DNA of 64,000 bases from Deltaproteobacteria bacterium RIFCSPHIGHO2_01_FULL_43_49. Lineage in GTDB: Bacteria; UBA10199; SPLOWO2-01-44-7. The position numbers and the translations under genes were made by a program. The stretch is taken from contig MGRG01000003.1 in the NCBI GenBank assembly GCA_001798075.1, positions 1 to 64,000 of the forward strand, written 5' to 3'. Below are positions 1 through 64,000 of this stretch, one piece after another. Within the stretch, counting starts at the first letter, position 1. Each line of letters opens with the position of its first letter. Below the pieces are notes generated by a model that did not search any database, was not told where the DNA came from, and saw only the letters and a list, made by a program, of their open reading frames with translations.

Positions 1-64
1 CGTGCCAAGAAAAAATCCAAACAAATCAACGAATTAAAAAATGCCCACTGCATGATTTACGTCC

Positions 65-295
65 CTACTGATCAATTTCCGTACTCCGTCTGATGGATCG
101 GGTCATCGATGGAGTTGCCGTAGATAAATTCTTTTTCATTGTTCCAAGTTCCAAGTTCCATGTTGCAGAAGCGACGATGTGGATACCCTCAAAGATATAC
201 CTCGTCATTTGGCCATCGACAGTTTTGAATATTCTGCGACCTAAAGCATCGTAACCGGAGGCAAATGTTTCACTGTTTTCAGAACTTTCCTTCAT
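65..295 (-). pseudogene. Broken fragment of an Rhs tip
   Basis: The first codons give a short unrelated lead followed by the Rhs core text ASGYDALGRRIFKTVDG, as in the orphan tip ending at 666 and in the large Rhs gene. Homology continues through the MTRYIFEG stretch and then runs into a heptad array (about 141-166), after which the reading frame leaves the Rhs sequence and stops near position 65. No YD-repeat end motif or toxin domain follows. It is best read as a decayed third copy of the 3' part of the rhs gene. Its prefix resembles that of the 666-1871 orphan tip, so the two were probably copied from one another together with their upstream DNA. Confidence 0.7.
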
Positions 296-321
296 ATTGT
301 AAAAAGTCCAACTTGACCCCT

Positions 322-669
322 TTATGCCACAAAATTTAGTACATATATTATCGCACCATAGAAAATGATCAAAAAGATGACTGCTCCCAATTTGAGCTTC
401 AATGGAAAAGCTTTCCTTCTAAAAATAAAAAGCCCCGCACCAACCGCAATTAAATTAAAAAGGACCGTATAAATTACAACCCCTTCTGCAAGTAAACCTT
501 GCAATAAAAAACCAACAAGCGGTTTAGGAATAATAATCCGACCATTTAACCAAGAGAGGATCGTAAAAAATAATATTATTATTAAGCAAGCGACATTGGA
601 AATAGCGACCCCAATAAGGGGTGCCCAAAAAAAATTCTCTCTGATGAATTTCCCGGAGCTCCCTCTCAT
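322..669 (-). CDS. Small multi-pass membrane protein, likely Rhs immunity protein
   Basis: A 115-residue protein with three or four hydrophobic segments (about residues 13-40, 47-80, 90-115) and almost no soluble part. It starts inside the stop codon of the upstream orphan Rhs tip (ATGA overlap, 666-669), the usual sign of translational coupling between a toxin and its immunity gene. Its N terminus (FIRENFFWAPL) matches the protein at 5301-5672 (FTKENFLWLPL), which sits in the identical position behind the main Rhs gene whose tip is of the same family. Inference: it protects the cell from the papain-like Rhs tip at or in the membrane. I know of no named family for it. Confidence 0.7.
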   Translation of the reverse strand: MRGSSGKFIRENFFWAPLIGVAISNVACLIIILFFTILSWLNGRIIIPKPLVGFLLQGLLAEGVVIYTVLFNLIAVGAGLFIFRRKAFPLKLKLGAVIFLIIFYGAIIYVLNFVA

Positions 670-1871
670 GGCACACCTCCAGGAACAAATTGAAGTGATC
701 TAAAATAAGGATCAATATTGTCGTTATAGAGATTTTTGATGCCCTCCCAATCAAAACCCCACCCACCATATTTAAATTCGCCGATTTTAGTTAGAGCAGG
801 ATCATTTGCCAAATCATTGGGACTTATTTGCAATCCATGATTCTGTAGTTTAACCCCAGCAGCAGATAAACAAGAGGCCACAGCGGAACTGCAAATTTCA
901 CGCCCTGGAATATCAATCCCAACCAAATTCGGCCGATCATAAGGTTTGCCTACATTTTGTGCAGCAAATTTATCTATAACCCTTGGGTCAACAGTCATCA
1001 GTGTAGAAAAAACACCTCCCGAACGTCTTTGCAATTCATTTTTCAACGAATCTATGTAGGTACCTCTTTCATTATCGGCTGAGTAAACCCGCCTTTCACC
1101 CGTTATTGAGTCAGGACCAATTTCCTCTGCACTGTGACCATAAGGTCCACCTATACTAAACAGACTAACCCACGGAGCAAATTCCCCATGCGTAAACAAA
1201 TAAACTTGTCCCGGCTGTGGCTCTGTGCCGATGAGGTCATCCACATTGCCAGTCATTAATATCTGCTGCTGGTTGTTTTTATTCTTAGCGAGCCCCAACG
1301 GATCCACCCAATTGAGGGGATTATTGTTGACGTAGGCGTAGAGATTGTAGCCATCGACATATCCGAGAGGATCTCTCTGCAAGAAGCGGCCTAGCTGGGG
1401 GTGATAGAAGCGGGCTTTGTAATAGTAGAAGCCGGTTTCAGAATCGTACATTTGGCCGGTGTAGAGGAATGGATTGCCGGCGGCGGAGTCTTCGAGCAAG
1501 GCGCCGGAGGAATCGTGGATCTCAACCTCACCGTAAGCTCCATATTTGTAGGTCTCGGCAACTGCGCCATCTGCATCCGTTAAAGCAACCACGGAGCCTA
1601 GGCCATCGGTGTGGTAATAAAAAGCGTTCCAAGTTCTAAGTTCTAAGTTCTGAGTCAACATCACAATCGGGTCATCGATGGAGTTGCCATAAATAAATTC
1701 TTTTTCATTGTTCCAAGTTCCAAGTTCCATGTTCCATGTTGCAGAAGCGATGATGTGCACACCTTCATAAACATACCTTGTCATGCTCCCATCCACGGTC
1801 TTAAAGATTCTCCGGCCTAAAGCATCATAACCGGAGGCAAATATTTCACTGTTTCCAAGACTTTCTTCCAT
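666..1871 (-). CDS. Orphan Rhs tip with permuted papain-like C-terminal domain
   Basis: About 401 residues. The first ~200 are the end of an Rhs core, closing with the conserved boundary (LGRFLQRDPLGYVDG, then NPLNWVDPLG). The following ~200 residues are the variable tip: PGQVYLFTHG, then a His in GPYGHSAEEIG near residue 246, and a Cys in EICSSAVASC near residue 327. The His-before-Cys order is that of circularly permuted papain/NlpC-like enzymes (YiiX, LRAT). It lacks a signal peptide and the Rhs shell, so it is a displaced tip rather than a complete toxin. I chose ATG at 1871; an upstream TTG at 1886 is possible. The immunity-like gene follows by ATGA. Heptad arrays lie in frame at 1624-1655 and 1710-1740. 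Confidence 0.75.
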   Translation of the reverse strand: MEESLGNSEIFASGYDALGRRIFKTVDGSMTRYVYEGVHIIASATWNMELGTWNNEKEFIYGNSIDDPIVMLTQNLELRTWNAFYYHTDGLGSVVALTDADGAVAETYKYGAYGEVEIHDSSGALLEDSAAGNPFLYTGQMYDSETGFYYYKARFYHPQLGRFLQRDPLGYVDGYNLYAYVNNNPLNWVDPLGLAKNKNNQQQILMTGNVDDLIGTEPQPGQVYLFTHGEFAPWVSLFSIGGPYGHSAEEIGPDSITGERRVYSADNERGTYIDSLKNELQRRSGGVFSTLMTVDPRVIDKFAAQNVGKPYDRPNLVGIDIPGREICSSAVASCLSAAGVKLQNHGLQISPNDLANDPALTKIGEFKYGGWGFDWEGIKNLYNDNIDPYFRSLQFVPGGVP

Positions 1872-1879
1872 AATGTCAA

Positions 1880-2084
1880 ATGTCAAGACTTGACCCCTTT
1901 ATTAATTATTAAAAAAATCCAATAAAATTATTGCTTCAACCTTTCAGAGGTGACCCCTTTATGTTTGCTTTGCACATTGCAAGACTTGACCCCTTTACTG
2001 ATCATATCCGACGAATTAAGTACTGTGTCCCCGGAATTTTACGACGAATTAAGTACTGTGTCCCCGGAATTTTCTTTGACCCCT
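1880..2084. repeat. REP-like repeat debris between tip modules
   Basis: Non-coding DNA built of short repeats. The text GACCCCTTTA preceded by TT or TG occurs near 1888, 1951, 1988 and 2078, and again near 311 upstream of the fragment at 65-295. TGCACATTGCAAGAC occurs near 1971-1985 and again near 5181. A unit reading GACGAATTAAGTACTGTGTC followed by CCCGGAATTT occurs twice here (near 2009 and 2042) and once at about 5240. Sequences of this kind are commonly seen as REP elements served by IS200-like Y1 transposases (general knowledge), but no transposase gene is in the window. Confidence 0.6.
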
Positions 2085-2360
2085 TTATTCAGAGGTGATC
2101 CTTTTATTTCTTTTGATTACCGGCAAACCCATAAAAGATTTCGGCAAATGCAATTTGGCGCGCTGCTTCAAAATCACAACAATTGCAGGCACCTCTCCAA
2201 TTCCATATCCACCAACGACAACTTCAATCGACTCATTTTGATTAAACTCTCGTAAAAATTCCTCTTGAATTTTTTGAAATAGCCCTTCATCACCGTGGCT
2301 ACGGCAAAGATATTCAACTTTCTGAGCCTCACTCAATCTTTTATAGTCTTCGAATTTCAT
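2085..2360 (-). CDS. Small soluble protein, candidate immunity protein of the second orphan tip
   Basis: A 91-residue protein with no membrane segment and mixed charge, with a glycine-containing middle (VVVGGYGIGEVP). Its ATG lies one base after the stop codon of the Rhs tip at 2362-4422, so the two are almost certainly translated together. By position it is the immunity partner of that tip. Because it is soluble, the tip it pairs with probably acts in the cytoplasm, unlike the neighbouring papain-like tip whose partner is a membrane protein (inference). I recognise no family. Confidence 0.6.
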   Translation of the reverse strand: MKFEDYKRLSEAQKVEYLCRSHGDEGLFQKIQEEFLREFNQNESIEVVVGGYGIGEVPAIVVILKQRAKLHLPKSFMGLPVIKRNKRITSE

Positions 2361-2361
2361 T

Positions 2362-4422
2362 CTATTGTACCCTCAATATCTCATCTGGCAGAATGTGTCC
2401 CTCAACTTTAAATTGTGGGATCCCCTTTGGACCCATATTGGTTACTCCCGCTGGCCTAACCAGCGCAGAAGGTCGTACCTCAATCAATTCTCCCCCACTC
2501 TGAAAATACTTTTTAAAAAATGGATTTTGTTGAAGCTCTTTATTATAAATTGTTTGAATTATATCATCTGGATTGCTTAAATCAACCTTCTTAAGATCCT
2601 TAAGCTTCCCAACACTTGGCCAGTCTTTTTGCAAAAAACCTTCTCTCTTGATTTTTCCAAAAGATCCCTTGGGAATTATTTTACCTAATGCGCCCGCACC
2701 AGCTTCAATGGTTTTTCCAACAAACTTAACCCCACCCATCATTCCCGTCGCCATTTCGTAGGCGCGATCAAATTGGATTTGATTTAATTCATCGCGGTCT
2801 GCTTGCGTTGTCTGACCAGTCAACCACTTTTGCGTAAGTTCCTTCTCTCGTTCAAAACGCTGATTTGCTTCTTCAATGTTGCCCTGGATGTAATCTTGTA
2901 TCTTGTCATAAGTTCTACCCCAAAACTCTTTTTCCTTCCCAAATCCCATCGGATCCACCCAATTCAACGGATTGTTGTTGACGTACGAATAGAGGTTGTA
3001 GCCATCGACATAACCGAGAGGATCACGTTGGAGGAAGCGGCCGAGGGTGGGGTGATAGTAGCGGGCTTTGTAATAGTAGAAGCCAGTTTCGGCATCGTAC
3101 ATCTGGCCGGTGTAGAGGAATGGGTTGCCGGCGGCGGAGTCTTCGAGCAATGCTCCGGAGGCGTCTTGGATTTCGACTTCGCCGTAGGCGCCGTATTTGT
3201 AACTCTCCGCTATTGCGCCGTCTGCATCCGTTAAAGCAACCACAGAGCCTAGGGCGTCGGTGTGGTAATAATAAAGGCGTTCTAAGTTCTGAGTTCTAAG
3301 TTCTAAGTTCGAAAAGAAGGCAATCGGATCATCGATGGAGTTGCCGCTTGTGGTGAGCGAAGTCGAGCCATAAATAAATTCCTTGGCGATGAAATCATCG
3401 GGAGCAACTTCGGCGATGATGTGGATACCCTCAAAGATATACCTCGTCATTTGGCCATCGACAGTTTTGAAAATGCGTCGGCCTAAAGCATCATAACCAT
3501 AAGCTGCAACTTCTCTGTTTGTGGCTTTATCGACAACGCGAGTTAAAAGATTGCGATAGTTGTACGTGTAGGTGTGAACCCCATCATCAACCAGATTCCC
3601 ACTCTCATCATAAACATAAGGCTGACCGTCGACATTGGTATAAGCATTGACCTCGTTGGGATTGAATTGTTGAACACGGTCTACCCCTCCCTCCCCTCCC
3701 CCTACAAGGGGGAGGGTGGTTCTCTTCTCCAGCCAGTTGTCAACACCGTCTAAGGTCCATTGATTGGAAACACTGAAAGGCATGGAGCCGGGATTGGCGA
3801 TCTCTGTGGTGGGGCTGGGGACCTGATTTTTGGCCGAAACCAGGCGATATAGACTGTCATAGCTAAAGACATTGGCAATACCGTCGTTGTGCAAGTGTTG
3901 TTCATAAAGCCTGTTGCCAGCCTTGTCATACCCATAGGCAAAACCAGCAATTTGTTCAGGGTTCACGGGTTCAGAGTTCAGCGTTCGAAGAGAGGTGAGG
4001 CGTTTTAAATTGTCATAAGCAAACTCGGTCTTGGTGTTGTTGCCGAAGGTGAATTGAGATGGCCTGTCTTTGCCAATGTAGGCGGCATTGAGGATGTTGG
4101 TCGTATCAGCACCGAAGATGGTTTCGATAATTCCTTCCGCCGTTGGGGTTTGTTGGATGCCAGTCAGGCGGTTGAGCCCATCGTAAGCATTATCCACAAC
4201 CCGCCCTGATGGATAGGTGCGCTTGGTGACACTGCCCACTCCATCATAGCCCTTTGAAATCGTCCGGCCATTTTGGGTCTCCGCCGTCACGCGCGACAAC
4301 ATATCATAAGTCAGACCCACTGTCCCCAAAACATTCCCAAACGGATCAAAATTCTTGGCCTCCACCATTCTGCTCAACCCATCGTATTTAAATTTCTCAT
4401 GACCCGCTGGGGCATGTTTCAT
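2362..4422 (-). CDS. Orphan Rhs tip with unrecognised C-terminal domain
   Basis: About 686 residues: roughly 490 of YD-repeat Rhs core ending with GRFLQRDPLG and NPLNWVDPMG, followed by a ~200-residue tip. The tip begins with charged helices (KEFWGRTYDKIQDYIQG), has a short hydrophobic stretch (ATGMMGGVKFVG) like a pre-toxin helix, and ends GHILPDEILRVQ. I cannot assign its activity. The core is nearly identical at DNA level to the 3' part of the large rhs gene (for example 3778-3860 versus 7133-7215), so this is a duplicated 3' end carrying a different tip. ATG at 4422 is preferred because GAGAGG lies eight bases upstream; a GTG at 4431 is in frame. It has no signal peptide. Confidence 0.75.
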   Translation of the reverse strand: MKHAPAGHEKFKYDGLSRMVEAKNFDPFGNVLGTVGLTYDMLSRVTAETQNGRTISKGYDGVGSVTKRTYPSGRVVDNAYDGLNRLTGIQQTPTAEGIIETIFGADTTNILNAAYIGKDRPSQFTFGNNTKTEFAYDNLKRLTSLRTLNSEPVNPEQIAGFAYGYDKAGNRLYEQHLHNDGIANVFSYDSLYRLVSAKNQVPSPTTEIANPGSMPFSVSNQWTLDGVDNWLEKRTTLPLVGGGEGGVDRVQQFNPNEVNAYTNVDGQPYVYDESGNLVDDGVHTYTYNYRNLLTRVVDKATNREVAAYGYDALGRRIFKTVDGQMTRYIFEGIHIIAEVAPDDFIAKEFIYGSTSLTTSGNSIDDPIAFFSNLELRTQNLERLYYYHTDALGSVVALTDADGAIAESYKYGAYGEVEIQDASGALLEDSAAGNPFLYTGQMYDAETGFYYYKARYYHPTLGRFLQRDPLGYVDGYNLYSYVNNNPLNWVDPMGFGKEKEFWGRTYDKIQDYIQGNIEEANQRFEREKELTQKWLTGQTTQADRDELNQIQFDRAYEMATGMMGGVKFVGKTIEAGAGALGKIIPKGSFGKIKREGFLQKDWPSVGKLKDLKKVDLSNPDDIIQTIYNKELQQNPFFKKYFQSGGELIEVRPSALVRPAGVTNMGPKGIPQFKVEGHILPDEILRVQ
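3278..3311. repeat. Heptanucleotide array in the orphan tip
   Basis: Five GTTCTAA-type units, in frame, translated as SNLELRTQNLER just before the LYYYHTD motif. The other Rhs copies carry an array at the equivalent place (1624-1655 and 6613-6643), so the insertion predates the duplication of the tips. Confidence 0.8.
3346..3370. repeat. In-frame GAGCGAAGTCGA-type repeat
   Basis: The text GGTGAGCGAAGTCGA gives STSLTTSG. It recurs at 6677-6701 in the equivalent Rhs position and in opposite orientation at 6782-6805, where it gives TSGERSRT. The orphan tip at 666-1871 lacks it at this site. Confidence 0.65.
3682..3720. repeat. In-frame C-rich/G-rich palindromic repeat (LPLVGGGEGG type)
   Basis: A C-rich arm, a short AAGG-containing centre and a G-rich arm, giving LPLVGGGEGGVD. 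Related inserts lie at 9081-9114 (FPSFVRRGEGEVD), 25761-25800 (SPSPLEGEGGGEV) and 30528-30552 (PIPLQGEGGES), and weaker ones near 29440 and 29695. They sit in three different genes. Confidence 0.7.
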
Positions 4423-4519
4423 AATCAACACCTCTCAAAATTTAATTCTGCTCAACCCATCGTATTTAAATTCCTCACGCCCTGCCGGCGCATGTTTCAT
4501 AATTCAACACCTCTCAAAA
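4366..4519 (-). repeat. Tandem duplication of the orphan-tip start, including its ribosome binding site
   Basis: About 70 bp containing GAGAGG, the ATG and the first codons of the orphan tip is present twice in tandem (about 4366-4438 and 4440-4519) with point differences. The upstream copy makes a 21-codon open frame (4500 to 4435) beginning MKHAPAGREEFKYDGLSR. It ends in a TGA that overlaps the GAGAGG site of the real start. This gives a natural leader peptide whose termination would place ribosomes at the downstream start. Confidence 0.7.
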
Positions 4520-4525
4520 AATGAA

Positions 4526-4620
4526 CAATTTCCGTACTCCGTCTGATGGATTTTGCTCCGTCTGATGGATTTTGATGGATTTGATGGATTTGATGGATTT
4601 GTCTGATGGATTTGATGTTT
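4526..4620. repeat. TTTGATGGA tandem repeat with CCGTCTGATGG motif
   Basis: Low-complexity stretch of short direct repeats: CCGTCTGATGGATTTT twice, then several 9-bp TTTGATGGA units. The start (TTTCCGTACTCCGTCTGATGG) recurs at about 76-96, just downstream of the broken Rhs fragment, so the same element borders two tip modules. Confidence 0.65.
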
Positions 4621-4625
4621 TGTCT

Positions 4626-5156
4626 TTAAAACTTAAATTCAAAAATAAACCCAGTTGTTCTTGCCTTCTTCACTAAATACTTTGGTAATTTACCGAATGA
4701 TCCAATTTTGTAAATTGTTCTTACCAACTCCGCATCGAACCGGTCATTACCAGATGGTTCTCTGAACATTACGTTTTTTACATCCCCATTTTCGTTCATA
4801 AAAACGCGGACTGCTACCCGAAGTGGTTTGTTCGTCGAGATAGAATGGGGCTTTTGTTCCATAATTTTGTTCCAAATTTTTTCTAAATATTCATCTTCTA
4901 CAGGCATTCCTTTTTGAGACTTATAATATTTCTGTGCAATACCCTTTGCGTCTTTCTCGTATATCGCGCCGGGAGGAGCCGTTGAATTGGTTGGCATACA
5001 CCTAGACTCCAAAGTTTTTTTATCTTTGAAACAAACCCATTTAACATTCCTAGGCCTATCCCCAAGTAGAGAGGCCGGAAATAGTGAAAAAGATGAGGTG
5101 GCCAGGAAGATAATAATTTTTAATCCGTATGATTTTTCATTTGATTTTTTAGTCAA
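4626..5156 (-). CDS. TonB C-terminal-like domain protein
   Basis: A 176-residue protein with an N-terminal hydrophobic segment (about residues 11-31) that is a signal peptide or membrane anchor. A C-terminal domain of about 75 residues has the TonB/TolA C-terminal pattern: VAVRVFMNENGDVKNV, then SGNDRFDAELVRTI and a terminal beta-strand FIFEFKF. A pair of Cys (WVCF, SRCM) sits after the signal region. Real TonB proteins have a long Pro-rich spacer, which is absent here. It lies between the main Rhs immunity gene and the next orphan tip, each flanked by repeat debris, so it may be cargo of the locus, or an immunity or adaptor protein whose toxin has been lost. Function unknown. Confidence 0.6.
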   Translation of the reverse strand: MTKKSNEKSYGLKIIIFLATSSFSLFPASLLGDRPRNVKWVCFKDKKTLESRCMPTNSTAPPGAIYEKDAKGIAQKYYKSQKGMPVEDEYLEKIWNKIMEQKPHSISTNKPLRVAVRVFMNENGDVKNVMFREPSGNDRFDAELVRTIYKIGSFGKLPKYLVKKARTTGFIFEFKF

Positions 5157-5159
5157 TTA

Positions 5160-5300
5160 CTTATCCTCCTCCGCTTCACTTTGCACATTGCAAGACCTCT
5201 TTATCCCCTTTACGACCCTTTCACGATTTCTGATCATATCCGACGAATTAAGTACTGTGTCCCCGGAATTTCCCGGAATTTCCGGAATTTTTTGTATAAA
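5160..5300. repeat. REP-like repeat debris
   Basis: Contains a second TGCACATTGCAAGAC copy, a degraded CCCTTTA/GACCC region and one GACGAATTAAGTACTGTGTC unit followed by three shortened CCGGAATTT pieces. It is related to the debris at 1880-2084. Confidence 0.55.
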
Positions 5301-5672
5301 TCAATACCTCAACACTAAAAAAATAAAGGTTCCAAAAATCAAAATATAAAAAAAGATCAGAAAAAAACCAATCCGCCTTTTCCAAATCCTTGAAAACGGC
5401 CTTCTCATGAACAAGGTAGCGAAAAGGCCAATAACTACTCCGATGGCGTTGGATATCAAAATAATGGCAATTCCCAAGCCTCGGGTTATTAACGTACTAG
5501 CAATAAAAAGCATTGGTCTTTCATTTACCAATTCCATTGCAATTGGATTCTTGTCAGTAATGCCAACAAAAAACATAAAAACTACAAATAATAAATAAAT
5601 TGTATCCAGAATTACCATGCATGCTAAAGGCAACCAAAGAAAATTTTCCTTTGTAAATCTATTCGGGTTCAT
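5301..5672 (-). CDS. Small multi-pass membrane protein, likely immunity protein of the main Rhs tip
   Basis: A 123-residue hydrophobic protein with about four membrane segments (residues 12-38, 52-62, 64-90, 100-121). It starts within the stop codon of the giant rhs gene (ATGA, 5669-5672). It shares length, topology and the FTKENFLWLPL/FIRENFFWAPL start with the protein at 322-669, which follows an orphan tip of the same family, yet the two differ over most of their length. This is what is expected of specific immunity proteins for diverged toxin variants (inference). Confidence 0.72.
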   Translation of the reverse strand: MNPNRFTKENFLWLPLACMVILDTIYLLFVVFMFFVGITDKNPIAMELVNERPMLFIASTLITRGLGIAIILISNAIGVVIGLFATLFMRRPFSRIWKRRIGFFLIFFYILIFGTFIFLVLRY

Positions 5673-8600
5673 ATGCCTCCCATAGGTGGGGGAATGAAAT
5701 CCACAGGAGTTTGAAAATGTTCGTTAACAAAATTTTGAAGCCCTTCACGGTCAACCCCCCAGCCACCATATTTGAACTCTCCAATTTTTGTAAGCGCTGG
5801 ATCGTGTGCCAATTCACCGGGAGTAATTTGGAAGCCATGATTTTGGAATTTTACACCAGCAGCGGACAAACAAGAAGCGACAGCGGAGCTACAAATCTCT
5901 TTTGTTGGATTGTCTAAATAGGGTGAATTAACAACATTCGCTAAATTTGCATAATCATAGGGAATGCCTTTGTTCTGTTCAGCGTATTGAGTTAGCTTTT
6001 GAATATCAAATGATTGGTTAGGGTAATAAATTTCCCCAGAACGATATCTTAATGCAACTCTCAAAGGTTTCATATAAGTACCCGTCTCATCTGCAGAATA
6101 CACTTGTCTTTCCCATGTTAAGAAATCGGGCTCAGTTTCTACTGCTATATGTTTTGTAATGGGCCCTGCCCCACCATGCGTAAACAAATATACTTGCCCT
6201 GGCCGTGGGTCGGTGCCAAGTAGTTCATCCACATTGCCGGTCATCGATATTTGCTGTCCATCACTTTTATTTTTCGCAAACCCCAACGGATCGATCCAAT
6301 TGAGCGGATTGTTGTTGACGTAAGAATAGAGGTTGTAGCCGTCGATGTAACCGAGCGGATCTCTCTGCAAGAAGCGTCCTAGAGTTGGATGATAGTAGCG
6401 GGCTTTGTAATAGTAGAATCCTGTCTCGGCGTCATACATCTGGCCTGTGTATAAGAATGGGTTGCCGGCAGCGGAGTCTTCGAGCAAGGCGCCGCCTCCA
6501 TCATAAATTTCCACCTCACCGTAGGCACCGTATTTGTAGGTTTCGGTGATTTGGCCTTCGGAGTCGGTAAGAGAGACAACGGAGCCGAGGCCATCGGTGT
6601 GGTAATAAAAAGCGTTCCAAGTTCTAAGTTCTAAGTTCTGAGTCAACATCACAATCGGGTCATCGATGGAGTTGCCGCTTGTGGTGAGCGAAGTCGAACC
6701 ATAAATGAATTCCTTCGCAATGCTGTCGTCGGAGTTGATTTCGGCAACAATATGGACACCTTCGTAAACATATCTTGTCATGGTTCGACTTCGCTCACCA
6801 CTCGTCTGGCCGTCAACGGTCTTAAAGATTCTGCGGCCCAGGGCATCGTAGCCGTAGCTCGCTACTTCTGTCCCGTCCACCTTGCTCACGATACGGGTTA
6901 AAAGATTGCGATAGTTGTATTGATACGTGTGAACAACATCGTCGATTAAGTTGCCGTTCTCATCATAAATATATGGGGTACCATCTACATTGGTATAAGC
7001 ATTGACTTCGTTTGGGGTAAACTGCGTTCTAAGTTCTATGTTCGAAGTTCCAAGGGAATCGGAAGCAACGGTCCGCACCTTTTCCAGCCAGTTGTCAACA
7101 CCGTCTAAGGTCCATTGATTCGAAACACTGAAAGGCATGGAGCCGGGATTGGCGATCTCTGCGGTTGGGCTGGGGACCTGATTTTTGGCCGAAACCAGGC
7201 GATATAGACTGTCATAGGAAAAAACGTTCGAAGTTCTAGGTTCTAAGTTCGAAGTTCTTGTTTCAAATAAACGATTTCCGGATTTGTCATAACCATAAGA
7301 AAAGCGTTCTAGGTTCTGAGTTCTAAGTTCTAAGTTCAAAGAAGTCAGGCGTTTCAATGAATCGTAGGCAAACTCGGTCTTGGTGTTGTTGCCGAAGGTG
7401 AAAGATTGTGGACGGTCTTTGCCAATGTAAGCGGCGTTGAGAATGTTGACCGTGTCGGCGCCGAAAATCGTTTCCAAAATGCCGCTTGCTGTGGGGGTCT
7501 GCTGGATGGCGGTTAACCGATTCAGGGAATCATAGGCCGAATCGACCACACGACCTGATGGATAGGTGCGCTTTGTCACGTTGCCGACACCGTCATATTC
7601 CTTTGTAATAGAGCGGCTATTGATCGACTCAGACACAACACGGGACAAAGAATCATACCCAAAGGCCACATTCCCAATAACGTCGCCAAAAGGATCAGCG
7701 TTCTGTGCCGAAATCATCCGACTTAAAGCGTCATACGCAAAAGTCTCGCGGCCTGCCGGCGAGCCCCGCAGTGTAATCTCTTTGTTGGTGAGACGGTTGA
7801 GAGCGTCGTAAATTGAAGCGACCTTGAACCCATTGGGCTGAATCTCTTCGATCAGATTCGAATTGCGATCATAGCGCTTGGTGTAGGTCTGATTGTTGTG
7901 GAGCTTTACTTCGACTTGATGATTAAGTGCGTCATAGGCAAACCGCGTGGCATGGTTGTTGGCATCGGTGATTTCTGTGAGACGACCGTTGTCGTCATAA
8001 CCGTAGCGTGTGGAAACTGTGTCGGTAACAGCACCATCGCCGGCACCGGTGTTCGTCAGCTCCTTGACCTCTTCGATCAGACGATTGAGGCCATCATAAC
8101 TGTATTTAACCTTATTTCCCTGGCTTGTTGTGGCACCATCATCTAAGCCTGGCTTGTCTTTGGGATCAGTGCTTGTAATCAAATTATTTCTGGAATCGTA
8201 TTCGTAAGTATATTTGTGCCCGGCGTTGTTGGTTCGGTTAACAAGGCGGTTGAGGGGATCGTAGGAAAACTGCGTTCTAAGTTCTAAGTTCGAAGTTCCA
8301 AGTTCGATGTCCAACTGCTCTGCAACATTGCCGTTACCATCAAAGATATATTTTGTTTCGTTGCCCAAGGCGTCGGTTTTTTGGATCAGGCGATCGGCGC
8401 CGTCATAAACAAACTGCGTTCTAAGTTCTAAGTTCGAAGTTCTAAGTTTGCGAAGTTCTGTCAGGCGATTATTCTTATCATAGGCATACTTTATAACTGC
8501 ATCGGCATCGCCGTTTTCTTCGGTTTTCTGAACAAGGCGGTTCAGGGTATCATAAACAAACTGCGTTCGAAGTTCTAAGTTCGAAGTTCCAAGTCCATCG

Positions 8601-11600
8601 GGTGGGCCGCGGCGAGTAATGGAAGTGATGTTGCTCACCTCGTCGTAGGCGACGATCATCTCGCCCTTCAGCGGATCGGCAATCTTTTTGAGACGATTGA
8701 ACCCATCGTATTGATACGCAATCACGTTGCCATTGCCGTCCTTCATAAAAGAGACATTGCCGTTGGAATCGTAATTGAAAGTTTGCGTACTGGCCTCAGG
8801 CAATTTGCATCCCTTTGTGACTTGATAGGAGAGGTTTCGCTCATCATGAGAAACACAAGTTGAGTTTCCTTCCGGCTGTACAATACGCGTGAGATTTTCA
8901 TTGAGGTCGTATTGGTACTCCGTCAGCGCAATTCGCACTCCGTCTATCGTTTCGCGTTTCGTCGTGACCCGATCCAGAATATTATATGTGAATCTTGTTT
9001 CGACAGCCGCGTTGCCGGAAATGCGCACCACATTGTTGTTCGCATCGTATTCAATGTTGCGTTCAATAACCCCACTATCTACCTCCCCTTCCCCCCTCCT
9101 TACAAAGGAGGGGAATATCTCGCGTGTGACTTGATTCAGGGCATTTACTTCAAAAACAAAGGCGTTCCCACGGCCATCTGTGAACGAATTGATGTTGCCA
9201 ACCGCATCATAGCCAAATTGATTGGTCAGATTGAGGCGGCCGTTGCCAGCATCGCGGGTGATCTGTTCCAATTGGCCCTTATCATTATAAGTATAAGTAT
9301 CGACGTTGCCTTCACCATCGGTTATTGATGCAATCTGGCCGTGGTCGTTGTAGGTGTAGGTCTCACATAACTGCGTTCTAAGTTCTAAGTTCGAAGTACT
9401 AAGTTCGGGGAGACATTTTTGGGTTATGTTTCCTTTTTCATCCGCTTTGAAGGTTGTGACATGGCTTAAAGGATCGGTCACCTTTGTAAGTTGACTGAAT
9501 TGCGGATCGTAGGTGAACGTTGTCGCAAGCGGTGCGTCATTGGAACCAGTGACAGGTAACTGACGCCTGACCAACAAATTCCCCTTCGCGTCATATTCAT
9601 ATTGGATGGCATTGCCTTTAGGATTCGTTTGTTTGGTCAGCAACCCATCCTTATTATAGGCATACTGAGTGATGAATTTTGCAGGATCCCCCGCCCGCAC
9701 GCCGCGTGTGTATCGAATAATCTGCAGAGGATTTCCCTGGCAGTTAAAGACATAATCAATTTTGTTGCCGATGCGATCGATCACATTGGTGCGATAAAAG
9801 ACTTTGTCAATGAGATCGGGCGTGCACTCCAGGGAAGAGGCAACCTGATTGTATTCGATAAGGAACGCCCCTTCATCGCCGAAGGTTTGTTTGATGACAC
9901 GATCATAGATGGAATAAGTGTTTTTCAAATAAGTCTGCCCTTTGGCGTCAACAACCGTGAGGATGTTGTGATTGAGCTCCTCGCGATCATCCAAATATCC
10001 GGAAGAATAGGTATAACGCATCGTCTGGCCGGCGGGATTGGTGACAGAAATGAGATCTCCCTGCTGGCTGTAATTGAACTGAATAGTGCGACCAGAAAAG
10101 TCTTTTATTTCTGTCAGGTTACCAGAACTATTATAAGTATATTCTATCTTTCTTCCCACCGTGTCCGTTACCGAACTTAGAACTTTGAACTCAGAACTTA
10201 GAACGCTGTTGTATTCAAACCGCATCGTATTGCCATTGCGATCTTTGATTTGTGTAATATACCCATCCGCCCCATAGACATTTTCTGTGCTGTGCTTATC
10301 CTTGATGATAGCGCCGAGCATTTTTTTGGAATCGGCGGGATCCGGTGCAACAATCAACGTGTCAAAATATCCGGCCGGCGAAGTGTAAGCCTGTCCTGAG
10401 CCTGTCGAAGGATTCCCATCCGCATTTTTCACATAAATATCGAACCTCGCCTGACCATCGAACCTCGCAACATTCCCATCGTCGCGCAAAACCAGACGTT
10501 TGTTATAATTGTGATCCCAGTTGAATCCCAACGGCCCGTCAAACGTGATGCGGCTGCGATAGGTGCGGGTGAATTCAAAATCCAAACCTTGTCCTGAGCC
10601 TGTCGAAGGACCACGGCCGGGGATTTTGAGATCAGTATTCGTTTGCAACAAATCACCACTATGCAACAAAATGGGGTCGGTTGTATTATCTGCGTTTGCA
10701 TTGCTGGCTTCTTTATCAAATACAGCTTTTACAGGCTCTTCATTCGTATTGTTTGGCTTGTTTCCGGCTACTTCGGCAGGTCTCGTGGCCGAATCGGCCT
10801 CTTGAAAATTGGAGGCTATCTCTTGGCGATCCACATCGGTACTCTCCTCATCAGAGGGCTGCTCATTACCATTCGTCTTCGAGTACGGATCCCTGCTCGC
10901 AACGGCCCCGGCAAAATCGTAAATCGTAAAATCCTTCGTCAAAATTCTCTGACCAATGGCCAAAAGGTGGAAGCCGTCAATTTTGCTGACGACATTCTTC
11001 AATCCCGTGTTCAAAAGCGCCCCCACATCAAAGTTTAATTTTTTGAGAAATTTTCCAGGATTTTTTATGACGTTTAACACACCTTCCAATCCAAAAAGAT
11101 CTTTGCCGCTCATCATATCTTGAAACCGAAAACCGTCCAAACCCTTACCAACACCGTAGCTCAGCCCCATCTGGAACGGCCGTATATACTTTCCCAGCGG
11201 TCCGGGTATTTTAAACGAATTCATCAGGCTACTAGCGATACTACTGCCAAAGGACTTCAAACCATTCCGTGTAAGATCCGAAAAATTACCTCCCAATTTA
11301 ATCGGTCCCAAATCAATCGATCCAAAAAGGCTAGAGGCAAAATTGTTGGCAAGACTACCCGCACCTCCTGTAAGAAGAGTTGTCGCATTGATCCCCAACG
11401 AAAATTTGCCTGCGGTAAAAGTCAACGAGGCACCAGGAACAAGCCCCTTCTTAAAATCAAAATTAATTCCCAAATCCAGATGAAATCCCCACAAGCCATA
11501 AATATCCTTCACACCAATGGGATTATTCATGGCATAGACATAATGATTCGTTCCCTGAAGGAGCGGATCGCGGCTTAGGAAACGGCCAAGGGTCGGATCA

Positions 11601-14600
11601 TAATAGCGGGCGCCAAAATAGTAGAGGCCGGTTGCCTGATCGTAGGGCTTGCCTGCAAATAGGAAAGGATTGTGGTCGCTGCCATTCAGGAAATTGATAT
11701 TTCCGAAAGGATCATAGCGCACCGTTTGAACAACGTTTCCATCGACGTCACTCATCTTGAGAACATTGTCCATCTCATCGGAATGATAAAAATCGAGCTC
11801 ATCCCCTTCGATTTTGGCCAGACGCCGCCCCCCAACAAAAATATAGAATGCCTTCACCTCGCCATTGTCTCCCGCCTCCATTAAAGGATCGAGTGCCTCG
11901 CCATAGAGATAATATGTGGTTTTGCCATCCACTGTGGCCTGCTGCCGGCGGCCGGTATAATCGTATTGATATTTGGAGTCGGTTTCAAATTTGTTTTTGT
12001 TATCCTGTACATGGGCAGCCACCAAACGATGCTGCGGGTCGTATTCAAAACGTTTTTCCAACGTTACTTCGCCACCGCGTGTTTCACGCTGGGAGACAAT
12101 GTTTCCCAGCGCATATTCAACCGTACCTTGCCAAATGGCATCCTCGCCCTGTCTGATCTCATAGCCAACCAACTGCCCCTCTTCATAGGTGTAGTGAATT
12201 TCCTTGAGGGAATCCTTGTAACGGATGCGATTGCCATCGTGATCGTAGGTATATTCCTGAAATTGGGAGGCGGTCGCTTCGCCCTTCTTGAAATAGCGGG
12301 AGGCAATCAGGCGGCTCAATCCATCATATTCATAAGTGATTTTACTCCCATCCAAATGTTGGACGGAAATTTTTCGGCCGCGTTGGTCATAAAGATATTG
12401 ATCCTGCTGGATAAACGTTCCATCTTTTTTCCTGGCATCGATTCGAACGAGACGGCCGGCAGTGTCATAGGCATATTCATTCACAACTCCATTGGCATAG
12501 GTAATATGAATCGGCTGATCATCGGCTGCGTAATCGATTTTCGCGAGCAACAAGCCCCTTTCCGAATCTTTACGAACCTCTGATACACGATTTTGTTCAT
12601 CATATTTATAATAGACAATCAGACCATTGGGATAAATCAGCCGAACAAGATTGCTGAAGGCATCCCTGACCTGATAAAAAGTGTAGTCAGTGTTCAGCGT
12701 GTCAATGTGGCGCTCGACCATTTCTGCCCCACCCCCCGCATTGTAGGCGAAACGGGTATGCCCACCCTTGTCTTCAATCTGAGTGAGGCGGCCACGATTG
12801 GCCCTGTCAGCGCCATAAGACAAACGGATATTATGACCGCTCGGATAAGCAATGTCTTGCAAGAGACCATTCGAGGCAAAATTTAAATTCGCCCGCACGG
12901 AATTTCCGGCCGCGTCGAGATGGGCAATACTTCCGGAAGTCTGAGACTCATAGAGATTCATTTGATGACGATCCCCGCCCGGGAAGGTCCGATTGACCCT
13001 GCCCGAGGAATAATCGATTGAATCGGAAATATTGAGACCCAATGGGGTCGTGACATTCAAAAGATTGCCGAGAGGATCATAGGAGTACTGGGTCGTCACC
13101 GCGGAACCATCGCGGTCATATTTTTCCATCAAGACGGGATTGCCATTCAGGTCGTTTTCCACCTTCAAAACTTTTTCATTTCCCACACTGACTTGGGTTG
13201 TACTAAGAGGCGCCCCATCGGAAAGCCGCATTGAATAATTATACTGCAGAGGCTGATGGCCGCTCAAATTCTGTGTCAAAATCCTTCCCAGGGCATCATA
13301 GGTATATTGAACAAAGCGTCCATCGGGATAGGCCATCTGGGAGAGTTGTTTTTCGGGTGTATACGTATAGCGGGTGACAGCCCCGCCCTGATTTTCCTCG
13401 ATGAGATTTCCCAGTCCATCAAATCGTCTAAAAAAGCTGACATCCTTGTTCGTCGTGGTGTCGTGGAAAGTTGTCGTAATGGTTCTATTCGAAACATCAT
13501 AGTCATGCTTGACAAAAGAGCCGCCCGAAAAATCGATGCGCGTTAAAGCTCCAACTTTATTATAGATGTAGCGTCTCGAAACACCATGATCATCAACCTC
13601 TTTGAGTAAAAGGCCACTCACCCGATCATAAACGATCTGTTCGGTTCCCTCCGGAGGGACTGCCGCTGAGTCCAAAGCAATCTGGAGGGGCGCTTGAAGA
13701 GCATAGCTTTTTCCATCCAGCTCGCGAATGACCTGGCCTTGATGGTCATAGCAATGTTTCTTTAAAATCTGCTCCTCTCCATTGACAATCATGAAGGTAT
13801 AGTTGAGCTGGGTATTTTTCAAACCTCTGCCGCAGACATCACGACCACCATAGACGTAGCGGACCACTTCCGAGGCGGACTCTCCCGACTTACTAATTTT
13901 TGAAACGAGATTCTTCTGTTCTCCCTCACCCCCCACATATTCATATTCTGTATGCAGACCGCTTGGCTCCACAACGGAGGCTAGCCGACCTAGCGAATCA
14001 TAATTTCTTTCGGATTCCACATAGGTGACGCCATTCTGCGTGACCTCAACCTTGCTGATGCCATCGACTGTCTTTTCATCCGGATTGAGGCTCCAGGAAA
14101 AACGTTTCACGATTGAAAGGCCATTGCCACTCAAGCGTTCTTCGACTTGCCGCCAGCTTTCACTAATTTTATGGAAGAAGTTCTCTTTGACAGAGCCATC
14201 CAGGTCATACAAGACGCTGGTAATGGCTGGGCCGCCTTCTGCACTTGGCGACTGGGTCACTTCATTCACCCAATGATATTTTTGATAAAAGACCGTGCGA
14301 TCGGCGGGATCTGGGAATTCGGTAATAATCACAAAGCGGTTGTGACCAGCCTGCTCTTCACCGACCCTTTCTTCTTCACCATACCATTCGTAGCGCATGA
14401 TGCCGCCTGTTGGATAACGAATTTCCAAAAACTTCTTCGGTTCCTGCAAAGAATTCCAGCCAAGGCTTCTTTTCGGGAAAAGACACATCGGACATTGCGT
14501 TGTCGCTCCCCAATCATAATTGTAAACATTCGCATTGCCTTCAGGGTCTTTCATCGAAGTGATGCGATGTTCCCCATCCCACTGAACCTGCCAGGCCCTA

Positions 14601-15724
14601 GATGGCCGCTGACCAGAAGCATCAGGGACACCTGGAGCCTCCCACTCCTCAAGACCATTGTCGAGCGCACGAAGCGCAATGGTGCGGCCGGATTCATCCG
14701 TGATGGTTTGGGGAATGCCGGGTGAAGGCTTGAAAACATTTGTTTCAACAAAATGTCCCTGGGCATCTTCGATACGTTTTAACTGAAAACCAAAAATCTT
14801 CCAGCCGGTCAGCCTAAAATTGGCATGGCAGGTCTTGCGGGTAAAACTGAAGAGCGGAATTCCAATGCTAACACCGGCACTAAAATGTTCCCAACGGTCA
14901 CAAGGGTAAGAATAATAAACGGTGTAGGGTAATTCTCCACTCCCTGTCTTTTGAAATTGGTAGGCGACATTTTCGGGATCCACCAATCGAAGGACATCGA
15001 GTCGTTCTATTTCTTCAATCGTGGAACCAAATGGATTGACAAACTTGCTGCCTGTTTTGTCCCATAAACTTTCCCCCGTCGAAAAATCAAAGGGTTCGGC
15101 ACCGCCATCTTTATTGATCAGAAGAACAATGGCCGGTCTCTGGGAGGCATTCGGGCTGACATTGAGCAGAAGCAGGGCTCCAACATAATTGGACCAGGCA
15201 ACGTTCCAACCTTTATTCCCAGCCCTTAATGTAATTTCATTGTAAGACCGATCATGCTCTCCGCCCGTTGAAAAAGCCTTGAGGAGGCCAACCGCACCCA
15301 GATCCACGGCGGTATTATCATAGACAATTCGATCCACGTTTCCGATAACCGGCATATTTTGTCCGTCCAAGCGTGTTTGGATCACCGTGTGAGGTAAGGC
15401 GCCATCAAAGACTTCCCAGAATTTTTCGAGCACCATATCGCCGATCCCGGCATTGAAACTGGTAGAAAGCCCCATGGGGAGAACGCCCGGCAGGTTAATA
15501 TCCTGGGATTGCAACGTGAGATTTCCATTTTGCATGTTGACCGCAGCACCCTTGGAGAAGAATTCATAGGAAGAAAAAGATTGGAGGCCAGCGCCGTTCG
15601 TTATGTTGGTCGCTTGCGGCGTTTGGGCAAATGCTTTGAATGGACAGATAAGTAACAAGGATAACAGAATTGTACTGTGTACTATGTGCGATGTACTATG
15701 AAGTAATTTATTTAAAACTGCCAT
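5669..15724 (-). CDS. Giant secreted double-core Rhs/YD-repeat protein with papain-like toxin tip
   Basis: 3351 residues. A signal peptide (about 1-33) ends in AFAQ. YD repeats fill about 560-1340 and reach a complete core boundary (GARYYDPTLGRFLSRDPLL) near residue 1375. A glycine-rich linker follows to about 1680, then a second Rhs start (DPILLHSGDLL) with its own YD repeats and a second boundary (GRFLQRDPLGYIDG) near 3130. The last ~200 residues are the tip, with His in TKHIAVE near 3192 and Cys in EICSSAVASC near 3278. The start has GGAGG six bases upstream and overlaps the barrel gene by 13 bp. The second core holds many in-frame heptad arrays and other inserted repeats. Expected role: a surface-exposed or secreted contact-dependent toxin with an exchangeable tip. 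Confidence 0.88.
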   Translation of the reverse strand: MAVLNKLLHSTSHIVHSTILLSLLLICPFKAFAQTPQATNITNGAGLQSFSSYEFFSKGAAVNMQNGNLTLQSQDINLPGVLPMGLSTSFNAGIGDMVLEKFWEVFDGALPHTVIQTRLDGQNMPVIGNVDRIVYDNTAVDLGAVGLLKAFSTGGEHDRSYNEITLRAGNKGWNVAWSNYVGALLLLNVSPNASQRPAIVLLINKDGGAEPFDFSTGESLWDKTGSKFVNPFGSTIEEIERLDVLRLVDPENVAYQFQKTGSGELPYTVYYSYPCDRWEHFSAGVSIGIPLFSFTRKTCHANFRLTGWKIFGFQLKRIEDAQGHFVETNVFKPSPGIPQTITDESGRTIALRALDNGLEEWEAPGVPDASGQRPSRAWQVQWDGEHRITSMKDPEGNANVYNYDWGATTQCPMCLFPKRSLGWNSLQEPKKFLEIRYPTGGIMRYEWYGEEERVGEEQAGHNRFVIITEFPDPADRTVFYQKYHWVNEVTQSPSAEGGPAITSVLYDLDGSVKENFFHKISESWRQVEERLSGNGLSIVKRFSWSLNPDEKTVDGISKVEVTQNGVTYVESERNYDSLGRLASVVEPSGLHTEYEYVGGEGEQKNLVSKISKSGESASEVVRYVYGGRDVCGRGLKNTQLNYTFMIVNGEEQILKKHCYDHQGQVIRELDGKSYALQAPLQIALDSAAVPPEGTEQIVYDRVSGLLLKEVDDHGVSRRYIYNKVGALTRIDFSGGSFVKHDYDVSNRTITTTFHDTTTNKDVSFFRRFDGLGNLIEENQGGAVTRYTYTPEKQLSQMAYPDGRFVQYTYDALGRILTQNLSGHQPLQYNYSMRLSDGAPLSTTQVSVGNEKVLKVENDLNGNPVLMEKYDRDGSAVTTQYSYDPLGNLLNVTTPLGLNISDSIDYSSGRVNRTFPGGDRHQMNLYESQTSGSIAHLDAAGNSVRANLNFASNGLLQDIAYPSGHNIRLSYGADRANRGRLTQIEDKGGHTRFAYNAGGGAEMVERHIDTLNTDYTFYQVRDAFSNLVRLIYPNGLIVYYKYDEQNRVSEVRKDSERGLLLAKIDYAADDQPIHITYANGVVNEYAYDTAGRLVRIDARKKDGTFIQQDQYLYDQRGRKISVQHLDGSKITYEYDGLSRLIASRYFKKGEATASQFQEYTYDHDGNRIRYKDSLKEIHYTYEEGQLVGYEIRQGEDAIWQGTVEYALGNIVSQRETRGGEVTLEKRFEYDPQHRLVAAHVQDNKNKFETDSKYQYDYTGRRQQATVDGKTTYYLYGEALDPLMEAGDNGEVKAFYIFVGGRRLAKIEGDELDFYHSDEMDNVLKMSDVDGNVVQTVRYDPFGNINFLNGSDHNPFLFAGKPYDQATGLYYFGARYYDPTLGRFLSRDPLLQGTNHYVYAMNNPIGVKDIYGLWGFHLDLGINFDFKKGLVPGASLTFTAGKFSLGINATTLLTGGAGSLANNFASSLFGSIDLGPIKLGGNFSDLTRNGLKSFGSSIASSLMNSFKIPGPLGKYIRPFQMGLSYGVGKGLDGFRFQDMMSGKDLFGLEGVLNVIKNPGKFLKKLNFDVGALLNTGLKNVVSKIDGFHLLAIGQRILTKDFTIYDFAGAVASRDPYSKTNGNEQPSDEESTDVDRQEIASNFQEADSATRPAEVAGNKPNNTNEEPVKAVFDKEASNANADNTTDPILLHSGDLLQTNTDLKIPGRGPSTGSGQGLDFEFTRTYRSRITFDGPLGFNWDHNYNKRLVLRDDGNVARFDGQARFDIYVKNADGNPSTGSGQAYTSPAGYFDTLIVAPDPADSKKMLGAIIKDKHSTENVYGADGYITQIKDRNGNTMRFEYNSVLSSEFKVLSSVTDTVGRKIEYTYNSSGNLTEIKDFSGRTIQFNYSQQGDLISVTNPAGQTMRYTYSSGYLDDREELNHNILTVVDAKGQTYLKNTYSIYDRVIKQTFGDEGAFLIEYNQVASSLECTPDLIDKVFYRTNVIDRIGNKIDYVFNCQGNPLQIIRYTRGVRAGDPAKFITQYAYNKDGLLTKQTNPKGNAIQYEYDAKGNLLVRRQLPVTGSNDAPLATTFTYDPQFSQLTKVTDPLSHVTTFKADEKGNITQKCLPELSTSNLELRTQLCETYTYNDHGQIASITDGEGNVDTYTYNDKGQLEQITRDAGNGRLNLTNQFGYDAVGNINSFTDGRGNAFVFEVNALNQVTREIFPSFVRRGEGEVDSGVIERNIEYDANNNVVRISGNAAVETRFTYNILDRVTTKRETIDGVRIALTEYQYDLNENLTRIVQPEGNSTCVSHDERNLSYQVTKGCKLPEASTQTFNYDSNGNVSFMKDGNGNVIAYQYDGFNRLKKIADPLKGEMIVAYDEVSNITSITRRGPPDGLGTSNLELRTQFVYDTLNRLVQKTEENGDADAVIKYAYDKNNRLTELRKLRTSNLELRTQFVYDGADRLIQKTDALGNETKYIFDGNGNVAEQLDIELGTSNLELRTQFSYDPLNRLVNRTNNAGHKYTYEYDSRNNLITSTDPKDKPGLDDGATTSQGNKVKYSYDGLNRLIEEVKELTNTGAGDGAVTDTVSTRYGYDDNGRLTEITDANNHATRFAYDALNHQVEVKLHNNQTYTKRYDRNSNLIEEIQPNGFKVASIYDALNRLTNKEITLRGSPAGRETFAYDALSRMISAQNADPFGDVIGNVAFGYDSLSRVVSESINSRSITKEYDGVGNVTKRTYPSGRVVDSAYDSLNRLTAIQQTPTASGILETIFGADTVNILNAAYIGKDRPQSFTFGNNTKTEFAYDSLKRLTSLNLELRTQNLERFSYGYDKSGNRLFETRTSNLEPRTSNVFSYDSLYRLVSAKNQVPSPTAEIANPGSMPFSVSNQWTLDGVDNWLEKVRTVASDSLGTSNIELRTQFTPNEVNAYTNVDGTPYIYDENGNLIDDVVHTYQYNYRNLLTRIVSKVDGTEVASYGYDALGRRIFKTVDGQTSGERSRTMTRYVYEGVHIVAEINSDDSIAKEFIYGSTSLTTSGNSIDDPIVMLTQNLELRTWNAFYYHTDGLGSVVSLTDSEGQITETYKYGAYGEVEIYDGGGALLEDSAAGNPFLYTGQMYDAETGFYYYKARYYHPTLGRFLQRDPLGYIDGYNLYSYVNNNPLNWIDPLGFAKNKSDGQQISMTGNVDELLGTDPRPGQVYLFTHGGAGPITKHIAVETEPDFLTWERQVYSADETGTYMKPLRVALRYRSGEIYYPNQSFDIQKLTQYAEQNKGIPYDYANLANVVNSPYLDNPTKEICSSAVASCLSAAGVKFQNHGFQITPGELAHDPALTKIGEFKYGGWGVDREGLQNFVNEHFQTPVDFIPPPMGGI
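6613..9407. repeat. Nine heptanucleotide arrays inside the rhs gene
   Basis: Arrays of the 7-bp unit GTTCTAA and variants lie at 6613-6643, 7024-7054, 7225-7260, 7305-7340, 8272-8308, 8415-8460, 8563-8594 and 9373-9407, with one in opposite orientation at 10173-10206. All are in frame. Most are read on the coding strand as TTAGAAC units and give peptides such as TSNLELRTQ; the opposite array gives VLSSEFKVLSS. They fall between YD repeats. Confidence 0.85.
10390..10610. repeat. Two copies of the CCTGAGCCTGTCGAAGGA repeat
   Basis: Copies at 10390-10412 and 10589-10610, both in frame in the second Rhs start region, giving NPSTGSGQA and GPSTGSGQG. A related form (CCCCGAGCGAAGTCGAGGGG, 20245-20270) encodes PSTSLGAG in the FG-GAP protein. 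Both copies interrupt otherwise conserved Rhs N-terminal sequence. Confidence 0.75.
15670..15703. repeat. Heptad array of a second type within the signal peptide
   Basis: Four 7-bp units of the form TACTATG/TACTGTG cover the codons for HSTSHIVHST in the Rhs signal peptide. The period is the same as in the GTTCTAA arrays but the unit differs. Confidence 0.65.
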
Positions 15725-16683
15725 GTGAATCCTCCGAAAACTCTAAAAGCCGGTGAACCAATAGCAGAGGTTAAACCTTTGCCCACGCCGAAATAGTAGG
15801 AACAGCGTTCTAAGTTCGAAGTTCTAGGTTCCAAGTCCCTCGAACTATGAACTTTGGACTTGGAACCTAGAACGGTTTTTCTCACCCCCAAGCGCCATTC
15901 CAGAGGAACGGTTGATTGCTTGGTATCCGTGAAAAGTTTTTCCCCCACCAATTCCGTTTCCACAGCCCAGCTTTTTTGCTGCCAGGGCAATTGATAGCGA
16001 GCTCCCACTCCAAACGTGAACGCGTCTCCAAATTCACTCGACAGAATCCGCACCGTCTTTCTCAACTTGAATCCGACATTCCCCAAAACGTAGAACGTAG
16101 AACCTAGAACGTCGAACGCCTTATCCCCCACCAATCGATAATCCCAACTCACCCCCCGCTCACCCGTGAATTTGGCCTGCGAGCCGGTTGGAAAAGAAAA
16201 CCGCGAAAAGAGGGCCAAGGCTGGAAATTTTTTCGATTCTTTCGCCAAACGATATTTCAGATCGAGCCTAAGATCACCCAATGAAGAAGCCGTAAACGAT
16301 TGAAGTGTATTAAAATTCGTCCCGCTTTGAACAAAAAGAACGGGGAGTCCCAACCCAAAAGAGAAATGATCCCAATAACTGCTGGCGACCAGAAAATCAC
16401 CGCCCCAGAAAAAATCCAAAACTTCAACCTGCCTGCCGGTGGCCGGGACAACAACTGTGTTGGAATCACTCCCAAGATTTGTTGCAAAACCTGCACGCAC
16501 TTTTAAATTGGGAGGAATTTCTGTTCCAACGACATTGTAAATTCCACTTTGATCGGCGGCTGGTTTGAAGAGTTGACGGTCAAAACCCATTAAACCGGTA
16601 TCTCCAGCATATCCTTTTGAACACATTAACAATAGCATGATTAAAAGCGTTCTAAGTTCTAAGTTCAAAGTTCTAAGCTTCAT
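15712..16683 (-). CDS. Outer-membrane beta-barrel protein
   Basis: About 323 residues with a signal peptide (to AGDTG) and then GFDRQLFKPAADQSGIYNV, the opening of the barrel domain of myxobacterial/deltaproteobacterial OmpA-like proteins. Alternating beta-strands follow to a C-terminal GGFTWQF, with the terminal Phe typical of outer-membrane barrels. I chose ATG at 16683 because it gives a proper signal peptide; the longer frame to 16770 would run across the four-helix gene. No OmpA peptidoglycan-binding domain follows. Heptad arrays encode part of the signal peptide (16648-16680) and two loops (15805-15875, 16089-16118). The stop overlaps the rhs start by 13 bp, so it may be the outer-membrane partner or export helper of Rhs (inference). 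Confidence 0.75.
   Translation of the reverse strand: MKLRTLNLELRTLLIMLLLMCSKGYAGDTGLMGFDRQLFKPAADQSGIYNVVGTEIPPNLKVRAGFATNLGSDSNTVVVPATGRQVEVLDFFWGGDFLVASSYWDHFSFGLGLPVLFVQSGTNFNTLQSFTASSLGDLRLDLKYRLAKESKKFPALALFSRFSFPTGSQAKFTGERGVSWDYRLVGDKAFDVLGSTFYVLGNVGFKLRKTVRILSSEFGDAFTFGVGARYQLPWQQKSWAVETELVGEKLFTDTKQSTVPLEWRLGVRKTVLGSKSKVHSSRDLEPRTSNLERCSYYFGVGKGLTSAIGSPAFRVFGGFTWQF
15805..15875. repeat. Inverted pair of heptad arrays forming a hairpin
   Basis: GTTCTAGGTTCCAAGTCC (about 15820-15837) is followed about 18 bases later by its reverse complement GGACTTGGAACCTAGAAC (about 15856-15873). All of it is in frame in the barrel gene, translated as a GSKSKVHSSRDLEPRTSNLE loop. The perfect arms suggest an array copied in inverted orientation. 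Confidence 0.75.
16648..16680. repeat. Heptad array at the junction of two genes
   Basis: Four units at the 5' end of the barrel gene. In that frame the unit that would give a stop reads TTTGAAC, keeping LRTLNLELRT open. In the overlapping four-helix frame the unit CTTAG supplies the stop codon. Confidence 0.75.
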
Positions 16684-17059
16684 TTTTACCCTCGCTTCGT
16701 AAATATCGGATAAAACCGCGAACCATGTTGGTACAATTTTGGGTCTTTTCGTATGTTTTTTTGAAAACATCCTGATTGATTAGATCGTTATCCAGTGCCA
16801 CATAGAGATGGGATTGCACTTCCAGGCAAGAACGTGTTGCTATTTTCAAAAATCGTGCAAATTCAACGTTGGAATGGGCACCGAATCCCTCGGCAATGTT
16901 GGCCATAACGGAGACAGCAGCTCTTCTCACCTGATCCCTTAATCCAAAATCTTTGGAGAAATTCCCCTCCTTAGTGAGTTGATAAACCATATTGACCAAA
17001 CCTCTTGCCAGTTGCCAACACTTCAAATCTTCAAATTTATTGATGCCTGATGTTTCCAT
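16673..17059 (-). CDS. Four-helix-bundle protein (S23 / 23S rRNA IVS-type)
   Basis: 128 residues of the four-helix-bundle family first found in 23S rRNA intervening sequences: FEDLKCWQLARGLVNMVYQL, then DFGLRDQVRRAAVSVMANIA with EGFG, then EFARFLKIATRSCLEVQSHL. Length and motifs are complete. Members are often stand-alone genes of unknown role. Here the gene is wedged between two giant surface-protein genes, overlapping the upstream FG-GAP gene by 23 bp and the downstream barrel start by 11 bp. Its own stop codon lies in a heptad array, so this frame is tightly embedded in the operon. Confidence 0.88.
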   Translation of the reverse strand: METSGINKFEDLKCWQLARGLVNMVYQLTKEGNFSKDFGLRDQVRRAAVSVMANIAEGFGAHSNVEFARFLKIATRSCLEVQSHLYVALDNDLINQDVFKKTYEKTQNCTNMVRGFIRYLRSEGKNEA

Positions 17060-20000
17060 ATTTTTTTCCCATCCGTCTTCTTAGAATATAGAACATAAAA
17101 ACCAGAACGCCGTATCCAACAATGATGTAGAGCATAAAACCTAGAACCTCGAACTTAGAACTTAGAACGTAGTTTGCATTCAACTGACAATTTCCTTTGA
17201 CATAAGATGCCGTGGGACCATGGAAAGAAGTCGGTTCGTTGACATTTTCACTCTTTTCTTTATCGGAGCCCTCCTCTAATGCCTTGGAAAGCTGCGCACT
17301 CTCCAATGCTTCGTCCAAATTAAGCTGTGTTTCCCTCTCATTTCTTGGCGTCGCATCGATGGCTCCCAACAAAGAGTCCAACATGTCGATCCTGCTGTCC
17401 GCTTTTGAACTTAGAACTTGGGACTTAGAACTTAGAACGCTGTTGACTGAAGCCATCAGCGCGTTCAAATCCTTCTCAACCTTATAAGGAACTTCCAGCA
17501 TCGCTTTATCCATCACACCCGTTTTCCAAGTCGCGACAATTTCGGTGGCCATCTTTTGGTCCCTGACTTCAAAGGGCATTCGGTAGAGATAATCGATCGA
17601 AACCTTGTCCAAAGCGGATATTTTAAGTTTATAAGAGCGAGTGTCCACCGGCGTTTCGCTTCCGGTCGAGGCCGTTTCGATCAATCCACCCGATGGGAAA
17701 ATTTCTTTGACGTCGACCACCACATCTTGATCACCGGAGTTTGTGAAAGTCAGTTTTGAATCGACCACTTCGCCAGCATTGAGTTTGTCTTCCTTGGGTC
17801 GCACATATTCAATGAGATCCGCCAACGCAGCCTTCGCCGCAGCATCATTGTTTGTGGCAACGAGACCGGCATTTGCCGTCACCTCAACAATATGGCCATC
17901 ACCATAGCGATGGTGCCTAGCGGCACTTTTTAAATCAGATACAACGCTCAGCATCGAAAGGGGTTCGCCATCCCCCGCACTCCAATTTTCTTTAAACATC
18001 TGCCAGGGCTTGCCATCCATTTGGCTAAAACCTGCCAAATTGATAAATGCCTCTCCCTTGTCGATGCGACTCTTGAGTTCCTTCAAGGTTCGGATGACTT
18101 TTTCATCCTCATCCGCAAAATTCACAACCAGTGAATCGGTTGCGAAGATAAAGGTGGTAAATTTATCGGAGCGCATCGCATGGATAAATTCGTCAAGGTT
18201 GTCCGTGATTTTGAAATAACCTCCCATCTCTTTGAGTAAATCCACCAAGAAGTCCGCATTCGGACGCGGATCTTCGGGACGCAAATCAAAGGTCTGGAGC
18301 AAATAAACTAAGGTGCGCGGCATGGCGAAATCTTGTCGCTCAATCATCACATCGATCAGTTGCGCCACAAATTTCTTTTCGGGCGAAAGATTTCCAAGTT
18401 TATCCTTGGCTCGCCAGGTGACGGTGTGGGAACCTGCCCCCAGATGAATGACATCAAACGGCCCCTTGTAGAGTTGCCAAGGGCCGTCATCAATGCGGTA
18501 TTCCGTGATGTCGTTGCCAACACCGGTGGTGTTTCCATCCAGGGAGATTTTGGTCTGACGGGTTACATATTGATCCCCATCTCCCTGATTCAAGGCCATC
18601 AAGGGGTCGGGAGGCGTGTTATCCACGACGACACGCTGGGTATTCGTCGGTTCGATATTGCCCAGAGTGTCTGTGCCGCGATTGTGAATTTGAAAGTCCC
18701 CCTCAGTTGGAATCTGGAAAGGTCCCGCGATTTTCCAATCTTCCTCGTTGATTTTATATTGCGTCTTATCCAGGTCATTCCGCTCCGTTTTTGTTTCAAA
18801 ATCAAAAGGTGTGGCCGAGGTGACATAGACAAAGCCTTCATCGGGGACTTTGGGATCTCCAATGATGAGTTTTGTTATGGGAGGTGTGCCGTCGAGATTG
18901 ATGTTGAAAAGCTTTTTGAATTCCTCGTTATCGAGATGATCTTTGGCCCAGTAGTAGATAAACTTTAATCCATCGCTTAAACCCACAAGACTGAAAGGCT
19001 TGTCATAAACCAGTGTTTCATCCACTTCCGGCGTTTCGACAAAAATATCTTTGATGCCCACGCCATCCGGGTCTTGGGCTTCCAGCGTGATGGGCGTGGT
19101 TGGCGAAATCCAGGCGGTATCGAAGTCACCAATCTTTGGCTCACCGATTGTTATCGTTGTGGCCGGCGCCGTTTTATCCAGACGGAATTGCAAGGATCTC
19201 TCCTGCTCCTTGTTTCCAAGGTTGTCTAAAGAAAGAAAACGGAGAGTATAATCGATGTTTTCCATGGGGACCCTGAAAGGCCCCGCAAAATCCTGGAAGG
19301 CGGCATCCCCGAAGGTGTATTGAATCTTTTGGACGCCGGAAGCAGGCACAGGATCGGTGGCACTCAAAAGGATTCGAGAGTCGTTGGCAAGCCAGCTTTT
19401 CCTTTCCTTATCCACAAACCAGGGACCCGTGACATCGATAAAAGTTCTGGGTGGCAGGCGATCGATAAAAATTTCTCCAGAGGCTTCTTGGGACTCCCCT
19501 GAGACAGGCTTGGAGCGGTTCCCCGCCGGATCTTCCGCGATCACTTTGAAACGATACGTTCCATCAAAAGCCGGATTTTCCGCCAAATTGGTCCCGTCCC
19601 AACTAAATTGATGCTCTGCGGGAGGGATCGCTACTAAATCGGAGGCCTCCTTGATCTCAAATCCTTCCGGTGATTCCAGATGAAGTTCTGTCTGGATGTC
19701 TTGATTGGCTAGGTTGTCACCAATTTGATAACCCACTTGTAAAATGTCGGAAAGCAAATCGCCATTGGGTGAAAAATTCAAAACCTGACCACCAAGCAAA
19801 GTGACTTGTGGTGGCGTAATGTCATAAACTAAGTTGCCGGTTTTGGTTTCGGATAGGTTGCCTTGGGAATCGGAGACTTTAATTTCATAAGTGTAGAGGC
19901 CTTCGGATAATAAACTGCGTTCTAAGTTCGAAGTACTAAGTTCTAAGTAGCCATCCCAAACGAGCTTATCTTCGTAAGGCTTTCGATCCCAAATGACATG

Positions 20001-23000
20001 ACGAGTTCCATCGCTGCCAACGAGTACAAAATTGACAAAAAGTTCTTTGGAAAAATTGTCCGTTGCAAAGACCAAAAATTCAATCGTGTCTTTTCTGCCG
20101 TCTCCGTTGGGAGAGATGGCATTTGGGACTCCGGAGACCAAAAGCGTCGGCGCAACATCGTCTAACTTCAACTCAACGCTTTTTTCCAATTCGATATTTC
20201 CGAGATGGTCGATGCTTCTATAAGAAAGCGTTCTACGTTCTAAGCCTGCCCCGAGCGAAGTCGAGGGGTTCGACGTTCTAAGAGGGTCGCGATAGACGGA
20301 CCAGGGATCGTTATCAAAACGATATTCCATGCGGGCCACACCGACAGGTTGGATGCCGTCATCGAAGGCCTTCAAAATAATTTGTGTTTCTGGAGTGACG
20401 ATAAAAACGTTTCCAAATTTCTGGTATTGGCCATCTGCAACAACGGTGGTGACCGGCGGTGTGGAGTCCAGAACGACTTGACGACTTTGCACGTCGCCCC
20501 GCAACCCGTTGGCATCTACCGCGTAATAGTCAATCGTGTAGAGGCCGTCATCGCCACCTGACAGGTCAAAAGGTTCCAAATAAGCCTGATACGTTGCGCT
20601 ACCTGCCCGATACTTAATTTGGGTTAACGAGCCACCGCTGGCAGCGATGGTGAAGAGGGTCTCACCGGTTACCCATTGCTGATTGTTTTGTACATAGTTT
20701 GGTCCAGAAAGCGAAAGTGCAAGACTGGTTTGCGATGCCACTTCAGAATCAAGAGTTTCCTGAATTTTAACGGTCCCAAACCGTGGCGTTTCCACGTTTC
20801 CATTTTTGTCGGTTGCCCTATAAACGATGGTGTGTGTTCCCATAGTGAACGGAATGGTGAGGGGCTGGAAATAATCAATAAAGGTTTCGCCGTCCCAGAC
20901 ATATTCGATTTTTGCCACACCCGCCACTTCATCGGAGGCCTTGATCTCCACCACGGAATCATGGCCTGCGGTAATAGAGCCGCCATCAGCGACAGCTTGC
21001 CCATTGACCAGCAAAGTGGATTGGCCGGCGTTGTTGTCGATCGCGACGGGTAACTCGTGGCGAATGGTTTCCCCTCTGTCATTTTGAGCTTCAAAAACAA
21101 GTATGAGAGAACCATCCAGATTGGAAACATCCCAAGGAATATCAAACTGGGCTTCATTTCCTGTATGGATGAAGGTTTCTCCATAACGAATGGTGAGATT
21201 TTGAATGGGGGCCAATTGACCATCCTGTTCCACCTGGCCTTGTATATTGACGATGCCCTTTAGATATTCGTCTGTCCTGGGACTTGTAATTTTAAACTTC
21301 GCAAACTGTTTTCTGGCCAGAAAGTACTGTGAAAAATGCTCTAGGTTTGCGGTGAAACGATAGACATCATCGGTGGGATCGGAAACGTTGCGAATATCCA
21401 GTTGAGCGATGGTCACCAAGCCCTCAAGGAGTTCATCACCTGCCAAATTGTAGATTTGCAGGTCCGAAGCATCAGCCACACCAAAGACATCACGGATTTC
21501 TTCGGGGGTGAAAACCAATTCCAGTTGGACATGATAACTGGGATCGATTTGGATGTTGTCCGGCTTGATATCAAAAATGGGACCCAAGGGCGCCACACCG
21601 CTTGGCAAACGGAAATCGGCCTCGTTTTTGGGAACGGGGTTGATCGTGATGAGTTCCGGCTGTGAAAGTGATCCTGGGCCAAAAATGAGAGAAGAACGTT
21701 TGAATGTTGAATCGACACGGGCAAACTCTCCTTCGTTGAGTTCGCTGGTGTCCACCTTGTGCCCAATTCCGATATTGAAAGTATCTTGATTGACCTTTTC
21801 CGAGTTGGGATCTTTGGTCTTTAAAACGAGTGTGTAATTTTTGCCATTGAGTTTGGTGACATCCCAGTGGGCCAGGATATCATTGGCGACGGCATTGTGG
21901 GTTCGCGGAGGAATTTTCACCCATGAAGGGTTTTCCTTTGAGGCATCATAATAATAGAGTTCATAATTGGACGAAGCGCTTCCCACAATTTCCACAAAGC
22001 GTTTGGGCTGGGCCTCGGGAAGGAGTTTTAATCGAAATGTATCTTCGATGTTGCCATTTCGTGGTTCGCGAACGCCGCTATTATATGCAACATCTTGAAC
22101 ATGAAAAATGTTCAGGGCATCGGTGCCAGCATCGAGAGGATTGTCCCCATCCTCTTTATCAACAGAGACATTGGGATAGCGAACCTCAATCTGCCAGTCG
22201 GTCAAATGGACGACATTAGAAAAGGTGTAGAGATTTCGCTCAGGATCTTGCCCCCAAACGTTAGGAACATAACCCTGGGCTGGGTATCCTTCGCTCACAT
22301 CATTATAGAAATTGATCGGCCGCGTAAAATAGTGAAACTGATCCTTGTTAAATCCCCGGTGCCAACCCCAGATTTTGCGGTATGGAACTGGAAGTGTGTA
22401 GGGATCATCGCGGTCACTTTTAAATTCGGTGATTCGATTGCCATAGTTATCACGCGTTTCAGCTTGGAGGGTGCCGCCACTTAGCCAACCAGCCAGAGCT
22501 GGCAAAACAATGGTTGAACCGTTGGAACTGCTAGAACTGGGATAGCCGTTGACGGTGTCACTCAAACCAAGATTATAGCCTGTGATCCAGGAATCAATGA
22601 CATCAGTTTGGCCGCTCCCAATGGAAGCACTATAAGATACCAGATTGGTATTTGGAGGAGGAAGCGACAAACTATTCAAGGTCTTGTTGCTCGAAGTTGT
22701 CGGTGCAGATTGACCCGGAATGGGCCAGGAGCGGGTGGCTTGAGCAGAACCGTGTGTGGTTACCTCAATTTCCCCGCATTGATGTAAGTAACCACCAATA
22801 TAACCACCTAGTGCCAGCAGTTGATCTCTCCAGTCATTGGGTCTGGGTCCATTCGGATACAAGGGGGAAGGACAATAAGGAACCCAACCAGGGCAACCTC
22901 CAAAGAAGCCCCCGTCACAAGAAGTATAGACAGGGACCGGGCCTAGAAGGACTTCGCCATCGGAGTAGCCGCACAAATATCCGCAGGACTGTCCTGTATT

Positions 23001-26000
23001 CACACATCCGGAACCATCACCACCGGTACCATTATAATAAAAACGAACACTCCCATTCTGAAAAAGTGGAGAGTCACTGGCATTCGGAAAAAGTTGGGAA
23101 CTGTTTGCTGGCATTTCAATAATTTCCCCTACGGAACGGCTTGGAAGACGCAGGTCACCCGTATATTGAGATGCTAAAGTGAGTGCCTTTTGAGAATAGG
23201 TCTCTTGAGATGTAAAAATCCTGGCACCGCTACCCCGAAATATCACATCAAAACTCTGAATGGGAAGACTGTTCCCCACTGTTATTTCTCTGAACAATAC
23301 CCCGCCGAAACCATCATTGGCTGCTCGAGTTGCCGATTCATAATCAGGGGGATAAGCTAAATCTCGAACATCACCACCGGGGCCAGAACGACCACCAGTA
23401 AAAGGAGAATAATTAATAGCCCAGACACCATTAGACCCACTACGACATTGATATACGGGCTGCTTGACGGTATTGGGGTTCGTTTGCGTATAATTCTCCT
23501 CCCCATACGCACTAATCTGATAGTTGAAGGGAACCTCCACATAACCACTCCCAACAGAGCGCCAAATAAAATCAGGGCTGCCGGCCATGGAGTACAAAGT
23601 GCCATTGTTAACAAAATCTTCCTTTTCATCCCCTTTTAATTCATTCAACTTGGCGGTAAGGCCTGAGTCCAAAACGAGTTGCTCCAAATGAACGACAATA
23701 TCTTTGATAGCTTTTTCATCATTGCCCAAGTCAATACCCGTGGCGGTCAGGCGGACAACATAATCCCGGTCGGCGGTCAGAATAATTCCATTATCCGCGG
23801 AGCCATCCCACAAAACCGAATCGGTTTTTCGAATCTGATCCGCAAGTAATGTCTTTTGTAAAACGCCGCCTTCTTCTGGCTTGGCATTGAAGACTTGCAA
23901 TGTAACCTTGGCATCCTTAGTCAGGGCAAACGATAGGGTCGTTTTTTCCGGTTCCAGATCCGCTCCAAATCCAAAGGGATTTATATGATCCGGTGTGGCC
24001 GTAAAAGAATTGATCGCCAAAATATCTCTGGCTGAAAACCCGCGGGCCACATCAAATTCCAGAGATTCATCTATCGCCACTCCCGTTCCATCGATGGCGT
24101 TGGCAGTAATGCGGATTTTATAATGACCCCCGTCGACATTGCGGCCCAATGTGTTCGTTCCATTCCAAACAAAATTATAAGATGCGGGCGCTTGTTTGTT
24201 GAAAGAATAAGCAGAAACAGCAGCGCCAAGCGAACCATTGTTGTAAGGAAAAATATCAATGTGAATGTTGGAAGTTTCATTGGCGAGCGTATAGCTGATC
24301 GTCGTGCTTGGGTTTTCCCTCGAAATGAGTGCATTCGAAAGCGGAGCCGTTATAATACGAGGGCCTTGATAGATGGGATTGAGCGGGTTTCTGGGATCGA
24401 AGAGATCATTGGGATCTAAAAGCGGATCGGTTGCCAGGGCGTTATGCACACTGACGATCGTGGTATCATAATTTACTTTGCCAATTGTGTTGCCGTTGCT
24501 GTCCAGAACTTTTAGCAAAAGGGTATAATCACCGTTAGGGGTAAACTGCGTTCTAAGTTCTAAGTTCGAAGTTCCAGGTTCGGAAAGAGTTGTGGTGTCA
24601 AAAGTCCCCAACTCGCCGTGCTGAACGGGTCTGCAAGAGACATTGGAATTGGGAAAGCCCAAGTCATTGGACTCATTTTGCGCGTTGTCGGGACATTGAT
24701 TGCGAAGAGGCACAATCAGAGGCAACCACCCGGAACCCACCTTGCCAACATCCACGACCTCGTCAGGAGTGATATTCCAGACACCCGGCCGATAATAAAG
24801 TTTGTAGGCTTTGAAATCGGCATCCAAATTATTTTCGCCAAAATTGGGATCCGTTGCGATTCCACTAACGGTGATTTTTCCAAAGACTCCTGCTCCCTCC
24901 TGAGGCGATTCGATTTCCGCCTTGATCCCATTGACGATCACATTGACTTTTGAACTGGTAATAAAACCCTCTTTCGATTGGGCGACAACCTTGATGATAT
25001 AAGTTCCGGTGTCGAGCGGCGTATCGTCCTTGGGAGTAAAAGTTCCTTTGGTATCGATTCCAGAAAATGTTTCTTGATACTCGCCTGCTGAGCGGGACTG
25101 TTTGGTCATCACCCTTGAAATAAAACGCTCATGAGCATCATAAAGATCGAGCGAGATCAGCGCTTCATCCGAAAGTCGGTAATGAACCTGAACAGAGTCA
25201 TTGACCCCATCGCCGTTGGGAGTGAAAAGTTTGGGAAAGGCGAAGGCATCGGTGATCTTCACCCCTTCCACAAAATTAAAATCGGCTTTTGAATCCCAGT
25301 CATGGATGTTTTCACCCAATAAGATGTGGGAATATTTTTCCAGCTTGTTGCGATAAATCGAATAAAGATCCCAGCCGGTGGCAGTCGAAAAGAGTCCTTC
25401 GTAGAGATCATTGGCCACCACGCCACCTGTTGGCAATGGTTGGCGATAAAGAAGGGGCTCGCGCCAATGAATAACTTGAGTGCCATTGGTTTCAAAAGCC
25501 AGAATATCTTGGGTTTCACTAAGGACGATCAATTCCGGCTCGCGGTCTAAATCGATATCTTCGGCCACAACGCCGGAAATTATTTTTTGGCCTTCCGGCA
25601 TCAAGATATTCAAAAGTTGGTTGCCATTTTTATCGACAGCGACAAGGTGATTTGCTTGAGTGGTATAGATCAGATCAGGATATAAATCGCGATTGACATC
25701 GACAAAAATCGGCGCATCGATGATTTTCTCTGAGCCAGTGGGTAAAGGTAACTGCTTTAACACCTCACCCCCACCCTCTCCCTCAAGGGGAGAAGGAGAC
25801 CAATATTTAATCTCACTTCCGATGACGATAAAAAGATCTTCCAAACCATTATTGTCCGAATCACCAACGGCGACAAATGGCTGGGGCTCAAATGAAAAAT
25901 CTTTTATTTTTTGAAAATCCCGTCGATAAATGTAAACCCTGGATTGTGTTTGAAAAACGATGTCCAAAAGAGAATCATGATTCACATCGGCCAAAATAGG

Positions 26001-26390
26001 TGTGGCTGTTAAATCGTTTTCAGGAAGAGGCTGGCTCCAACTTTGAATTTCCTGACCATTTCCCTTGAAGACATGCAGTTTTAAATCACCGCCATCTTTG
26101 GCTTTGGAAACAGAAACGATTTCTTCTTGCAAATCATAATCGGTATCGACAAGGCGGGGCGTTAGGATGAAAAAGCGGTTTTCCTGTGAAAAATCCTTGG
26201 GCCAGCCGGCTATTATTTTGCCCTCTTTATCCCAGGCGTAAAGCTTTCCATCATTAGAAACGGTAACACGCTCAACAAAATTCGTGGCATCAATCTGGCC
26301 AACCTGGCGGGACTGCGCAAAAAGAGGGTTAGAGATCCAATAAACGAGAGTCAGCAAAAAACTTAAAACCATCCAAAATAGGTGTTTCAA
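17037..26390 (-). CDS. Giant FG-GAP/Ig-repeat surface protein with C-terminal membrane anchor
   Basis: 3117 residues. Signal peptide about 1-26; FG-GAP/VCBS-like propeller about 30-350; a FlgD/CHU_C-like segment near 390-480 opening FTPNGDGVND; several Ig-like repeats. From about 1970 to 2600 there is a run of OmpL47-like repeats (pattern Y-R-x-x-D-x-L-G-N-x-E). A conserved-looking alpha/beta segment near 2690-2860 and an Ig-like region follow. Near 3085-3110 is one membrane helix (FMLYIIVGYGVLVFMFYILR) followed by a basic tail. The protein is therefore anchored with a very long extracytoplasmic part. It carries in-frame heptad arrays at 17138-17172, 17406-17442, 19918-19949, 20228-20283 and 24548-24583. 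It heads the overlapping run of genes that ends in rhs. A role in adhesion or toxin display is plausible but unproven. Confidence 0.8.
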   Translation of the reverse strand: MKHLFWMVLSFLLTLVYWISNPLFAQSRQVGQIDATNFVERVTVSNDGKLYAWDKEGKIIAGWPKDFSQENRFFILTPRLVDTDYDLQEEIVSVSKAKDGGDLKLHVFKGNGQEIQSWSQPLPENDLTATPILADVNHDSLLDIVFQTQSRVYIYRRDFQKIKDFSFEPQPFVAVGDSDNNGLEDLFIVIGSEIKYWSPSPLEGEGGGEVLKQLPLPTGSEKIIDAPIFVDVNRDLYPDLIYTTQANHLVAVDKNGNQLLNILMPEGQKIISGVVAEDIDLDREPELIVLSETQDILAFETNGTQVIHWREPLLYRQPLPTGGVVANDLYEGLFSTATGWDLYSIYRNKLEKYSHILLGENIHDWDSKADFNFVEGVKITDAFAFPKLFTPNGDGVNDSVQVHYRLSDEALISLDLYDAHERFISRVMTKQSRSAGEYQETFSGIDTKGTFTPKDDTPLDTGTYIIKVVAQSKEGFITSSKVNVIVNGIKAEIESPQEGAGVFGKITVSGIATDPNFGENNLDADFKAYKLYYRPGVWNITPDEVVDVGKVGSGWLPLIVPLRNQCPDNAQNESNDLGFPNSNVSCRPVQHGELGTFDTTTLSEPGTSNLELRTQFTPNGDYTLLLKVLDSNGNTIGKVNYDTTIVSVHNALATDPLLDPNDLFDPRNPLNPIYQGPRIITAPLSNALISRENPSTTISYTLANETSNIHIDIFPYNNGSLGAAVSAYSFNKQAPASYNFVWNGTNTLGRNVDGGHYKIRITANAIDGTGVAIDESLEFDVARGFSARDILAINSFTATPDHINPFGFGADLEPEKTTLSFALTKDAKVTLQVFNAKPEEGGVLQKTLLADQIRKTDSVLWDGSADNGIILTADRDYVVRLTATGIDLGNDEKAIKDIVVHLEQLVLDSGLTAKLNELKGDEKEDFVNNGTLYSMAGSPDFIWRSVGSGYVEVPFNYQISAYGEENYTQTNPNTVKQPVYQCRSGSNGVWAINYSPFTGGRSGPGGDVRDLAYPPDYESATRAANDGFGGVLFREITVGNSLPIQSFDVIFRGSGARIFTSQETYSQKALTLASQYTGDLRLPSRSVGEIIEMPANSSQLFPNASDSPLFQNGSVRFYYNGTGGDGSGCVNTGQSCGYLCGYSDGEVLLGPVPVYTSCDGGFFGGCPGWVPYCPSPLYPNGPRPNDWRDQLLALGGYIGGYLHQCGEIEVTTHGSAQATRSWPIPGQSAPTTSSNKTLNSLSLPPPNTNLVSYSASIGSGQTDVIDSWITGYNLGLSDTVNGYPSSSSSNGSTIVLPALAGWLSGGTLQAETRDNYGNRITEFKSDRDDPYTLPVPYRKIWGWHRGFNKDQFHYFTRPINFYNDVSEGYPAQGYVPNVWGQDPERNLYTFSNVVHLTDWQIEVRYPNVSVDKEDGDNPLDAGTDALNIFHVQDVAYNSGVREPRNGNIEDTFRLKLLPEAQPKRFVEIVGSASSNYELYYYDASKENPSWVKIPPRTHNAVANDILAHWDVTKLNGKNYTLVLKTKDPNSEKVNQDTFNIGIGHKVDTSELNEGEFARVDSTFKRSSLIFGPGSLSQPELITINPVPKNEADFRLPSGVAPLGPIFDIKPDNIQIDPSYHVQLELVFTPEEIRDVFGVADASDLQIYNLAGDELLEGLVTIAQLDIRNVSDPTDDVYRFTANLEHFSQYFLARKQFAKFKITSPRTDEYLKGIVNIQGQVEQDGQLAPIQNLTIRYGETFIHTGNEAQFDIPWDVSNLDGSLILVFEAQNDRGETIRHELPVAIDNNAGQSTLLVNGQAVADGGSITAGHDSVVEIKASDEVAGVAKIEYVWDGETFIDYFQPLTIPFTMGTHTIVYRATDKNGNVETPRFGTVKIQETLDSEVASQTSLALSLSGPNYVQNNQQWVTGETLFTIAASGGSLTQIKYRAGSATYQAYLEPFDLSGGDDGLYTIDYYAVDANGLRGDVQSRQVVLDSTPPVTTVVADGQYQKFGNVFIVTPETQIILKAFDDGIQPVGVARMEYRFDNDPWSVYRDPLRTSNPSTSLGAGLERRTLSYRSIDHLGNIELEKSVELKLDDVAPTLLVSGVPNAISPNGDGRKDTIEFLVFATDNFSKELFVNFVLVGSDGTRHVIWDRKPYEDKLVWDGYLELSTSNLERSLLSEGLYTYEIKVSDSQGNLSETKTGNLVYDITPPQVTLLGGQVLNFSPNGDLLSDILQVGYQIGDNLANQDIQTELHLESPEGFEIKEASDLVAIPPAEHQFSWDGTNLAENPAFDGTYRFKVIAEDPAGNRSKPVSGESQEASGEIFIDRLPPRTFIDVTGPWFVDKERKSWLANDSRILLSATDPVPASGVQKIQYTFGDAAFQDFAGPFRVPMENIDYTLRFLSLDNLGNKEQERSLQFRLDKTAPATTITIGEPKIGDFDTAWISPTTPITLEAQDPDGVGIKDIFVETPEVDETLVYDKPFSLVGLSDGLKFIYYWAKDHLDNEEFKKLFNINLDGTPPITKLIIGDPKVPDEGFVYVTSATPFDFETKTERNDLDKTQYKINEEDWKIAGPFQIPTEGDFQIHNRGTDTLGNIEPTNTQRVVVDNTPPDPLMALNQGDGDQYVTRQTKISLDGNTTGVGNDITEYRIDDGPWQLYKGPFDVIHLGAGSHTVTWRAKDKLGNLSPEKKFVAQLIDVMIERQDFAMPRTLVYLLQTFDLRPEDPRPNADFLVDLLKEMGGYFKITDNLDEFIHAMRSDKFTTFIFATDSLVVNFADEDEKVIRTLKELKSRIDKGEAFINLAGFSQMDGKPWQMFKENWSAGDGEPLSMLSVVSDLKSAARHHRYGDGHIVEVTANAGLVATNNDAAAKAALADLIEYVRPKEDKLNAGEVVDSKLTFTNSGDQDVVVDVKEIFPSGGLIETASTGSETPVDTRSYKLKISALDKVSIDYLYRMPFEVRDQKMATEIVATWKTGVMDKAMLEVPYKVEKDLNALMASVNSVLSSKSQVLSSKADSRIDMLDSLLGAIDATPRNERETQLNLDEALESAQLSKALEEGSDKEKSENVNEPTSFHGPTASYVKGNCQLNANYVLSSKFEVLGFMLYIIVGYGVLVFMFYILRRRMGKKYGNIRHQ
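17138..17172. repeat. Heptad array next to the membrane anchor
   Basis: Five units encoding YVLSSKFEVLG directly before the C-terminal transmembrane helix. The stop-prone unit is TTCGAGG. A sister array at 17406-17442 has TCCCAAG at that point. Confidence 0.75.
20228..20283. repeat. Composite of heptad units and a CCGAGCGAAGTCGA repeat
   Basis: GTTCTACGTTCTAAG, then the GAGCGAAGTCGA-family insert, then GTTCGACGTTCTAAG, all in frame. A repeat of one family has landed inside an array of another. Confidence 0.7.
24548..24583. repeat. Heptad array between Ig-like domains
   Basis: Five units giving GTSNLELRTQFTPNGD, the same peptide as in the unrelated rhs gene. Confidence 0.8.
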
Positions 26391-26644
26391 TGGCGACCTC
26401 TATTATATCTTCGTCAATTCTTTCCAAAAGTTGCTTAGCCCTTTTGAGAGGCAAATGGCGTGCCAAATGACGTAAATAAAAAACAGTATAAATCACATTA
26501 AATTTGTTTTTTAACATATTGATTTATATATAGTTTTAAAAAGACTTATTTGATGAGAAAAATAGACGATTAATTTTTAAATCAGGATTGTACTAAAAAT
26601 GGCACATTATGTACCAGTTTGGAGACACTCTCTCTGATCGTTAT

Positions 26645-29600
26645 TTATTTTTTCCTGCGGCGATAATAGAGAAAAAGAGGGACGGGTGTGAGAATACAAA
26701 GCAATTGCACCAACATCCACGAAGCGACAAAGGGTGAACCAAAATGACAGCCGCAACCGCCACCCGCGGCAAACATTCCGGGAGGCAAAATCAAGGCTGG
26801 GAGAACAACTTGATTGACGGCCCCTTCGGAAAGACCGGCTGCAATATCTGGTGAAACACTTTTGGCCAACGACAAAGCTTCAGGAATTGTATTTTGCACC
26901 ACTAAAAATTGGGCGCGCATCGGAATTTCCCACGGCAGGTCGCGATAAACATCTAATGTGATTGGTTTGCCGGCTGCCCTTAAAGCATCGGACCTTTTTT
27001 GCACTTCATTGATGACAGCTTGAAGGTTATATTGCCTTTTCTCAATCGGAGTTGTGTTGACCGGCTCCGGCCAAGTTTTTAAATCAAGGCTAACCAGGCT
27101 GGCAACATTATTGACGGAATAAAAAGTCCCTTCTGCCGCAAAGTCATCTTCACTATTCAACATTTTGGCAATCACGCGCCCATTGATGTTAAAGCGACGC
27201 TCTCCTGCTTGCACACCTTCGCTGGGCAGAATTTCACCCGACAAATTTAAATTGGGAATGGCAATGGCAGCGCTGCTCACTGTCGGCAATACAATATTGG
27301 CGGCTAGTTGGGCATTCGCACCACCGGCTTGGCCTTCGACGGTGTTGCCTACTGGGGCAAGACGCATCGGTTTGTTGGGACTTAAAGGTTCCACAACCGG
27401 TCTGTTTTTGTAATGCAGAGGTGGCAAGCCGGAAATTTGCCAAATACCATAGGCTGCCGTGTTGCCGGAAACATCGGATAATACACCTGTTGCTTTGGAG
27501 GCATTTGGAAACGCACCACCGACAAAAACACACTCCCAGTGAACAATGCCTCCTTCGCCACCGACAACGAGGTCAAAATCTTTGATCCCGGTGATCGATT
27601 GGAGTTTATCATTAATTGCCCGAATTATTTTGCGATCCGATTCAAACAGTGCGGCGGTTTTGGGATCAACCCTTCCAACCTTGCCAATACACGGGGCGTT
27701 AAGATTCATCGTTTCTGGAGGAAGCGGTGGTGGTGGCAGTGGCACTTTAGCTTGCTGTGGCACAATCACCGTCAACTCACGAGGCCCTGGACCCATGTTT
27801 TCAGGGGGTGTGGGGCCTGGAAATGTTTTGGGCAATGCAACACCAACCGGCGCTGGAGGTATTGCTTGAGGCTGGCCTGGGATTGGAGGGCCACCTTGTG
27901 GAATTGGTGTTGCTCCACCAACTTCCGCTAGCCGCAACTCATGCATGGAAGCAATAAACCTTGGTTCTGGATCATAAACCATGTCGGGCAGTTGCTGCAT
28001 TCGCATAGAAACAGCAGGATTATTGGGCTCCCTATCGCAAGCATCTCCCACTCCATCCCAATCGGAATCAGTATTGTTACTGCCAGAAAGATCGGGGCAT
28101 TTGTCACACACATCTCCAAGACCATCTTGATCGCGATCAATTTGTAAATGATTACCACACCCTCTAGGGTTACCCGGGCACGATGAAGCAGGGCAGTTGT
28201 CACAAGCATCATCGACACCGTCGAAATCTAAATCGCCTCTATTTGCGTTCGTACAGTTATCACAAACATTGCCAAGGCCATCACCATCTGCATCTTCCTG
28301 ACCGGGATTACTATGACTAAAACAGTTATCGCAGGCATCATCATGCCCATCTCCATCAGAATCTCCAAGATTTGTGAAGGCACAAGCATCGCATGCATCA
28401 CCGATTCTATCTGCATCCCTATCCTCCTGAATTGGATTTCTGACACTCGGACAATTGTCACAAGCATCCGCAAATAGGTCACCATCTATATCTTCTTGCC
28501 CTGGATTGCTCATGCCACAATTATCACAGGCATCGTCAATACCATCTTCATCCATGTCCCGACGATTGTTCTGCATGCCCGGGCAACTGTCGCAAAGGTC
28601 TCCAACACCATCATTATCAGAATCTGCCTGGTTTTGACTGGCAATGCTTGGACAGTTGTCACAGGCATCATCGATCCCGTCTCCATCGGAATCACCTTGA
28701 TTCATGCCATTGGGACAACTGTCACAAGGGACAGGTAATTCATCATAATCGGAATCATTGGTGTTAAAATCAGGCGGAATGACTTGACCGCCATTGTCCA
28801 AACAAGCACAGCGGTTTGCAACTCCCGGTTGGTAGGTTGAAAATGGACCGGTGCTCCAAGGTTCTCCGTAAACCTCCCCTTCATCTTGATTGCAACCCTC
28901 CGGTGCTCTAATGAAAGGCTGCCTCAAGGCACTGCCGATATTGCCATAATGATCAACTGCGATATCAGCAACACCCGGCGCATTAGGATCTTCAGTTAAA
29001 AAATTAACCGGAAACGTTTTGACATTCATGCTGTCAATGAGTCCCCCGATAATTGGCAACAAATAAACATAAGGTTTCTTCTGATTACCCACAGCCAAAA
29101 ATTGCTGATTGTTTTGTTTTCCAAAAGCAACAGCTGTCAACTGAGCCTCATCATCAAAACCGGCCGAACCAATCAAGGGAACCTGAAAATCAACTTGTTC
29201 ATAAGAAATTTTTCCCCCAAAACGCTGGGAAAGAAAAACGCTGACAAAGGGTGAATAGGTGGAGACCCAGAGATTGGTTGCGGGATCGCTCTTTACATCT
29301 TTGATATTTTTCCAGGTCAGGGCAAAGTCAGCAAAGCCGTCTCCGTTCACATCTTCCGTAGCAATTTTGAAAGGACCGAAATCCAACTGAGGGGATTGCA
29401 CTTCAATAGCTCTCGGAGGTGCTATTTGCGGCAAAAGTTCACCTTTAAACGGAGGCGAAAAGGGTTCAAATCCCTTTTCGTAATATTTATAAACATAATA
29501 CTTCCCATCTTTTGTCGGCAAATTGGAGGGAGCAAACAAAACGGTTTTTTCTGCATCTTTGCCTGAAGCAAGATCATAAACGCCTGGGCCACTGTGCAAA

Positions 29601-30634
29601 AGATGTTGTTCCGAAAAAGTCTCTAGGGGAGTTCCCCATGCTTGTTGCGTGCGAATCCAGATAAATCCTCGAGTGCAAACAGGACTGTGCGGAAGCTCAC
29701 CCTTATTGGGAGGAGTTGAAACTAATTCCAAGACACCATCGCATTCTTTGTGGGGAAGTGTGGCGGTCCCTATGACAGCGATATCGGCTCTATTCAGTGC
29801 TTTCCCGCTGCCTACAAAATCACCATTGGCAATGGCCATAGGGAAATAAAGACTAGGTAGAGGTATTTTCTGTTTGGGATCTTCATCCCAAGCTCCTGGG
29901 ATCTCCTTATAGGGAGGCATGCTTAAATAGCCGGCTAACTTATAAATGTTTTCTTTAATACTACGATGATAAAGAATAATCGGGCTTTGCAAAAAGGTTT
30001 TAACACCAGAACCTTGTGCATCTTTTGATATAAGAAGAACTTTGTCAAAGACGGGCATTGCAATCCAGTCATCGGCAGCCGCAATTGCATAACCAACTGT
30101 GTGTCGAGATTTTAGCGATTTCACAGAACCCAGAAGATGTTGCCGATAGGGTTCCTGATCGATGTAGTTTGAAAGAATGACATCGGGAATGGCTTTGCCT
30201 GTTTCCCCAGACAAGGTATTGCGTAAATCGGCAATCAATTGCACCCAACTTGCTTCGTTCAAATTGGGATCACTCAAATCTTGTTTGGAACAAATCAGGT
30301 TGATAATTAGCGAATCGGGCTCTAAGCAAAGACCATAAGGATCAGCAAGTAAATCAGCGATGTTGGCATTGGAATAGGATGCAGGAGGCGCAAAACCAGG
30401 AGCCGCTGCTAAATCATCTGCGATAATTTCATTGTCATCGAAACGAATGGTTGATGGAAATTCTTGAAAATTTTGGCTGGAGCCGGTGTTTGGATGGACA
30501 AAGAAAACAACATTGTTTGCGTTGGACTCTCCTCCTTCGCCTTGCAGGGGTATTGGCGTCGTGTAGTCGGCCAGGCGACCCCAAGCAGAAACCGAGAGGC
30601 AGGTTATAAACACTATGGTTAGAATTGGGCGCAT
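26645..30634 (-). CDS. FG-GAP / thrombospondin type 3 repeat protein with MYXO-CTERM-like tail
   Basis: 1329 residues. A signal peptide (about 1-19) is followed at once by PIPLQGEGG, an inserted-repeat peptide. FG-GAP-like sequence lies at about 270-560. From about 645 to 870 there is a run of calcium-binding TSP3 repeats of the form DSDGDGIDDACDNCP. A Pro-rich linker and a beta-rich domain follow. The C terminus reads GGGCGCHFGSPF, then a hydrophobic helix, then YYRRRKK. The Cys motif, helix and Arg/Lys tail is the layout of MYXO-CTERM-type sorting signals, so the protein is probably processed and displayed on the cell surface. It is downstream of comEA and separated from it by a palindromic element. 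Confidence 0.82.
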   Translation of the reverse strand: MRPILTIVFITCLSVSAWGRLADYTTPIPLQGEGGESNANNVVFFVHPNTGSSQNFQEFPSTIRFDDNEIIADDLAAAPGFAPPASYSNANIADLLADPYGLCLEPDSLIINLICSKQDLSDPNLNEASWVQLIADLRNTLSGETGKAIPDVILSNYIDQEPYRQHLLGSVKSLKSRHTVGYAIAAADDWIAMPVFDKVLLISKDAQGSGVKTFLQSPIILYHRSIKENIYKLAGYLSMPPYKEIPGAWDEDPKQKIPLPSLYFPMAIANGDFVGSGKALNRADIAVIGTATLPHKECDGVLELVSTPPNKGELPHSPVCTRGFIWIRTQQAWGTPLETFSEQHLLHSGPGVYDLASGKDAEKTVLFAPSNLPTKDGKYYVYKYYEKGFEPFSPPFKGELLPQIAPPRAIEVQSPQLDFGPFKIATEDVNGDGFADFALTWKNIKDVKSDPATNLWVSTYSPFVSVFLSQRFGGKISYEQVDFQVPLIGSAGFDDEAQLTAVAFGKQNNQQFLAVGNQKKPYVYLLPIIGGLIDSMNVKTFPVNFLTEDPNAPGVADIAVDHYGNIGSALRQPFIRAPEGCNQDEGEVYGEPWSTGPFSTYQPGVANRCACLDNGGQVIPPDFNTNDSDYDELPVPCDSCPNGMNQGDSDGDGIDDACDNCPSIASQNQADSDNDGVGDLCDSCPGMQNNRRDMDEDGIDDACDNCGMSNPGQEDIDGDLFADACDNCPSVRNPIQEDRDADRIGDACDACAFTNLGDSDGDGHDDACDNCFSHSNPGQEDADGDGLGNVCDNCTNANRGDLDFDGVDDACDNCPASSCPGNPRGCGNHLQIDRDQDGLGDVCDKCPDLSGSNNTDSDWDGVGDACDREPNNPAVSMRMQQLPDMVYDPEPRFIASMHELRLAEVGGATPIPQGGPPIPGQPQAIPPAPVGVALPKTFPGPTPPENMGPGPRELTVIVPQQAKVPLPPPPLPPETMNLNAPCIGKVGRVDPKTAALFESDRKIIRAINDKLQSITGIKDFDLVVGGEGGIVHWECVFVGGAFPNASKATGVLSDVSGNTAAYGIWQISGLPPLHYKNRPVVEPLSPNKPMRLAPVGNTVEGQAGGANAQLAANIVLPTVSSAAIAIPNLNLSGEILPSEGVQAGERRFNINGRVIAKMLNSEDDFAAEGTFYSVNNVASLVSLDLKTWPEPVNTTPIEKRQYNLQAVINEVQKRSDALRAAGKPITLDVYRDLPWEIPMRAQFLVVQNTIPEALSLAKSVSPDIAAGLSEGAVNQVVLPALILPPGMFAAGGGCGCHFGSPFVASWMLVQLLCILTPVPLFLYYRRRKK

Positions 30635-30681
30635 CCAGGGGTGTTAGTCTGCAATTTGGATGCCAGAATATGAGGAGCTGA

Positions 30682-30775
30682 AAAATGATGGATCCTGCCA
30701 GTCGCTTGGGTCCGTCTCCCCAAAAAGGGACCCCTCGGACCCATCGCGGCTGTCACCCTTCATTTTTCACCCCAT
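30682..30775. repeat. Palindromic intergenic element, weak third member
   Basis: Outer arms GAAAAATGATGG and CCTTCATTTTTC enclose inner arms GGGTCCG and CGGACCC and a CCC/GGG hairpin. Overall layout and the GGATCCTGCC-like left end resemble the elements at 56630-56722 and 46545-46650, but the central sequence differs. It lies between comEA and the TSP3 protein gene. Confidence 0.5.
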
Positions 30776-30798
30776 ATGAAATTATCAAAATGAGAGAA

Positions 30799-31146
30799 TT
30801 AGAGGCGGTGGGCGTCAAAAAACTGACGCAGGGCTTGAACGGTCTTTGGGCCAATCCCCCTTACCTCATCCAACTCATCGATGGTTTGAATGGAGCCTTT
30901 CATGGTTTGATATTCCACAATTTTTTTTGCAGTGGAGGGGCCAATTCCTGGTAAAAGCTCCCAGTCCTGTTCGCTCAAACCGTTCAAAGACAAACTAAAC
31001 CCAAAAAGAATTTTCTCCGTTACGGTCAAGGGTTCGAGAGGCATTACGGATTCCTTAACAATTTCTCCCTGATCTCTAAGGAAGAAAGCGGAGGAAATCC
31101 AAAATAAAACAAGCAGCAGTATTCCTTTTTTTTGATCTTTATTCAC
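30799..31146 (-). CDS. ComEA-like helix-hairpin-helix protein
   Basis: 115 residues with an N-terminal membrane helix (about 8-23) and a C-terminal double helix-hairpin-helix DNA-binding domain: LLPGIGPSTAKKIVEY, then IDELDEVRGIGPKTVQAL. This is the ComEA layout (DNA binding in the periplasm during uptake). The N-terminal part is short, as in many Gram-negative ComEA-like proteins. It overlaps the end of lysC by 8 bp. Confidence 0.85.
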   Translation of the reverse strand: MNKDQKKGILLLVLFWISSAFFLRDQGEIVKESVMPLEPLTVTEKILFGFSLSLNGLSEQDWELLPGIGPSTAKKIVEYQTMKGSIQTIDELDEVRGIGPKTVQALRQFFDAHRL

Positions 31147-32356
31147 TGCGATCCAATCCGAAGGCTTGGTGTAAACCCTTTACCGCACGTTTTGCGTCGT
31201 CAATAGCTACCACAAGAGACACTTTGATTTCCGATGTGGAAACCATCTGAACGGTAACCCCCAAATCGGCTAGAATTTTAAAAATCTGATAGGCAACTCC
31301 AGCATGGGTACGCATCCCTAAGCCTACAATCGAAATTTTTGCGATATCAGAAGCAGCTTCTACCTTTCCCGCTCCCAAACGTTTAGCTACCCCTTCCGCC
31401 AGTTTGAGAGTTTTTCGTAAATCCTCTTTGGAAACGGTAAAAGCTAAATCGGTTGTTCCATCTTTGCTTAAGTTTTCCACAATCATGTCGACATTAATCC
31501 CGGCCTCAGCCAATGGCGCAAAAAATTTGGCAAGCACGCCTGCCTCAGATGGGATGCGCCGGATAGCCACTTTGGCCTCCTGTGTATTCAACGTGACTCC
31601 CGCCACCAAGATTTTTTCCAATGTTTCATTTTCGGCGACCACCTCTGTCCCCGGTTTGTCATTGAAAGAAGAGCGAACCTTTAAAGGAACACGGTGTTTG
31701 GCAGCCACCTCCACCGAACGGGTTTGCAAAACTTTGGCACCACTATCGGCCAACTCCATCATCTCTTCATAAGAAATTTTTTTCAAAAGCTTTGGATTTT
31801 CGACAACTCTAGGATCGGCGGTATAAACACCATCCACATCAGTATAAATTTCACAAAGATCGGCTTTCAAAGCAGCAGCAAAAGCAACCGCAGAAGTATC
31901 GGAGCCACCGCGCCCCAATGTCGTTGTGTCTCCCTCATCGGTGATTCCTTGAAAGCCGGGAAGGATAACGATCTTGCCACTCTTCAATTCTTTGCGAATC
32001 CGATCGGGCACGATATGAAGGATGCGGGCCTTTCCATGATCTTTGTTACTCAAAATCGGAATTTGCGCCGCCGTCAGAGAAATGCATGGAACCTGTTTTG
32101 AGTGAAGATACAAACCGAGCAGCGCAATATTTTTTTGCTCTCCAAGAGATATCAAGCTGTCACACTCTCTGGGATCGGGACTTTCAGAAATTTCGTTTGC
32201 CAATTTTAAGAGCTGATCGGTCTCGCCGGCTGGCGCTGAAAGAACAACGACCACATCATGACCCTCTTCTTTGGTTTTGCGCACCCGTTCGCCTACCGCG
32301 CGGATTCTTTCCAAGTTGGCAACCGAAGTCCCTCCGAATTTCTGAACAATCAGCAT
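31139..32356 (-). CDS. lysC: Aspartate kinase
   Basis: 405 residues. It phosphorylates aspartate, the first step to Lys, Thr, Met and diaminopimelate. N-terminal kinase domain: IVQKFGGTSVANLERI at the start, GRGGSDTSAVAFAAAL near 155, YTDVDGVYTADPRVV near 175. Two C-terminal ACT domains (about 265-405) make it a feedback-regulated single-function enzyme of the beta-subunit-containing type. Its start overlaps the end of tsaE by 7 bp and its end overlaps comEA. Length is normal. Confidence 0.95.
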   Translation of the reverse strand: MLIVQKFGGTSVANLERIRAVGERVRKTKEEGHDVVVVLSAPAGETDQLLKLANEISESPDPRECDSLISLGEQKNIALLGLYLHSKQVPCISLTAAQIPILSNKDHGKARILHIVPDRIRKELKSGKIVILPGFQGITDEGDTTTLGRGGSDTSAVAFAAALKADLCEIYTDVDGVYTADPRVVENPKLLKKISYEEMMELADSGAKVLQTRSVEVAAKHRVPLKVRSSFNDKPGTEVVAENETLEKILVAGVTLNTQEAKVAIRRIPSEAGVLAKFFAPLAEAGINVDMIVENLSKDGTTDLAFTVSKEDLRKTLKLAEGVAKRLGAGKVEAASDIAKISIVGLGMRTHAGVAYQIFKILADLGVTVQMVSTSEIKVSLVVAIDDAKRAVKGLHQAFGLDRSE

Positions 32357-32766
32357 CGTATTTCTCTTTCATTTTCGCCTAAAAATTTAAAATGAACCCA
32401 TTTGGTTTTTTCTGGAAAAAGTTTTGGAAAGCGATCGGCCCACTCAATAACACAAACGCCATTGCCCTCCCAATAATCTTCCAGGCTTAACGCCTGTGCC
32501 TCCTCCGCTTTTTCCAAACGATAAAAATCGAAATGAAAAAGTGGCAACTTGCCTCCTGGATATTCATGAATCAAAACGAACGTGGGTGAGGAAACAGGAA
32601 TCGTGTCTGGAACGGCAAGCCCCTTTGCCAAACCCTGCACAAAACAGGTTTTGCCGCTCCCCAAATCGCCAACGAGGGCTAAAACAGAGCCGGCTTGCAA
32701 CGTTAGCGCAAACCCGGCCGCAACCTTTTTTGTCTCCTCAGCAGATCGACTAATAAAAACACTCAT
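32350..32766 (-). CDS. tsaE: tRNA threonylcarbamoyladenosine biosynthesis ATPase TsaE
   Basis: 138 residues. P-loop ATPase that works with TsaB, TsaC and TsaD to make t6A37 in ANN-decoding tRNAs. Walker A GDLGSGKT near residue 34, the conserved SSPTFVLIHEY, then FHFDFYRLE and VIEWADRFP. It abuts the stop of nnrD directly. Confidence 0.94.
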   Translation of the reverse strand: MSVFISRSAEETKKVAAGFALTLQAGSVLALVGDLGSGKTCFVQGLAKGLAVPDTIPVSSPTFVLIHEYPGGKLPLFHFDFYRLEKAEEAQALSLEDYWEGNGVCVIEWADRFPKLFPEKTKWVHFKFLGENEREIRC

Positions 32767-34200
32767 CTAATTTACCTTTTCAACCAATTTTATGGCTTGG
32801 GGTACATAGCGCGAAACATCCGACGCAATCAATCCTTTTTCACCAAGCTCTTCTCTAGCCATATCACCCGCTAAACCATGAATGTAAACCCCTGCAAGGG
32901 AGGCGATATCGGCGGGAAAACCCTGAGCCAAAAAACCAGCAATGATGCCCGCCAACAAATCCCCCATTCCAGCTGACGCCATGCCGGGGTTACCCGTTGG
33001 ATTCACATAAAGTTCACCATTGGGCAGCGCAATGAGTGTCCTAAAACCTTTCAAGATGAGATGACATTTCCAAATTGCTGCACCATCCAGTGCACCCTGC
33101 ACTCTTGCCTTTTCAATCTCCGCGGGTTGCCAGCCAAAAAGATTTGCCATTTCCCCAACATGGGGTGTCAAAACGGTGGGTGCCTTTCTTTCTTTCAAGA
33201 TCCCAGGATTCAGTGCAATCGCATTCAACCCATCGGCATCCAAAACGATCGGAAGTTTGATTTTATCTAACAGAGTTTGAACAAGTTTTTGTGTTTCTTT
33301 TTTTCTACCCAAGCCTGGCCCAATCAAAACCACCTCTTTTTTTTCGCAAGCTTTCAAAACATCTTTCTCATCGGCGATCGGTTTGACCATCACTTCGGCA
33401 AAATTGGGATCAAACTTTTCAAAAGCCTCTTGTGGTAACGCATAAGTCACCAAACCGGCACCCGAGCGCAAAGCACCAAGAGAAGCCAAGAAGCCAGCCC
33501 CCGGCATTTCCTTGGAACCACCAACCACAAGAACGTGTCCAAAATCTTTTTTGCTCACATCTTTGGGGCGAGGTTTAAAATGCGATTTGAAGTAAGAAGG
33601 TTCCAATAAATGATAAGGCAAATTCAACTTTTCATAAGCCTTTTTTGGAATTCCAATATCGGCACACTCAATTTGCCCGGCAGTGTCGCAGCCAGGATAC
33701 AAAACAACGCCGAGTTTCACATTCCCAAGGGACACGGTGAGTGTTGCTTTCACAGCAACTCCCAAAGGATAGCCTTTGTCAGCTGACAAACCGGAAGGAA
33801 TATCAATCGACAAAACCTTTTTGCCAGAATTGTTGATACAATCGATCGCCTCTTTGGTCCAACCCCTCACCTCTCCCTTGAGGCCTGTCCCCAACAGCCC
33901 ATCGACAATCCAACTTGCTTTTCTGAGAGTCGCTGTGTGGGGTTTTAAATCATCACCCTCTTTGATGAGAAGTGTCGTGTAACCTTTTTCACGAAGATGT
34001 TTTTGGGCAACGAGTCCATCACCACCGTTATTCCCTTTTCCAATAAAAAAAACGACGTATCCATCCGTAGGCTTGGTCTGGCGCATCAAAATCTGAGCGA
34101 CGGCCTTTCCAGCATTTTCCATCAGTTGCTTGGTAGCCACACCCAATTGTTCGCTTAACTGATCGAGTTGCCTTGCCTGTTGGGAATTAACGAGCTGCAT
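32767..34200 (-). CDS. nnr: Bifunctional NAD(P)H-hydrate epimerase / ADP-dependent dehydratase
   Basis: 477 residues; repairs damaged NADHX/NADPHX. The N-terminal YjeF_N epimerase domain (about 1-210) has FFIGKGNNGGDGLVAQKHL and SIDIPSGLSADKG. The C-terminal ribokinase-like dehydratase domain (about 220-477) has VVGGSKEMPGAGFLAS and the GNPGMASAGMGDLLAG motif. Fused two-domain form of normal length. No clear ribosome binding site lies before the ATG because a structured repeat ends eight bases upstream. It is followed by tsaE without a gap. Confidence 0.94.
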   Translation of the reverse strand: MQLVNSQQARQLDQLSEQLGVATKQLMENAGKAVAQILMRQTKPTDGYVVFFIGKGNNGGDGLVAQKHLREKGYTTLLIKEGDDLKPHTATLRKASWIVDGLLGTGLKGEVRGWTKEAIDCINNSGKKVLSIDIPSGLSADKGYPLGVAVKATLTVSLGNVKLGVVLYPGCDTAGQIECADIGIPKKAYEKLNLPYHLLEPSYFKSHFKPRPKDVSKKDFGHVLVVGGSKEMPGAGFLASLGALRSGAGLVTYALPQEAFEKFDPNFAEVMVKPIADEKDVLKACEKKEVVLIGPGLGRKKETQKLVQTLLDKIKLPIVLDADGLNAIALNPGILKERKAPTVLTPHVGEMANLFGWQPAEIEKARVQGALDGAAIWKCHLILKGFRTLIALPNGELYVNPTGNPGMASAGMGDLLAGIIAGFLAQGFPADIASLAGVYIHGLAGDMAREELGEKGLIASDVSRYVPQAIKLVEKVN

Positions 34201-34208
34201 TTAAATGG

Positions 34209-34388
34209 TGGGACTGGTGAAAAAGTCACTTCCGGGATGGTTTTTCGAAAAGACGCGGTCGATTTTTGGACGACCCAAAATCGCCGCTCGGCTCTCGCCC
34301 ATTTTATCTTTATTTCCCGTTTGTGAAAATGGGCTGCGAGACGCTTTTCTCAAAACGCATCCCTCGCGCGACTTTTTCACCAGTCCCA
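34209..34388 (+). repeat. Three-stem structured repeat, copy 1
   Basis: Outer arms TGGGACTGGTGAAAAAGTC and GACTTTTTCACCAGTCCCA pair over 19 bp and extend inward (GGATG/CATCC, GAAAAG/CTTTTC). Inside are hairpin A (GATTTTTGGACGACCCAAAATC) and hairpin B (CTCTCGCCCATTTT ... GAAAATGGGCTGCGAGACG). It fills the 5' side of nnr. With copy 2 it accounts for the 379 bases between nnr and acpS. Confidence 0.75.
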
Positions 34389-34412
34389 TAGTATGAGAAT
34401 AAATAAATTGAT

Positions 34413-34571
34413 CCGAACTGGCGTGGCGATGAGGGTGATGAAAGGCGTCTCGGAGGCAATTTTCACGGACGGGATAGAACGCCAAAATTGCCGAGAGACG
34501 AACGAATTTTTTGGGACGTCCCAAAAAATATCGAGTACTTTCAGCGCCCTCAGCGCCAGGTAGCCAGTTTG
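34413..34571 (-). repeat. Three-stem structured repeat, copy 2
   Basis: Read on the minus strand: outer arm CTGGCGCTGAGGGCGCTGAAAG pairing with CTTTCATCACCCTCATCGCC. Hairpin A has TTTTTTGGGACGTCCCAAAA at its core. Hairpin B is CTCTCGGCAATTTT ... GAAAATTGCCTCCGAGACG. It is tail-to-tail with copy 1, 25 bp apart, and begins about nine bases after the acpS stop. Confidence 0.75.
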
Positions 34572-34579
34572 GACCCATT

Positions 34580-34954
34580 TTAGGATTCTAAAATGACATT
34601 GGCGATTCCATAGTCGCCATCGTGAGAGAGCATCAGGTGAATCTTTTTAACACCCATATCGTTAGCATGATCCTTGATTTTTCCATAAAGATTAACGAAG
34701 GGGCGATTTTCTTTTTCAGCAATTTCAATATCCCGCATCGAAATTCCTTCCTGACCTTTGGGATAAAGGGCCTTGATGAAGGCCTCTTTAGCGGCATAGC
34801 GTGTTGCAAAACGCTGGGCCGGATTTTTCTTTTTGTTGCAGTAGTGAATTTCTTTTTCGGTGAAAAGCCTTCTTAAAAAACGCTGCTGCCACCTAAAAAT
34901 GATGGCTTCCATACGCCTGACATCCACCAAATCAACCCCTATACCTAAGATCAT
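34580..34954 (-). CDS. acpS: Holo-[acyl-carrier-protein] synthase
   Basis: 124 residues; transfers the 4'-phosphopantetheine arm from CoA to acyl carrier protein. Motifs ILGIGVDLVDVRRME at the start (metal-binding Asp), FATRYAAKEAFIKAL in the middle and HLMLSHDGDYGIANVI at the end. Starts by ATGA overlap with pdxJ, so they are co-translated. Confidence 0.94.
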   Translation of the reverse strand: MILGIGVDLVDVRRMEAIIFRWQQRFLRRLFTEKEIHYCNKKKNPAQRFATRYAAKEAFIKALYPKGQEGISMRDIEIAEKENRPFVNLYGKIKDHANDMGVKKIHLMLSHDGDYGIANVILES

Positions 34955-35688
34955 TTTCCCACCCCTTGAATAATCTCTCTCATTTCTTGCACTGCCTTTT
35001 CCAAACCAACAAAAATCGCTCTCGAAACAATGCTGTGGCCAATGTTGTATTCTTCGATCTCTGGAATGTTTCGCAATAAATCTTCGATGTTGTCGTAATT
35101 TAAACCATGACCAGCAGCAACTTGCAAACCCTTTTCTTTGGCAAATTGAGCCGACTCTTTGAGCCTTGCCAGTTCCTTTTGCACCTCTTTTTTATCACCC
35201 TTGTCCGTTAGTTCACAATAGCGTCCCGTGTGAAATTCCACCTGATCAGCCCCTAAATGAACCGCCGCTTCAATCTGCTTTAAATCCGGTTCGATAAAAA
35301 GGCTAATTTCGATCCCCGACTGTTTTAATTTTTTGATCGCTGTTGAAAGATTGCCGTCTTCCTTTGTGACATCCAACCCTCCTTCGGTGGTCAGCTCTTG
35401 TCTTCGCTCGGGAACCAATGTGATCGTATCGGGTTTCACGTCACAAGCAATCGCCACAATTTCTGGTCTGGCCGCCATCTCCAAATTAAGTCTTGTGCGA
35501 ATGGTCTTTCTCAACTCGCGAACATCCACATCTTGAATATGCCGTCTGTCCTCTCTTAAATGAATTGTGATTTGATTCCCGCCTGCTTTTTCAACCAATG
35601 CCGCCGCTGCAATAGGATTAGGATAACGCGTTTTTCTAGCCTGTCTCAACGTCGCAACATGATCAATGTTAACACCCAAACGTTTCAT
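34951..35688 (-). CDS. pdxJ: Pyridoxine 5'-phosphate synthase
   Basis: 245 residues, a TIM barrel that closes the pyridine ring of vitamin B6 from 1-deoxyxylulose phosphate and aminoacetone phosphate. NIDHVATLRQARKTRYPNP at the N terminus, TIHLREDRRHIQ near 40, VEFHTGRYCELTD near 150, AAGHGLNYDN near 190 and YNIGHSIVSRAIF near the end. It follows glmM by 3 bp, so it is part of that operon. Confidence 0.95.
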   Translation of the reverse strand: MKRLGVNIDHVATLRQARKTRYPNPIAAAALVEKAGGNQITIHLREDRRHIQDVDVRELRKTIRTRLNLEMAARPEIVAIACDVKPDTITLVPERRQELTTEGGLDVTKEDGNLSTAIKKLKQSGIEISLFIEPDLKQIEAAVHLGADQVEFHTGRYCELTDKGDKKEVQKELARLKESAQFAKEKGLQVAAGHGLNYDNIEDLLRNIPEIEEYNIGHSIVSRAIFVGLEKAVQEMREIIQGVGK

Positions 35689-35691
35689 CTT

Positions 35692-37050
35692 TCAATCCCC
35701 CAAATTTTTTTGAATCGTCAATTGAATATGACTTGCAAGTTTTTGAATCTGCTTTGAATCCTGTCCCTCTACCATGATTCTTGCGATATTTTCTGTTCCG
35801 GAATAACGAACCAAAACTCGTCCCTCCTTGCCCAAAGTTCCTTTCGCCTCTTCCATCGCCTTGGAAATAGCGGGAACCTGAGTGAAATCCTTCTTTTCCC
35901 TCACTACCACATTGAGTAAAACTTGTGGGTATGCGGTTAAAACTTTTTTCAATTCCGAAAGCGGTTTTCCCTCCTCCAACATTATAGACAATACTTGGAG
36001 CGCACCCAAAAGACCATCACCGGTCGTGTTGTAATCCAAAAAGATTAAATGACCGGATTGTTCACCGCCGATATTATAGCCCGATTCTCTCATCGCTTGC
36101 ACAACATAGCGATCGCCCACTTGTGCACGCAGCACTTTGATCCCATTTTTTTCCATCGCGTGATCCAGAGCAAGATTGCTCATTACGGTAGCGACCAAAC
36201 CATTATTTTTTAATTTCCCCTTTTTGTTCCAATGCAACCCACACAAAGCCATAATCACGTCGCCATCCACCACTTCGCCGTCGGAGTCACACATAATGAC
36301 ACGATCGGCATCGCCATCGAGGGCAATCCCGCAATCGGCGCCAACCTTTTTGACACGCTGGCACATCACCTCTGGGTGGAGTGAGCCACAATCTCTATTG
36401 ATATTCATTCCGTCGGGTTGTGTGGCAATTGGATAAACCGTTGCTCCCAGTTCTTCCAAAACGTTGGGGGCTACAGCATAACCGGCACCGTTTGAGCAAT
36501 CGACAACAATTTTCAAACTATCCAGCGTTTTCTCTTGGGGAAAACAACTTTTCAAAAACTGAATGTAGCGTCCGGTGGCGTCATCAATACGATAGGCCTT
36601 GCCGATATTGTCTGGCGCCGCCCTTGCCTCTTCCATTTTTCCCGAAACGATGGCCTCTTCAATTTGCGATTCGACTTTGTCGGAGAGTTTGAAACCCTCT
36701 TTATCAAAAAATTTAATCCCGTTGTCGCGATAATCATTGTGGGAACCGGAAATAACAACACCCGCATCGGCACGCATGCTTCTTGCAATGAACGCAACAC
36801 CCGGTGTGGGAAGTGGCCCAACCAACAAGACATCGGTTCCGGCGGAGGTAATGCCACTGGCCAAGGCAGTCTCCAGCATGTAACCGGAGAGTCGTGTATC
36901 TTTACCGATGACGATGCGGTGACGGTGTGCCCCGTTTTTGAGAACAGATGCCGCAGAGCGCCCCAGCTTGAGGGCCATTTCGGAATCCATTGGATTTCGA
37001 TTGGCTAAACCCCTCACTCCATCAGTCCCGAAGATCTTTTGAGCTCCCAT
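35692..37050 (-). CDS. glmM: Phosphoglucosamine mutase
   Basis: 452 residues; converts glucosamine-6-P to glucosamine-1-P for peptidoglycan and LPS. FGTDGVRG start, phosphorylated Ser in VVISGSHNDYRDNGIK (Ser103; Gly replaces the usual Ala before it), metal loop LDGDADRV near 240, substrate loop GGEQSGH near 325 and phosphate loop RYSGTEN near 415. First gene of the glmM-pdxJ-acpS run. Confidence 0.95.
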   Translation of the reverse strand: MGAQKIFGTDGVRGLANRNPMDSEMALKLGRSAASVLKNGAHRHRIVIGKDTRLSGYMLETALASGITSAGTDVLLVGPLPTPGVAFIARSMRADAGVVISGSHNDYRDNGIKFFDKEGFKLSDKVESQIEEAIVSGKMEEARAAPDNIGKAYRIDDATGRYIQFLKSCFPQEKTLDSLKIVVDCSNGAGYAVAPNVLEELGATVYPIATQPDGMNINRDCGSLHPEVMCQRVKKVGADCGIALDGDADRVIMCDSDGEVVDGDVIMALCGLHWNKKGKLKNNGLVATVMSNLALDHAMEKNGIKVLRAQVGDRYVVQAMRESGYNIGGEQSGHLIFLDYNTTGDGLLGALQVLSIMLEEGKPLSELKKVLTAYPQVLLNVVVREKKDFTQVPAISKAMEEAKGTLGKEGRVLVRYSGTENIARIMVEGQDSKQIQKLASHIQLTIQKNLGD

Positions 37051-37115
37051 AAAGTGGGGGTTGTATAGGTAAAATGCCGCGAAAAGTCAAAGAGAAGGTG
37101 GGGTCTAGCTGCCTA

Positions 37116-37144
37116 TTGCTTATCTCTCTTTTTAATGTTACAAA
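37116..37144 (+). promoter_or_regulatory. Possible sigma70-type promoter for the DUF433 gene
   Basis: TTGCTT, a 17-base spacer and TACAAA end 10 bases before the ATG at 37155. By eye only. Confidence 0.3.
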
Positions 37145-37154
37145 TTAAATAGAT

Positions 37155-37421
37155 ATGAATGCATTAGAAATCCTCAAACAAGGCCATTCCAAAGAATGCG
37201 ATGAAGACATTTCTGAAATTCGTCGCTATATCGTCAGCGATCCCGCCATCATGGATGGGCTACCTATTTTTGCGGGTACCCGCATACCTGTTTATATTGT
37301 GCTAGATTATCTGGCTGAGGGGTTTACGGTAGAAGAAATTTTGAAGGATTACCCAAGCCTGAATAAGGATAGAATTCGGATGGCGTTAAAGTTTGCTAAC
37401 CTTGTTACCTCCATTCACTAA
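37155..37421 (+). CDS. DUF433 antitoxin-like protein
   Basis: 88 residues. The C-terminal ~55 residues match DUF433: VSDPAIMDGLPIFAGTRIPV, then LDYLAEGFTVEEILKDYPSL and a terminal helix. DUF433 proteins are winged-helix antitoxin-like partners of PIN-like DUF5615 proteins. Here the partner directly downstream is decayed, so this is a likely solitary remnant. It is transcribed away from glmM. Confidence 0.85.
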   Translation: MNALEILKQGHSKECDEDISEIRRYIVSDPAIMDGLPIFAGTRIPVYIVLDYLAEGFTVEEILKDYPSLNKDRIRMALKFANLVTSIH

Positions 37422-37650
37422 ATGAAAATAAAAAGAATTTCAGATTTTTATAACAACCGACCGTCATTTTAGTCACCCAGAAAAATTCAGACCCCTATCT
37501 GGTTTTGGAGTTCTTTATCTGCGAGTTGCTCCAACAACAGGACCACTTTTGATGGCGGCGCTCGATCAATTTTTAGCAAAAAAAACGCTTCGAAGATGTG
37601 GTGGGAAAATTAGCGATAGTCCGACGCAATAGTTTCGAAATTCGATAAAT
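37422..37650 (+). pseudogene. Decayed DUF5615 PIN-like toxin
   Basis: Starting right after the DUF433 stop, an ATG opens a frame that stops after about 16 codons. In another frame one can read ITTDRHFSHPEKFRP, then GFGVLYLRVAPTTGPLLMAA. After a shift of frame near 37585 there is RFEDVVGKLAIVRRNSFEIR and a stop. This is the middle and end of a DUF5615 PIN-like protein with its first ~50 codons missing and at least one frameshift. The remaining stretch to 37721 holds nothing I recognise. Confidence 0.7.
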
Positions 37651-37721
37651 TGCAAACCTTCAGAGTAAATTGCCGCAAAAAGTCAAAGAGGAAGCTCAAG
37701 ATTTGAAGGATTTACAGATTT

Positions 37722-39320
37722 CTATTTCTTCTGGCCTTTTCTAGTCAATTTTTTGACTAGTTTGTCCAAAGGAATGTCCTCTCTTCGAAGATGTGCAACG
37801 TCACCTGAGTAAATATAATCTCCCAGTTCAGCTAAGGATTCCAAAACACCTATTTTTGCGTTTTCAAGTCCTTTTACCATTCCTTCTAATTCGGGGTGTC
37901 GTTCAACAAACAGCATTGCTCGGCTAAAGTAATGGAATTGTCTAATCAACTCCCTTCCAAGAACAAGTTTTCCCCCGAGGCAATAATATAAAACATCAAT
38001 GTAACTTGATTCCCTTGAAGACTCTAAGGCTTCATCACTTGCTTTACTTGTTTTACTCGTTTTTTTCAAAATATAAGTATAAGGATCTTCATTATTTAAT
38101 TTTTTTAGTTCAATTTCCAACAATCTTAGATAATTATTCAATTGCGCAACCAACTGTGTTGCAAGATCTGCTGGCTTTACACATTCACGCCTTTCTATTC
38201 TTTCCGTCAGATGATTCACAATTCTCTCACGTCTTTCTTCTCTCAATTCATCAGAGCTTGGAATTGGTTTAGGAGCAGCTGGACGTTCCTTAGAAACAAT
38301 ACGAAAACGCTTTATGGTGTCTGCCAATTTAGGAGCTAGCGTTGCCAATGGCTCCCCATCATGGGACACAAATCCAGTTGTATTGGAAATAAGCCGTTGC
38401 AACTTATCCAAAGATTTAAAGGCTCGACTCTTTGCAATCCCAAGACCATGAATCTTGCTCACCAACGTTGGATGACGTTCCACAAAAATTAGGGCGCTTT
38501 CAAACTGTGTAAATGCTGACCAAAGTTTTTCTCTACCAGAACCTAGAACCATCGTCCTGCTTGGAGGCAGACCCAACGAATATCGATAATTCACCGCTAG
38601 AATATCAATATAGTCTGACTCCCTTGTCGAAGGTCCCTCAATAAACACTTCGTATACTTCATCTGAGATATGGGCACCAGGGTCTTTAATAGAATATTCC
38701 TTTTTAAGCCCCTCTTCTAATCGCTTTACAAATTCATTGAAATTATCAATCAAGTCACCTGCAATGGCTCTCAATTCTCTTGTAGAAAGCTTCTGATAAA
38801 GTTGAATTCGAGCCCTCTCAGCTGGACTTCTCCAAGCGTCGATCCCATCTCCAACCTGTTTCAAGGTACCATTACTATGAGAACCTTTACATTCAGCTAT
38901 TTCAGGAATAGCGGTCCAATCAGGCTTTCTAACTCCTGATTGTCTCATATCGTTAGCAAAAAGACGCATCGGAACAACAGAAGGAGTTTCTGATTTGGAA
39001 GATGCTAAAACCCCGGCAAGTTTAAACGACAGCTCCCTTGTTTCTTGAAAACGTTGCGCTTCGTTTCCATGGAAAAGACCCCCATTAACTCTAAGCAAAA
39101 TTGGTTTTAGTTTTTCTGCGTCTCGTTTTATCAGCCCATCAATGATGGGCAAAAATCCCTCTTTTTCTTCTGGGGTCGTGGCAGCTTCATATAAACTAAT
39201 GACTTCACTTAGCTCAGAACCCCCTTGAAAAACTTCAATTGCAGCTCCCAAAGTGGAAAGATCCGAAATCCCACTCGCACCTATCAAATTGGCTAGAAAT
39301 AAATTGTTAATTGTGTTCAT
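37722..39320 (-). CDS. Unknown 532-residue protein with internal duplication
   Basis: No family recognised. It is predicted soluble and mostly helical. Two related blocks of about 120 residues are visible. One runs from about residue 205 through ESDYIDILAVNYRYSLG to FVERHPTLVSKIHGLGIAKS. The other runs from about 385 through ESSYIDVLYYCLGGKLVLG to FVERHPELEGMVKGLENAKI. A basic Lys-rich end follows. The first ~180 residues are not repeated. AAGG six bases before the ATG supports the start. It is divergent from the gene at 39558, whose end (KKHPQFFRRAHLLVLERA) weakly resembles the repeated block. Confidence 0.6.
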   Translation of the reverse strand: MNTINNLFLANLIGASGISDLSTLGAAIEVFQGGSELSEVISLYEAATTPEEKEGFLPIIDGLIKRDAEKLKPILLRVNGGLFHGNEAQRFQETRELSFKLAGVLASSKSETPSVVPMRLFANDMRQSGVRKPDWTAIPEIAECKGSHSNGTLKQVGDGIDAWRSPAERARIQLYQKLSTRELRAIAGDLIDNFNEFVKRLEEGLKKEYSIKDPGAHISDEVYEVFIEGPSTRESDYIDILAVNYRYSLGLPPSRTMVLGSGREKLWSAFTQFESALIFVERHPTLVSKIHGLGIAKSRAFKSLDKLQRLISNTTGFVSHDGEPLATLAPKLADTIKRFRIVSKERPAAPKPIPSSDELREERRERIVNHLTERIERRECVKPADLATQLVAQLNNYLRLLEIELKKLNNEDPYTYILKKTSKTSKASDEALESSRESSYIDVLYYCLGGKLVLGRELIRQFHYFSRAMLFVERHPELEGMVKGLENAKIGVLESLAELGDYIYSGDVAHLRREDIPLDKLVKKLTRKGQKK

Positions 39321-39367
39321 GAGACCTTCCCGATTTAGAACTCTCTTCCCATATGTCTATTATCGAC

Positions 39368-39527
39368 ATTTTCCCAAAAAAGTTGCTTCTAAACCCTGAT
39401 AAAGTTTTTATTAAAAACAAATAACCCTTGACTAAATTGAGTCTTTGGTTTTAAAAGGTCAAGGAATTCTAAGTGATTTCAATAAGATACTAAAATAAAC
39501 AAAAAAGTAAGCAACTTTTTTGGAAAA
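39368..39527. promoter_or_regulatory. Inverted-repeat divergent promoter region
   Basis: TTTTCCCAAAAAAGTTGCTT (39369-39388) and AAGCAACTTTTTTGGAAAA (39509-39527) are inverted copies facing outward to the two divergent genes. Each is followed outward by a similar octamer, GTCGATAA toward the minus-strand gene and GCCGATTA toward the plus-strand gene. The octamers resemble sigma28-type -10 boxes (GCCGATAA), but I cannot place a matching -35. Confidence 0.55.
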
Positions 39528-39557
39528 CTGCCGATTAGGCTATTGGAGGGTATAAAT

Positions 39558-40268
39558 ATGGTAACTTCAACACAAACAACACAAGCAATCCTGGGAGGTC
39601 TCCAGGCACTCGGGGTAGATGCTTTTCTTGCAACACTTCCTGATGTTTCCCCAAATGTTATTGAAGAAAGTGCTGCTTATGCCGTCGCACGGAGTCTTCA
39701 CAAAGAAGGGATCAAAGCGGAAGATCCTCAAGAAGCAAGACGCCAGCTAGACGCTATCGTACAAGGGAGCAAAAGACCCGATTTAGGACAGACAGTAGAA
39801 ATGTTGGGTCTGGTTTCTGCAAATCGTTTTGCAGGGGCAGCCCGTTTTGTAAAAAGAGAGGCGGATACAACTGAAATCGCGAAAGATACTCCCCAAGCAG
39901 CACAACGTCGTCTTGTGCTCTCGGAGAGGGCACCACTTTGGCTGCAAGCAAAAGTAGAAGAGGCAAACGTTTCAGGAAGGATCAATCAGGCCATCAGCAA
40001 TATTGCCAGCAAAATAGACAGAATAACTTCACTGCTTGGAATGATGCCTTATAGCTCTCTTCCAGAAGCATGTGGAAAACTTCCAGTGAATTGTGGACAA
40101 GATCAACTACGAGAAGACCTTTCGTTTGTGGTAGAAGCAGCAAAAAAACATCCTCAATTCTTTAGACGTGCCCACCTTCTAGTTTTAGAACGGGCTGCAG
40201 CTGAAAGTGAGAATGCTGCGGAAGCCATAACTCTTCTGAGACTAACAAGGTCTGATCTCTTTTCATAA
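39558..40268 (+). CDS. Unknown 236-residue helical protein
   Basis: No family recognised. Ala/Glu-rich and mostly helical, without signal peptide or membrane segment. ATG at 39558 is chosen because GGAGGG lies seven bases upstream (a TTG at 39543 is part of that site). The C terminus (KKHPQFFRRAHLLVLERA) resembles the FVERHP...GLGIAK blocks of the divergent neighbour, so the two may be distant relatives or work together. Confidence 0.6.
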   Translation: MVTSTQTTQAILGGLQALGVDAFLATLPDVSPNVIEESAAYAVARSLHKEGIKAEDPQEARRQLDAIVQGSKRPDLGQTVEMLGLVSANRFAGAARFVKREADTTEIAKDTPQAAQRRLVLSERAPLWLQAKVEEANVSGRINQAISNIASKIDRITSLLGMMPYSSLPEACGKLPVNCGQDQLREDLSFVVEAAKKHPQFFRRAHLLVLERAAAESENAAEAITLLRLTRSDLFS

Positions 40269-40306
40269 GTTGCACCCAGCGTTAATTTCTGGCAGTGGTG
40301 CATCGT

Positions 40307-40789
40307 ATGTCCAATTCCAAAGCTAGGAAAGCCTCGTACTCCCAAAACACCATGATCAAAGTCATGAGCCCTTTGGACGCCAATCATTATGGGTATGTCC
40401 ACGGCGGGGCCATCATGCGCTGTGTGGATGAAGCTGCCTTTATCTCTGGAACCCGTCATGCCAGCCGCAATGTAGTCACCGCTGCCCTCGATCATATGAG
40501 TTTTGAAAACCCTGTCCGATTGGGTGATCTCCTTGTCCTAAAATCCTCTGTCAATTTTGTAGGCAAAACCTCAATGGAAATTGGAGTTCGGATCGAATCA
40601 GAAGACCCAGTAACAGGTGATAAAAAATTTATTGGAAGGGCTTATGTCACAATGGTGGCTTTAGATGATTTGGGCAAACCGACCAATGTCCCTTCTCTCA
40701 TTGTGGAGACAAAAGAAGAAAAAGATCGGTTTCGCAAAGCAGAAGAACGAAGAGCCTTCCGATTAAAACTGCGACAGAATAAAGATTAG
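40307..40789 (+). CDS. Acyl-CoA thioesterase, hotdog fold (YciA-like)
   Basis: About 160 residues. Hotdog-fold hydrolase of acyl-CoA: MSPLDANHYGYVHGGAIMRC, then VDEAAFISGTRHA (catalytic Asp on the central helix) and LDHMSFENPVRLGDLL. A Lys/Arg/Glu-rich C-terminal tail follows. I prefer ATG at 40307; a GTG at 40295 is in frame. Neither has a strong ribosome binding site. Confidence 0.88.
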   Translation: MSNSKARKASYSQNTMIKVMSPLDANHYGYVHGGAIMRCVDEAAFISGTRHASRNVVTAALDHMSFENPVRLGDLLVLKSSVNFVGKTSMEIGVRIESEDPVTGDKKFIGRAYVTMVALDDLGKPTNVPSLIVETKEEKDRFRKAEERRAFRLKLRQNKD

Positions 40790-40827
40790 TGCTTGAAACT
40801 TAAACCTGATTTGATAAGGAGATGCAC

Positions 40828-41148
40828 GTGGCAGACATTTTAGAAATCTCGGATGACAATTTTGAACAAGAAGTCCTAAAGTCTTCAACTCCTGTTCTGG
40901 TCGACTTTTGGGCCGAATGGTGTGGCCCTTGCAAGGCACTCGCCCCAACCATCGAACAACTTTCCCAAACCTATGCCGGCAAAGTGAAATTTTGCAAAGT
41001 CAATGTCGATTATCATCCTAATCAAGCGGCCCGTTATGGCGTGCGCAGCATTCCCACCTTGATTTTATTTCAACAAGGTCAAAATTTGGGTCAACTCATT
41101 GGCAATGTTGCAAAACCAACCATCGAATCCCTTCTTTCCAAAGCCTAG
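40828..41148 (+). CDS. trxA: Thioredoxin
   Basis: 106 residues with the redox motif WCGPC (Cys32, Cys35), VDFWAEWCGPCKALAPTIEQ and the cis-Pro segment VRSIPTLILF. Cytoplasmic disulfide reductase. AAGGAG ends directly before an ATG at 40822, too close to use, but six bases before the GTG at 40828, so GTG is the likely start. The stop codon shares the palindrome CTAG with the stop codon of rodA on the other strand. Confidence 0.95.
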   Translation: MADILEISDDNFEQEVLKSSTPVLVDFWAEWCGPCKALAPTIEQLSQTYAGKVKFCKVNVDYHPNQAARYGVRSIPTLILFQQGQNLGQLIGNVAKPTIESLLSKA

Positions 41149-42245
41149 AACATAAATCGACGCATGTGGATGTTGAAGAGCAGACCAATGCCGATGAGGA
41201 AGGCAACGGTGGAAGACCCTCCATAACTTAAAAAAGGTAACGGCACACCGGTTAAAGGAATCATTCCCAAAACCCCACAGACATTGATAAAAAGATGCCA
41301 AAAAAGAAGAGAGACAAAACCGGAGGCCAAAAAAACACCGAAGGGTTCTCTGGCACGCATGGCTACCCCCATCCCCATCCATAATAAAGTAGTGTAGAGC
41401 CCTAAAATAGTGAAGCTTCCCACCAAACCCCACTCTTCTGCCAAAACTGGAAATATGAAATCTGTATGTTTATCGGGAAGATATCTTAACTTATTAATTT
41501 TTCCCTTTAAGTAGCCTTTTCCGAAAATTTTGCCGGACCCGACTGCAATTTTGGACTGAATTAAATGATAACCACTCTTTCTGGGATCGGATTCAGGATT
41601 CAAAAAAATACGAATCCTCTCTTTTTGATACGGCTTCAAACCATATTGATAAGCCAGGCCTCCGCCAATCACTACGAGAGCCAAAAATAGAAAAATGGTC
41701 CCTTTTTTGATCTTAGCGACAAAAGCCATCGTTATAAAAATGAGGGGGAAAAAAAGAGAACTCCCCAAATCCTTCTCCATAAGAATCAAAACAAAAGGAA
41801 TAATGGTTAACAAGAGTGGCTTGATGAGATCACGAAAACCGTGCCCCTGTGGCAAAGGGTTATCACCGAAATATTTTGCCAAAATAAAAATAAGGCCTAA
41901 TTTTGCGAACTCGGAAGGCTGAACGTAAAAAGGGCCAACGGTCAACCAACTTCTATGTCCACTCACCACTTTGCCAATGAGCAAAACTAAAATTAAGGCA
42001 ACAATGCAGCCGACATAAAAATAAATCCCCAATTTTTCCCACAAACGATAATCCATGTTCACTAACAACAATAACAAAATAAACCCAACCGATACCCATG
42101 CGAGCTGATGCCAAATAAGATCGACTTGACCTCCTTCGCCCCACACACCCAAGGCACTGTAAAGGTTGAGGAGGCCCAAGACAGCAAGCGACAAAACAAC
42201 CCAAAGAAGCGGCCAGTGAAAATTTTCAAAGAGATTCTTTTTCAT
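41145..42245 (-). CDS. rodA: Rod-shape SEDS glycosyltransferase RodA
   Basis: 366 residues, about ten membrane helices; peptidoglycan polymerase of the elongasome. SEDS features: GHRSWLTVGPFYVQPSEFAK near 95, LMEKDLGSSLFFPLIF near 155, LPDKHTDFIFPVLAEEWG near 255 and IPLTGVPLPFLSYGGSS near 335. Its start overlaps the end of mrdA by 20 bp. Last gene of the mre operon. Confidence 0.95.
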   Translation of the reverse strand: MKKNLFENFHWPLLWVVLSLAVLGLLNLYSALGVWGEGGQVDLIWHQLAWVSVGFILLLLLVNMDYRLWEKLGIYFYVGCIVALILVLLIGKVVSGHRSWLTVGPFYVQPSEFAKLGLIFILAKYFGDNPLPQGHGFRDLIKPLLLTIIPFVLILMEKDLGSSLFFPLIFITMAFVAKIKKGTIFLFLALVVIGGGLAYQYGLKPYQKERIRIFLNPESDPRKSGYHLIQSKIAVGSGKIFGKGYLKGKINKLRYLPDKHTDFIFPVLAEEWGLVGSFTILGLYTTLLWMGMGVAMRAREPFGVFLASGFVSLLFWHLFINVCGVLGMIPLTGVPLPFLSYGGSSTVAFLIGIGLLFNIHMRRFMF

Positions 42246-44106
42246 TGGACTCCCCCAAATAAGCCTTGATCAGTTCACCTGCTAACGGAGCTGCTGCTGA
42301 AGAGCCGTGGCCGCCATGTTCAATAACCACAGAAATGGCAATTGTGGGATTCTCAGCCGGGGCAAAGGCAACAAACCAGGCATGATCCCCACATTTGCCT
42401 CCCGCACAACTTTTTCCCAAGGCAACCACTTGGGCCGTTCCGGTTTTTCCTCCCATCGGTATTTTCAAAACACTCAACCGATGTGCTGTCCCACCCGGTT
42501 CTGCCACAACCCCTACTAATGCCTCATGCAACATCTTTACAACATCTTTAGAAAGCACGACGTCGTCTTTTCTTATTTCCGGCTCCAGTTTAGGAATTAT
42601 TTTTTCTCCACCAGAGACAGCATCGATTTCACTTTGAACCAAATAGGGCTTTAATCTTTTGCCGCCATTCGCTGCTGTCGCAATCATCAGGGCTGATTGC
42701 AAGGGAGTAACCAAATCATACCCTTGACCAATCGCAATGGAGAGTGTCTCCCCTTCCTGCCAAGGTTCTTTTCTAGCCCTCAACTTCCATTCCGATGTTG
42801 GGATCAATCCCCCCCTTTCATCAGGAAGACCGATCCCTGTTGGAGTTCCCAAACCAAACGCCCTTGCATAACGGGCCAGACCATCCACACCCACTCTCAA
42901 ACCCAATGTATAAAAATAGACATCACAAGATTGGACCAAACCTCTGTGATAGGAGAGAGGACCGTGACCTCCAGAGTTCCAGCAGCCAAATCGGCGATTG
43001 CCAAAGTGAAGACCTCCACCACAGTAAATTTTTTCATCCGGTTTGACGAGCCCTTCTTGAAGAGCTGCAGTCCCGGTTACAATTTTGTAGGTCGAACCTG
43101 GCGGATAAGCACCTTGGATAGAGCGGTTCAAGAGATATTTAGCCGGGTTGGTCGAAATTTCATGCCAATACTGATTCCCCTCTTCACCACCCAATCGATT
43201 CAAATCAAAAGAAGGGGCCGAATACATCAACAAGACAGCGCCATCACGCGGATCAATGGCAACGGTCGCACCAGACTTTCCCTTATAAAAGTCTCTGGCC
43301 ACTCGGTGCAAACGTGTATCTAAAGTTAGTTTTAAATGATTTCCATTCAGCGCTTCTTTGCTTTCCAATTCTTCCTGAACTCCAGAATAGAAAATTTCAC
43401 GCCCCCTTGCATTCACAACTTTTTGAGAATAGCCATCCTCTCCCCGAATTCTCTGATCCCAAACCTCCTCTAAACCCCTTATCCCCACTTGATCGGCCAA
43501 CTTATAGCGTCCTGGAAAACTTTTTTGGTAAGTTTGTAGGCGCTCGGCATCGATCTCACGCACATACCCCAAGACATGACTGGCAATATCGCCATCGGTG
43601 TAGTCCCTTTCATAACGAAGCCTGATATCAACACCGCGCAGATCGATTTCTTGCTCCAAATCGGTCCAAGGGCTTTTGTGGGCTTTAACCCAAGAAACAA
43701 GATCCAACGGCACATCCTGAAGAATAACCAATGGCTGATAGGCTGGTTGTTTGTAGCGCCCCTCCCACTTGGCCTTCAATTTTTCTTGAGGGATTTTTAA
43801 ATATGTTTCCAGCGCCGTGAAAACTTTTTTGGAATCGACAATGTATTGGGGCGTGATGATTAAATCGAATGCTGCACGGTTATCCACCAAAGGAACTCCG
43901 TTGCGATCATACATAATGCCGCGCAACGCAGGAATCGGATTTTCTCGAATGCTGTTATCCTCCGAAAACAATCGATAAAATTTTCCCTTGATCCCTTGAA
44001 GATAATAAAGCCTCAACCCAATGATGCCCACTATGACCATCATAAAAATGGCCAGTTTCCTAAGGCGGGGTTCTAACTCCTGGCTATAACTTTGAGTGAG
44101 GTCCAT
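42226..44106 (-). CDS. mrdA: Penicillin-binding protein 2 (peptidoglycan transpeptidase)
   Basis: 626 residues. One N-terminal membrane helix (about 15-33), the dimerisation/pedestal domain, then the transpeptidase domain with active-site Ser in GAYPPGSTYKIVTG (about residue 337), SCD in LVQSCDVYFYTLG and KTG in GGKTGTAQVV. A Cys-rich insert CAGGKCGDHAWFV sits after KTG, as in several deltaproteobacterial PBP2. It partners RodA. Confidence 0.95.
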   Translation of the reverse strand: MDLTQSYSQELEPRLRKLAIFMMVIVGIIGLRLYYLQGIKGKFYRLFSEDNSIRENPIPALRGIMYDRNGVPLVDNRAAFDLIITPQYIVDSKKVFTALETYLKIPQEKLKAKWEGRYKQPAYQPLVILQDVPLDLVSWVKAHKSPWTDLEQEIDLRGVDIRLRYERDYTDGDIASHVLGYVREIDAERLQTYQKSFPGRYKLADQVGIRGLEEVWDQRIRGEDGYSQKVVNARGREIFYSGVQEELESKEALNGNHLKLTLDTRLHRVARDFYKGKSGATVAIDPRDGAVLLMYSAPSFDLNRLGGEEGNQYWHEISTNPAKYLLNRSIQGAYPPGSTYKIVTGTAALQEGLVKPDEKIYCGGGLHFGNRRFGCWNSGGHGPLSYHRGLVQSCDVYFYTLGLRVGVDGLARYARAFGLGTPTGIGLPDERGGLIPTSEWKLRARKEPWQEGETLSIAIGQGYDLVTPLQSALMIATAANGGKRLKPYLVQSEIDAVSGGEKIIPKLEPEIRKDDVVLSKDVVKMLHEALVGVVAEPGGTAHRLSVLKIPMGGKTGTAQVVALGKSCAGGKCGDHAWFVAFAPAENPTIAISVVIEHGGHGSSAAAPLAGELIKAYLGESNEKESL

Positions 44107-44610
44107 TTATTTTTTAAGTAAAACATCCTGAGAGCGAAACAATTTGTCCCAAGTTAAATGACGATACCACCACAATGTGGGAAGCCAAACGATCCCCAAA
44201 AGGGCATCGCCAAAGGCGTTTCCAAACATTTTTGGCAAATAAATAGAAAAAGGTCTTGGAACATTGCCAACCAAATTGACAAATCCCAGACCAATCAACC
44301 CTTCCAGAATGCTGAACAAAAAGACCCAAAAAAACCGTGAGGGAGCCCCTTGAAACATAATTTTGTTTTTAATAAAACGAACGAGCCCAAAAACAGACCC
44401 AAAACTGCAAATGGCCGTTCCAAAAGGGCTCAAGGAAGCAATATCTAAGAAAAGCCCGAGCAAGAGGCTCAAGAATAAAGCTTCTTTCCACTCTTCGTAA
44501 AAACTCAAATAGACAACTGCCAAAAGCAAAAAATCTCCAGGCAGCGCAAAAACGCTTTTGATTGCCACCACTAAAATTCCATAAAGGATAAATAAAAACC
44601 AAAGTCTCAT
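44107..44610 (-). CDS. mreD: Rod-shape determining protein MreD
   Basis: 167 residues with five or six membrane helices, a small integral protein of the elongasome. The FLDIASLSPFGTAICSFG stretch is typical of MreD. Identification rests on that and its place between mreC (ATGA-type overlap) and mrdA (adjacent stop). Confidence 0.9.
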   Translation of the reverse strand: MRLWFLFILYGILVVAIKSVFALPGDFLLLAVVYLSFYEEWKEALFLSLLLGLFLDIASLSPFGTAICSFGSVFGLVRFIKNKIMFQGAPSRFFWVFLFSILEGLIGLGFVNLVGNVPRPFSIYLPKMFGNAFGDALLGIVWLPTLWWYRHLTWDKLFRSQDVLLKK

Positions 44611-45437
44611 GGATATTTTAAAACCAAAACTTCTTCTAACTTAGAAAAATCCACGGTCGGCACCACATCCGCATCTAAAAAAATTCCGAAGCGATTATTG
44701 GAAATAGTCTCCACGGTGCCAACCAATAAACCCTTCGGAAAAAGCTGATCCAAGCCAGAAGTGATCACGACGTCACTGATCTGTAAGTCACTGGTGCGAT
44801 TGAGATACTCTAAACGGGTGAGGAAATAGCCGGGCCTCAATTCGGTATCTTTAGCCATGCCGACCAAAAGCCCGCGCACGCGGGAACGCTCCACAATCAC
44901 ATCCACGCTGCTTGCAGGATCAATGACCAACAAAACAATGGCCTCATTAGAAAAAACGGGTCCAACCTTTCCCACCAACCCATCCATCGCAACAACCGGC
45001 ATATCGGTCTTCACACCCTGAGAACTCCCCTTATTAATTTTTATACTTTTATATTCGGAACGGGGGTCATACCCGATGATTTTGGCGGCAATGGAATCGG
45101 GCCAAGAATTCTGTTTCAAAGACAAAACATCATTTAATCGCTGATTTTCAAAAACCAACTCATCAAATGTCACCACTTTTTGACGAAGTATCTTCAATTC
45201 ATTCTCAAGCGCAATATTTCTTTTCCCGGCACCAACCAGATAGAGATAGTGTTTCCAATGATCCGCCACTTGATTTTTTGACCAAGATAAAACCGATGTG
45301 ACGGGAGAGATCAAATTGAGAGCCCACTGTTCATACCAAAGGGCGCGATGTGTCCTTGTCGAAAGGAGCGACAAGAAAAATAGTGTAAGAATGATGGGGA
45401 TCAGATATTGCCAAACTGGTCTTAAATTTTTATTCAA
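44607..45437 (-). CDS. mreC: Rod-shape determining protein MreC
   Basis: 276 residues: N-terminal membrane helix (about 10-28), a coiled coil near 65-110, then the periplasmic beta domain with KIIGYDPRSEYKSIKINKG, DMPVVAMDGLVGKVG and a late ITSGLDQLFPKGLLVG. Scaffold linking MreB to PBP2/RodA. Confidence 0.95.
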   Translation of the reverse strand: MNKNLRPVWQYLIPIILTLFFLSLLSTRTHRALWYEQWALNLISPVTSVLSWSKNQVADHWKHYLYLVGAGKRNIALENELKILRQKVVTFDELVFENQRLNDVLSLKQNSWPDSIAAKIIGYDPRSEYKSIKINKGSSQGVKTDMPVVAMDGLVGKVGPVFSNEAIVLLVIDPASSVDVIVERSRVRGLLVGMAKDTELRPGYFLTRLEYLNRTSDLQISDVVITSGLDQLFPKGLLVGTVETISNNRFGIFLDADVVPTVDFSKLEEVLVLKYP

Positions 45438-45455
45438 GGGCAGGTAAAAAAACTT

Positions 45456-46541
<1,086 letters not shown>

Positions 46542-46544
46542 CTA

Positions 46545-46650
46545 TATCTTCTCCGGCCTATCTGTCCATGGTGTGGGGGCAGGAGTGTTTGCTGTGGGGT
46601 TTAGTTAGGGGCCCCCACAGAAACACGGAGGGACAGGACCTATTCACTCC
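46545..46650 (-). repeat. Palindromic intergenic element, copy A
   Basis: On the minus strand: GGTCCTGTCCCTCCGTGTTT, then a stem TCTGTGGGG, the loop GCCCCTAACTAAA and CCCCACAG with AAACAC closing. It aligns with 56630-56722, with paired changes in the stem. It lies in the divergent region between mreB and the PpiD-like gene. Confidence 0.65.
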
Positions 46651-46735
46651 AACTCAATATTATCAAGGCGTTTTTCGCAAAAGGCGGAGAAGATCGTAAT
46701 TTGACTCGAGAGACAATTTTGGTTATGGGGCTTGC

Positions 46736-47716
46736 ATGCTTGATGTCATGCGAAAACATGCGGGATGGGGGCTGAAAGTTGTTTTGGGCGTCATCATTGT
46801 CACCTTTGTCTTTTTCTTCGGTTATACCCAGCTACGCGAAGGAGGAAGAGATGCCACCGCCATTCAAGTAGGCAAAGAAATCATCTCCTTTTCAAAATAT
46901 CGCTTTTTTTATGAAAATAATTACGAACAAATGCGTGCCAATTTTCAAGGCCAAGAAATCCCTGACTTCTTGATAAAAAATATCCAAAATTCTACACAAC
47001 AACAATTGATCTTCCGAGCCATGATGAAACAATTCGCGAAAGGATTAGGCATTGTTGTCTCCGACATCGAATTGGCAAAAAAATTGCCGGAAATTCTTGC
47101 CCAAGATGGGGAACTGGCAAAGGTAGTTCTGGTCAACAATAACATAGATCCCGTTGCTTATAAAAATTTTCTGCAAGGATTTTACCTCCGAAGCGGATTT
47201 TCTTATGAAGAGCTCATTCGTGAAGATCTTCACATGAAAAAATTTCAAGAGTGGGCAAAACAACAAACAACAAAGGTAGAAGGATTGTCCAAAAACTCCC
47301 AATGGAATTTTGAAACCGCCATTTTAAACGGCGAAGATAAACAAACATTGGCTGAAGAAATTCAAAAAATGTGGAATAAGGGAAAAGAAGCCACCCCACT
47401 TTTGAAAAAAGATAATATCAAAACAGAAAAAACGGGTTTTATTTCTATTTCTGAAAGGCAAAAAATATTCCCGCATCCTCTAACTCTGGACGAATATGCG
47501 GGCCTTTTTTCCTTGACCAAACCGAAATCAGCCCCTGAAAAACCATATTCGGAGGAAAAGAATTTTCTGGTGGTGAGGCTTGTGGAAAAAAAGAAGTCTC
47601 CTGAAAAAGACCCGAGACTGACACCCCAAGAATCGGCTTCGTTGATTGATGCCTGGTATCGGACCTTCGCTGACAAAACAAAAGTCAAATCGTTTATCTC
47701 TCCAGAAGAATTGTGA
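46736..47716 (+). CDS. PpiD/SurA N-terminal-like membrane-anchored chaperone without PPIase domain
   Basis: 326 residues. MRKHAGWGLKVVLGVIIVTFV is the short cytoplasmic start plus single membrane helix of PpiD/SurA_N_3 proteins, followed by FFFGYTQ. The SurA-type N-terminal region (about 45-185) has ISFSKYRFFYENNYEQMR and paired helices. The rest is Lys/Glu-rich with FLVVRLVEKK near the end, but the parvulin motifs are not visible, so it is probably a chaperone for outer-membrane proteins, not an isomerase. GGGG precedes the ATG by six bases. Overlaps the cca start by GTGA. Confidence 0.75.
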   Translation: MLDVMRKHAGWGLKVVLGVIIVTFVFFFGYTQLREGGRDATAIQVGKEIISFSKYRFFYENNYEQMRANFQGQEIPDFLIKNIQNSTQQQLIFRAMMKQFAKGLGIVVSDIELAKKLPEILAQDGELAKVVLVNNNIDPVAYKNFLQGFYLRSGFSYEELIREDLHMKKFQEWAKQQTTKVEGLSKNSQWNFETAILNGEDKQTLAEEIQKMWNKGKEATPLLKKDNIKTEKTGFISISERQKIFPHPLTLDEYAGLFSLTKPKSAPEKPYSEEKNFLVVRLVEKKKSPEKDPRLTPQESASLIDAWYRTFADKTKVKSFISPEEL

Positions 47717-49101
47717 CAAAAGCATCAGCACTAAAATTCCTGGACGCACTTTTGCAAAGTGGTGGGGAAGTTTATGAAGTGGGGGGGACGGTCAGGGATC
47801 GTCTCTTGAACTTGCCTCACAAAGATAAAGATTTGCTTGTCCGAAAACTGGATATCGAAAAATTGAAAGCCCTACTCTCTCCTTATGGAAAAGTTGCGGT
47901 GGTGGGAAAAGCCTTTGGCGTTTTGAAATTCACACCGCATTTAGATCCTTCCAACATTTTTGATATCGCTTTGCCTCGCAAAGAACAATCGACCGGTGTT
48001 GGCCACCGCGATTTTGAAGTCGACTATGATCCCAATTTGCCTGTTGAAGAGGACCTAGGGAGAAGAGATTTCACTATTAACGCAATGGCTTTTGATTTGA
48101 AAAGCGAAAAACTGATTGATCGCTTCAATGGTCAACAGGATCTACAAAATAAAATTTTGAGACAAGTTTTTGAAAAAGCCTTTGAGGAGGACCCCCTCAG
48201 ACTTGTTCGAGCGGTTCAATTTGCGGCGCGCTTTGGTCTTACCATTGAACCCAAAACATTTGATTCCATGAAAATGCACGCCAAGCTCATTGATACTGTC
48301 TCCCCGGAGCGCATTATCGAAGAGCTAAAAAAGCTTTTGACAGCTCCGGTCCCCTCTTTAGGGTTAGAAATGATGCGTGAGGCCGGTTTGTTGCACCTTG
48401 TTTTGCCGGAAGTCGAAGGCCTGATTGGGATTGAACAAGACAAAAGGCCGGGCGATGATGTCTATAAACATACGTTGAGAGTCCTGGATGCAGCAAGAAA
48501 CGATCCCTATCTGGAAAATTCAGGCGATGTTGAATTATTACTGGCAGCCCTTTTTCATGATGTGGGCAAAAAAACAACAAGACGCTATGACAAAGCTAAA
48601 GACAGGATTGTTTTTTACAGTCATCAACTGGTCTCCAAAAGAATGGCAAAAAAATGGCTTCAAAAGATGAAAGTGACTACCATTGGGGTCCATCCAGAAA
48701 ATGTAGAAACATTGGTGGAAAACCATATGTTTGAAACCAAATCCTATTTTACCGACAAGGCGATCCGCCGATTCGTCAATAAAGTAGGACAAGACTTGAT
48801 CTATAAACTTCTTGATTTAAGGCTTGCCGACAATCGCGGAGGGAAACACCCTCGTTCTATCAAAGGGGTGCTAAAAATGCGTGAGCGCGTTAAAGAAGAA
48901 TTGGCCAAAAAGCCCCCTTTTGGCGCTGGCGATTTGGCCATCAACGGACATGATTTAATGAACATTGGCATTCCAGCCGGTCCACAGATGGGAAAAATCA
49001 TAAAGCAGCTTGTCGAATTGGTTTTGGATGATCCCAAACTGAACACAAAGGAACATTTGCTGGCATTGGTTAAAGAAATGGCTCATAATAGCGCCGCATG
49101 A
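47713..49101 (+). CDS. cca: CCA-adding tRNA nucleotidyltransferase with HD domain
   Basis: 462 residues. Poly(A)-polymerase head with VYEVGGTVRDRLLNLPHKD (GG and DxD-type region), RRDFTINAMAFDL, and the RNA-binding segment EDPLRLVRAVQFAARFG. A C-terminal HD phosphohydrolase domain has HTLRVLDAA and LFHDVGKKTT. GTG start overlaps the upstream stop (GTGA). Could alternatively be a poly(A) polymerase of the same family; the HD domain favours CCA/tRNA processing. Confidence 0.9.
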   Translation: MTKASALKFLDALLQSGGEVYEVGGTVRDRLLNLPHKDKDLLVRKLDIEKLKALLSPYGKVAVVGKAFGVLKFTPHLDPSNIFDIALPRKEQSTGVGHRDFEVDYDPNLPVEEDLGRRDFTINAMAFDLKSEKLIDRFNGQQDLQNKILRQVFEKAFEEDPLRLVRAVQFAARFGLTIEPKTFDSMKMHAKLIDTVSPERIIEELKKLLTAPVPSLGLEMMREAGLLHLVLPEVEGLIGIEQDKRPGDDVYKHTLRVLDAARNDPYLENSGDVELLLAALFHDVGKKTTRRYDKAKDRIVFYSHQLVSKRMAKKWLQKMKVTTIGVHPENVETLVENHMFETKSYFTDKAIRRFVNKVGQDLIYKLLDLRLADNRGGKHPRSIKGVLKMRERVKEELAKKPPFGAGDLAINGHDLMNIGIPAGPQMGKIIKQLVELVLDDPKLNTKEHLLALVKEMAHNSAA

Positions 49102-49463
49102 AAATAAAAATCCCAAAAGGCAAACCGCAAAAAAGTAGAGGAGCATGGCAAAGAAAACCGGTGACCAAAGTCAAAGAATCTGCAAAAACCTACAAAAGAA
49201 AATGGGGCTTAGAAGATTTTGTCGAATCGGTGGATAAAGTGATGCAAAAGCAAGAAAAGGAGAACCCTACTATGAAACAAGTCCATGCCCAACTCTCTCC
49301 TGAATGGAAGCGTGTGAGTGAAAAGATCGGCCAGCTTTTGATGTTGACCGATGCAAAAGAGATCGATCGGTTGCGTGAAGAAGTGGTTCAAGAAGGAGAA
49401 ATAGCGACTCGCGTTTTAATCGATTTTCTTTTAGCCATCAAAAATCAATCTGGCCAATCCTGA
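49098..49463 (+). CDS. Small basic protein of unknown function
   Basis: 121 residues, starting by ATGA overlap with cca and so co-translated. The first ~30 residues are strongly basic (KIKIPKGKPQKSRGAWQRKP), the rest helical and charged (WKRVSEKIGQLLMLTDAKEI). No recognised family. The basic start suggests nucleic-acid or ribosome binding (inference). Confidence 0.6.
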   Translation: MKIKIPKGKPQKSRGAWQRKPVTKVKESAKTYKRKWGLEDFVESVDKVMQKQEKENPTMKQVHAQLSPEWKRVSEKIGQLLMLTDAKEIDRLREEVVQEGEIATRVLIDFLLAIKNQSGQS

Positions 49464-49521
49464 ATCTTTTTTAGAAAGAAATTGTGTCCACTCCCCTCTT
49501 CTTTACTGAGCTTGTTTCCTC

Positions 49522-49674
49522 CTGGCTACCTGGCGTAGAGGGAGTGCAAGGGACGTTATCAAATTTGGGAGGCCCCAAATTTGCACTCTCGCTCGGCCAT
49601 TTTATTGTCCATCCCCACAAGGTGAAAATGGCCTGCGCGAAGCCCTTTCACCCCCTCTCCGCCACGCCAGTCGG
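49522..49674 (+). repeat. Three-stem structured repeat, copy 3
   Basis: Outer arm TGGCGTAGAGGGAGTGCAAG pairs with CTTTCACCCCCTCTCCGCCA. Hairpin A is AAATTTGGGAGGCCCCAAATTT. Hairpin B is CTCGGCCATTTT ... GAAAATGGCCTGCG. It lies between two convergent genes, so it could also act as a terminator. Confidence 0.75.
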
Positions 49675-49691
49675 AAACACACTCCATTTTA

Positions 49692-50318
49692 TTATATTCC
49701 TTTTGCATTTTCCCTTAGAGCATATTCAGCAGCACTATGCAGAAAACTTTTTAAGTCTTCATCTTTCATATAATGGCAAATGGCTCTGTCCGGCGTCTTT
49801 TTTTCCCAGCTGGGCACTAAAAATCTTACAACGTTATTATAAAAGCTGACCCCCCATGAATATTGAAAGTCACAAGGAACGAGGACCACAAACCTTTGGT
49901 TATCTAAATCTGCAAATGGCATGCTTATAACTTCCTTTAGACGACCATGGTTAGCATGCTCAATATTAAATCTCACAACCGCATCCACATGAAAGCCACC
50001 TGGTGCAATTCGTTTGAGCATTACTCGATCTAAATCGGACAGCGATTGCCACACCCGAACAAACTGATCAACTTGCTTCTGAGCTCCACGCCCTTCACTG
50101 TCTAATCTAGACCCTTCGTCTTCAAATTCATATGATTCCGATAAATTGACATTATCAATAGGAAGCCTCAATCCTATTGGAGATTGGATCGTTCCCGGAA
50201 AGGTTTCTTCATCATAAGTGGCTTTTATTGGTCGGATTGATTTTCCTTCGAACTTTAAATTAAAACTCTCTGGTTTTCCGTACCCATCCCGTATTGTTTC
50301 AATAACGAAGTCAGACAT
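49692..50318 (-). CDS. Unknown 208-residue protein
   Basis: No family recognised. Predicted soluble, acidic in the middle (SYEFEDEGSRLDSEGRGAQK), with a beta-rich half containing FVVLVPCDFQYSWGVSFYNN and FLVPSWEKK. No signal peptide. It lies apart from the infB operon, starts about 60 bases after the small gene at 50382-50588, and is possibly accessory. Confidence 0.5.
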   Translation of the reverse strand: MSDFVIETIRDGYGKPESFNLKFEGKSIRPIKATYDEETFPGTIQSPIGLRLPIDNVNLSESYEFEDEGSRLDSEGRGAQKQVDQFVRVWQSLSDLDRVMLKRIAPGGFHVDAVVRFNIEHANHGRLKEVISMPFADLDNQRFVVLVPCDFQYSWGVSFYNNVVRFLVPSWEKKTPDRAICHYMKDEDLKSFLHSAAEYALRENAKGI

Positions 50319-50381
50319 ATTTTCCTCCTTTGTTTATTGCTCGCCTCAAATTCCTCGGTTCTATTCGTGAAAATATTCAAT

Positions 50382-50588
50382 TCACTTTATGACGGCACGT
50401 GCAAAGCTCGGTAAATAAAGACTTCCTAAAGTTGCTGAAGAAACCGCTTTGCCCAGATCTGGCCAATGCTCCTTGGCATCCATTTTTAAATCCTCCGGAT
50501 AGTTATCGTCTCGCATCAAAAAAAGTTGTGTGGTTTTTGGTGTTTTTTTTAACGTTCCTAACCGAGCGATATTATTATGTTTTCCCAA
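50382..50588 (-). CDS. Possible small protein downstream of truB
   Basis: 68 residues, starting 14 bases inside the end of truB. No family recognised. The overlap position suits a coupled gene, but the composition gives no support, and rpsO, often found here, is not present. Confidence 0.3.
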   Translation of the reverse strand: MGKHNNIARLGTLKKTPKTTQLFLMRDDNYPEDLKMDAKEHWPDLGKAVSSATLGSLYLPSFARAVIK

Positions 50589-51228
50589 AGTCTATAGCAT
50601 CTTCCAACCCGAAGGGTTCAGAGCGCAAACGCCGGAGCGCTGTGATGTGCGCGCCACAGCCGAGTTTTTCACCAATATCGTGGGCTAAAGAACGGACATA
50701 GGTCCCGGAGGAACATCGAGTTTTCAACGTCACATAACCATCATTACCATATGGTAACAGGTACCCTGTGGTAATGAGGTCGAGAGAGTGAATGGTGATT
50801 TTGCGTGGAGTGACTGTTACCTCTTTTCCTTCTCTGGCCAATTTGTAGAGGGGTTTTCCATGTTGTTTGAGGGCCGAATAGACAGGAGGAATCTGTAAAA
50901 TTTCGCCGGTGAATTCTGGCAGAAGTTCTTTTATTTTTTCCAACGCATCAGGCGGTACCTCTTTTGTTGCAACAATTTTTCCCTGTGAATCATAAGTATC
51001 CGTTTCAAGCCCCAGCTTCATCGTGAATTCATATTCTTTATCTTTTCCTAAAAAAATGGATTGAAGTTTGGTGGCTTCATCTAACAAAATAATGAGAACG
51101 CCTGTGGCCAAAGGATCGAGGGTACCTGCATGCCCAACTTTTTTGACATTTAGTTGTTTTTTGAAATATTGACAGATGTCGTGTGAAGTTGGCCCCGATG
51201 GCTTGTCGACAACTAAAATGCCCTTCAT
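50575..51228 (-). CDS. truB: tRNA pseudouridine-55 synthase, short form
   Basis: 217 residues. GILVDKPSGPTSHDICQY, catalytic Asp in VGHAGTLDPLATGVLI, then RCSSGTYVRSLAHDIGEKLG. It ends soon after the catalytic domain (LRRLRSEPFGLEDAIDF), lacking the C-terminal PUA/TruB-C region that brings the family to about 300 residues. Last of the infB-linked genes. Confidence 0.93.
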   Translation of the reverse strand: MKGILVVDKPSGPTSHDICQYFKKQLNVKKVGHAGTLDPLATGVLIILLDEATKLQSIFLGKDKEYEFTMKLGLETDTYDSQGKIVATKEVPPDALEKIKELLPEFTGEILQIPPVYSALKQHGKPLYKLAREGKEVTVTPRKITIHSLDLITTGYLLPYGNDGYVTLKTRCSSGTYVRSLAHDIGEKLGCGAHITALRRLRSEPFGLEDAIDFGKT

Positions 51229-51230
51229 AA

Positions 51231-51345
51231 AAAATTAAAAACTAAAAGTTAAAAACAAAAAACACAAACCAAAAATAAGAAATTTTAATTTTTCATATGT
51301 GTTTTTTATTTTTGGTGTTTAATTTTTAACTTTTCCTTCACTTCT
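51231..51345. repeat. AT-rich inverted repeat between nrnA and truB
   Basis: One arm reads AAAAGTTAAAAACAAAAAAC then ACAAACCAAAAATAA (about 51246-51281). The other (about 51304-51345) is its imperfect reverse complement and contains the last codons of nrnA. The outer part has a 7-bp period (TTAAAAA, CTAAAAG). It may serve as a terminator or processing hairpin. Confidence 0.6.
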
Positions 51346-52280
51346 GCTGCAATTTGTTTTTTTGCGCTGGCTAAATCGGAGGCAATAACGCAGCCAGCTG
51401 CATGTTCATGCCCACCACCACCGAAACGTTTTGCAATTTTGGAGACGTCGACTCTCGTTTTAGAACGAAGGCTTACCTTGATCTTTCCATCGTTCATTTC
51501 GCGAAATAAGGCAGAGACTTCAACACCCGCAATCGATCGGGGAAAATTTGCGAACTCATCGGAGAGCCCCTCATCGGCATTCGCTTCTTTAAGCATCGCC
51601 TGAGCCACATCCATCGAGGCATATTGACCATTGAAATCAACGTGCAGAGACCTCAGAGAAACTCCCAACAAACGATAACGAGCCAGCGGATTGGTCTCCT
51701 CCAAATTTCTGGCTACAAGCCAAGGATCAGCCCCCTTGCTCAATAATTCAGCAGCCAGTTTAAAAACGGATGCCGTTGTATTCGAATAGCGAAACGAACC
51801 GGTATCAACTGTTAAGGTACAATAAACCAGATTTGCAATTTCCGGAGTGATTTTGATCTTCATTTTTTTCAAAAGATCATAGACCACACAACCGGTTGAG
51901 GCGGCCTTGGGGTCAATCCAATCGATATCTCCTACTTTTTGATCCAAAAGGTGATGGTCGATGCAAATCAGTTTTCCAAATTTTTTCGCGTCCACAGCTT
52001 GTGCAAACTCTGTTGCCACCCGCTTAGGCTGGGCACAGTCAAGCATGACAGCACAATCAAAAGAGCGCTTTGGCAAAACGTTCGTAATGGTTTTCGAAAA
52101 AGGAAGAAATTTTAGATTGAATGGAACAGGATCACGATTGAAAATGATGACTTCTTTTTTCGAACTTTTTAAAGCAAGACCCAATGCCAACGCAGAGCCC
52201 AAGGCATCGCCATCTGGATGGTAGTGGCTAACGATCAGAAAACTTTTTGCGGCCTTCAATGCTTTGATGATTTTATTCAC
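51306..52280 (-). CDS. nrnA: DHH/DHHA1 nanoRNase / pAp phosphatase
   Basis: 324 residues. DHH domain with SHYHPDGDALGSALALGLAL, VMLDCAQ, ICIDHHLLD and a C-terminal DHHA1 domain with RFGGGGHEHAAGCVI. Degrades very short RNAs and pAp. The last codons (KLKIKHQK) lie in the AT-rich inverted repeat, so the C terminus has been altered by it. Confidence 0.93.
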   Translation of the reverse strand: MNKIIKALKAAKSFLIVSHYHPDGDALGSALALGLALKSSKKEVIIFNRDPVPFNLKFLPFSKTITNVLPKRSFDCAVMLDCAQPKRVATEFAQAVDAKKFGKLICIDHHLLDQKVGDIDWIDPKAASTGCVVYDLLKKMKIKITPEIANLVYCTLTVDTGSFRYSNTTASVFKLAAELLSKGADPWLVARNLEETNPLARYRLLGVSLRSLHVDFNGQYASMDVAQAMLKEANADEGLSDEFANFPRSIAGVEVSALFREMNDGKIKVSLRSKTRVDVSKIAKRFGGGGHEHAAGCVIASDLASAKKQIAAEVKEKLKIKHQK

Positions 52281-52286
52281 TGGAAA

Positions 52287-54524
52287 TTATGCGAGTTTCT
52301 GCGCTGTTTCTTCTAAAACAAAGTCTTCGATGACATCTCCCTCTTTGATATCATTGAAATTCTCGATTCCGATACCACACTCATTGCCGCTGACAACTTC
52401 TCTTGCATCATCTTTGAAGCGTTTCAGCGAACCAATTTTACCTTGATAAATGATGGCCCCATCGCGAATGAGGCGAACCTGAGCCCCACGACGAATCACT
52501 CCTTCGGTCACCCCGCAACCAGCAATGGTTCCAATTTTGGAAACTTTGAAGGCTTGTTTGACGGAAGCCCTCCCCAAAAATTTCTCGGTGATGGTTGGTT
52601 TTAAGAGTCCCTCCATCGCTTTTTTGATATCATCCAAAACTTCATAAATAATCGAGTGGAGTCTAATTTCAATTCCCTCTCTCTCGGCAAGGCTGCGCGC
52701 TTTTCCTTCTGGTGCAACATTAAAACCAATGATGACTGCCTTGGAGGCCTGGGCCAGCATCACATCACTCTCTGTAATACCGCCCGTTCCCATATGAAGA
52801 ATTTTGACCGACACTTTTTCTGTACCAAGCTTTGTCAACGATTCAGCCAGCGCTTCCACAGAGCCGGCCACATCGGCCTTGATCACAAGCGGCAATTCGT
52901 GAGCTTCTCCCTTGGAAATCTGTGCCTGTAATTCTTCCAGTGAAACTCTTGAAGATTTTGTGAGCCCCGCACTGCGCCTTTTGGTTTGGCGCGTCTCGGC
53001 AATCCGTTTGGCATCTCTTTCATCTTCAACACCAAACAATTCTTCCCCCGCTTCAGGAACAGCATTAAGCCCCAACAATTCAATCGGCTTGGAGGGATAA
53101 GCAACTTCGACAGGAGTCCCATCAGCCTGTGTCATCGCACGAACTTTTCCATAACTTAAACCGGCAACAATATAATCCCCTGTTTTGAGTTGCCCACTTT
53201 GGATCAAAGCGCTGGCAACGGGCCCTCTCCCTTTATCCATTCTCGATTCGATAATCACTCCCTTGGCCTTTCCAGTCGCAACGGCTTTTAACTCTTTCAC
53301 CTCTGCTGTGAGGAGAATCATTTCCAAAAGGTGATCGAGTCCCTCACCCGATTTGGCAGAAGTGTTAATGCAAACCACATCTCCCCCCCACTCTTCAGCA
53401 ACCAATCCATGTTCGGTTAACTGCCTTTTAACTTTTTCTGGCTCGGCCTGTGGTTTATCAATTTTATTGACCGCCACAATAATGGGGACACCGGCGGCTT
53501 TTGCGTGATTAATGGCTTCAACTGTTTGGGGCATAATGCCGTCATCAGCAGCAACGACCAACACGACAATATCGGTGACCTGCGCCCCTCTGGCCCTCAA
53601 CTTCGTAAAGGCCTCATGTCCTGGCGTATCGATAAAGGTAACATTTCCCTTGGGCAAAGAAACTTCATAAGCACCAATATGCTGGGTAATTCCGCCCGCT
53701 TCTTTTTCTGCCACTTTTGTTTTACGAATGGCATCCAAAAGAGAAGTTTTACCATGATCGACATGCCCCATGACCGTCACAACCGGAGCCCTGGTTTGTA
53801 AATCGCCGACTTCCGTCCCTTCTTTTTTCTTGCGAACCTCTTCTTCTTTAAAGGCGGTGTGGACAATTTCATACCCATAATCGGTTGCAAGCAGCGTTGC
53901 CGTGTCAACGTCAATACCTTGGTTGGCAGTCACCATGAGGCCTAGCCCCATCAGTTTCTTGATGATATCTGCCGACTTGATCCCCATCGCCTGCGATAGT
54001 TCAGAAGCCGTAATGGCATGGTCAATTCGGATGACCTTTTTCTCAGTTTTCGTTTCAGTAAGCGTTGTTTTTTTGAACTCGCGACGAGGTAGTTTTTTGC
54101 GTCTTCCTAAAGTTAGGCCAGGTTCAAAAATTTTCTCAACAGAAGGCTCCCAATCTTTCGTCGCCTCGGGGATGACCTCTGGACCCTCTGGCTCACCCCC
54201 GGTGGTCTGCTTGGCATATTGCTTGAGCCCCCCAGCACGTTGAATATCTTCCAAATCCAATTCTGCTTTTGATTTTTTTTTGCGAGGCCCTTTTTTAACC
54301 TTCTCTTCTTTTTCCGGAAGGGAAGGAAGCTCCGGCAGTATAACTGTTTCAGGATGTGCCGCTGGAATCGCTTCTTTTAGAGGAGCCGCTTCTTTTTTTT
54401 CTTCCTTCGCGGAAGAAGAGGTAGGAATCGGCTCTGCCGGCGCAGGAGTCTCTTTGGCTCTGCGCCGAATGACGGTAGGTTTTACTCGCTGTTCATCAAC
54501 TGTTTTCTTGTCAGGGCTATCCAT
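52287..54524 (-). CDS. infB: Translation initiation factor IF-2
   Basis: 745 residues. Low-complexity charged N terminus (about 1-160), IF2_N segment with [20 protein letters not shown] near 170, G domain with [25 protein letters not shown] and NKIDKP, then domains II-IV ending [14 protein letters not shown]. Delivers initiator tRNA to the 30S subunit. Closely follows nusA. Confidence 0.96.
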
Positions 54525-54527
54525 AAT

Positions 54528-55991
54528 TTAAACTACAATATTTTTATTGTCTTTTTCAGTGGTCTCTTCACTCGGCTTTTCTTCATCCGGTTTTGCTTCA
54601 GCCAATTTTTCTGCATTCAGTTTTGCTTCAGCCAGCTTTTCTTCCATCAGTTTTTCTTTGGCTTTCGCTAACTCAGCCATGAGTTTGTCTGTTGAGACAC
54701 CACTCTCAATCGCTTTTTTAGCGATCTCTTTGATCTCTTTTAGCTTCTCTTGACCGACACCCGGCACCTCTTTGAATGTCTCCCAATCAACTTTAGCAAT
54801 ATCTTCAATATTGCGAAAACCATGCGCGTACAGAATGATAGAGTTACTATCATCGATACCAAGCACTTTGACCAACACAGACTTGAAACGACTCGACATT
54901 TCTTCAACGCGGCTTTCACTGAAGACATCGATATTCCAGCCGGTCAGTTGCGCTGCCAGACGGACATTTTGCCCCTTGCGGCCGATGGCCAAGGAGAGTT
55001 GATCATCGGGAACAACAACCTCCATGGAACGTTCTCGCTCTTTGATAATGACTTTGACAACTTCCGCGGGGGCGATTGCGTTGCAAACAAAACGGGCCGC
55101 TTCTTCATCCCAAGAAACAATGTCAATTTTTTCGCCACGAAGTTCCTGTACAACTCCTTGAACCCTGGAACCTTTGACGCCGACACAAGCTCCCACCGGA
55201 TCGACATCTTTGTCGCCCGAACCAACAGCGATTTTTGCGCGCACTCCTGGTTCTCTGGCAACACTTTTGATTTCAACAATCCCTTCTGCAATTTCTGGAA
55301 CTTCCATTTCAAAAAGTTTGCGAACCAAATTGGGATGCCTTCTCGACAAAACAATCATAGAACCTCTTGCGAATGGATTGATCTCTAGAAAGTAAGACTG
55401 GACTCGATCGCCCATTTTGTAATGCTCGGTTGGGACCTGTTCATTTCTGGGAATGACTCCTTCGGAGCGGCCAAGATCGATAATCAAATCGCCTTTTTCA
55501 TAACGGCGAACAATTCCGGTGGCCAACTCACCGACGCGGTCTTTGTATTCATTGTAAATCAGATCGCGTTCCGCATCTCTTACCTTTGTAATGATCACTT
55601 GCTTGGCAGCTTGCGCGGCGATGCGACCGAATTCCGAGGAATCCATCTTCACACCTAGGCTGTCTCCCACTTGGGCTTCCGGATCAAGCTCGCGACCTTC
55701 TTTCAAAGTCATTTGGGTATTTTTATCTTCTATTGTCTCGACAACCGCTTTGAATTGAAAGAGTTCAATTTCACCGCTTTCCTGATTGTAATGGGCTTCC
55801 AACTCTCCCAAATGACCCCATTTTTTTCTGGCGGCACTCAAAAAAGCCGATTCGATAGCCTCAATTAATCTTTCTTTAGGTATATTTTTATCTTTTGAGA
55901 TTTGATCCAAAACACGATCTAGCTCCAGGAACATTTTGTTTTTTGTTTTCTCGACACCTTTTTTTTTGGTTTTTATAGCTGCCTTTGCCAT
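54528..55991 (-). CDS. nusA: Transcription termination/antitermination factor NusA
   Basis: 487 residues. N-terminal RNA-polymerase-binding domain after a Lys-rich extension of about 19 residues, S1 domain near 155-220 (GIVRRYEKGDLIIDLGRSEG), KH domains with DPVGACVGVKGSRVQGVVQE and LAIGRKGQNVRLAAQLTGWN. A helix-hairpin-helix near 410-440 (VPGVGQEKLKEI) and a C-terminal EKLAEAK-type repeat follow. GGGAGA six bases upstream supports the ATG at 55991. Confidence 0.96.
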   Translation of the reverse strand: MAKAAIKTKKKGVEKTKNKMFLELDRVLDQISKDKNIPKERLIEAIESAFLSAARKKWGHLGELEAHYNQESGEIELFQFKAVVETIEDKNTQMTLKEGRELDPEAQVGDSLGVKMDSSEFGRIAAQAAKQVIITKVRDAERDLIYNEYKDRVGELATGIVRRYEKGDLIIDLGRSEGVIPRNEQVPTEHYKMGDRVQSYFLEINPFARGSMIVLSRRHPNLVRKLFEMEVPEIAEGIVEIKSVAREPGVRAKIAVGSGDKDVDPVGACVGVKGSRVQGVVQELRGEKIDIVSWDEEAARFVCNAIAPAEVVKVIIKERERSMEVVVPDDQLSLAIGRKGQNVRLAAQLTGWNIDVFSESRVEEMSSRFKSVLVKVLGIDDSNSIILYAHGFRNIEDIAKVDWETFKEVPGVGQEKLKEIKEIAKKAIESGVSTDKLMAELAKAKEKLMEEKLAEAKLNAEKLAEAKPDEEKPSEETTEKDNKNIVV

Positions 55992-55994
55992 AAT

Positions 55995-56519
55995 TTATCT
56001 CCCTGCCCGCCAAGGTTTTATCGGTGGGCTTACTTGTCCCGGCTTGGCGGGCTTATTAAATTCGTATTTTATTTTGGCTTTTTTTATTTCCTCCAAGGGA
56101 ATTTGCCAGTCTTTATCTCCTTCTCTGATCACTACTTGTGTCGTTTGCAAACCTTGCAAAATACCGTTGAAGTGATGCCTCCCATCAATGGGCTGCTTGG
56201 TTTTAATTTCAACCTTACTCCCAGCGAACCGTTCAAAATCTTTGGGTCTTCTTAAAGGCCGATTGAGACCTGGCGAAGAAACCTCCAAAGAATAGTGCTG
56301 GTGTATCAAATTGGAGACATCGAGCTCCCCTTCAAGAGCCCTTGAAGCCGTTTCGCAATCATCAATGGTAACCGGCGTTCCTTCTCTATCAATATAGAGT
56401 CTTAGAATCCAACGCCCTTGATCGAGAATAAACTCACGCTCAATCAGCTCCAAACCCAAATTTTCAAGAATGGGGGGCACTAACTTCTCAATTTCATTTA
56501 AAAGAGCCTCTGTATTCAT
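55995..56519 (-). CDS. rimP: Ribosome maturation factor RimP
   Basis: About 174 residues; assists 30S assembly. LGLELIEREFILDQGRWILR, then IDREGTPVTIDDCETASRAL and YSLEVSSPGLNRPLR. ATG at 56519 gives the normal family start; the frame runs on to 56582 through a hairpin and is not used. First gene of rimP-nusA-infB-nrnA-truB. Its ATG sits eight bases after a terminator-like hairpin. Confidence 0.94.
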   Translation of the reverse strand: MNTEALLNEIEKLVPPILENLGLELIEREFILDQGRWILRLYIDREGTPVTIDDCETASRALEGELDVSNLIHQHYSLEVSSPGLNRPLRRPKDFERFAGSKVEIKTKQPIDGRHHFNGILQGLQTTQVVIREGDKDWQIPLEEIKKAKIKYEFNKPAKPGQVSPPIKPWRAGR

Positions 56520-56527
56520 ACAAAAAA

Positions 56528-56569
56528 AAAGTGGGCTTAATGCCCACTTTCTATTACCTGAAAGCTGGG
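56528..56569 (-). terminator. Terminator-like hairpin with alternative antiterminator before rimP
   Basis: On the minus strand AAAGTGGGC, a 5-base loop and GCCCACTTT followed by a run of T form an intrinsic terminator (56528-56550) ending just before the rimP ATG. Immediately upstream CCCAGCTTTC (56560-56569) can instead pair with GAAAGTGGG (56543-56551), the left arm of the terminator. The two folds exclude each other, the classic attenuator layout. Confidence 0.6.
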
Positions 56570-56629
56570 GTGGGACTAACATAAGGATTGGACAATGGCA
56601 AGGGGTTTGATAAAAGCCTTATAAGGAGC

Positions 56630-56722
56630 GAAAAATAGTGGGTCCTGCCCCTCCGTGTTGCTATGGGGACCCCTAACAAAACCCCATAGCCAACACTGCG
56701 GGTCACCCACTATTTTTTCGAT
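56630..56722 (+). repeat. Palindromic intergenic element, copy B
   Basis: Outer arms CGAAAAATAGTGGG and CCCACTATTTTTTCG. The inner stem is GTGTTGCTATGGGG with CCCCATAGCCAACAC, loop ACCCCTAACAAAA. It lies in the divergent region between rimP and the thioesterase gene. It aligns with the 46545-46650 element. Confidence 0.7.
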
Positions 56723-56731
56723 AACCTTATT

Positions 56732-57136
56732 ATGGTTTTTAAGCGTTCTATTTATATCCCTTTTCGGCTCGCAGACCCTTTTGGAATCCTTTTTTATTCC
56801 AAGGTATTGGATTTATCGCACGATATCTATGAAGCCTGGGTTAAAAAATTGGGAATCCAATGGAAAGATTGGTTTGATAACCCCAAATGGGCCTTGCCAA
56901 TCCGTGCTGTGACAACCCATTATTTAAAACCGATTTATCCGGGTAAATCCTATGATGTATGGGTGAAACCCAAAAGGATTCAGAATTCTTCTTTTGTTTT
57001 GAATTTTCAGTTTCGAAAAAATGGAACCCCACATTGCGAAATCGAAACAGTCCACGCCTTTATCGACAAAAAGACCAAGAAAAAAATCCCGATCCCCAAA
57101 GAAATTGCAAAAAAACTTTTGAGCAGCGGATTATAA
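56732..57136 (+). CDS. Acyl-CoA thioesterase, 4HBT/YbgC type
   Basis: 134 residues, hotdog fold. FRLADPFGILFYSKVLDLSH carries the Asp and the GILFYS turn of the 4-hydroxybenzoyl-CoA/YbgC thioesterase family. HYLKPIYPGKSYDVWVKP and a final beta hairpin follow. The last residues are Lys-rich. Substrate not predictable. Confidence 0.85.
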   Translation: MVFKRSIYIPFRLADPFGILFYSKVLDLSHDIYEAWVKKLGIQWKDWFDNPKWALPIRAVTTHYLKPIYPGKSYDVWVKPKRIQNSSFVLNFQFRKNGTPHCEIETVHAFIDKKTKKKIPIPKEIAKKLLSSGL

Positions 57137-57157
57137 CAGTAGGTGTCGGACACCTAG
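57135..57157. repeat. AGGTGTCGGACACCT palindrome, copy 1
   Basis: AACAGTAGGTGTCGGACACC with TAG at the end of the thioesterase gene. The same 22 bases occur at 59340-59362. Confidence 0.7.
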
Positions 57158-57186
57158 CAAATAAGGAGGTTATGGCTCCATGGGGT

Positions 57187-57209
57187 TTCTGCAGCAAACT
57201 GCTGCAGAA
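57187..57209. terminator. Hairpin between convergent genes
   Basis: TTCTGCAGCA, AAC, TGCTGCAGAA is a perfect 10-bp inverted repeat between the thioesterase gene (+) and the DUF1016 gene (-). No T-run follows, so the terminator role is uncertain. Confidence 0.4.
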
Positions 57210-57219
57210 TTGAATGCGG

Positions 57220-58263
57220 TCAGTTTTGTTTTCCTGGTTTTTGCGTCAATCGTTGTCTTGCCAGTTTGATGGCTTGGTGTAGTTTTCTTTCTAATGTTTC
57301 CCTCGGTAACAATTCAGTCATATATTCTGCCACGCGAATGCCGCTTTTGCTCAATTCCAAAAGTTCTATTTGTTCCTCAGATTTTCCCGCACATAAAATA
57401 AGTCCAATAGGAGATTTTTCATTCGGGTTCTTTTCAAATTTTTCAAGCCAGCGAAGGTACAACTCCATTTGTCCCTTATAGGCAGGCTTAAAGCTGCCAA
57501 GCTTGAGTTCAATAGCAACAAGTCGGTTCAAGCCACGGTGATAAAACAAAAGGTCTAAGTAATAATCTTCGCCATCGACTGTTATCCGCTTCTGTCTTTC
57601 CAAAAAGGCGAATCCGGTTCCCAATTCTAACATAAACGCTTCCATTTCTCTTAGAATAGCAGATTCAAGATCTTTTTCCTGATAGGCTCCTTTAAGCCCA
57701 AGAAAATCCAGAAAATAGGGATCTTTGAATGCTAAATCCGGTGTGAGCTGGTTGGACTTTTTCAGTTTTGAGATTTCGTGTTTAATAACCTTTTCGGGGT
57801 TTTTGGATAGAGCAGTGCGTTCATAGAGCATACCGCCGATTTTAGTTCGGAGCGTTCTTACATCCCAATTTTCAATTCGGCACATTTCAGTGTAGAAATC
57901 CCTTTTGAGTTGGTCACGAATCGGTAAAATTTCAACAAAATGACTCCATGTCAATTGTTTCGACAGCGTCGAAACAATCTTGGCGTCTGGGAAATACTCA
58001 TGTAGCGCCATCATTCTGGAGAGATTTGGCTTGGAATAACCGCGACCATATTCTCTCAGCAATTCTTTCGACAATGTCGAAACAATCCGTTCCCCATATT
58101 CCGCTCGCTTACCACGAAGAATTTCCTGACGAATTCGCTTTCCGATTTGCCAATAAAGGGCGACAAGACCCGTGTTAACGGAACGAGCAATATACTCACG
58201 TGCCTGCTCAATATAAGATTTAATGTCACCAAAGAGGGTTTTGACCGTTATTGCCTTTGTCAT
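57220..58263 (-). CDS. YhcG/DUF1016 PD-(D/E)XK nuclease
   Basis: About 347 residues. N-terminal DUF1016_N helical domain: YIARSVNTGLVALYWQIGKR, then YGERIVSTLSKELLREYGRG and FSKPNLSRM-like YSKPNLSRMMALHEYFP. The C-terminal nuclease domain has YYLDLLFYHRGLNRLVAIEL then K, with Asp and Glu-x-Lys as the active site, and IGLILCAGKSEEQIE. The family is common beside restriction and defence genes. ATG at 58263 is chosen; the frame can start at a TTG at 58293. Confidence 0.9.
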   Translation of the reverse strand: MTKAITVKTLFGDIKSYIEQAREYIARSVNTGLVALYWQIGKRIRQEILRGKRAEYGERIVSTLSKELLREYGRGYSKPNLSRMMALHEYFPDAKIVSTLSKQLTWSHFVEILPIRDQLKRDFYTEMCRIENWDVRTLRTKIGGMLYERTALSKNPEKVIKHEISKLKKSNQLTPDLAFKDPYFLDFLGLKGAYQEKDLESAILREMEAFMLELGTGFAFLERQKRITVDGEDYYLDLLFYHRGLNRLVAIELKLGSFKPAYKGQMELYLRWLEKFEKNPNEKSPIGLILCAGKSEEQIELLELSKSGIRVAEYMTELLPRETLERKLHQAIKLARQRLTQKPGKQN

Positions 58264-58374
58264 CACGCTTTGTATAAGCAAGAGTTGTGCCAATTTTTTG
58301 GCTTTTATTTTGGATTAGAGCCCTTGACCTGACGAAAATCAGACAGTTCGATGACGGATATTGAGCAGGGTAAG

Positions 58375-58424
58375 ACCGATTTTGGGTGGGGGATTATGAT
58401 CGCAAAAAGACCCGGTTCTGTTTG
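58375..58424 (+). repeat. Direct repeat left of the NYN cassette
   Basis: ACCGATTTTGGGTGGGGGAT and GATCGCAAAAAG, followed by a GGTTCTGTTTG end. A diverged copy lies at 59287-59335, same orientation. Confidence 0.65.
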
Positions 58425-58460
58425 CTCTAACCGCACTTGTTTACATTTTGTGTGGTTTGT

Positions 58461-59093
58461 TCACCAAATATCAGGTTTGTGGAAAGTACCATGCTCATCC
58501 GTCAACGTGTGTGGAAACTGACACTTTGACAGAATACCCTCCCGAACCGTTTTGAAAAAATTTGCATGTTTCATCAGTTCTTGGCTTGGATAGCGCCCAT
58601 GAGGATTGAGAACCCCAACTACTTTTTTAAGACGATTCGCCACAATTTTGATTGGTGCGGCTAAGTCGGAATCGTTCGAAATTATAACAGCAATGTCGTA
58701 ATTGTTTTCATAGGCATCGCTTAATAAATGGGTTGCCAAATTTACATCGGAACCTTTTTCTTCCGTTTTTATCACTCTAACGTATTGAGGTTTCTTTCCA
58801 GGAGAGTCGGCCAAGGGCATGCTCACTGGGTGCGAAAGATAATGGCCCAAAACAATTTCGATATTTGGCAACGTCTTCAAAGCGCGCAGATAAATCTGCT
58901 GCCTCACTGGTTTGGAACGATTAGAAGGTCTGGGTTTCACAAGGGCTGTGAAATATTTGATCTGATGGATTGTGTTTTTGGGAAGCATGAATTGGCAAAG
59001 TTTTGCCAAATCAAGCCATCGATAGGGCGTTTTTCTCAAAGCCCCATAATACAAATTAAAGGCATCGATGTAGACGTTAGTTTTCAGTCCCAT
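58461..59093 (-). CDS. NYN-domain (LabA/DUF88-like) RNase
   Basis: About 210 residues. PIN-like NYN fold: KTNVYIDAFNLYYGALRKTP with the first acidic residue at Asp10, KTEEKGSDVNLATHLLSDAY and AVIISNDSDLAAPI supplying further metal-binding acids. The residues expected for a ribonuclease are all present. ATG at 59093 is chosen over a TTG at 59102. No normal ribosome binding site is visible: the ATG follows a U-rich tract directly after two hairpins. The gene and leader are bracketed by direct repeats. Confidence 0.85.
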   Translation of the reverse strand: MGLKTNVYIDAFNLYYGALRKTPYRWLDLAKLCQFMLPKNTIHQIKYFTALVKPRPSNRSKPVRQQIYLRALKTLPNIEIVLGHYLSHPVSMPLADSPGKKPQYVRVIKTEEKGSDVNLATHLLSDAYENNYDIAVIISNDSDLAAPIKIVANRLKKVVGVLNPHGRYPSQELMKHANFFKTVREGILSKCQFPHTLTDEHGTFHKPDIW

Positions 59094-59150
59094 AAAAAGC
59101 AAAAGCCCCCTTTCGGAGGCCTCGCACCCTGTGCCGAAGCAACAGGGGTA
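59094..59150 (-). promoter_or_regulatory. Two-hairpin leader of the NYN gene
   Basis: On the minus strand: CCCTGTTGC-TTCG-GCACAGGG (59127-59147, UUCG tetraloop), the spacer TGCGAG, then GCCTCC-GAAA-GGGGGC (59105-59120, GNRA loop) and TTTTGCTTTTT running into the ATG. The second hairpin plus T-run looks like an intrinsic terminator placed at the start codon. In the rest of 59151-59412 I see only the repeats listed separately. Confidence 0.65.
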
Positions 59151-59286
59151 GTATTAACTAAAGCATGCCTCAAGGTTGATTAACTGTCAAGCTACACCCA
59201 ACTTTACTAAGCAAAAATGGTGCCAACTGGGGGTGGGTTTAAAGGCCAAGAGAGAAAAGGGACCGACGAATTTGAAACACTAGATG

Positions 59287-59362
59287 ACCAATTTTGGGCG
59301 GGGGATTGGATCGCAAAAAGTTTGGGTTTTGTTTGGTGCAACAGTAGGTGTCGGACACCTAG
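59287..59362 (+). repeat. Right direct repeat of the NYN cassette and palindrome copy 2
   Basis: ACCAATTTTGGGCGGGGGAT and GATCGCAAAAAG (59287-59335) match 58375-58424. Directly after is CAACAGTAGGTGTCGGACAC (59338-59362), the second copy of the palindrome at 57135. Confidence 0.65.
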
Positions 59363-59412
59363 AATTTAATGATGTAATTGCTTCCCCAGTCAAAACGAGC
59401 TAAGTTTCTTCC

Positions 59413-60171
59413 ATGTCTTCGGGAAAACGCTCCAGAAATGTTTTTGATCCTCAATCCAAAGAACCATTCAAGCTCAGCCGGAGCAAACTTGAAAACTTTC
59501 TCAAATGCCCCCGCTGTTTTTATCTGGATCGAAGACTTGGTATCCCGCAGCTTCGCCAGCTTCCATTCACACTCAACATAGCTGTGGACCATCTGCTCAA
59601 AAAAGAATTCGATGTTTATCGTGCCAAAGGAGAGCCGCATCCTTTGATGAAAGCAAACGGTGTGAACGCTGTGCCATTCCAGCATCCAGACCTGGACATC
59701 TGGCGGGAGAATTTTAAGGGAATACAATACCACCACAAGCCGACAAATTTAATTATCACCGGTGCGGTGGATGATGTCTGGCAAACTCCGATGGGCAAGC
59801 TAATCATTGTCGATTACAAAGCCACCTCCACAGACAAAGAAATCAATTTGGATGACGAATGGAAAATAGCCTTTAAACGTCAAATGGAAATTTATCAATG
59901 GCTTTTTCGGCAAAGCGGTTTCAAAGTTCTGAACACCGGTTACTTTGTTTATGTCAATGCTAGCAAGAGTCGCCCAACCTTCGACGGCCATCTCCACTTT
60001 GATGTCCATCTATTGCCCCACAAAGGGGATGACTCCTGGGTAGAGCCTGCTATCTTGGAGGCCAAAAAGTGCTTGATGAATAACACTCTCCCAGAACCGC
60101 ACACTGAATGTGAACCTTGCGCCTATCGAAGAGAGAGCCAAAAATATGAAGTGGGCGGGCATGGATCATAA
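59413..60171 (+). CDS. PD-(D/E)XK nuclease with Cas4/AddB-like cysteine set
   Basis: 252 residues. RecB-like nuclease fold: LSRSKLENFLKCPRCFYLDR at the start, GAVDDVW (Asp120/Asp121), IIVDYKATS (Asp134, Lys136), FKRQMEIYQWLF (QhxxY-type helix) and a C-terminal CEPCAYRRES. Cys32, Cys35, Cys233 and Cys236 could hold a Cas4/AddB-type iron-sulfur cluster. No cas genes or CRISPR array are in the window, so it is a stand-alone nuclease. A diverged copy of its last ~65 codons lies at 61473-61669. Confidence 0.85.
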   Translation: MSSGKRSRNVFDPQSKEPFKLSRSKLENFLKCPRCFYLDRRLGIPQLRQLPFTLNIAVDHLLKKEFDVYRAKGEPHPLMKANGVNAVPFQHPDLDIWRENFKGIQYHHKPTNLIITGAVDDVWQTPMGKLIIVDYKATSTDKEINLDDEWKIAFKRQMEIYQWLFRQSGFKVLNTGYFVYVNASKSRPTFDGHLHFDVHLLPHKGDDSWVEPAILEAKKCLMNNTLPEPHTECEPCAYRRESQKYEVGGHGS

Positions 60172-60222
60172 GCCCAGTTATCGAGTATTCCTCGACAACT
60201 AATTCCCCCCCCTCTTTCAAAA

Positions 60223-60840
60223 TTATTTTCCCTTGCTGTTGATCCAATTGATGAGTCGGTACTGCACCGCCTCCTCAGATACATCAAAAACTTTTGCAAT
60301 CTCCCGCGCTAGAAATGGGGCCAAAACGGTATCAGAAGGCAATTGTTTTGATTCGAACGAAGGATGTTTTTTGAGTTCCACCTTGGCTTTGTCAAATTCA
60401 TTTCCCAAAAGGTCTGTCGGCATCAGCAAAAATCCGGCAAACATATTTGCCTGCGTCTCCATATCAGCGTGTCCGGAACCTTTTCCAAGTACAATTTCCT
60501 TCCATTTTTCAATATTATCAATCTTCAAAGAAGAAATGTATTGCTTATGCAATACTAAATGCCCCGCTTCATGCGCTAAAGAAAATCGTGCCCTGTTCGG
60601 ACGATTTTCCAGCTGTTCATCGTCGATGGAGAGTTCTGTAAAATCGGAAGAAAAAAAGGCATCGATATTATGCTGTCTGAAAAGATCCCGTATCGGCACA
60701 ATATTGATTCTCAATTTCAAATCTAAAATTTCTTCGATGGGTATCGGCAAAGACCTGTCAGGGTGATATTCTTTAAGGAACCCTTCTGCCGCCGCTTCAA
60801 TGTCTGTTGGAGAAAGAAATTTAGCCACTTTAAAACTCAC
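60223..60840 (-). CDS. ImmA/IrrE metallo-endopeptidase
   Basis: 205 residues. Zinc site HEAGH (His90, Glu91, His94) in RFSLAHEAGHLVLH, preceded by the usual FFSSDFTELSIDD, followed by MFAGFLLMPTDLL and a C-terminal segment with VLAPFLAREIAKVFDVSEEA. Such peptidases cleave the XRE repressor encoded next to them. Here the repressor gene overlaps its start by ATGA. Confidence 0.92.
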   Translation of the reverse strand: MSFKVAKFLSPTDIEAAAEGFLKEYHPDRSLPIPIEEILDLKLRINIVPIRDLFRQHNIDAFFSSDFTELSIDDEQLENRPNRARFSLAHEAGHLVLHKQYISSLKIDNIEKWKEIVLGKGSGHADMETQANMFAGFLLMPTDLLGNEFDKAKVELKKHPSFESKQLPSDTVLAPFLAREIAKVFDVSEEAVQYRLINWINSKGK

Positions 60841-61211
60841 GCGCGTTTAATCAATTCGATAATTTGATCCAGTTTTTCTTCTGTCAACTCTTTGTTGTCC
60901 AAGGTTCTGAACAACACCGGCAATCGCTGAATCAAATCTTCATTTTTAATTTTCATCAGATCAAGATTTCTGCTTGAGACAGCCGCCAAATCAAAAAATT
61001 CAATCCAATCGGCGGAACCACGTTCCAGCTTCAAAGCGTTGGCATATTCTTCAAGTTTTTCTTCCGATTGAGGGGCCGCAAAAACATCTCGTTCCAATTT
61101 TGAAATATTACCGGCATCAAAACCGTTTTGCTGGCAAAATTGGCGGAGGGTGACTCCCAAACCAATCCTCTTCTGCTTGAAAAACTCTCCAAAACTGATT
61201 TTAGGCTTCAT
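60837..61211 (-). CDS. XRE-family repressor paired with ImmA/IrrE
   Basis: 124 residues. N-terminal helix-turn-helix: FGEFFKQKRIGLGVTLRQFC, then GFDAGNISKLERDVFAAP. The C-terminal helix-rich half probably contacts the peptidase. First gene of a two-gene unit; the operator at 61238-61255 suggests autoregulation. Confidence 0.9.
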   Translation of the reverse strand: MKPKISFGEFFKQKRIGLGVTLRQFCQQNGFDAGNISKLERDVFAAPQSEEKLEEYANALKLERGSADWIEFFDLAAVSSRNLDLMKIKNEDLIQRLPVLFRTLDNKELTEEKLDQIIELIKRA

Positions 61212-61232
61212 AATCTCACCTCCTTAGTTGTA

Positions 61233-61262
61233 AGTGTATTACAACGCGTTGTAATTTGTCAA
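61233..61262 (-). promoter_or_regulatory. Promoter with palindromic operator for the XRE/ImmA unit
   Basis: TTGACA (61262-61257), 18-base spacer, TACACT (61238-61233). The spacer is nearly filled by the perfect palindrome ATTACAACGCGTTGTAAT (61238-61255), and a further TTGTAA half-site lies at 61228. A repressor here would block RNA polymerase directly. Confidence 0.7.
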
Positions 61263-61472
61263 CAACGATTTTGATATCTGGAAATGAATGGGTTATAAAT
61301 AATAAGTAAATTCAATTAGATATGTATAATTGGGCCATAAATTTTAGGCTATTTTAGGGTATAAAAGCTCGCTTTCCTATCCCCAACCTGCTCGTGGAAA
61401 GCTCCACATGCGGGAGAAGGTCGGCCCGTTTCACTTTCCCTTTTTCGCGGATGATATTCAAAACGACCTCTT

Positions 61473-61669
61473 CCGGTCGCCCAACCTTCGACGGTCATCT
61501 CCACTTTGACATCCACCTGCTATCTCACAAGGGCAATAGTGCTTGGGTAGAGCCGACCATTATCGTTACCAAGGAGTGTTTGATGAGTGGGACCCTCCCC
61601 GAATCCAACGAAGGGTGTGAGTTTTGCGCGTATCGGAGGGAGAGTCAGAGATATGAAGTGGGCGGGTAA
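61473..61669 (+). pseudogene. Duplicated 3' fragment of the PD-(D/E)XK gene
   Basis: Translates as RPTFDGHLHFDIHLLSHKGN through CEFCAYRRESQRYEVGG, closely matching residues 187-249 of the nuclease at 59413-60171. The N-terminal and catalytic parts are missing. Third-position changes dominate, so the copy is old or came from a relative. Apart from this and the promoter, 61263-61472 shows nothing I recognise. Confidence 0.8.
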
Positions 61670-61677
61670 GGACTTAT

Positions 61678-62439
61678 TCAATAACTTTGCTGATACACGG
61701 TGGGCAACTCGTTCCACGTTCTTCCTTCCAAAATTCGCCCGGCCACTTTTTTGCCGACTTTTCTTCCCGACAGTGGATCATAAGCCCCCCACTGTTTGAA
61801 AAAGAAAGGGACATCGTATTGCAAACATTTTTTTCGGATGTTGTAAACCCATTCCGGGTCCATTTTTCTCGCCCGATGTCCGCTTTCACCTCCCACAATA
61901 ACCCAATGAATTCCCTGCAACAGCGATTCGTCAAGATCGACAGGGCCAATCAGAGGTTCAATAGACAAAAAGCGAGTTTGAGCCGGTGTTTTTTGCAGAT
62001 CTTTGATTCTAAAAGTATACTGCTGACTTTCCACAGAAACCCCCAGCCAAATATGTTTTGGTACCGAACTAAAATTACTGGCAGTCCATTGACACAATCT
62101 GTCGGATCTCTTTGTCAAAACTTGGAACATGTGATGCTTTGCCTTGCACATAGTCTCAAAAACCTTCCAGATATAATCATCAGGAACATCTTTGTGAAAA
62201 AGGTCGGACATGGAGTTGACAAAAATTAATCGAGGTTGTTTCCATTTTAGAGGAAGCTCCAATCTTTCCGGCCAAAACCGCAAATCAAAACCTTGTTCAA
62301 AAGGATGCCCGGGCACGCCCCGAAATCGTTCCGCAAAGGTTTCCGCATAACAATGTTTGCAACCAGGACTTACTTTCGTGCAACCTGTCACAGGATTCCA
62401 TGTAGAATCAGTCCATTCAATGGTGGAGTTTTCACTCAT
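61678..62439 (-). CDS. DUF5131 (phage Gp37/Gp68) three-Cys-motif protein
   Basis: 253 residues. IEWTDSTWNPVTGCTKVSPG then CKHCYAE: Cys20, Cys27 and Cys30 form the three-Cys cluster of the radical-SAM-like Gp37/Gp68 family. FVNSMSDLFHKDVPDDYIW, FQVLTKRSDRL, WLGVSVESQQY and FLSIEPLIGPVDL are all present. GGGGGGAAG lies before the ATG. It is 23 bases after tcmP, its usual partner. Biochemical function not established. Confidence 0.92.
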   Translation of the reverse strand: MSENSTIEWTDSTWNPVTGCTKVSPGCKHCYAETFAERFRGVPGHPFEQGFDLRFWPERLELPLKWKQPRLIFVNSMSDLFHKDVPDDYIWKVFETMCKAKHHMFQVLTKRSDRLCQWTASNFSSVPKHIWLGVSVESQQYTFRIKDLQKTPAQTRFLSIEPLIGPVDLDESLLQGIHWVIVGGESGHRARKMDPEWVYNIRKKCLQYDVPFFFKQWGAYDPLSGRKVGKKVAGRILEGRTWNELPTVYQQSY

Positions 62440-62462
62440 GCTTCCCCCCTTTCAGCATGACT

Positions 62463-63554
62463 TTAGAGAATGGTTATTAACGCATTATCAGGATAAGTTC
62501 TAGCTATCCTTTTTTTGCCATCAGTTTTCAATGGCTCAATCTTAATTTTTCTGATCTCTTCTGCCTTTCGCAAAACTGGTGTCATATGTTTCTTAAGATA
62601 TGGTGTATCATTTTCAGTGTATTTACGCACTAACTGTATAGGAATTCTTGTTTTGCCCCGAAAACGATTGCAAATATTCTTCGTTAAGGCACTTGTAGGA
62701 TCATTTTCAAAAAGTACGAGCTGATTAGGATCTGTGGCATCCGAAAATCTAAACTCGCCATCAGGATCAACCCCCCACATAGCTTCTTTCATTTTCAGAT
62801 GACCTAATTCGTTATTGGTAGCAAAGAAAAGGTAATATTGAGTTCTATTTTGTCGATCACGCATTTCGAAATAGCGCACAAACTTAGCTACTTTTCGCAA
62901 CTGTTGTTGATATAGTGTTCTTAGGTTTGTAATACGATCACCCGATGACTCTGCTATACGAATAGCCTCCTCAGTACCAAATGCTTCAACAATATACTGG
63001 ACGATTTTATCCTGTGGATGTTCTAAAAACCTATTGATCGCATCTACCATGAATGTAATGAACACTTCACATTTTTCTTGCTTTAGAAGACACTCAATCA
63101 GTTTAAATGGTATCCCGGAAAAGCCGAATGGATCGATGAATGCAAAAGTTGGCGCAAGGGTTGTCTTATTTTCTTCCATGCATTCCAAGACCCATCCTAG
63201 TTTCTCATGGAACAATCCACACTCGACTTTTACTTTAAAATGAGAAGGGAAAGAAAAGTTTTTTAGTTCCTCTTTTAGATTTTCAATACGATCAGATCTT
63301 TCATCAATAAACCAGAAAATCAGCTCTCCACTCATTTTTCGACGATGATTAGCCGCCACATCCAAAGCTATAAGTGGTGACCCTGGCTCAGAATTTTTGT
63401 AACGACCAGGCCCGGAGAAACCATCAATATAAATGATTCTACTGTGCCAAGAACTTAATATTGGAAACCATGCCTTCAAGTACCTGCGTAAAATTTCATG
63501 TTTTGCAGTTGTATGAGGATCGAGCTCCCATATTGTTTTTTTAGGAACAGGCAT
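62463..63554 (-). CDS. tcmP: Three-Cys-motif partner protein TcmP
   Basis: About 363 residues. WELDPHTTAKHEILRRYLKA and IIYIDGFSGPGRYKNSEPGS are the TcmP hallmark. FAFIDPFGFSGIPFKLIECL lies near 160. The IDGFSGPG loop looks like a methyltransferase/Rossmann nucleotide-binding turn, but no activity is established. GGGAG five bases upstream supports ATG at 63554; the frame reaches 63584. It belongs with the DUF5131 gene. Confidence 0.9.
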   Translation of the reverse strand: MPVPKKTIWELDPHTTAKHEILRRYLKAWFPILSSWHSRIIYIDGFSGPGRYKNSEPGSPLIALDVAANHRRKMSGELIFWFIDERSDRIENLKEELKNFSFPSHFKVKVECGLFHEKLGWVLECMEENKTTLAPTFAFIDPFGFSGIPFKLIECLLKQEKCEVFITFMVDAINRFLEHPQDKIVQYIVEAFGTEEAIRIAESSGDRITNLRTLYQQQLRKVAKFVRYFEMRDRQNRTQYYLFFATNNELGHLKMKEAMWGVDPDGEFRFSDATDPNQLVLFENDPTSALTKNICNRFRGKTRIPIQLVRKYTENDTPYLKKHMTPVLRKAEEIRKIKIEPLKTDGKKRIARTYPDNALITIL

Positions 63555-63646
63555 TTTTTCTCCCATTCTGTTACTTAAAGACATCCGGCTAAGAATCGGA
63601 GGACACCATACTTAATTGTGTCTCCAAAATTGTTGGCATTCATAGT

Positions 63647-63853
63647 TTAACCCCTCCTCCTGTTGTATGGGCTTTGGTTGGTAGGCTTTAGAGAAATTCG
63701 CTCTTGAGATGCCTTTTGATGAACTGCTTCTGGAGTTCTTCCAAGTTTGAACCCAATGACCCTCGTCGGGGTATTGTGACCTGCAAGCTGTCTCAGATTG
63801 CTAACTTCACTAGAAGTCCAATGTTTTCCAGTATTTCTATTATATTTGGCCAT
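63647..63853 (-). CDS. Small SANT/Myb-like DNA-binding protein
   Basis: 68 residues: HWTSSEVSNLRQLAGHNTPT, then RVIGFKLGRTPEAVHQKAS. A single Trp-led tri-helix with the recognition helix after GRTPEAV. Basic C-terminal tail. AAGGAG eight bases before the ATG. It is the first gene of a same-strand run with tcmP and DUF5131 and may regulate them. Positions 63854-64000 show no gene. Confidence 0.75.
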   Translation of the reverse strand: MAKYNRNTGKHWTSSEVSNLRQLAGHNTPTRVIGFKLGRTPEAVHQKASQERISLKPTNQSPYNRRRG

Positions 63854-64000
63854 ATTAATTCTCCTTTTTATACTTTCGATTTACTTTCGAATGCCTGTTT
63901 TGTCAAGCTCAATTACAGGATTTAGTGGAGGGAATCGCCGCAAAAAGCATATGGTAACACTCTATAAATACTTCAATTTTTTAGGTTATCACAATTTGTG

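Follow-up and report, generated by a model that had tools for sequence, protein, structure and literature searches.

Heptanucleotide arrays within bacterial genes as probable relatives of the ends of an IVP insertion element

The heptanucleotide arrays found within the genes of this genome probably represent the ends of a small insertion element in dispersed form, lacking the IVP gene. One such element is present in the window (the whole stretch of 64,000 nucleotides that was analysed), at 16649-17168 on the minus strand. It is approximately 520 bp long, lies between a giant gene and the next gene, and consists of a GTTCTAA array, an IVP gene and an inverted GTTCTAA array. An IVP element is an insertion unit of approximately 400-520 bp, in which an IVP gene, encoding a four-helix-bundle protein of the 23S_rRNA_IVP (S23) family, sits between two inverted arrays of some 4-5 tandem heptads each, or sometimes octads, so that the RNA or a single DNA strand closes as a long stem with the gene inside it. 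The heptad is particular to each element, and in several genomes it is also found dispersed, in solo arrays and in hairpins of two arrays. The window is one such case, a GTTCTAA element with arrays of the same or a derived heptad in genes nearby and elsewhere. In the proposed mechanism, the solo arrays would derive from the ends of such elements, and the IVP multimer, which has five chains in both relatives of solved structure, may bind the array units and promote their spread. Arrays surviving within genes are short and in frame, are substituted in the unit at stop phase, and mostly fall in loops, linkers, signal peptides or termini. That solo arrays move, that IVP binds them and that an enzyme drives this are inferences.

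The IVP element and its insertion sites

The IVP gene of the window (16673-17059, minus strand) encodes a protein of 128 aa that matches the four-helix-bundle family PF05635, 23S_rRNA_IVP (E = 2.4e-34, 118 bits against a cut-off of 33.8). The gene and its bracket of inverted arrays had been missed in the earlier note. Its relatives in the PDB are 2gsc (XCC0516) and 2rld, with five chains each. The protein has no known catalytic domain and is the sole product encoded by the element; no transposase, recombinase or reverse transcriptase is present there, and no IVP was found in phage records. In the giant protein, the 5′ arm (17127-17168, minus strand) is translated as VLSSKFEVLG close to the C-terminus, while the complement of the 3′ arm (16649-16676, plus strand) codes for MKLRTLNLELRT at the beginning of the following protein (15712-16770). 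The arms are identical at 25/28 positions, and the inverted arrays pair into an RNA stem of >40 bp around the IVP gene (z = -3.4).

Terminal inverted repeats closing a stem around an ORF, as observed here, are also a property of the 23S rRNA IVS with an S23/IVP frame from Leptospira and Coxiella, in which a PF05635 protein is likewise encoded within a long stem. In the Coxiella IVS, tandem GACAGAT heptamers precede S23p and the terminal stem is 28 bp (PMC4990558). However, the window element does not lie within a 23S rRNA gene but between two protein genes (17037-26390 and 15712-16770), its plasmid relatives are likewise found between protein genes, and related gene-less arrays are scattered. 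No Rfam matches were found in positions 1-31000 of the window.

Filled and empty sites on cyanobacterial plasmids reveal that array, IVP gene and inverted array form one insertion unit of approximately 400-500 bp. This comparison covers the plasmid relatives of the IVP element; no empty site was found for solo in-gene arrays. Six or more orthologous sites are filled in one plasmid and empty in another, about five of them cleanly. They include a pair from a single strain, Nostoc C052 (pC052_D versus pC052_B, 417 bp), a 494-bp insert at nrdB/nrdA and a 424-bp insert at cas10/cmr3, among others. ATTCT(A) borders the Nostoc C052 insert, with no consistent target-site duplication elsewhere. Target-site duplication was rejected as a general proof: AACTGC surrounds the array at 8274 and ATTCT(A) is present in Nostoc, but the pattern is inconsistent.

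IVP elements are found within operons, flanked by co-directed genes (for example cas6/cas4 and cas10/cmr3). This location, together with the stem around the window IVP and the RNase III cleavage that the terminal stem of the Coxiella IVS undergoes (PMC4990558), is what would be expected if the inverted arrays served the IVP transcript only, a double-stranded RNA stem cut by RNase III making insertion into an operon tolerable and solo arrays being inert debris or recombination products. We consider this improbable as a full account, as a stem alone needs no period of 7 and the hundreds of same-unit solo arrays in four other genomes (G001, G004, G005, G189) are left unexplained. It is compatible with a derivation of the arrays from IVP-element ends, and the two are not mutually exclusive.

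Arrays within protein genes

The window contains 11 copies of exact (GTTCTAA)x2, where shuffles predict 0.00, and some 17 GTTCTAA arrays of 4-6 units (0 expected), so that tandem 7-bp units occur far beyond chance, as in heptanucleotide LSSR or STRR. The earlier note's observation of arrays spread through coding genes is thus borne out. Arrays do occupy the span it gave (6613-24583), although their actual extent is approximately 141 to 24584, plus the rest of the genome. Genome-wide, pattern searches and sampled stretches yielded approximately 43 related arrays (GTTC or GTAC followed by NNN), nearly all in frame within long ORFs. The GTTCTAA-rich arrays are concentrated around the IVP gene (13/17 in the surrounding 25 kb, a figure inflated by Rhs duplication). 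The window arrays are short and imperfect; most are single and 28-42 bp long, and hairpin pairs are few. When read unit by unit, the arrays show the changed units given in the earlier note, among them GTTCGAA, GTTCAAA, GTCCCAA and GTTCGAG.

Three solo arrays lie in the giant gene (17037-26390): one in sense at 17404-17438 (minus strand, VLSSKSQVLSSK) and two in antisense at 19919-19946 and 24550-24584 (both plus strand, the latter SEPGTSNLELRT). Gene 15712-16770 contains an in-frame hairpin form at 15807-15873 (plus strand), in which an array at 15807-15834 (+) faces another at 15839-15873 (-), and a sense GTTCGAC/GTTCTAG/GTTCTAC solo array at 16090-16117 (minus strand). Rhs coding sequence carries a sense array at 10177-10204 (minus strand, VLSSEFKVLSS) and antisense arrays, all on the plus strand, at 9375-9402, 8565-8592, 8418-8445 (LRTSNLELRT), 8274-8308, 7306-7340, 7226-7267 and 7026-7053. 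AACTGC on both sides of the array at 8274-8308 is a possible duplication that may be due to chance. A further Rhs array, at 6614-6641 (plus strand), precedes FYYHTDGLGS, and paralogues carry the same array at 1626-1653 (plus strand, 4 units) and 3279-3313 (plus strand, 5 units), compensating changes in the latter keeping the frame. A GTTCCAA/GTTCCAT array at 1710-1740 (plus strand) has a paralogous array at 141-164 that is one 7-bp unit shorter, and a related GTAC-core array (GTACTGT/GTACTAT) lies at 15671-15700 (plus strand) in the signal-peptide region of an Rhs gene. AACTGC/AAAAGC precede GTTCTAA arrays in the source genome. These flanks were ruled out as a general element end, because the GGAC arrays of G001 and G004 have no flank consensus.

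The earlier note had also proposed that exactly the unit at stop phase is changed while neighbouring units stay perfect. In a genome-wide set of de-duplicated arrays, each holding at least two GTTCTAA units, stop-phase units are GTTCTAA in 0/18 cases against 34/49 for other units (Fisher, p = 1.1e-7), a bias that is partly forced by choosing open ORFs and that describes mainly in-gene arrays, non-coding ones being scarce in the source genome. The selective change of the stop-phase unit therefore holds, and the opposite outcome, stop-phase units varying no more than others, is not the case. Neighbouring units are not always perfect, as 15/49 differ from GTTCTAA. Many host frames are confirmed independently, with Pfam domains lying to either side of the array. 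The in-gene arrays are best read as having been filtered by selection for an open frame. In proteins, they are mostly positioned in loops, linkers, signal peptides and termini, and their orientation in host genes is biased towards antisense (30:13, p = 0.014). Stop avoidance, orientation and position all agree with the earlier suggestion of dispersed heptads tolerated after selection on frame, and the peptides SNLELRT and VLSSK do recur in unrelated proteins as reported. The accompanying generalisation to surface proteins does not survive, since the same arrays occur in GluRS, HisRS, UppS, PurH, PurL, class II RNR, MiaB-like and E2 enzymes. HisRS of the source genome looks foreign, with distant matches only.

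Phase variation and regulator sites are rejected as main explanations, since essential enzymes carry arrays. Contingency loci, in which Rhs and other genes would be turned on and off by frameshifts as 7-bp units are gained or lost, would account for a unit length that is not a multiple of 3 and for two Rhs paralogues differing by one unit. Nevertheless this is very unlikely, as there are only 4-5 imperfect units and essential enzymes carrying arrays cannot be switched off. We give equally little weight to binding sites for a global regulator, as proposed for the four-unit heptads of Geobacter metallireducens and the TAACTGA repeats of Beggiatoaceae: a fixed small copy number in tandem fits, and similar proposals have been made (PMC2700814, PMC4679880), but most arrays lie deep within coding genes of unrelated function and the unit differs between family members at the same site.

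In family members, the UppS and GluRS loops hold other heptads (GGAC, GTAC, GACATCG). UppS, GluRS and PurH with an array are only some 4-6 residues longer than array-free relatives, whereas the array is approximately 10 codons, and arrays therefore replace as well as add sequence. In four family genomes the GluRS array keeps one phase and one length and its core differs (GGAC versus GAAC), so this array is old and has changed in place.

IVP brackets and unit sharing in other bacteria

In distant bacteria, too, IVP genes lie between inverted arrays of heptads or octads, with a unit particular to each. Bracket-positive flanks number 31/46, compared with 2/118, 7/143 and 9/92 in controls (Fisher, 8e-20 and 5e-12). 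A lag-7 value of at least 20/28 was obtained for 27/52 distant flanks, against 0-5 for other lags. Brackets have a median length of 4.9 units, with periods of 7 (60 cases), 8 (10) and 9 (3). For named plasmid IVPs (n = 10), 18/20 flanks are positive; around several IVPs a bracket was not detectable.

Moreover, bracket units recur as solo arrays within the same genome in several lineages. G001, with bracket GGACTAC, has 260 GKAC-pattern matches, G005 (GGACCAT) has 295, G004 (GGACYAT) 184 and G002 (GTAC) 43. G003, of the same genus as G005, has 0 matches and no array around the IVP examined. In the unrelated G189, the bracket unit AGGCATA has 165 matches, against 0-1 in 24/25 other genomes; G061 has 24 matches to this unit, yet its single examined bracket differs. 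The unit of an octad-bracketed IVP in G185 is not dispersed, which rules out dispersal as a necessary outcome of a bracketed IVP. Long GGACTTA arrays occur in G028, where no IVP was found.

The arrays may instead be ordinary heptanucleotide SSRs (LSSR) that arise by slippage at seeds, with selection keeping the open ones and IVP adjacency incidental. Heptanucleotides are the commonest class in many genomes and polymerase slippage has been proposed (Mrazek 2007, as summarised in PMC4679880). Furthermore, the in-place change of the GluRS core, a copy number differing by one unit (array 141 versus 1710) and the coexistence of several different units within one genome all fit such an origin. However, slippage predicts neither same-unit inverted arrays flanking one gene family across distant bacteria, nor a genome-wide unit matching the IVP bracket, nor the presence or absence of array-IVP-array as a single block, and short imperfect arrays are poor slippage substrates. 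We regard it as unlikely, though the strongest of the alternatives. As for the expansion of heptads suggested in the earlier note, the GluRS array did evolve in place, but simple in-place growth leaves unit sharing with IVP brackets and the filled and empty sites unexplained.

Extending the derivation from IVP-element ends beyond this genome is more tentative. PF05635 IVP could be the trans-acting part of very widespread minimal mobile elements with heptad- or octad-array ends, its multimer recognising one unit per subunit. Such ends, together with derivatives that lack IVP, might then make up much of bacterial STRR/LSSR, and some would have been domesticated in frame in essential enzymes.

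Relation to known repeats and proteins

Reports of heptanucleotide arrays in bacterial genomes go back decades, with no agreed origin. The IVP/S23 protein is solved and common, and we know of no function for it. If arrays and IVP are one element, that would supply an origin for the arrays and a target for the protein. Avd, the accessory protein of diversity-generating retroelements, is a four-helix bundle pentamer, probably of the same structural type as IVP; unlike in Avd systems, no reverse transcriptase or DGR was seen beside the window IVP.

The LSSR/STRR heptanucleotides of cyanobacteria, Xanthomonas (GGGAATC) and Beggiatoaceae (TAACTGA) are likewise tandem 7-bp repeats with a genome-specific unit, found inside and between genes. 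Inverted pairs have been noted in Xanthomonas (PMC4692102), where the repeats are generally unassociated with IS or transposable elements (Rehm et al.). No link to IVP genes is made in the LSSR/STRR literature examined. The elements of Geobacter metallireducens (GGACCGG, 49 copies) are similarly built of four GGAC-core heptads and occur both within and between genes, at times with several in one gene; they were read as regulatory RNA elements (PMC2700814).

Rickettsia palindromic elements are also small selfish repeats in frame in unrelated genes, with some copies in ORFs (reviewed in PMC10969869), and in-frame copies in unrelated protein genes are equally found among the arrays of the window genome. 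They differ in form, being palindromes of approximately 150 bp (approximately 100-150 bp by definition), whereas the arrays here are tandem heptads of 28-42 bp. If the derivation from IVP-element ends is true, the arrays would be a further class of short selfish DNA surviving in frame in essential proteins, and odd repeated peptides like SNLELRT and SNLEPRT would be readily explained.

Heptad arrays in coding sequence

The assembly (2.23 Mb, 15 contigs) contains the window as C3:1-64000. Window positions 1626-24584 contain about 17 arrays, each made up of 4-6 GTTCTAA-like heptads, and exact two-unit GTTCTAA matches number 11 against 0 expected. Most of the window arrays are in two giant minus-strand genes. 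One, at 5669-15724, is a Rhs-repeat gene; the other, at 17037-26390, is of FG-GAP/Ig/FlgD/CHU_C type. A genome pattern search for four GTWC+NNN units returned 62 matches, or approximately 43 distinct arrays once duplicates and palindromic double counts were removed. When 400 kb of the genome and stretches from relatives were scanned without bias, the four-unit arrays were almost exclusively of period 7, with some of period 8 (in family member G005, 17 of period 7, 3 of period 8 and 1 of period 4; shuffles ~0). A comparison set of unrelated named loci contained 2 four-unit arrays in 539 kb. Some arrays form inverted pairs separated by a short loop. In family member G002, a GTACTAA/GTACCAA array of ~17 units (L286:6738-6867) is exceptionally long.

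Three Rhs C-terminal copies in the window (666-1886, 2362-4431 and 5669-8700, minus strand) carry an array at the corresponding place. Since the array at 141-164 and that at 1710-1740 are one 7-bp unit apart in length, one Rhs copy is probably frame-shifted. Further tandem repeats (2009-2073, 4367-4519, 4537-4625) are two duplications, a perfect one of 33 bp and one of 78 bp, and a TGATGGATT-type array.

Where an array had two or more GTTCTAA units, each of its units was scored for whether GTTCTAA there would be a stop in the host frame. GTTCTAA occupied 0/18 such stop-phase units compared with 34/49 others (p = 1.1e-7), bearing out the earlier note's claim that the stop-phase unit is selectively changed. 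Replacements were mainly single-base (GTTCGAA 6, GTTCTGA 4, GTTCAAA 3). As this avoidance is what an open frame demands, it shows tolerance and selection rather than a special mechanism. Of 43 arrays, 30 are antisense to the host gene (p = 0.014), encoding the loop-like peptides TSNLEPR/SNLELRT; sense arrays (VLSSK, KFQVPSS) are mostly close to N-termini, signal peptides or C-termini.

The same note had placed the arrays in surface proteins, which proved too narrow. Outside the window, in-frame arrays of the same kind are also found in glutamyl-tRNA synthetase (GluRS), histidyl-tRNA synthetase (HisRS), UppS, PurH, PurL, class II ribonucleotide reductase, a MiaB-like radical SAM enzyme, DsbD, a 2-oxoacid dehydrogenase E2 and a Ser/Thr kinase, all of which show their Pfam domains. 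When aligned with orthologues from 45 relatives, the UppS, GluRS and PurH arrays fall in variable loops, where another heptad often occupies the same loop in the five other family members (UppS: GACATCG in G002, GTACCAG in G005, GGGACCA in G001; GluRS: GGAC+NNN in G001, G004 and G005). The GluRS array begins with GGACCTC, continues with GAACCTC units and shares its codon phase with the relatives' GGAC arrays; it therefore predates the genus, its core having been altered in place. In relatives (L099, L100, L129, L133, L183) these UppS, GluRS and PurH loops also contain other dispersed repeats, of CTTCGACAAGCTCAGG / CCTGAGCGAAGTCGAAGG and TTGCCCGCCGGTAGTNNGGCGGG types, and so look like general landing places. 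Matches to this genome's HisRS (L090:2092-3384, plus strand) come for the most part from Bacillota and other distant relatives, with identities of 43-47%, which suggests horizontal transfer.

Arrays bracketing IVP genes

A small 23S_rRNA_IVP gene (IVP; PF05635, E 2.4e-34; 16673-17059, minus strand) lies exactly between inverted GTTCTAA arrays at 17127-17168 and 16649-16676. The two arms are identical at 25/28 positions and, on folding, pair into a stem of >40 bp that encloses the gene (MFE -151.5 kcal/mol, z -3.4). One arm is read through by the C-terminal end of the upstream giant protein; the downstream protein has its start within the other. By membership this is an IVP/IVS-type element, which differs from the classical IVS in one criterion, lying outside rRNA.

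Within family and class, lag-7 or lag-8 arrays are much commoner at IVP-gene flanks than at control genes. In distant bacteria 31/46 IVP flanks were array-positive, against 2/118, 7/143 and 9/92 for controls. Bracket arrays have a median of 4.9 units and, over 73 cases, a period of 7 (60), 8 (10) or 9 (3). Ten named plasmid IVP genes are likewise bracketed, nine inverted and one direct (hosts: Nostoc, Calothrix, Anabaena, Geminocystis, Picosynechococcus, Pseudanabaena, Riemerella, Azospirillum). Head-to-head IVP gene pairs ~100 bp apart, recurrent in one genome (G040:C31:26828-27552, G031:C97, G011:C14, G039:C133), are possibly another form of the element.

Among the subset of IVPs and genomes compared, the unit scattered over a genome tends to match that of its IVP bracket: GTTCTAA here, and GGACTAC (G001), GGACYAT (G004), GGACCAT (G005) and GTAC (G002) in the family. 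In unrelated G189 the bracket unit AGGCATA has 165 matches, against 0-1 in 24 of 25 other genomes. G003, from the genus of G005, has no GGAC arrays in its genome and no array of any kind around the IVP examined. Exceptions are G185, whose bracket octad is not scattered, G061, with G189's unit but no known matching bracket, and G028, with GGAC arrays but no IVP detected.

Heptad LSSRs are already known, as are four-heptad elements of Geobacter (PMC2700814), TAACTGA (PMC4679880) and GGGAATC (PMC4692102) repeats, and Coxiella heptamers before S23p (PMC4990558). Rehm et al. found the Xanthomonas repeats to have no general link with IS or transposable elements. These heptad repeats and S23p heptamers were reported separately; a link between scattered heptads and IVP genes is made in none of the open-access papers searched, so that earlier work may have been missed.

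Filled and empty sites on plasmids

Comparison of plasmid pairs revealed the IVP gene and both arrays to be present or absent as one block. Filled and empty sites differ by 417 bp in Nostoc sp. C052 (pC052_D vs pC052_B, same strain, ATTCT(A) at both edges), 494 bp between nrdB and nrdA (N. edaphicum vs Calothrix NIES-4105), 424 bp between cas10 and cmr3 (Picosynechococcus PCC 7003 vs 7002), 506 bp (Nostoc ATCC 53789 vs C052) and 599 bp (N6 vs C057); Calothrix NIES-22 and N. carneum form a further pair. Two more comparisons were blurred by local replacement. These pairs establish the IVP element as an insertion unit, without fixing the ancestral state of each pair or the way of moving.

Most likely, an IVP multimer would bind its own arrays, as suggested by the general bracket, the shared unit and the five chains in each of the window protein's PDB relatives, 2gsc and 2rld. 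The folded element would then most likely be inserted by host functions or by a putative helper in trans. Isolated arrays are probably by-products or partial copies. In genes, only copies with the frame kept and a permissive position survive.

Plasmid elements L402, L403 and L405 lie inside CRISPR operons (cas10/cmr3, cas6/cas4), and L399 between nrdB and nrdA. A 232-bp insert with GGGAACT heptads but no IVP gene (L452:674-905) lies at the position taken by an IVP element in a related Nostoc plasmid, and is a possible IVP-less derivative.
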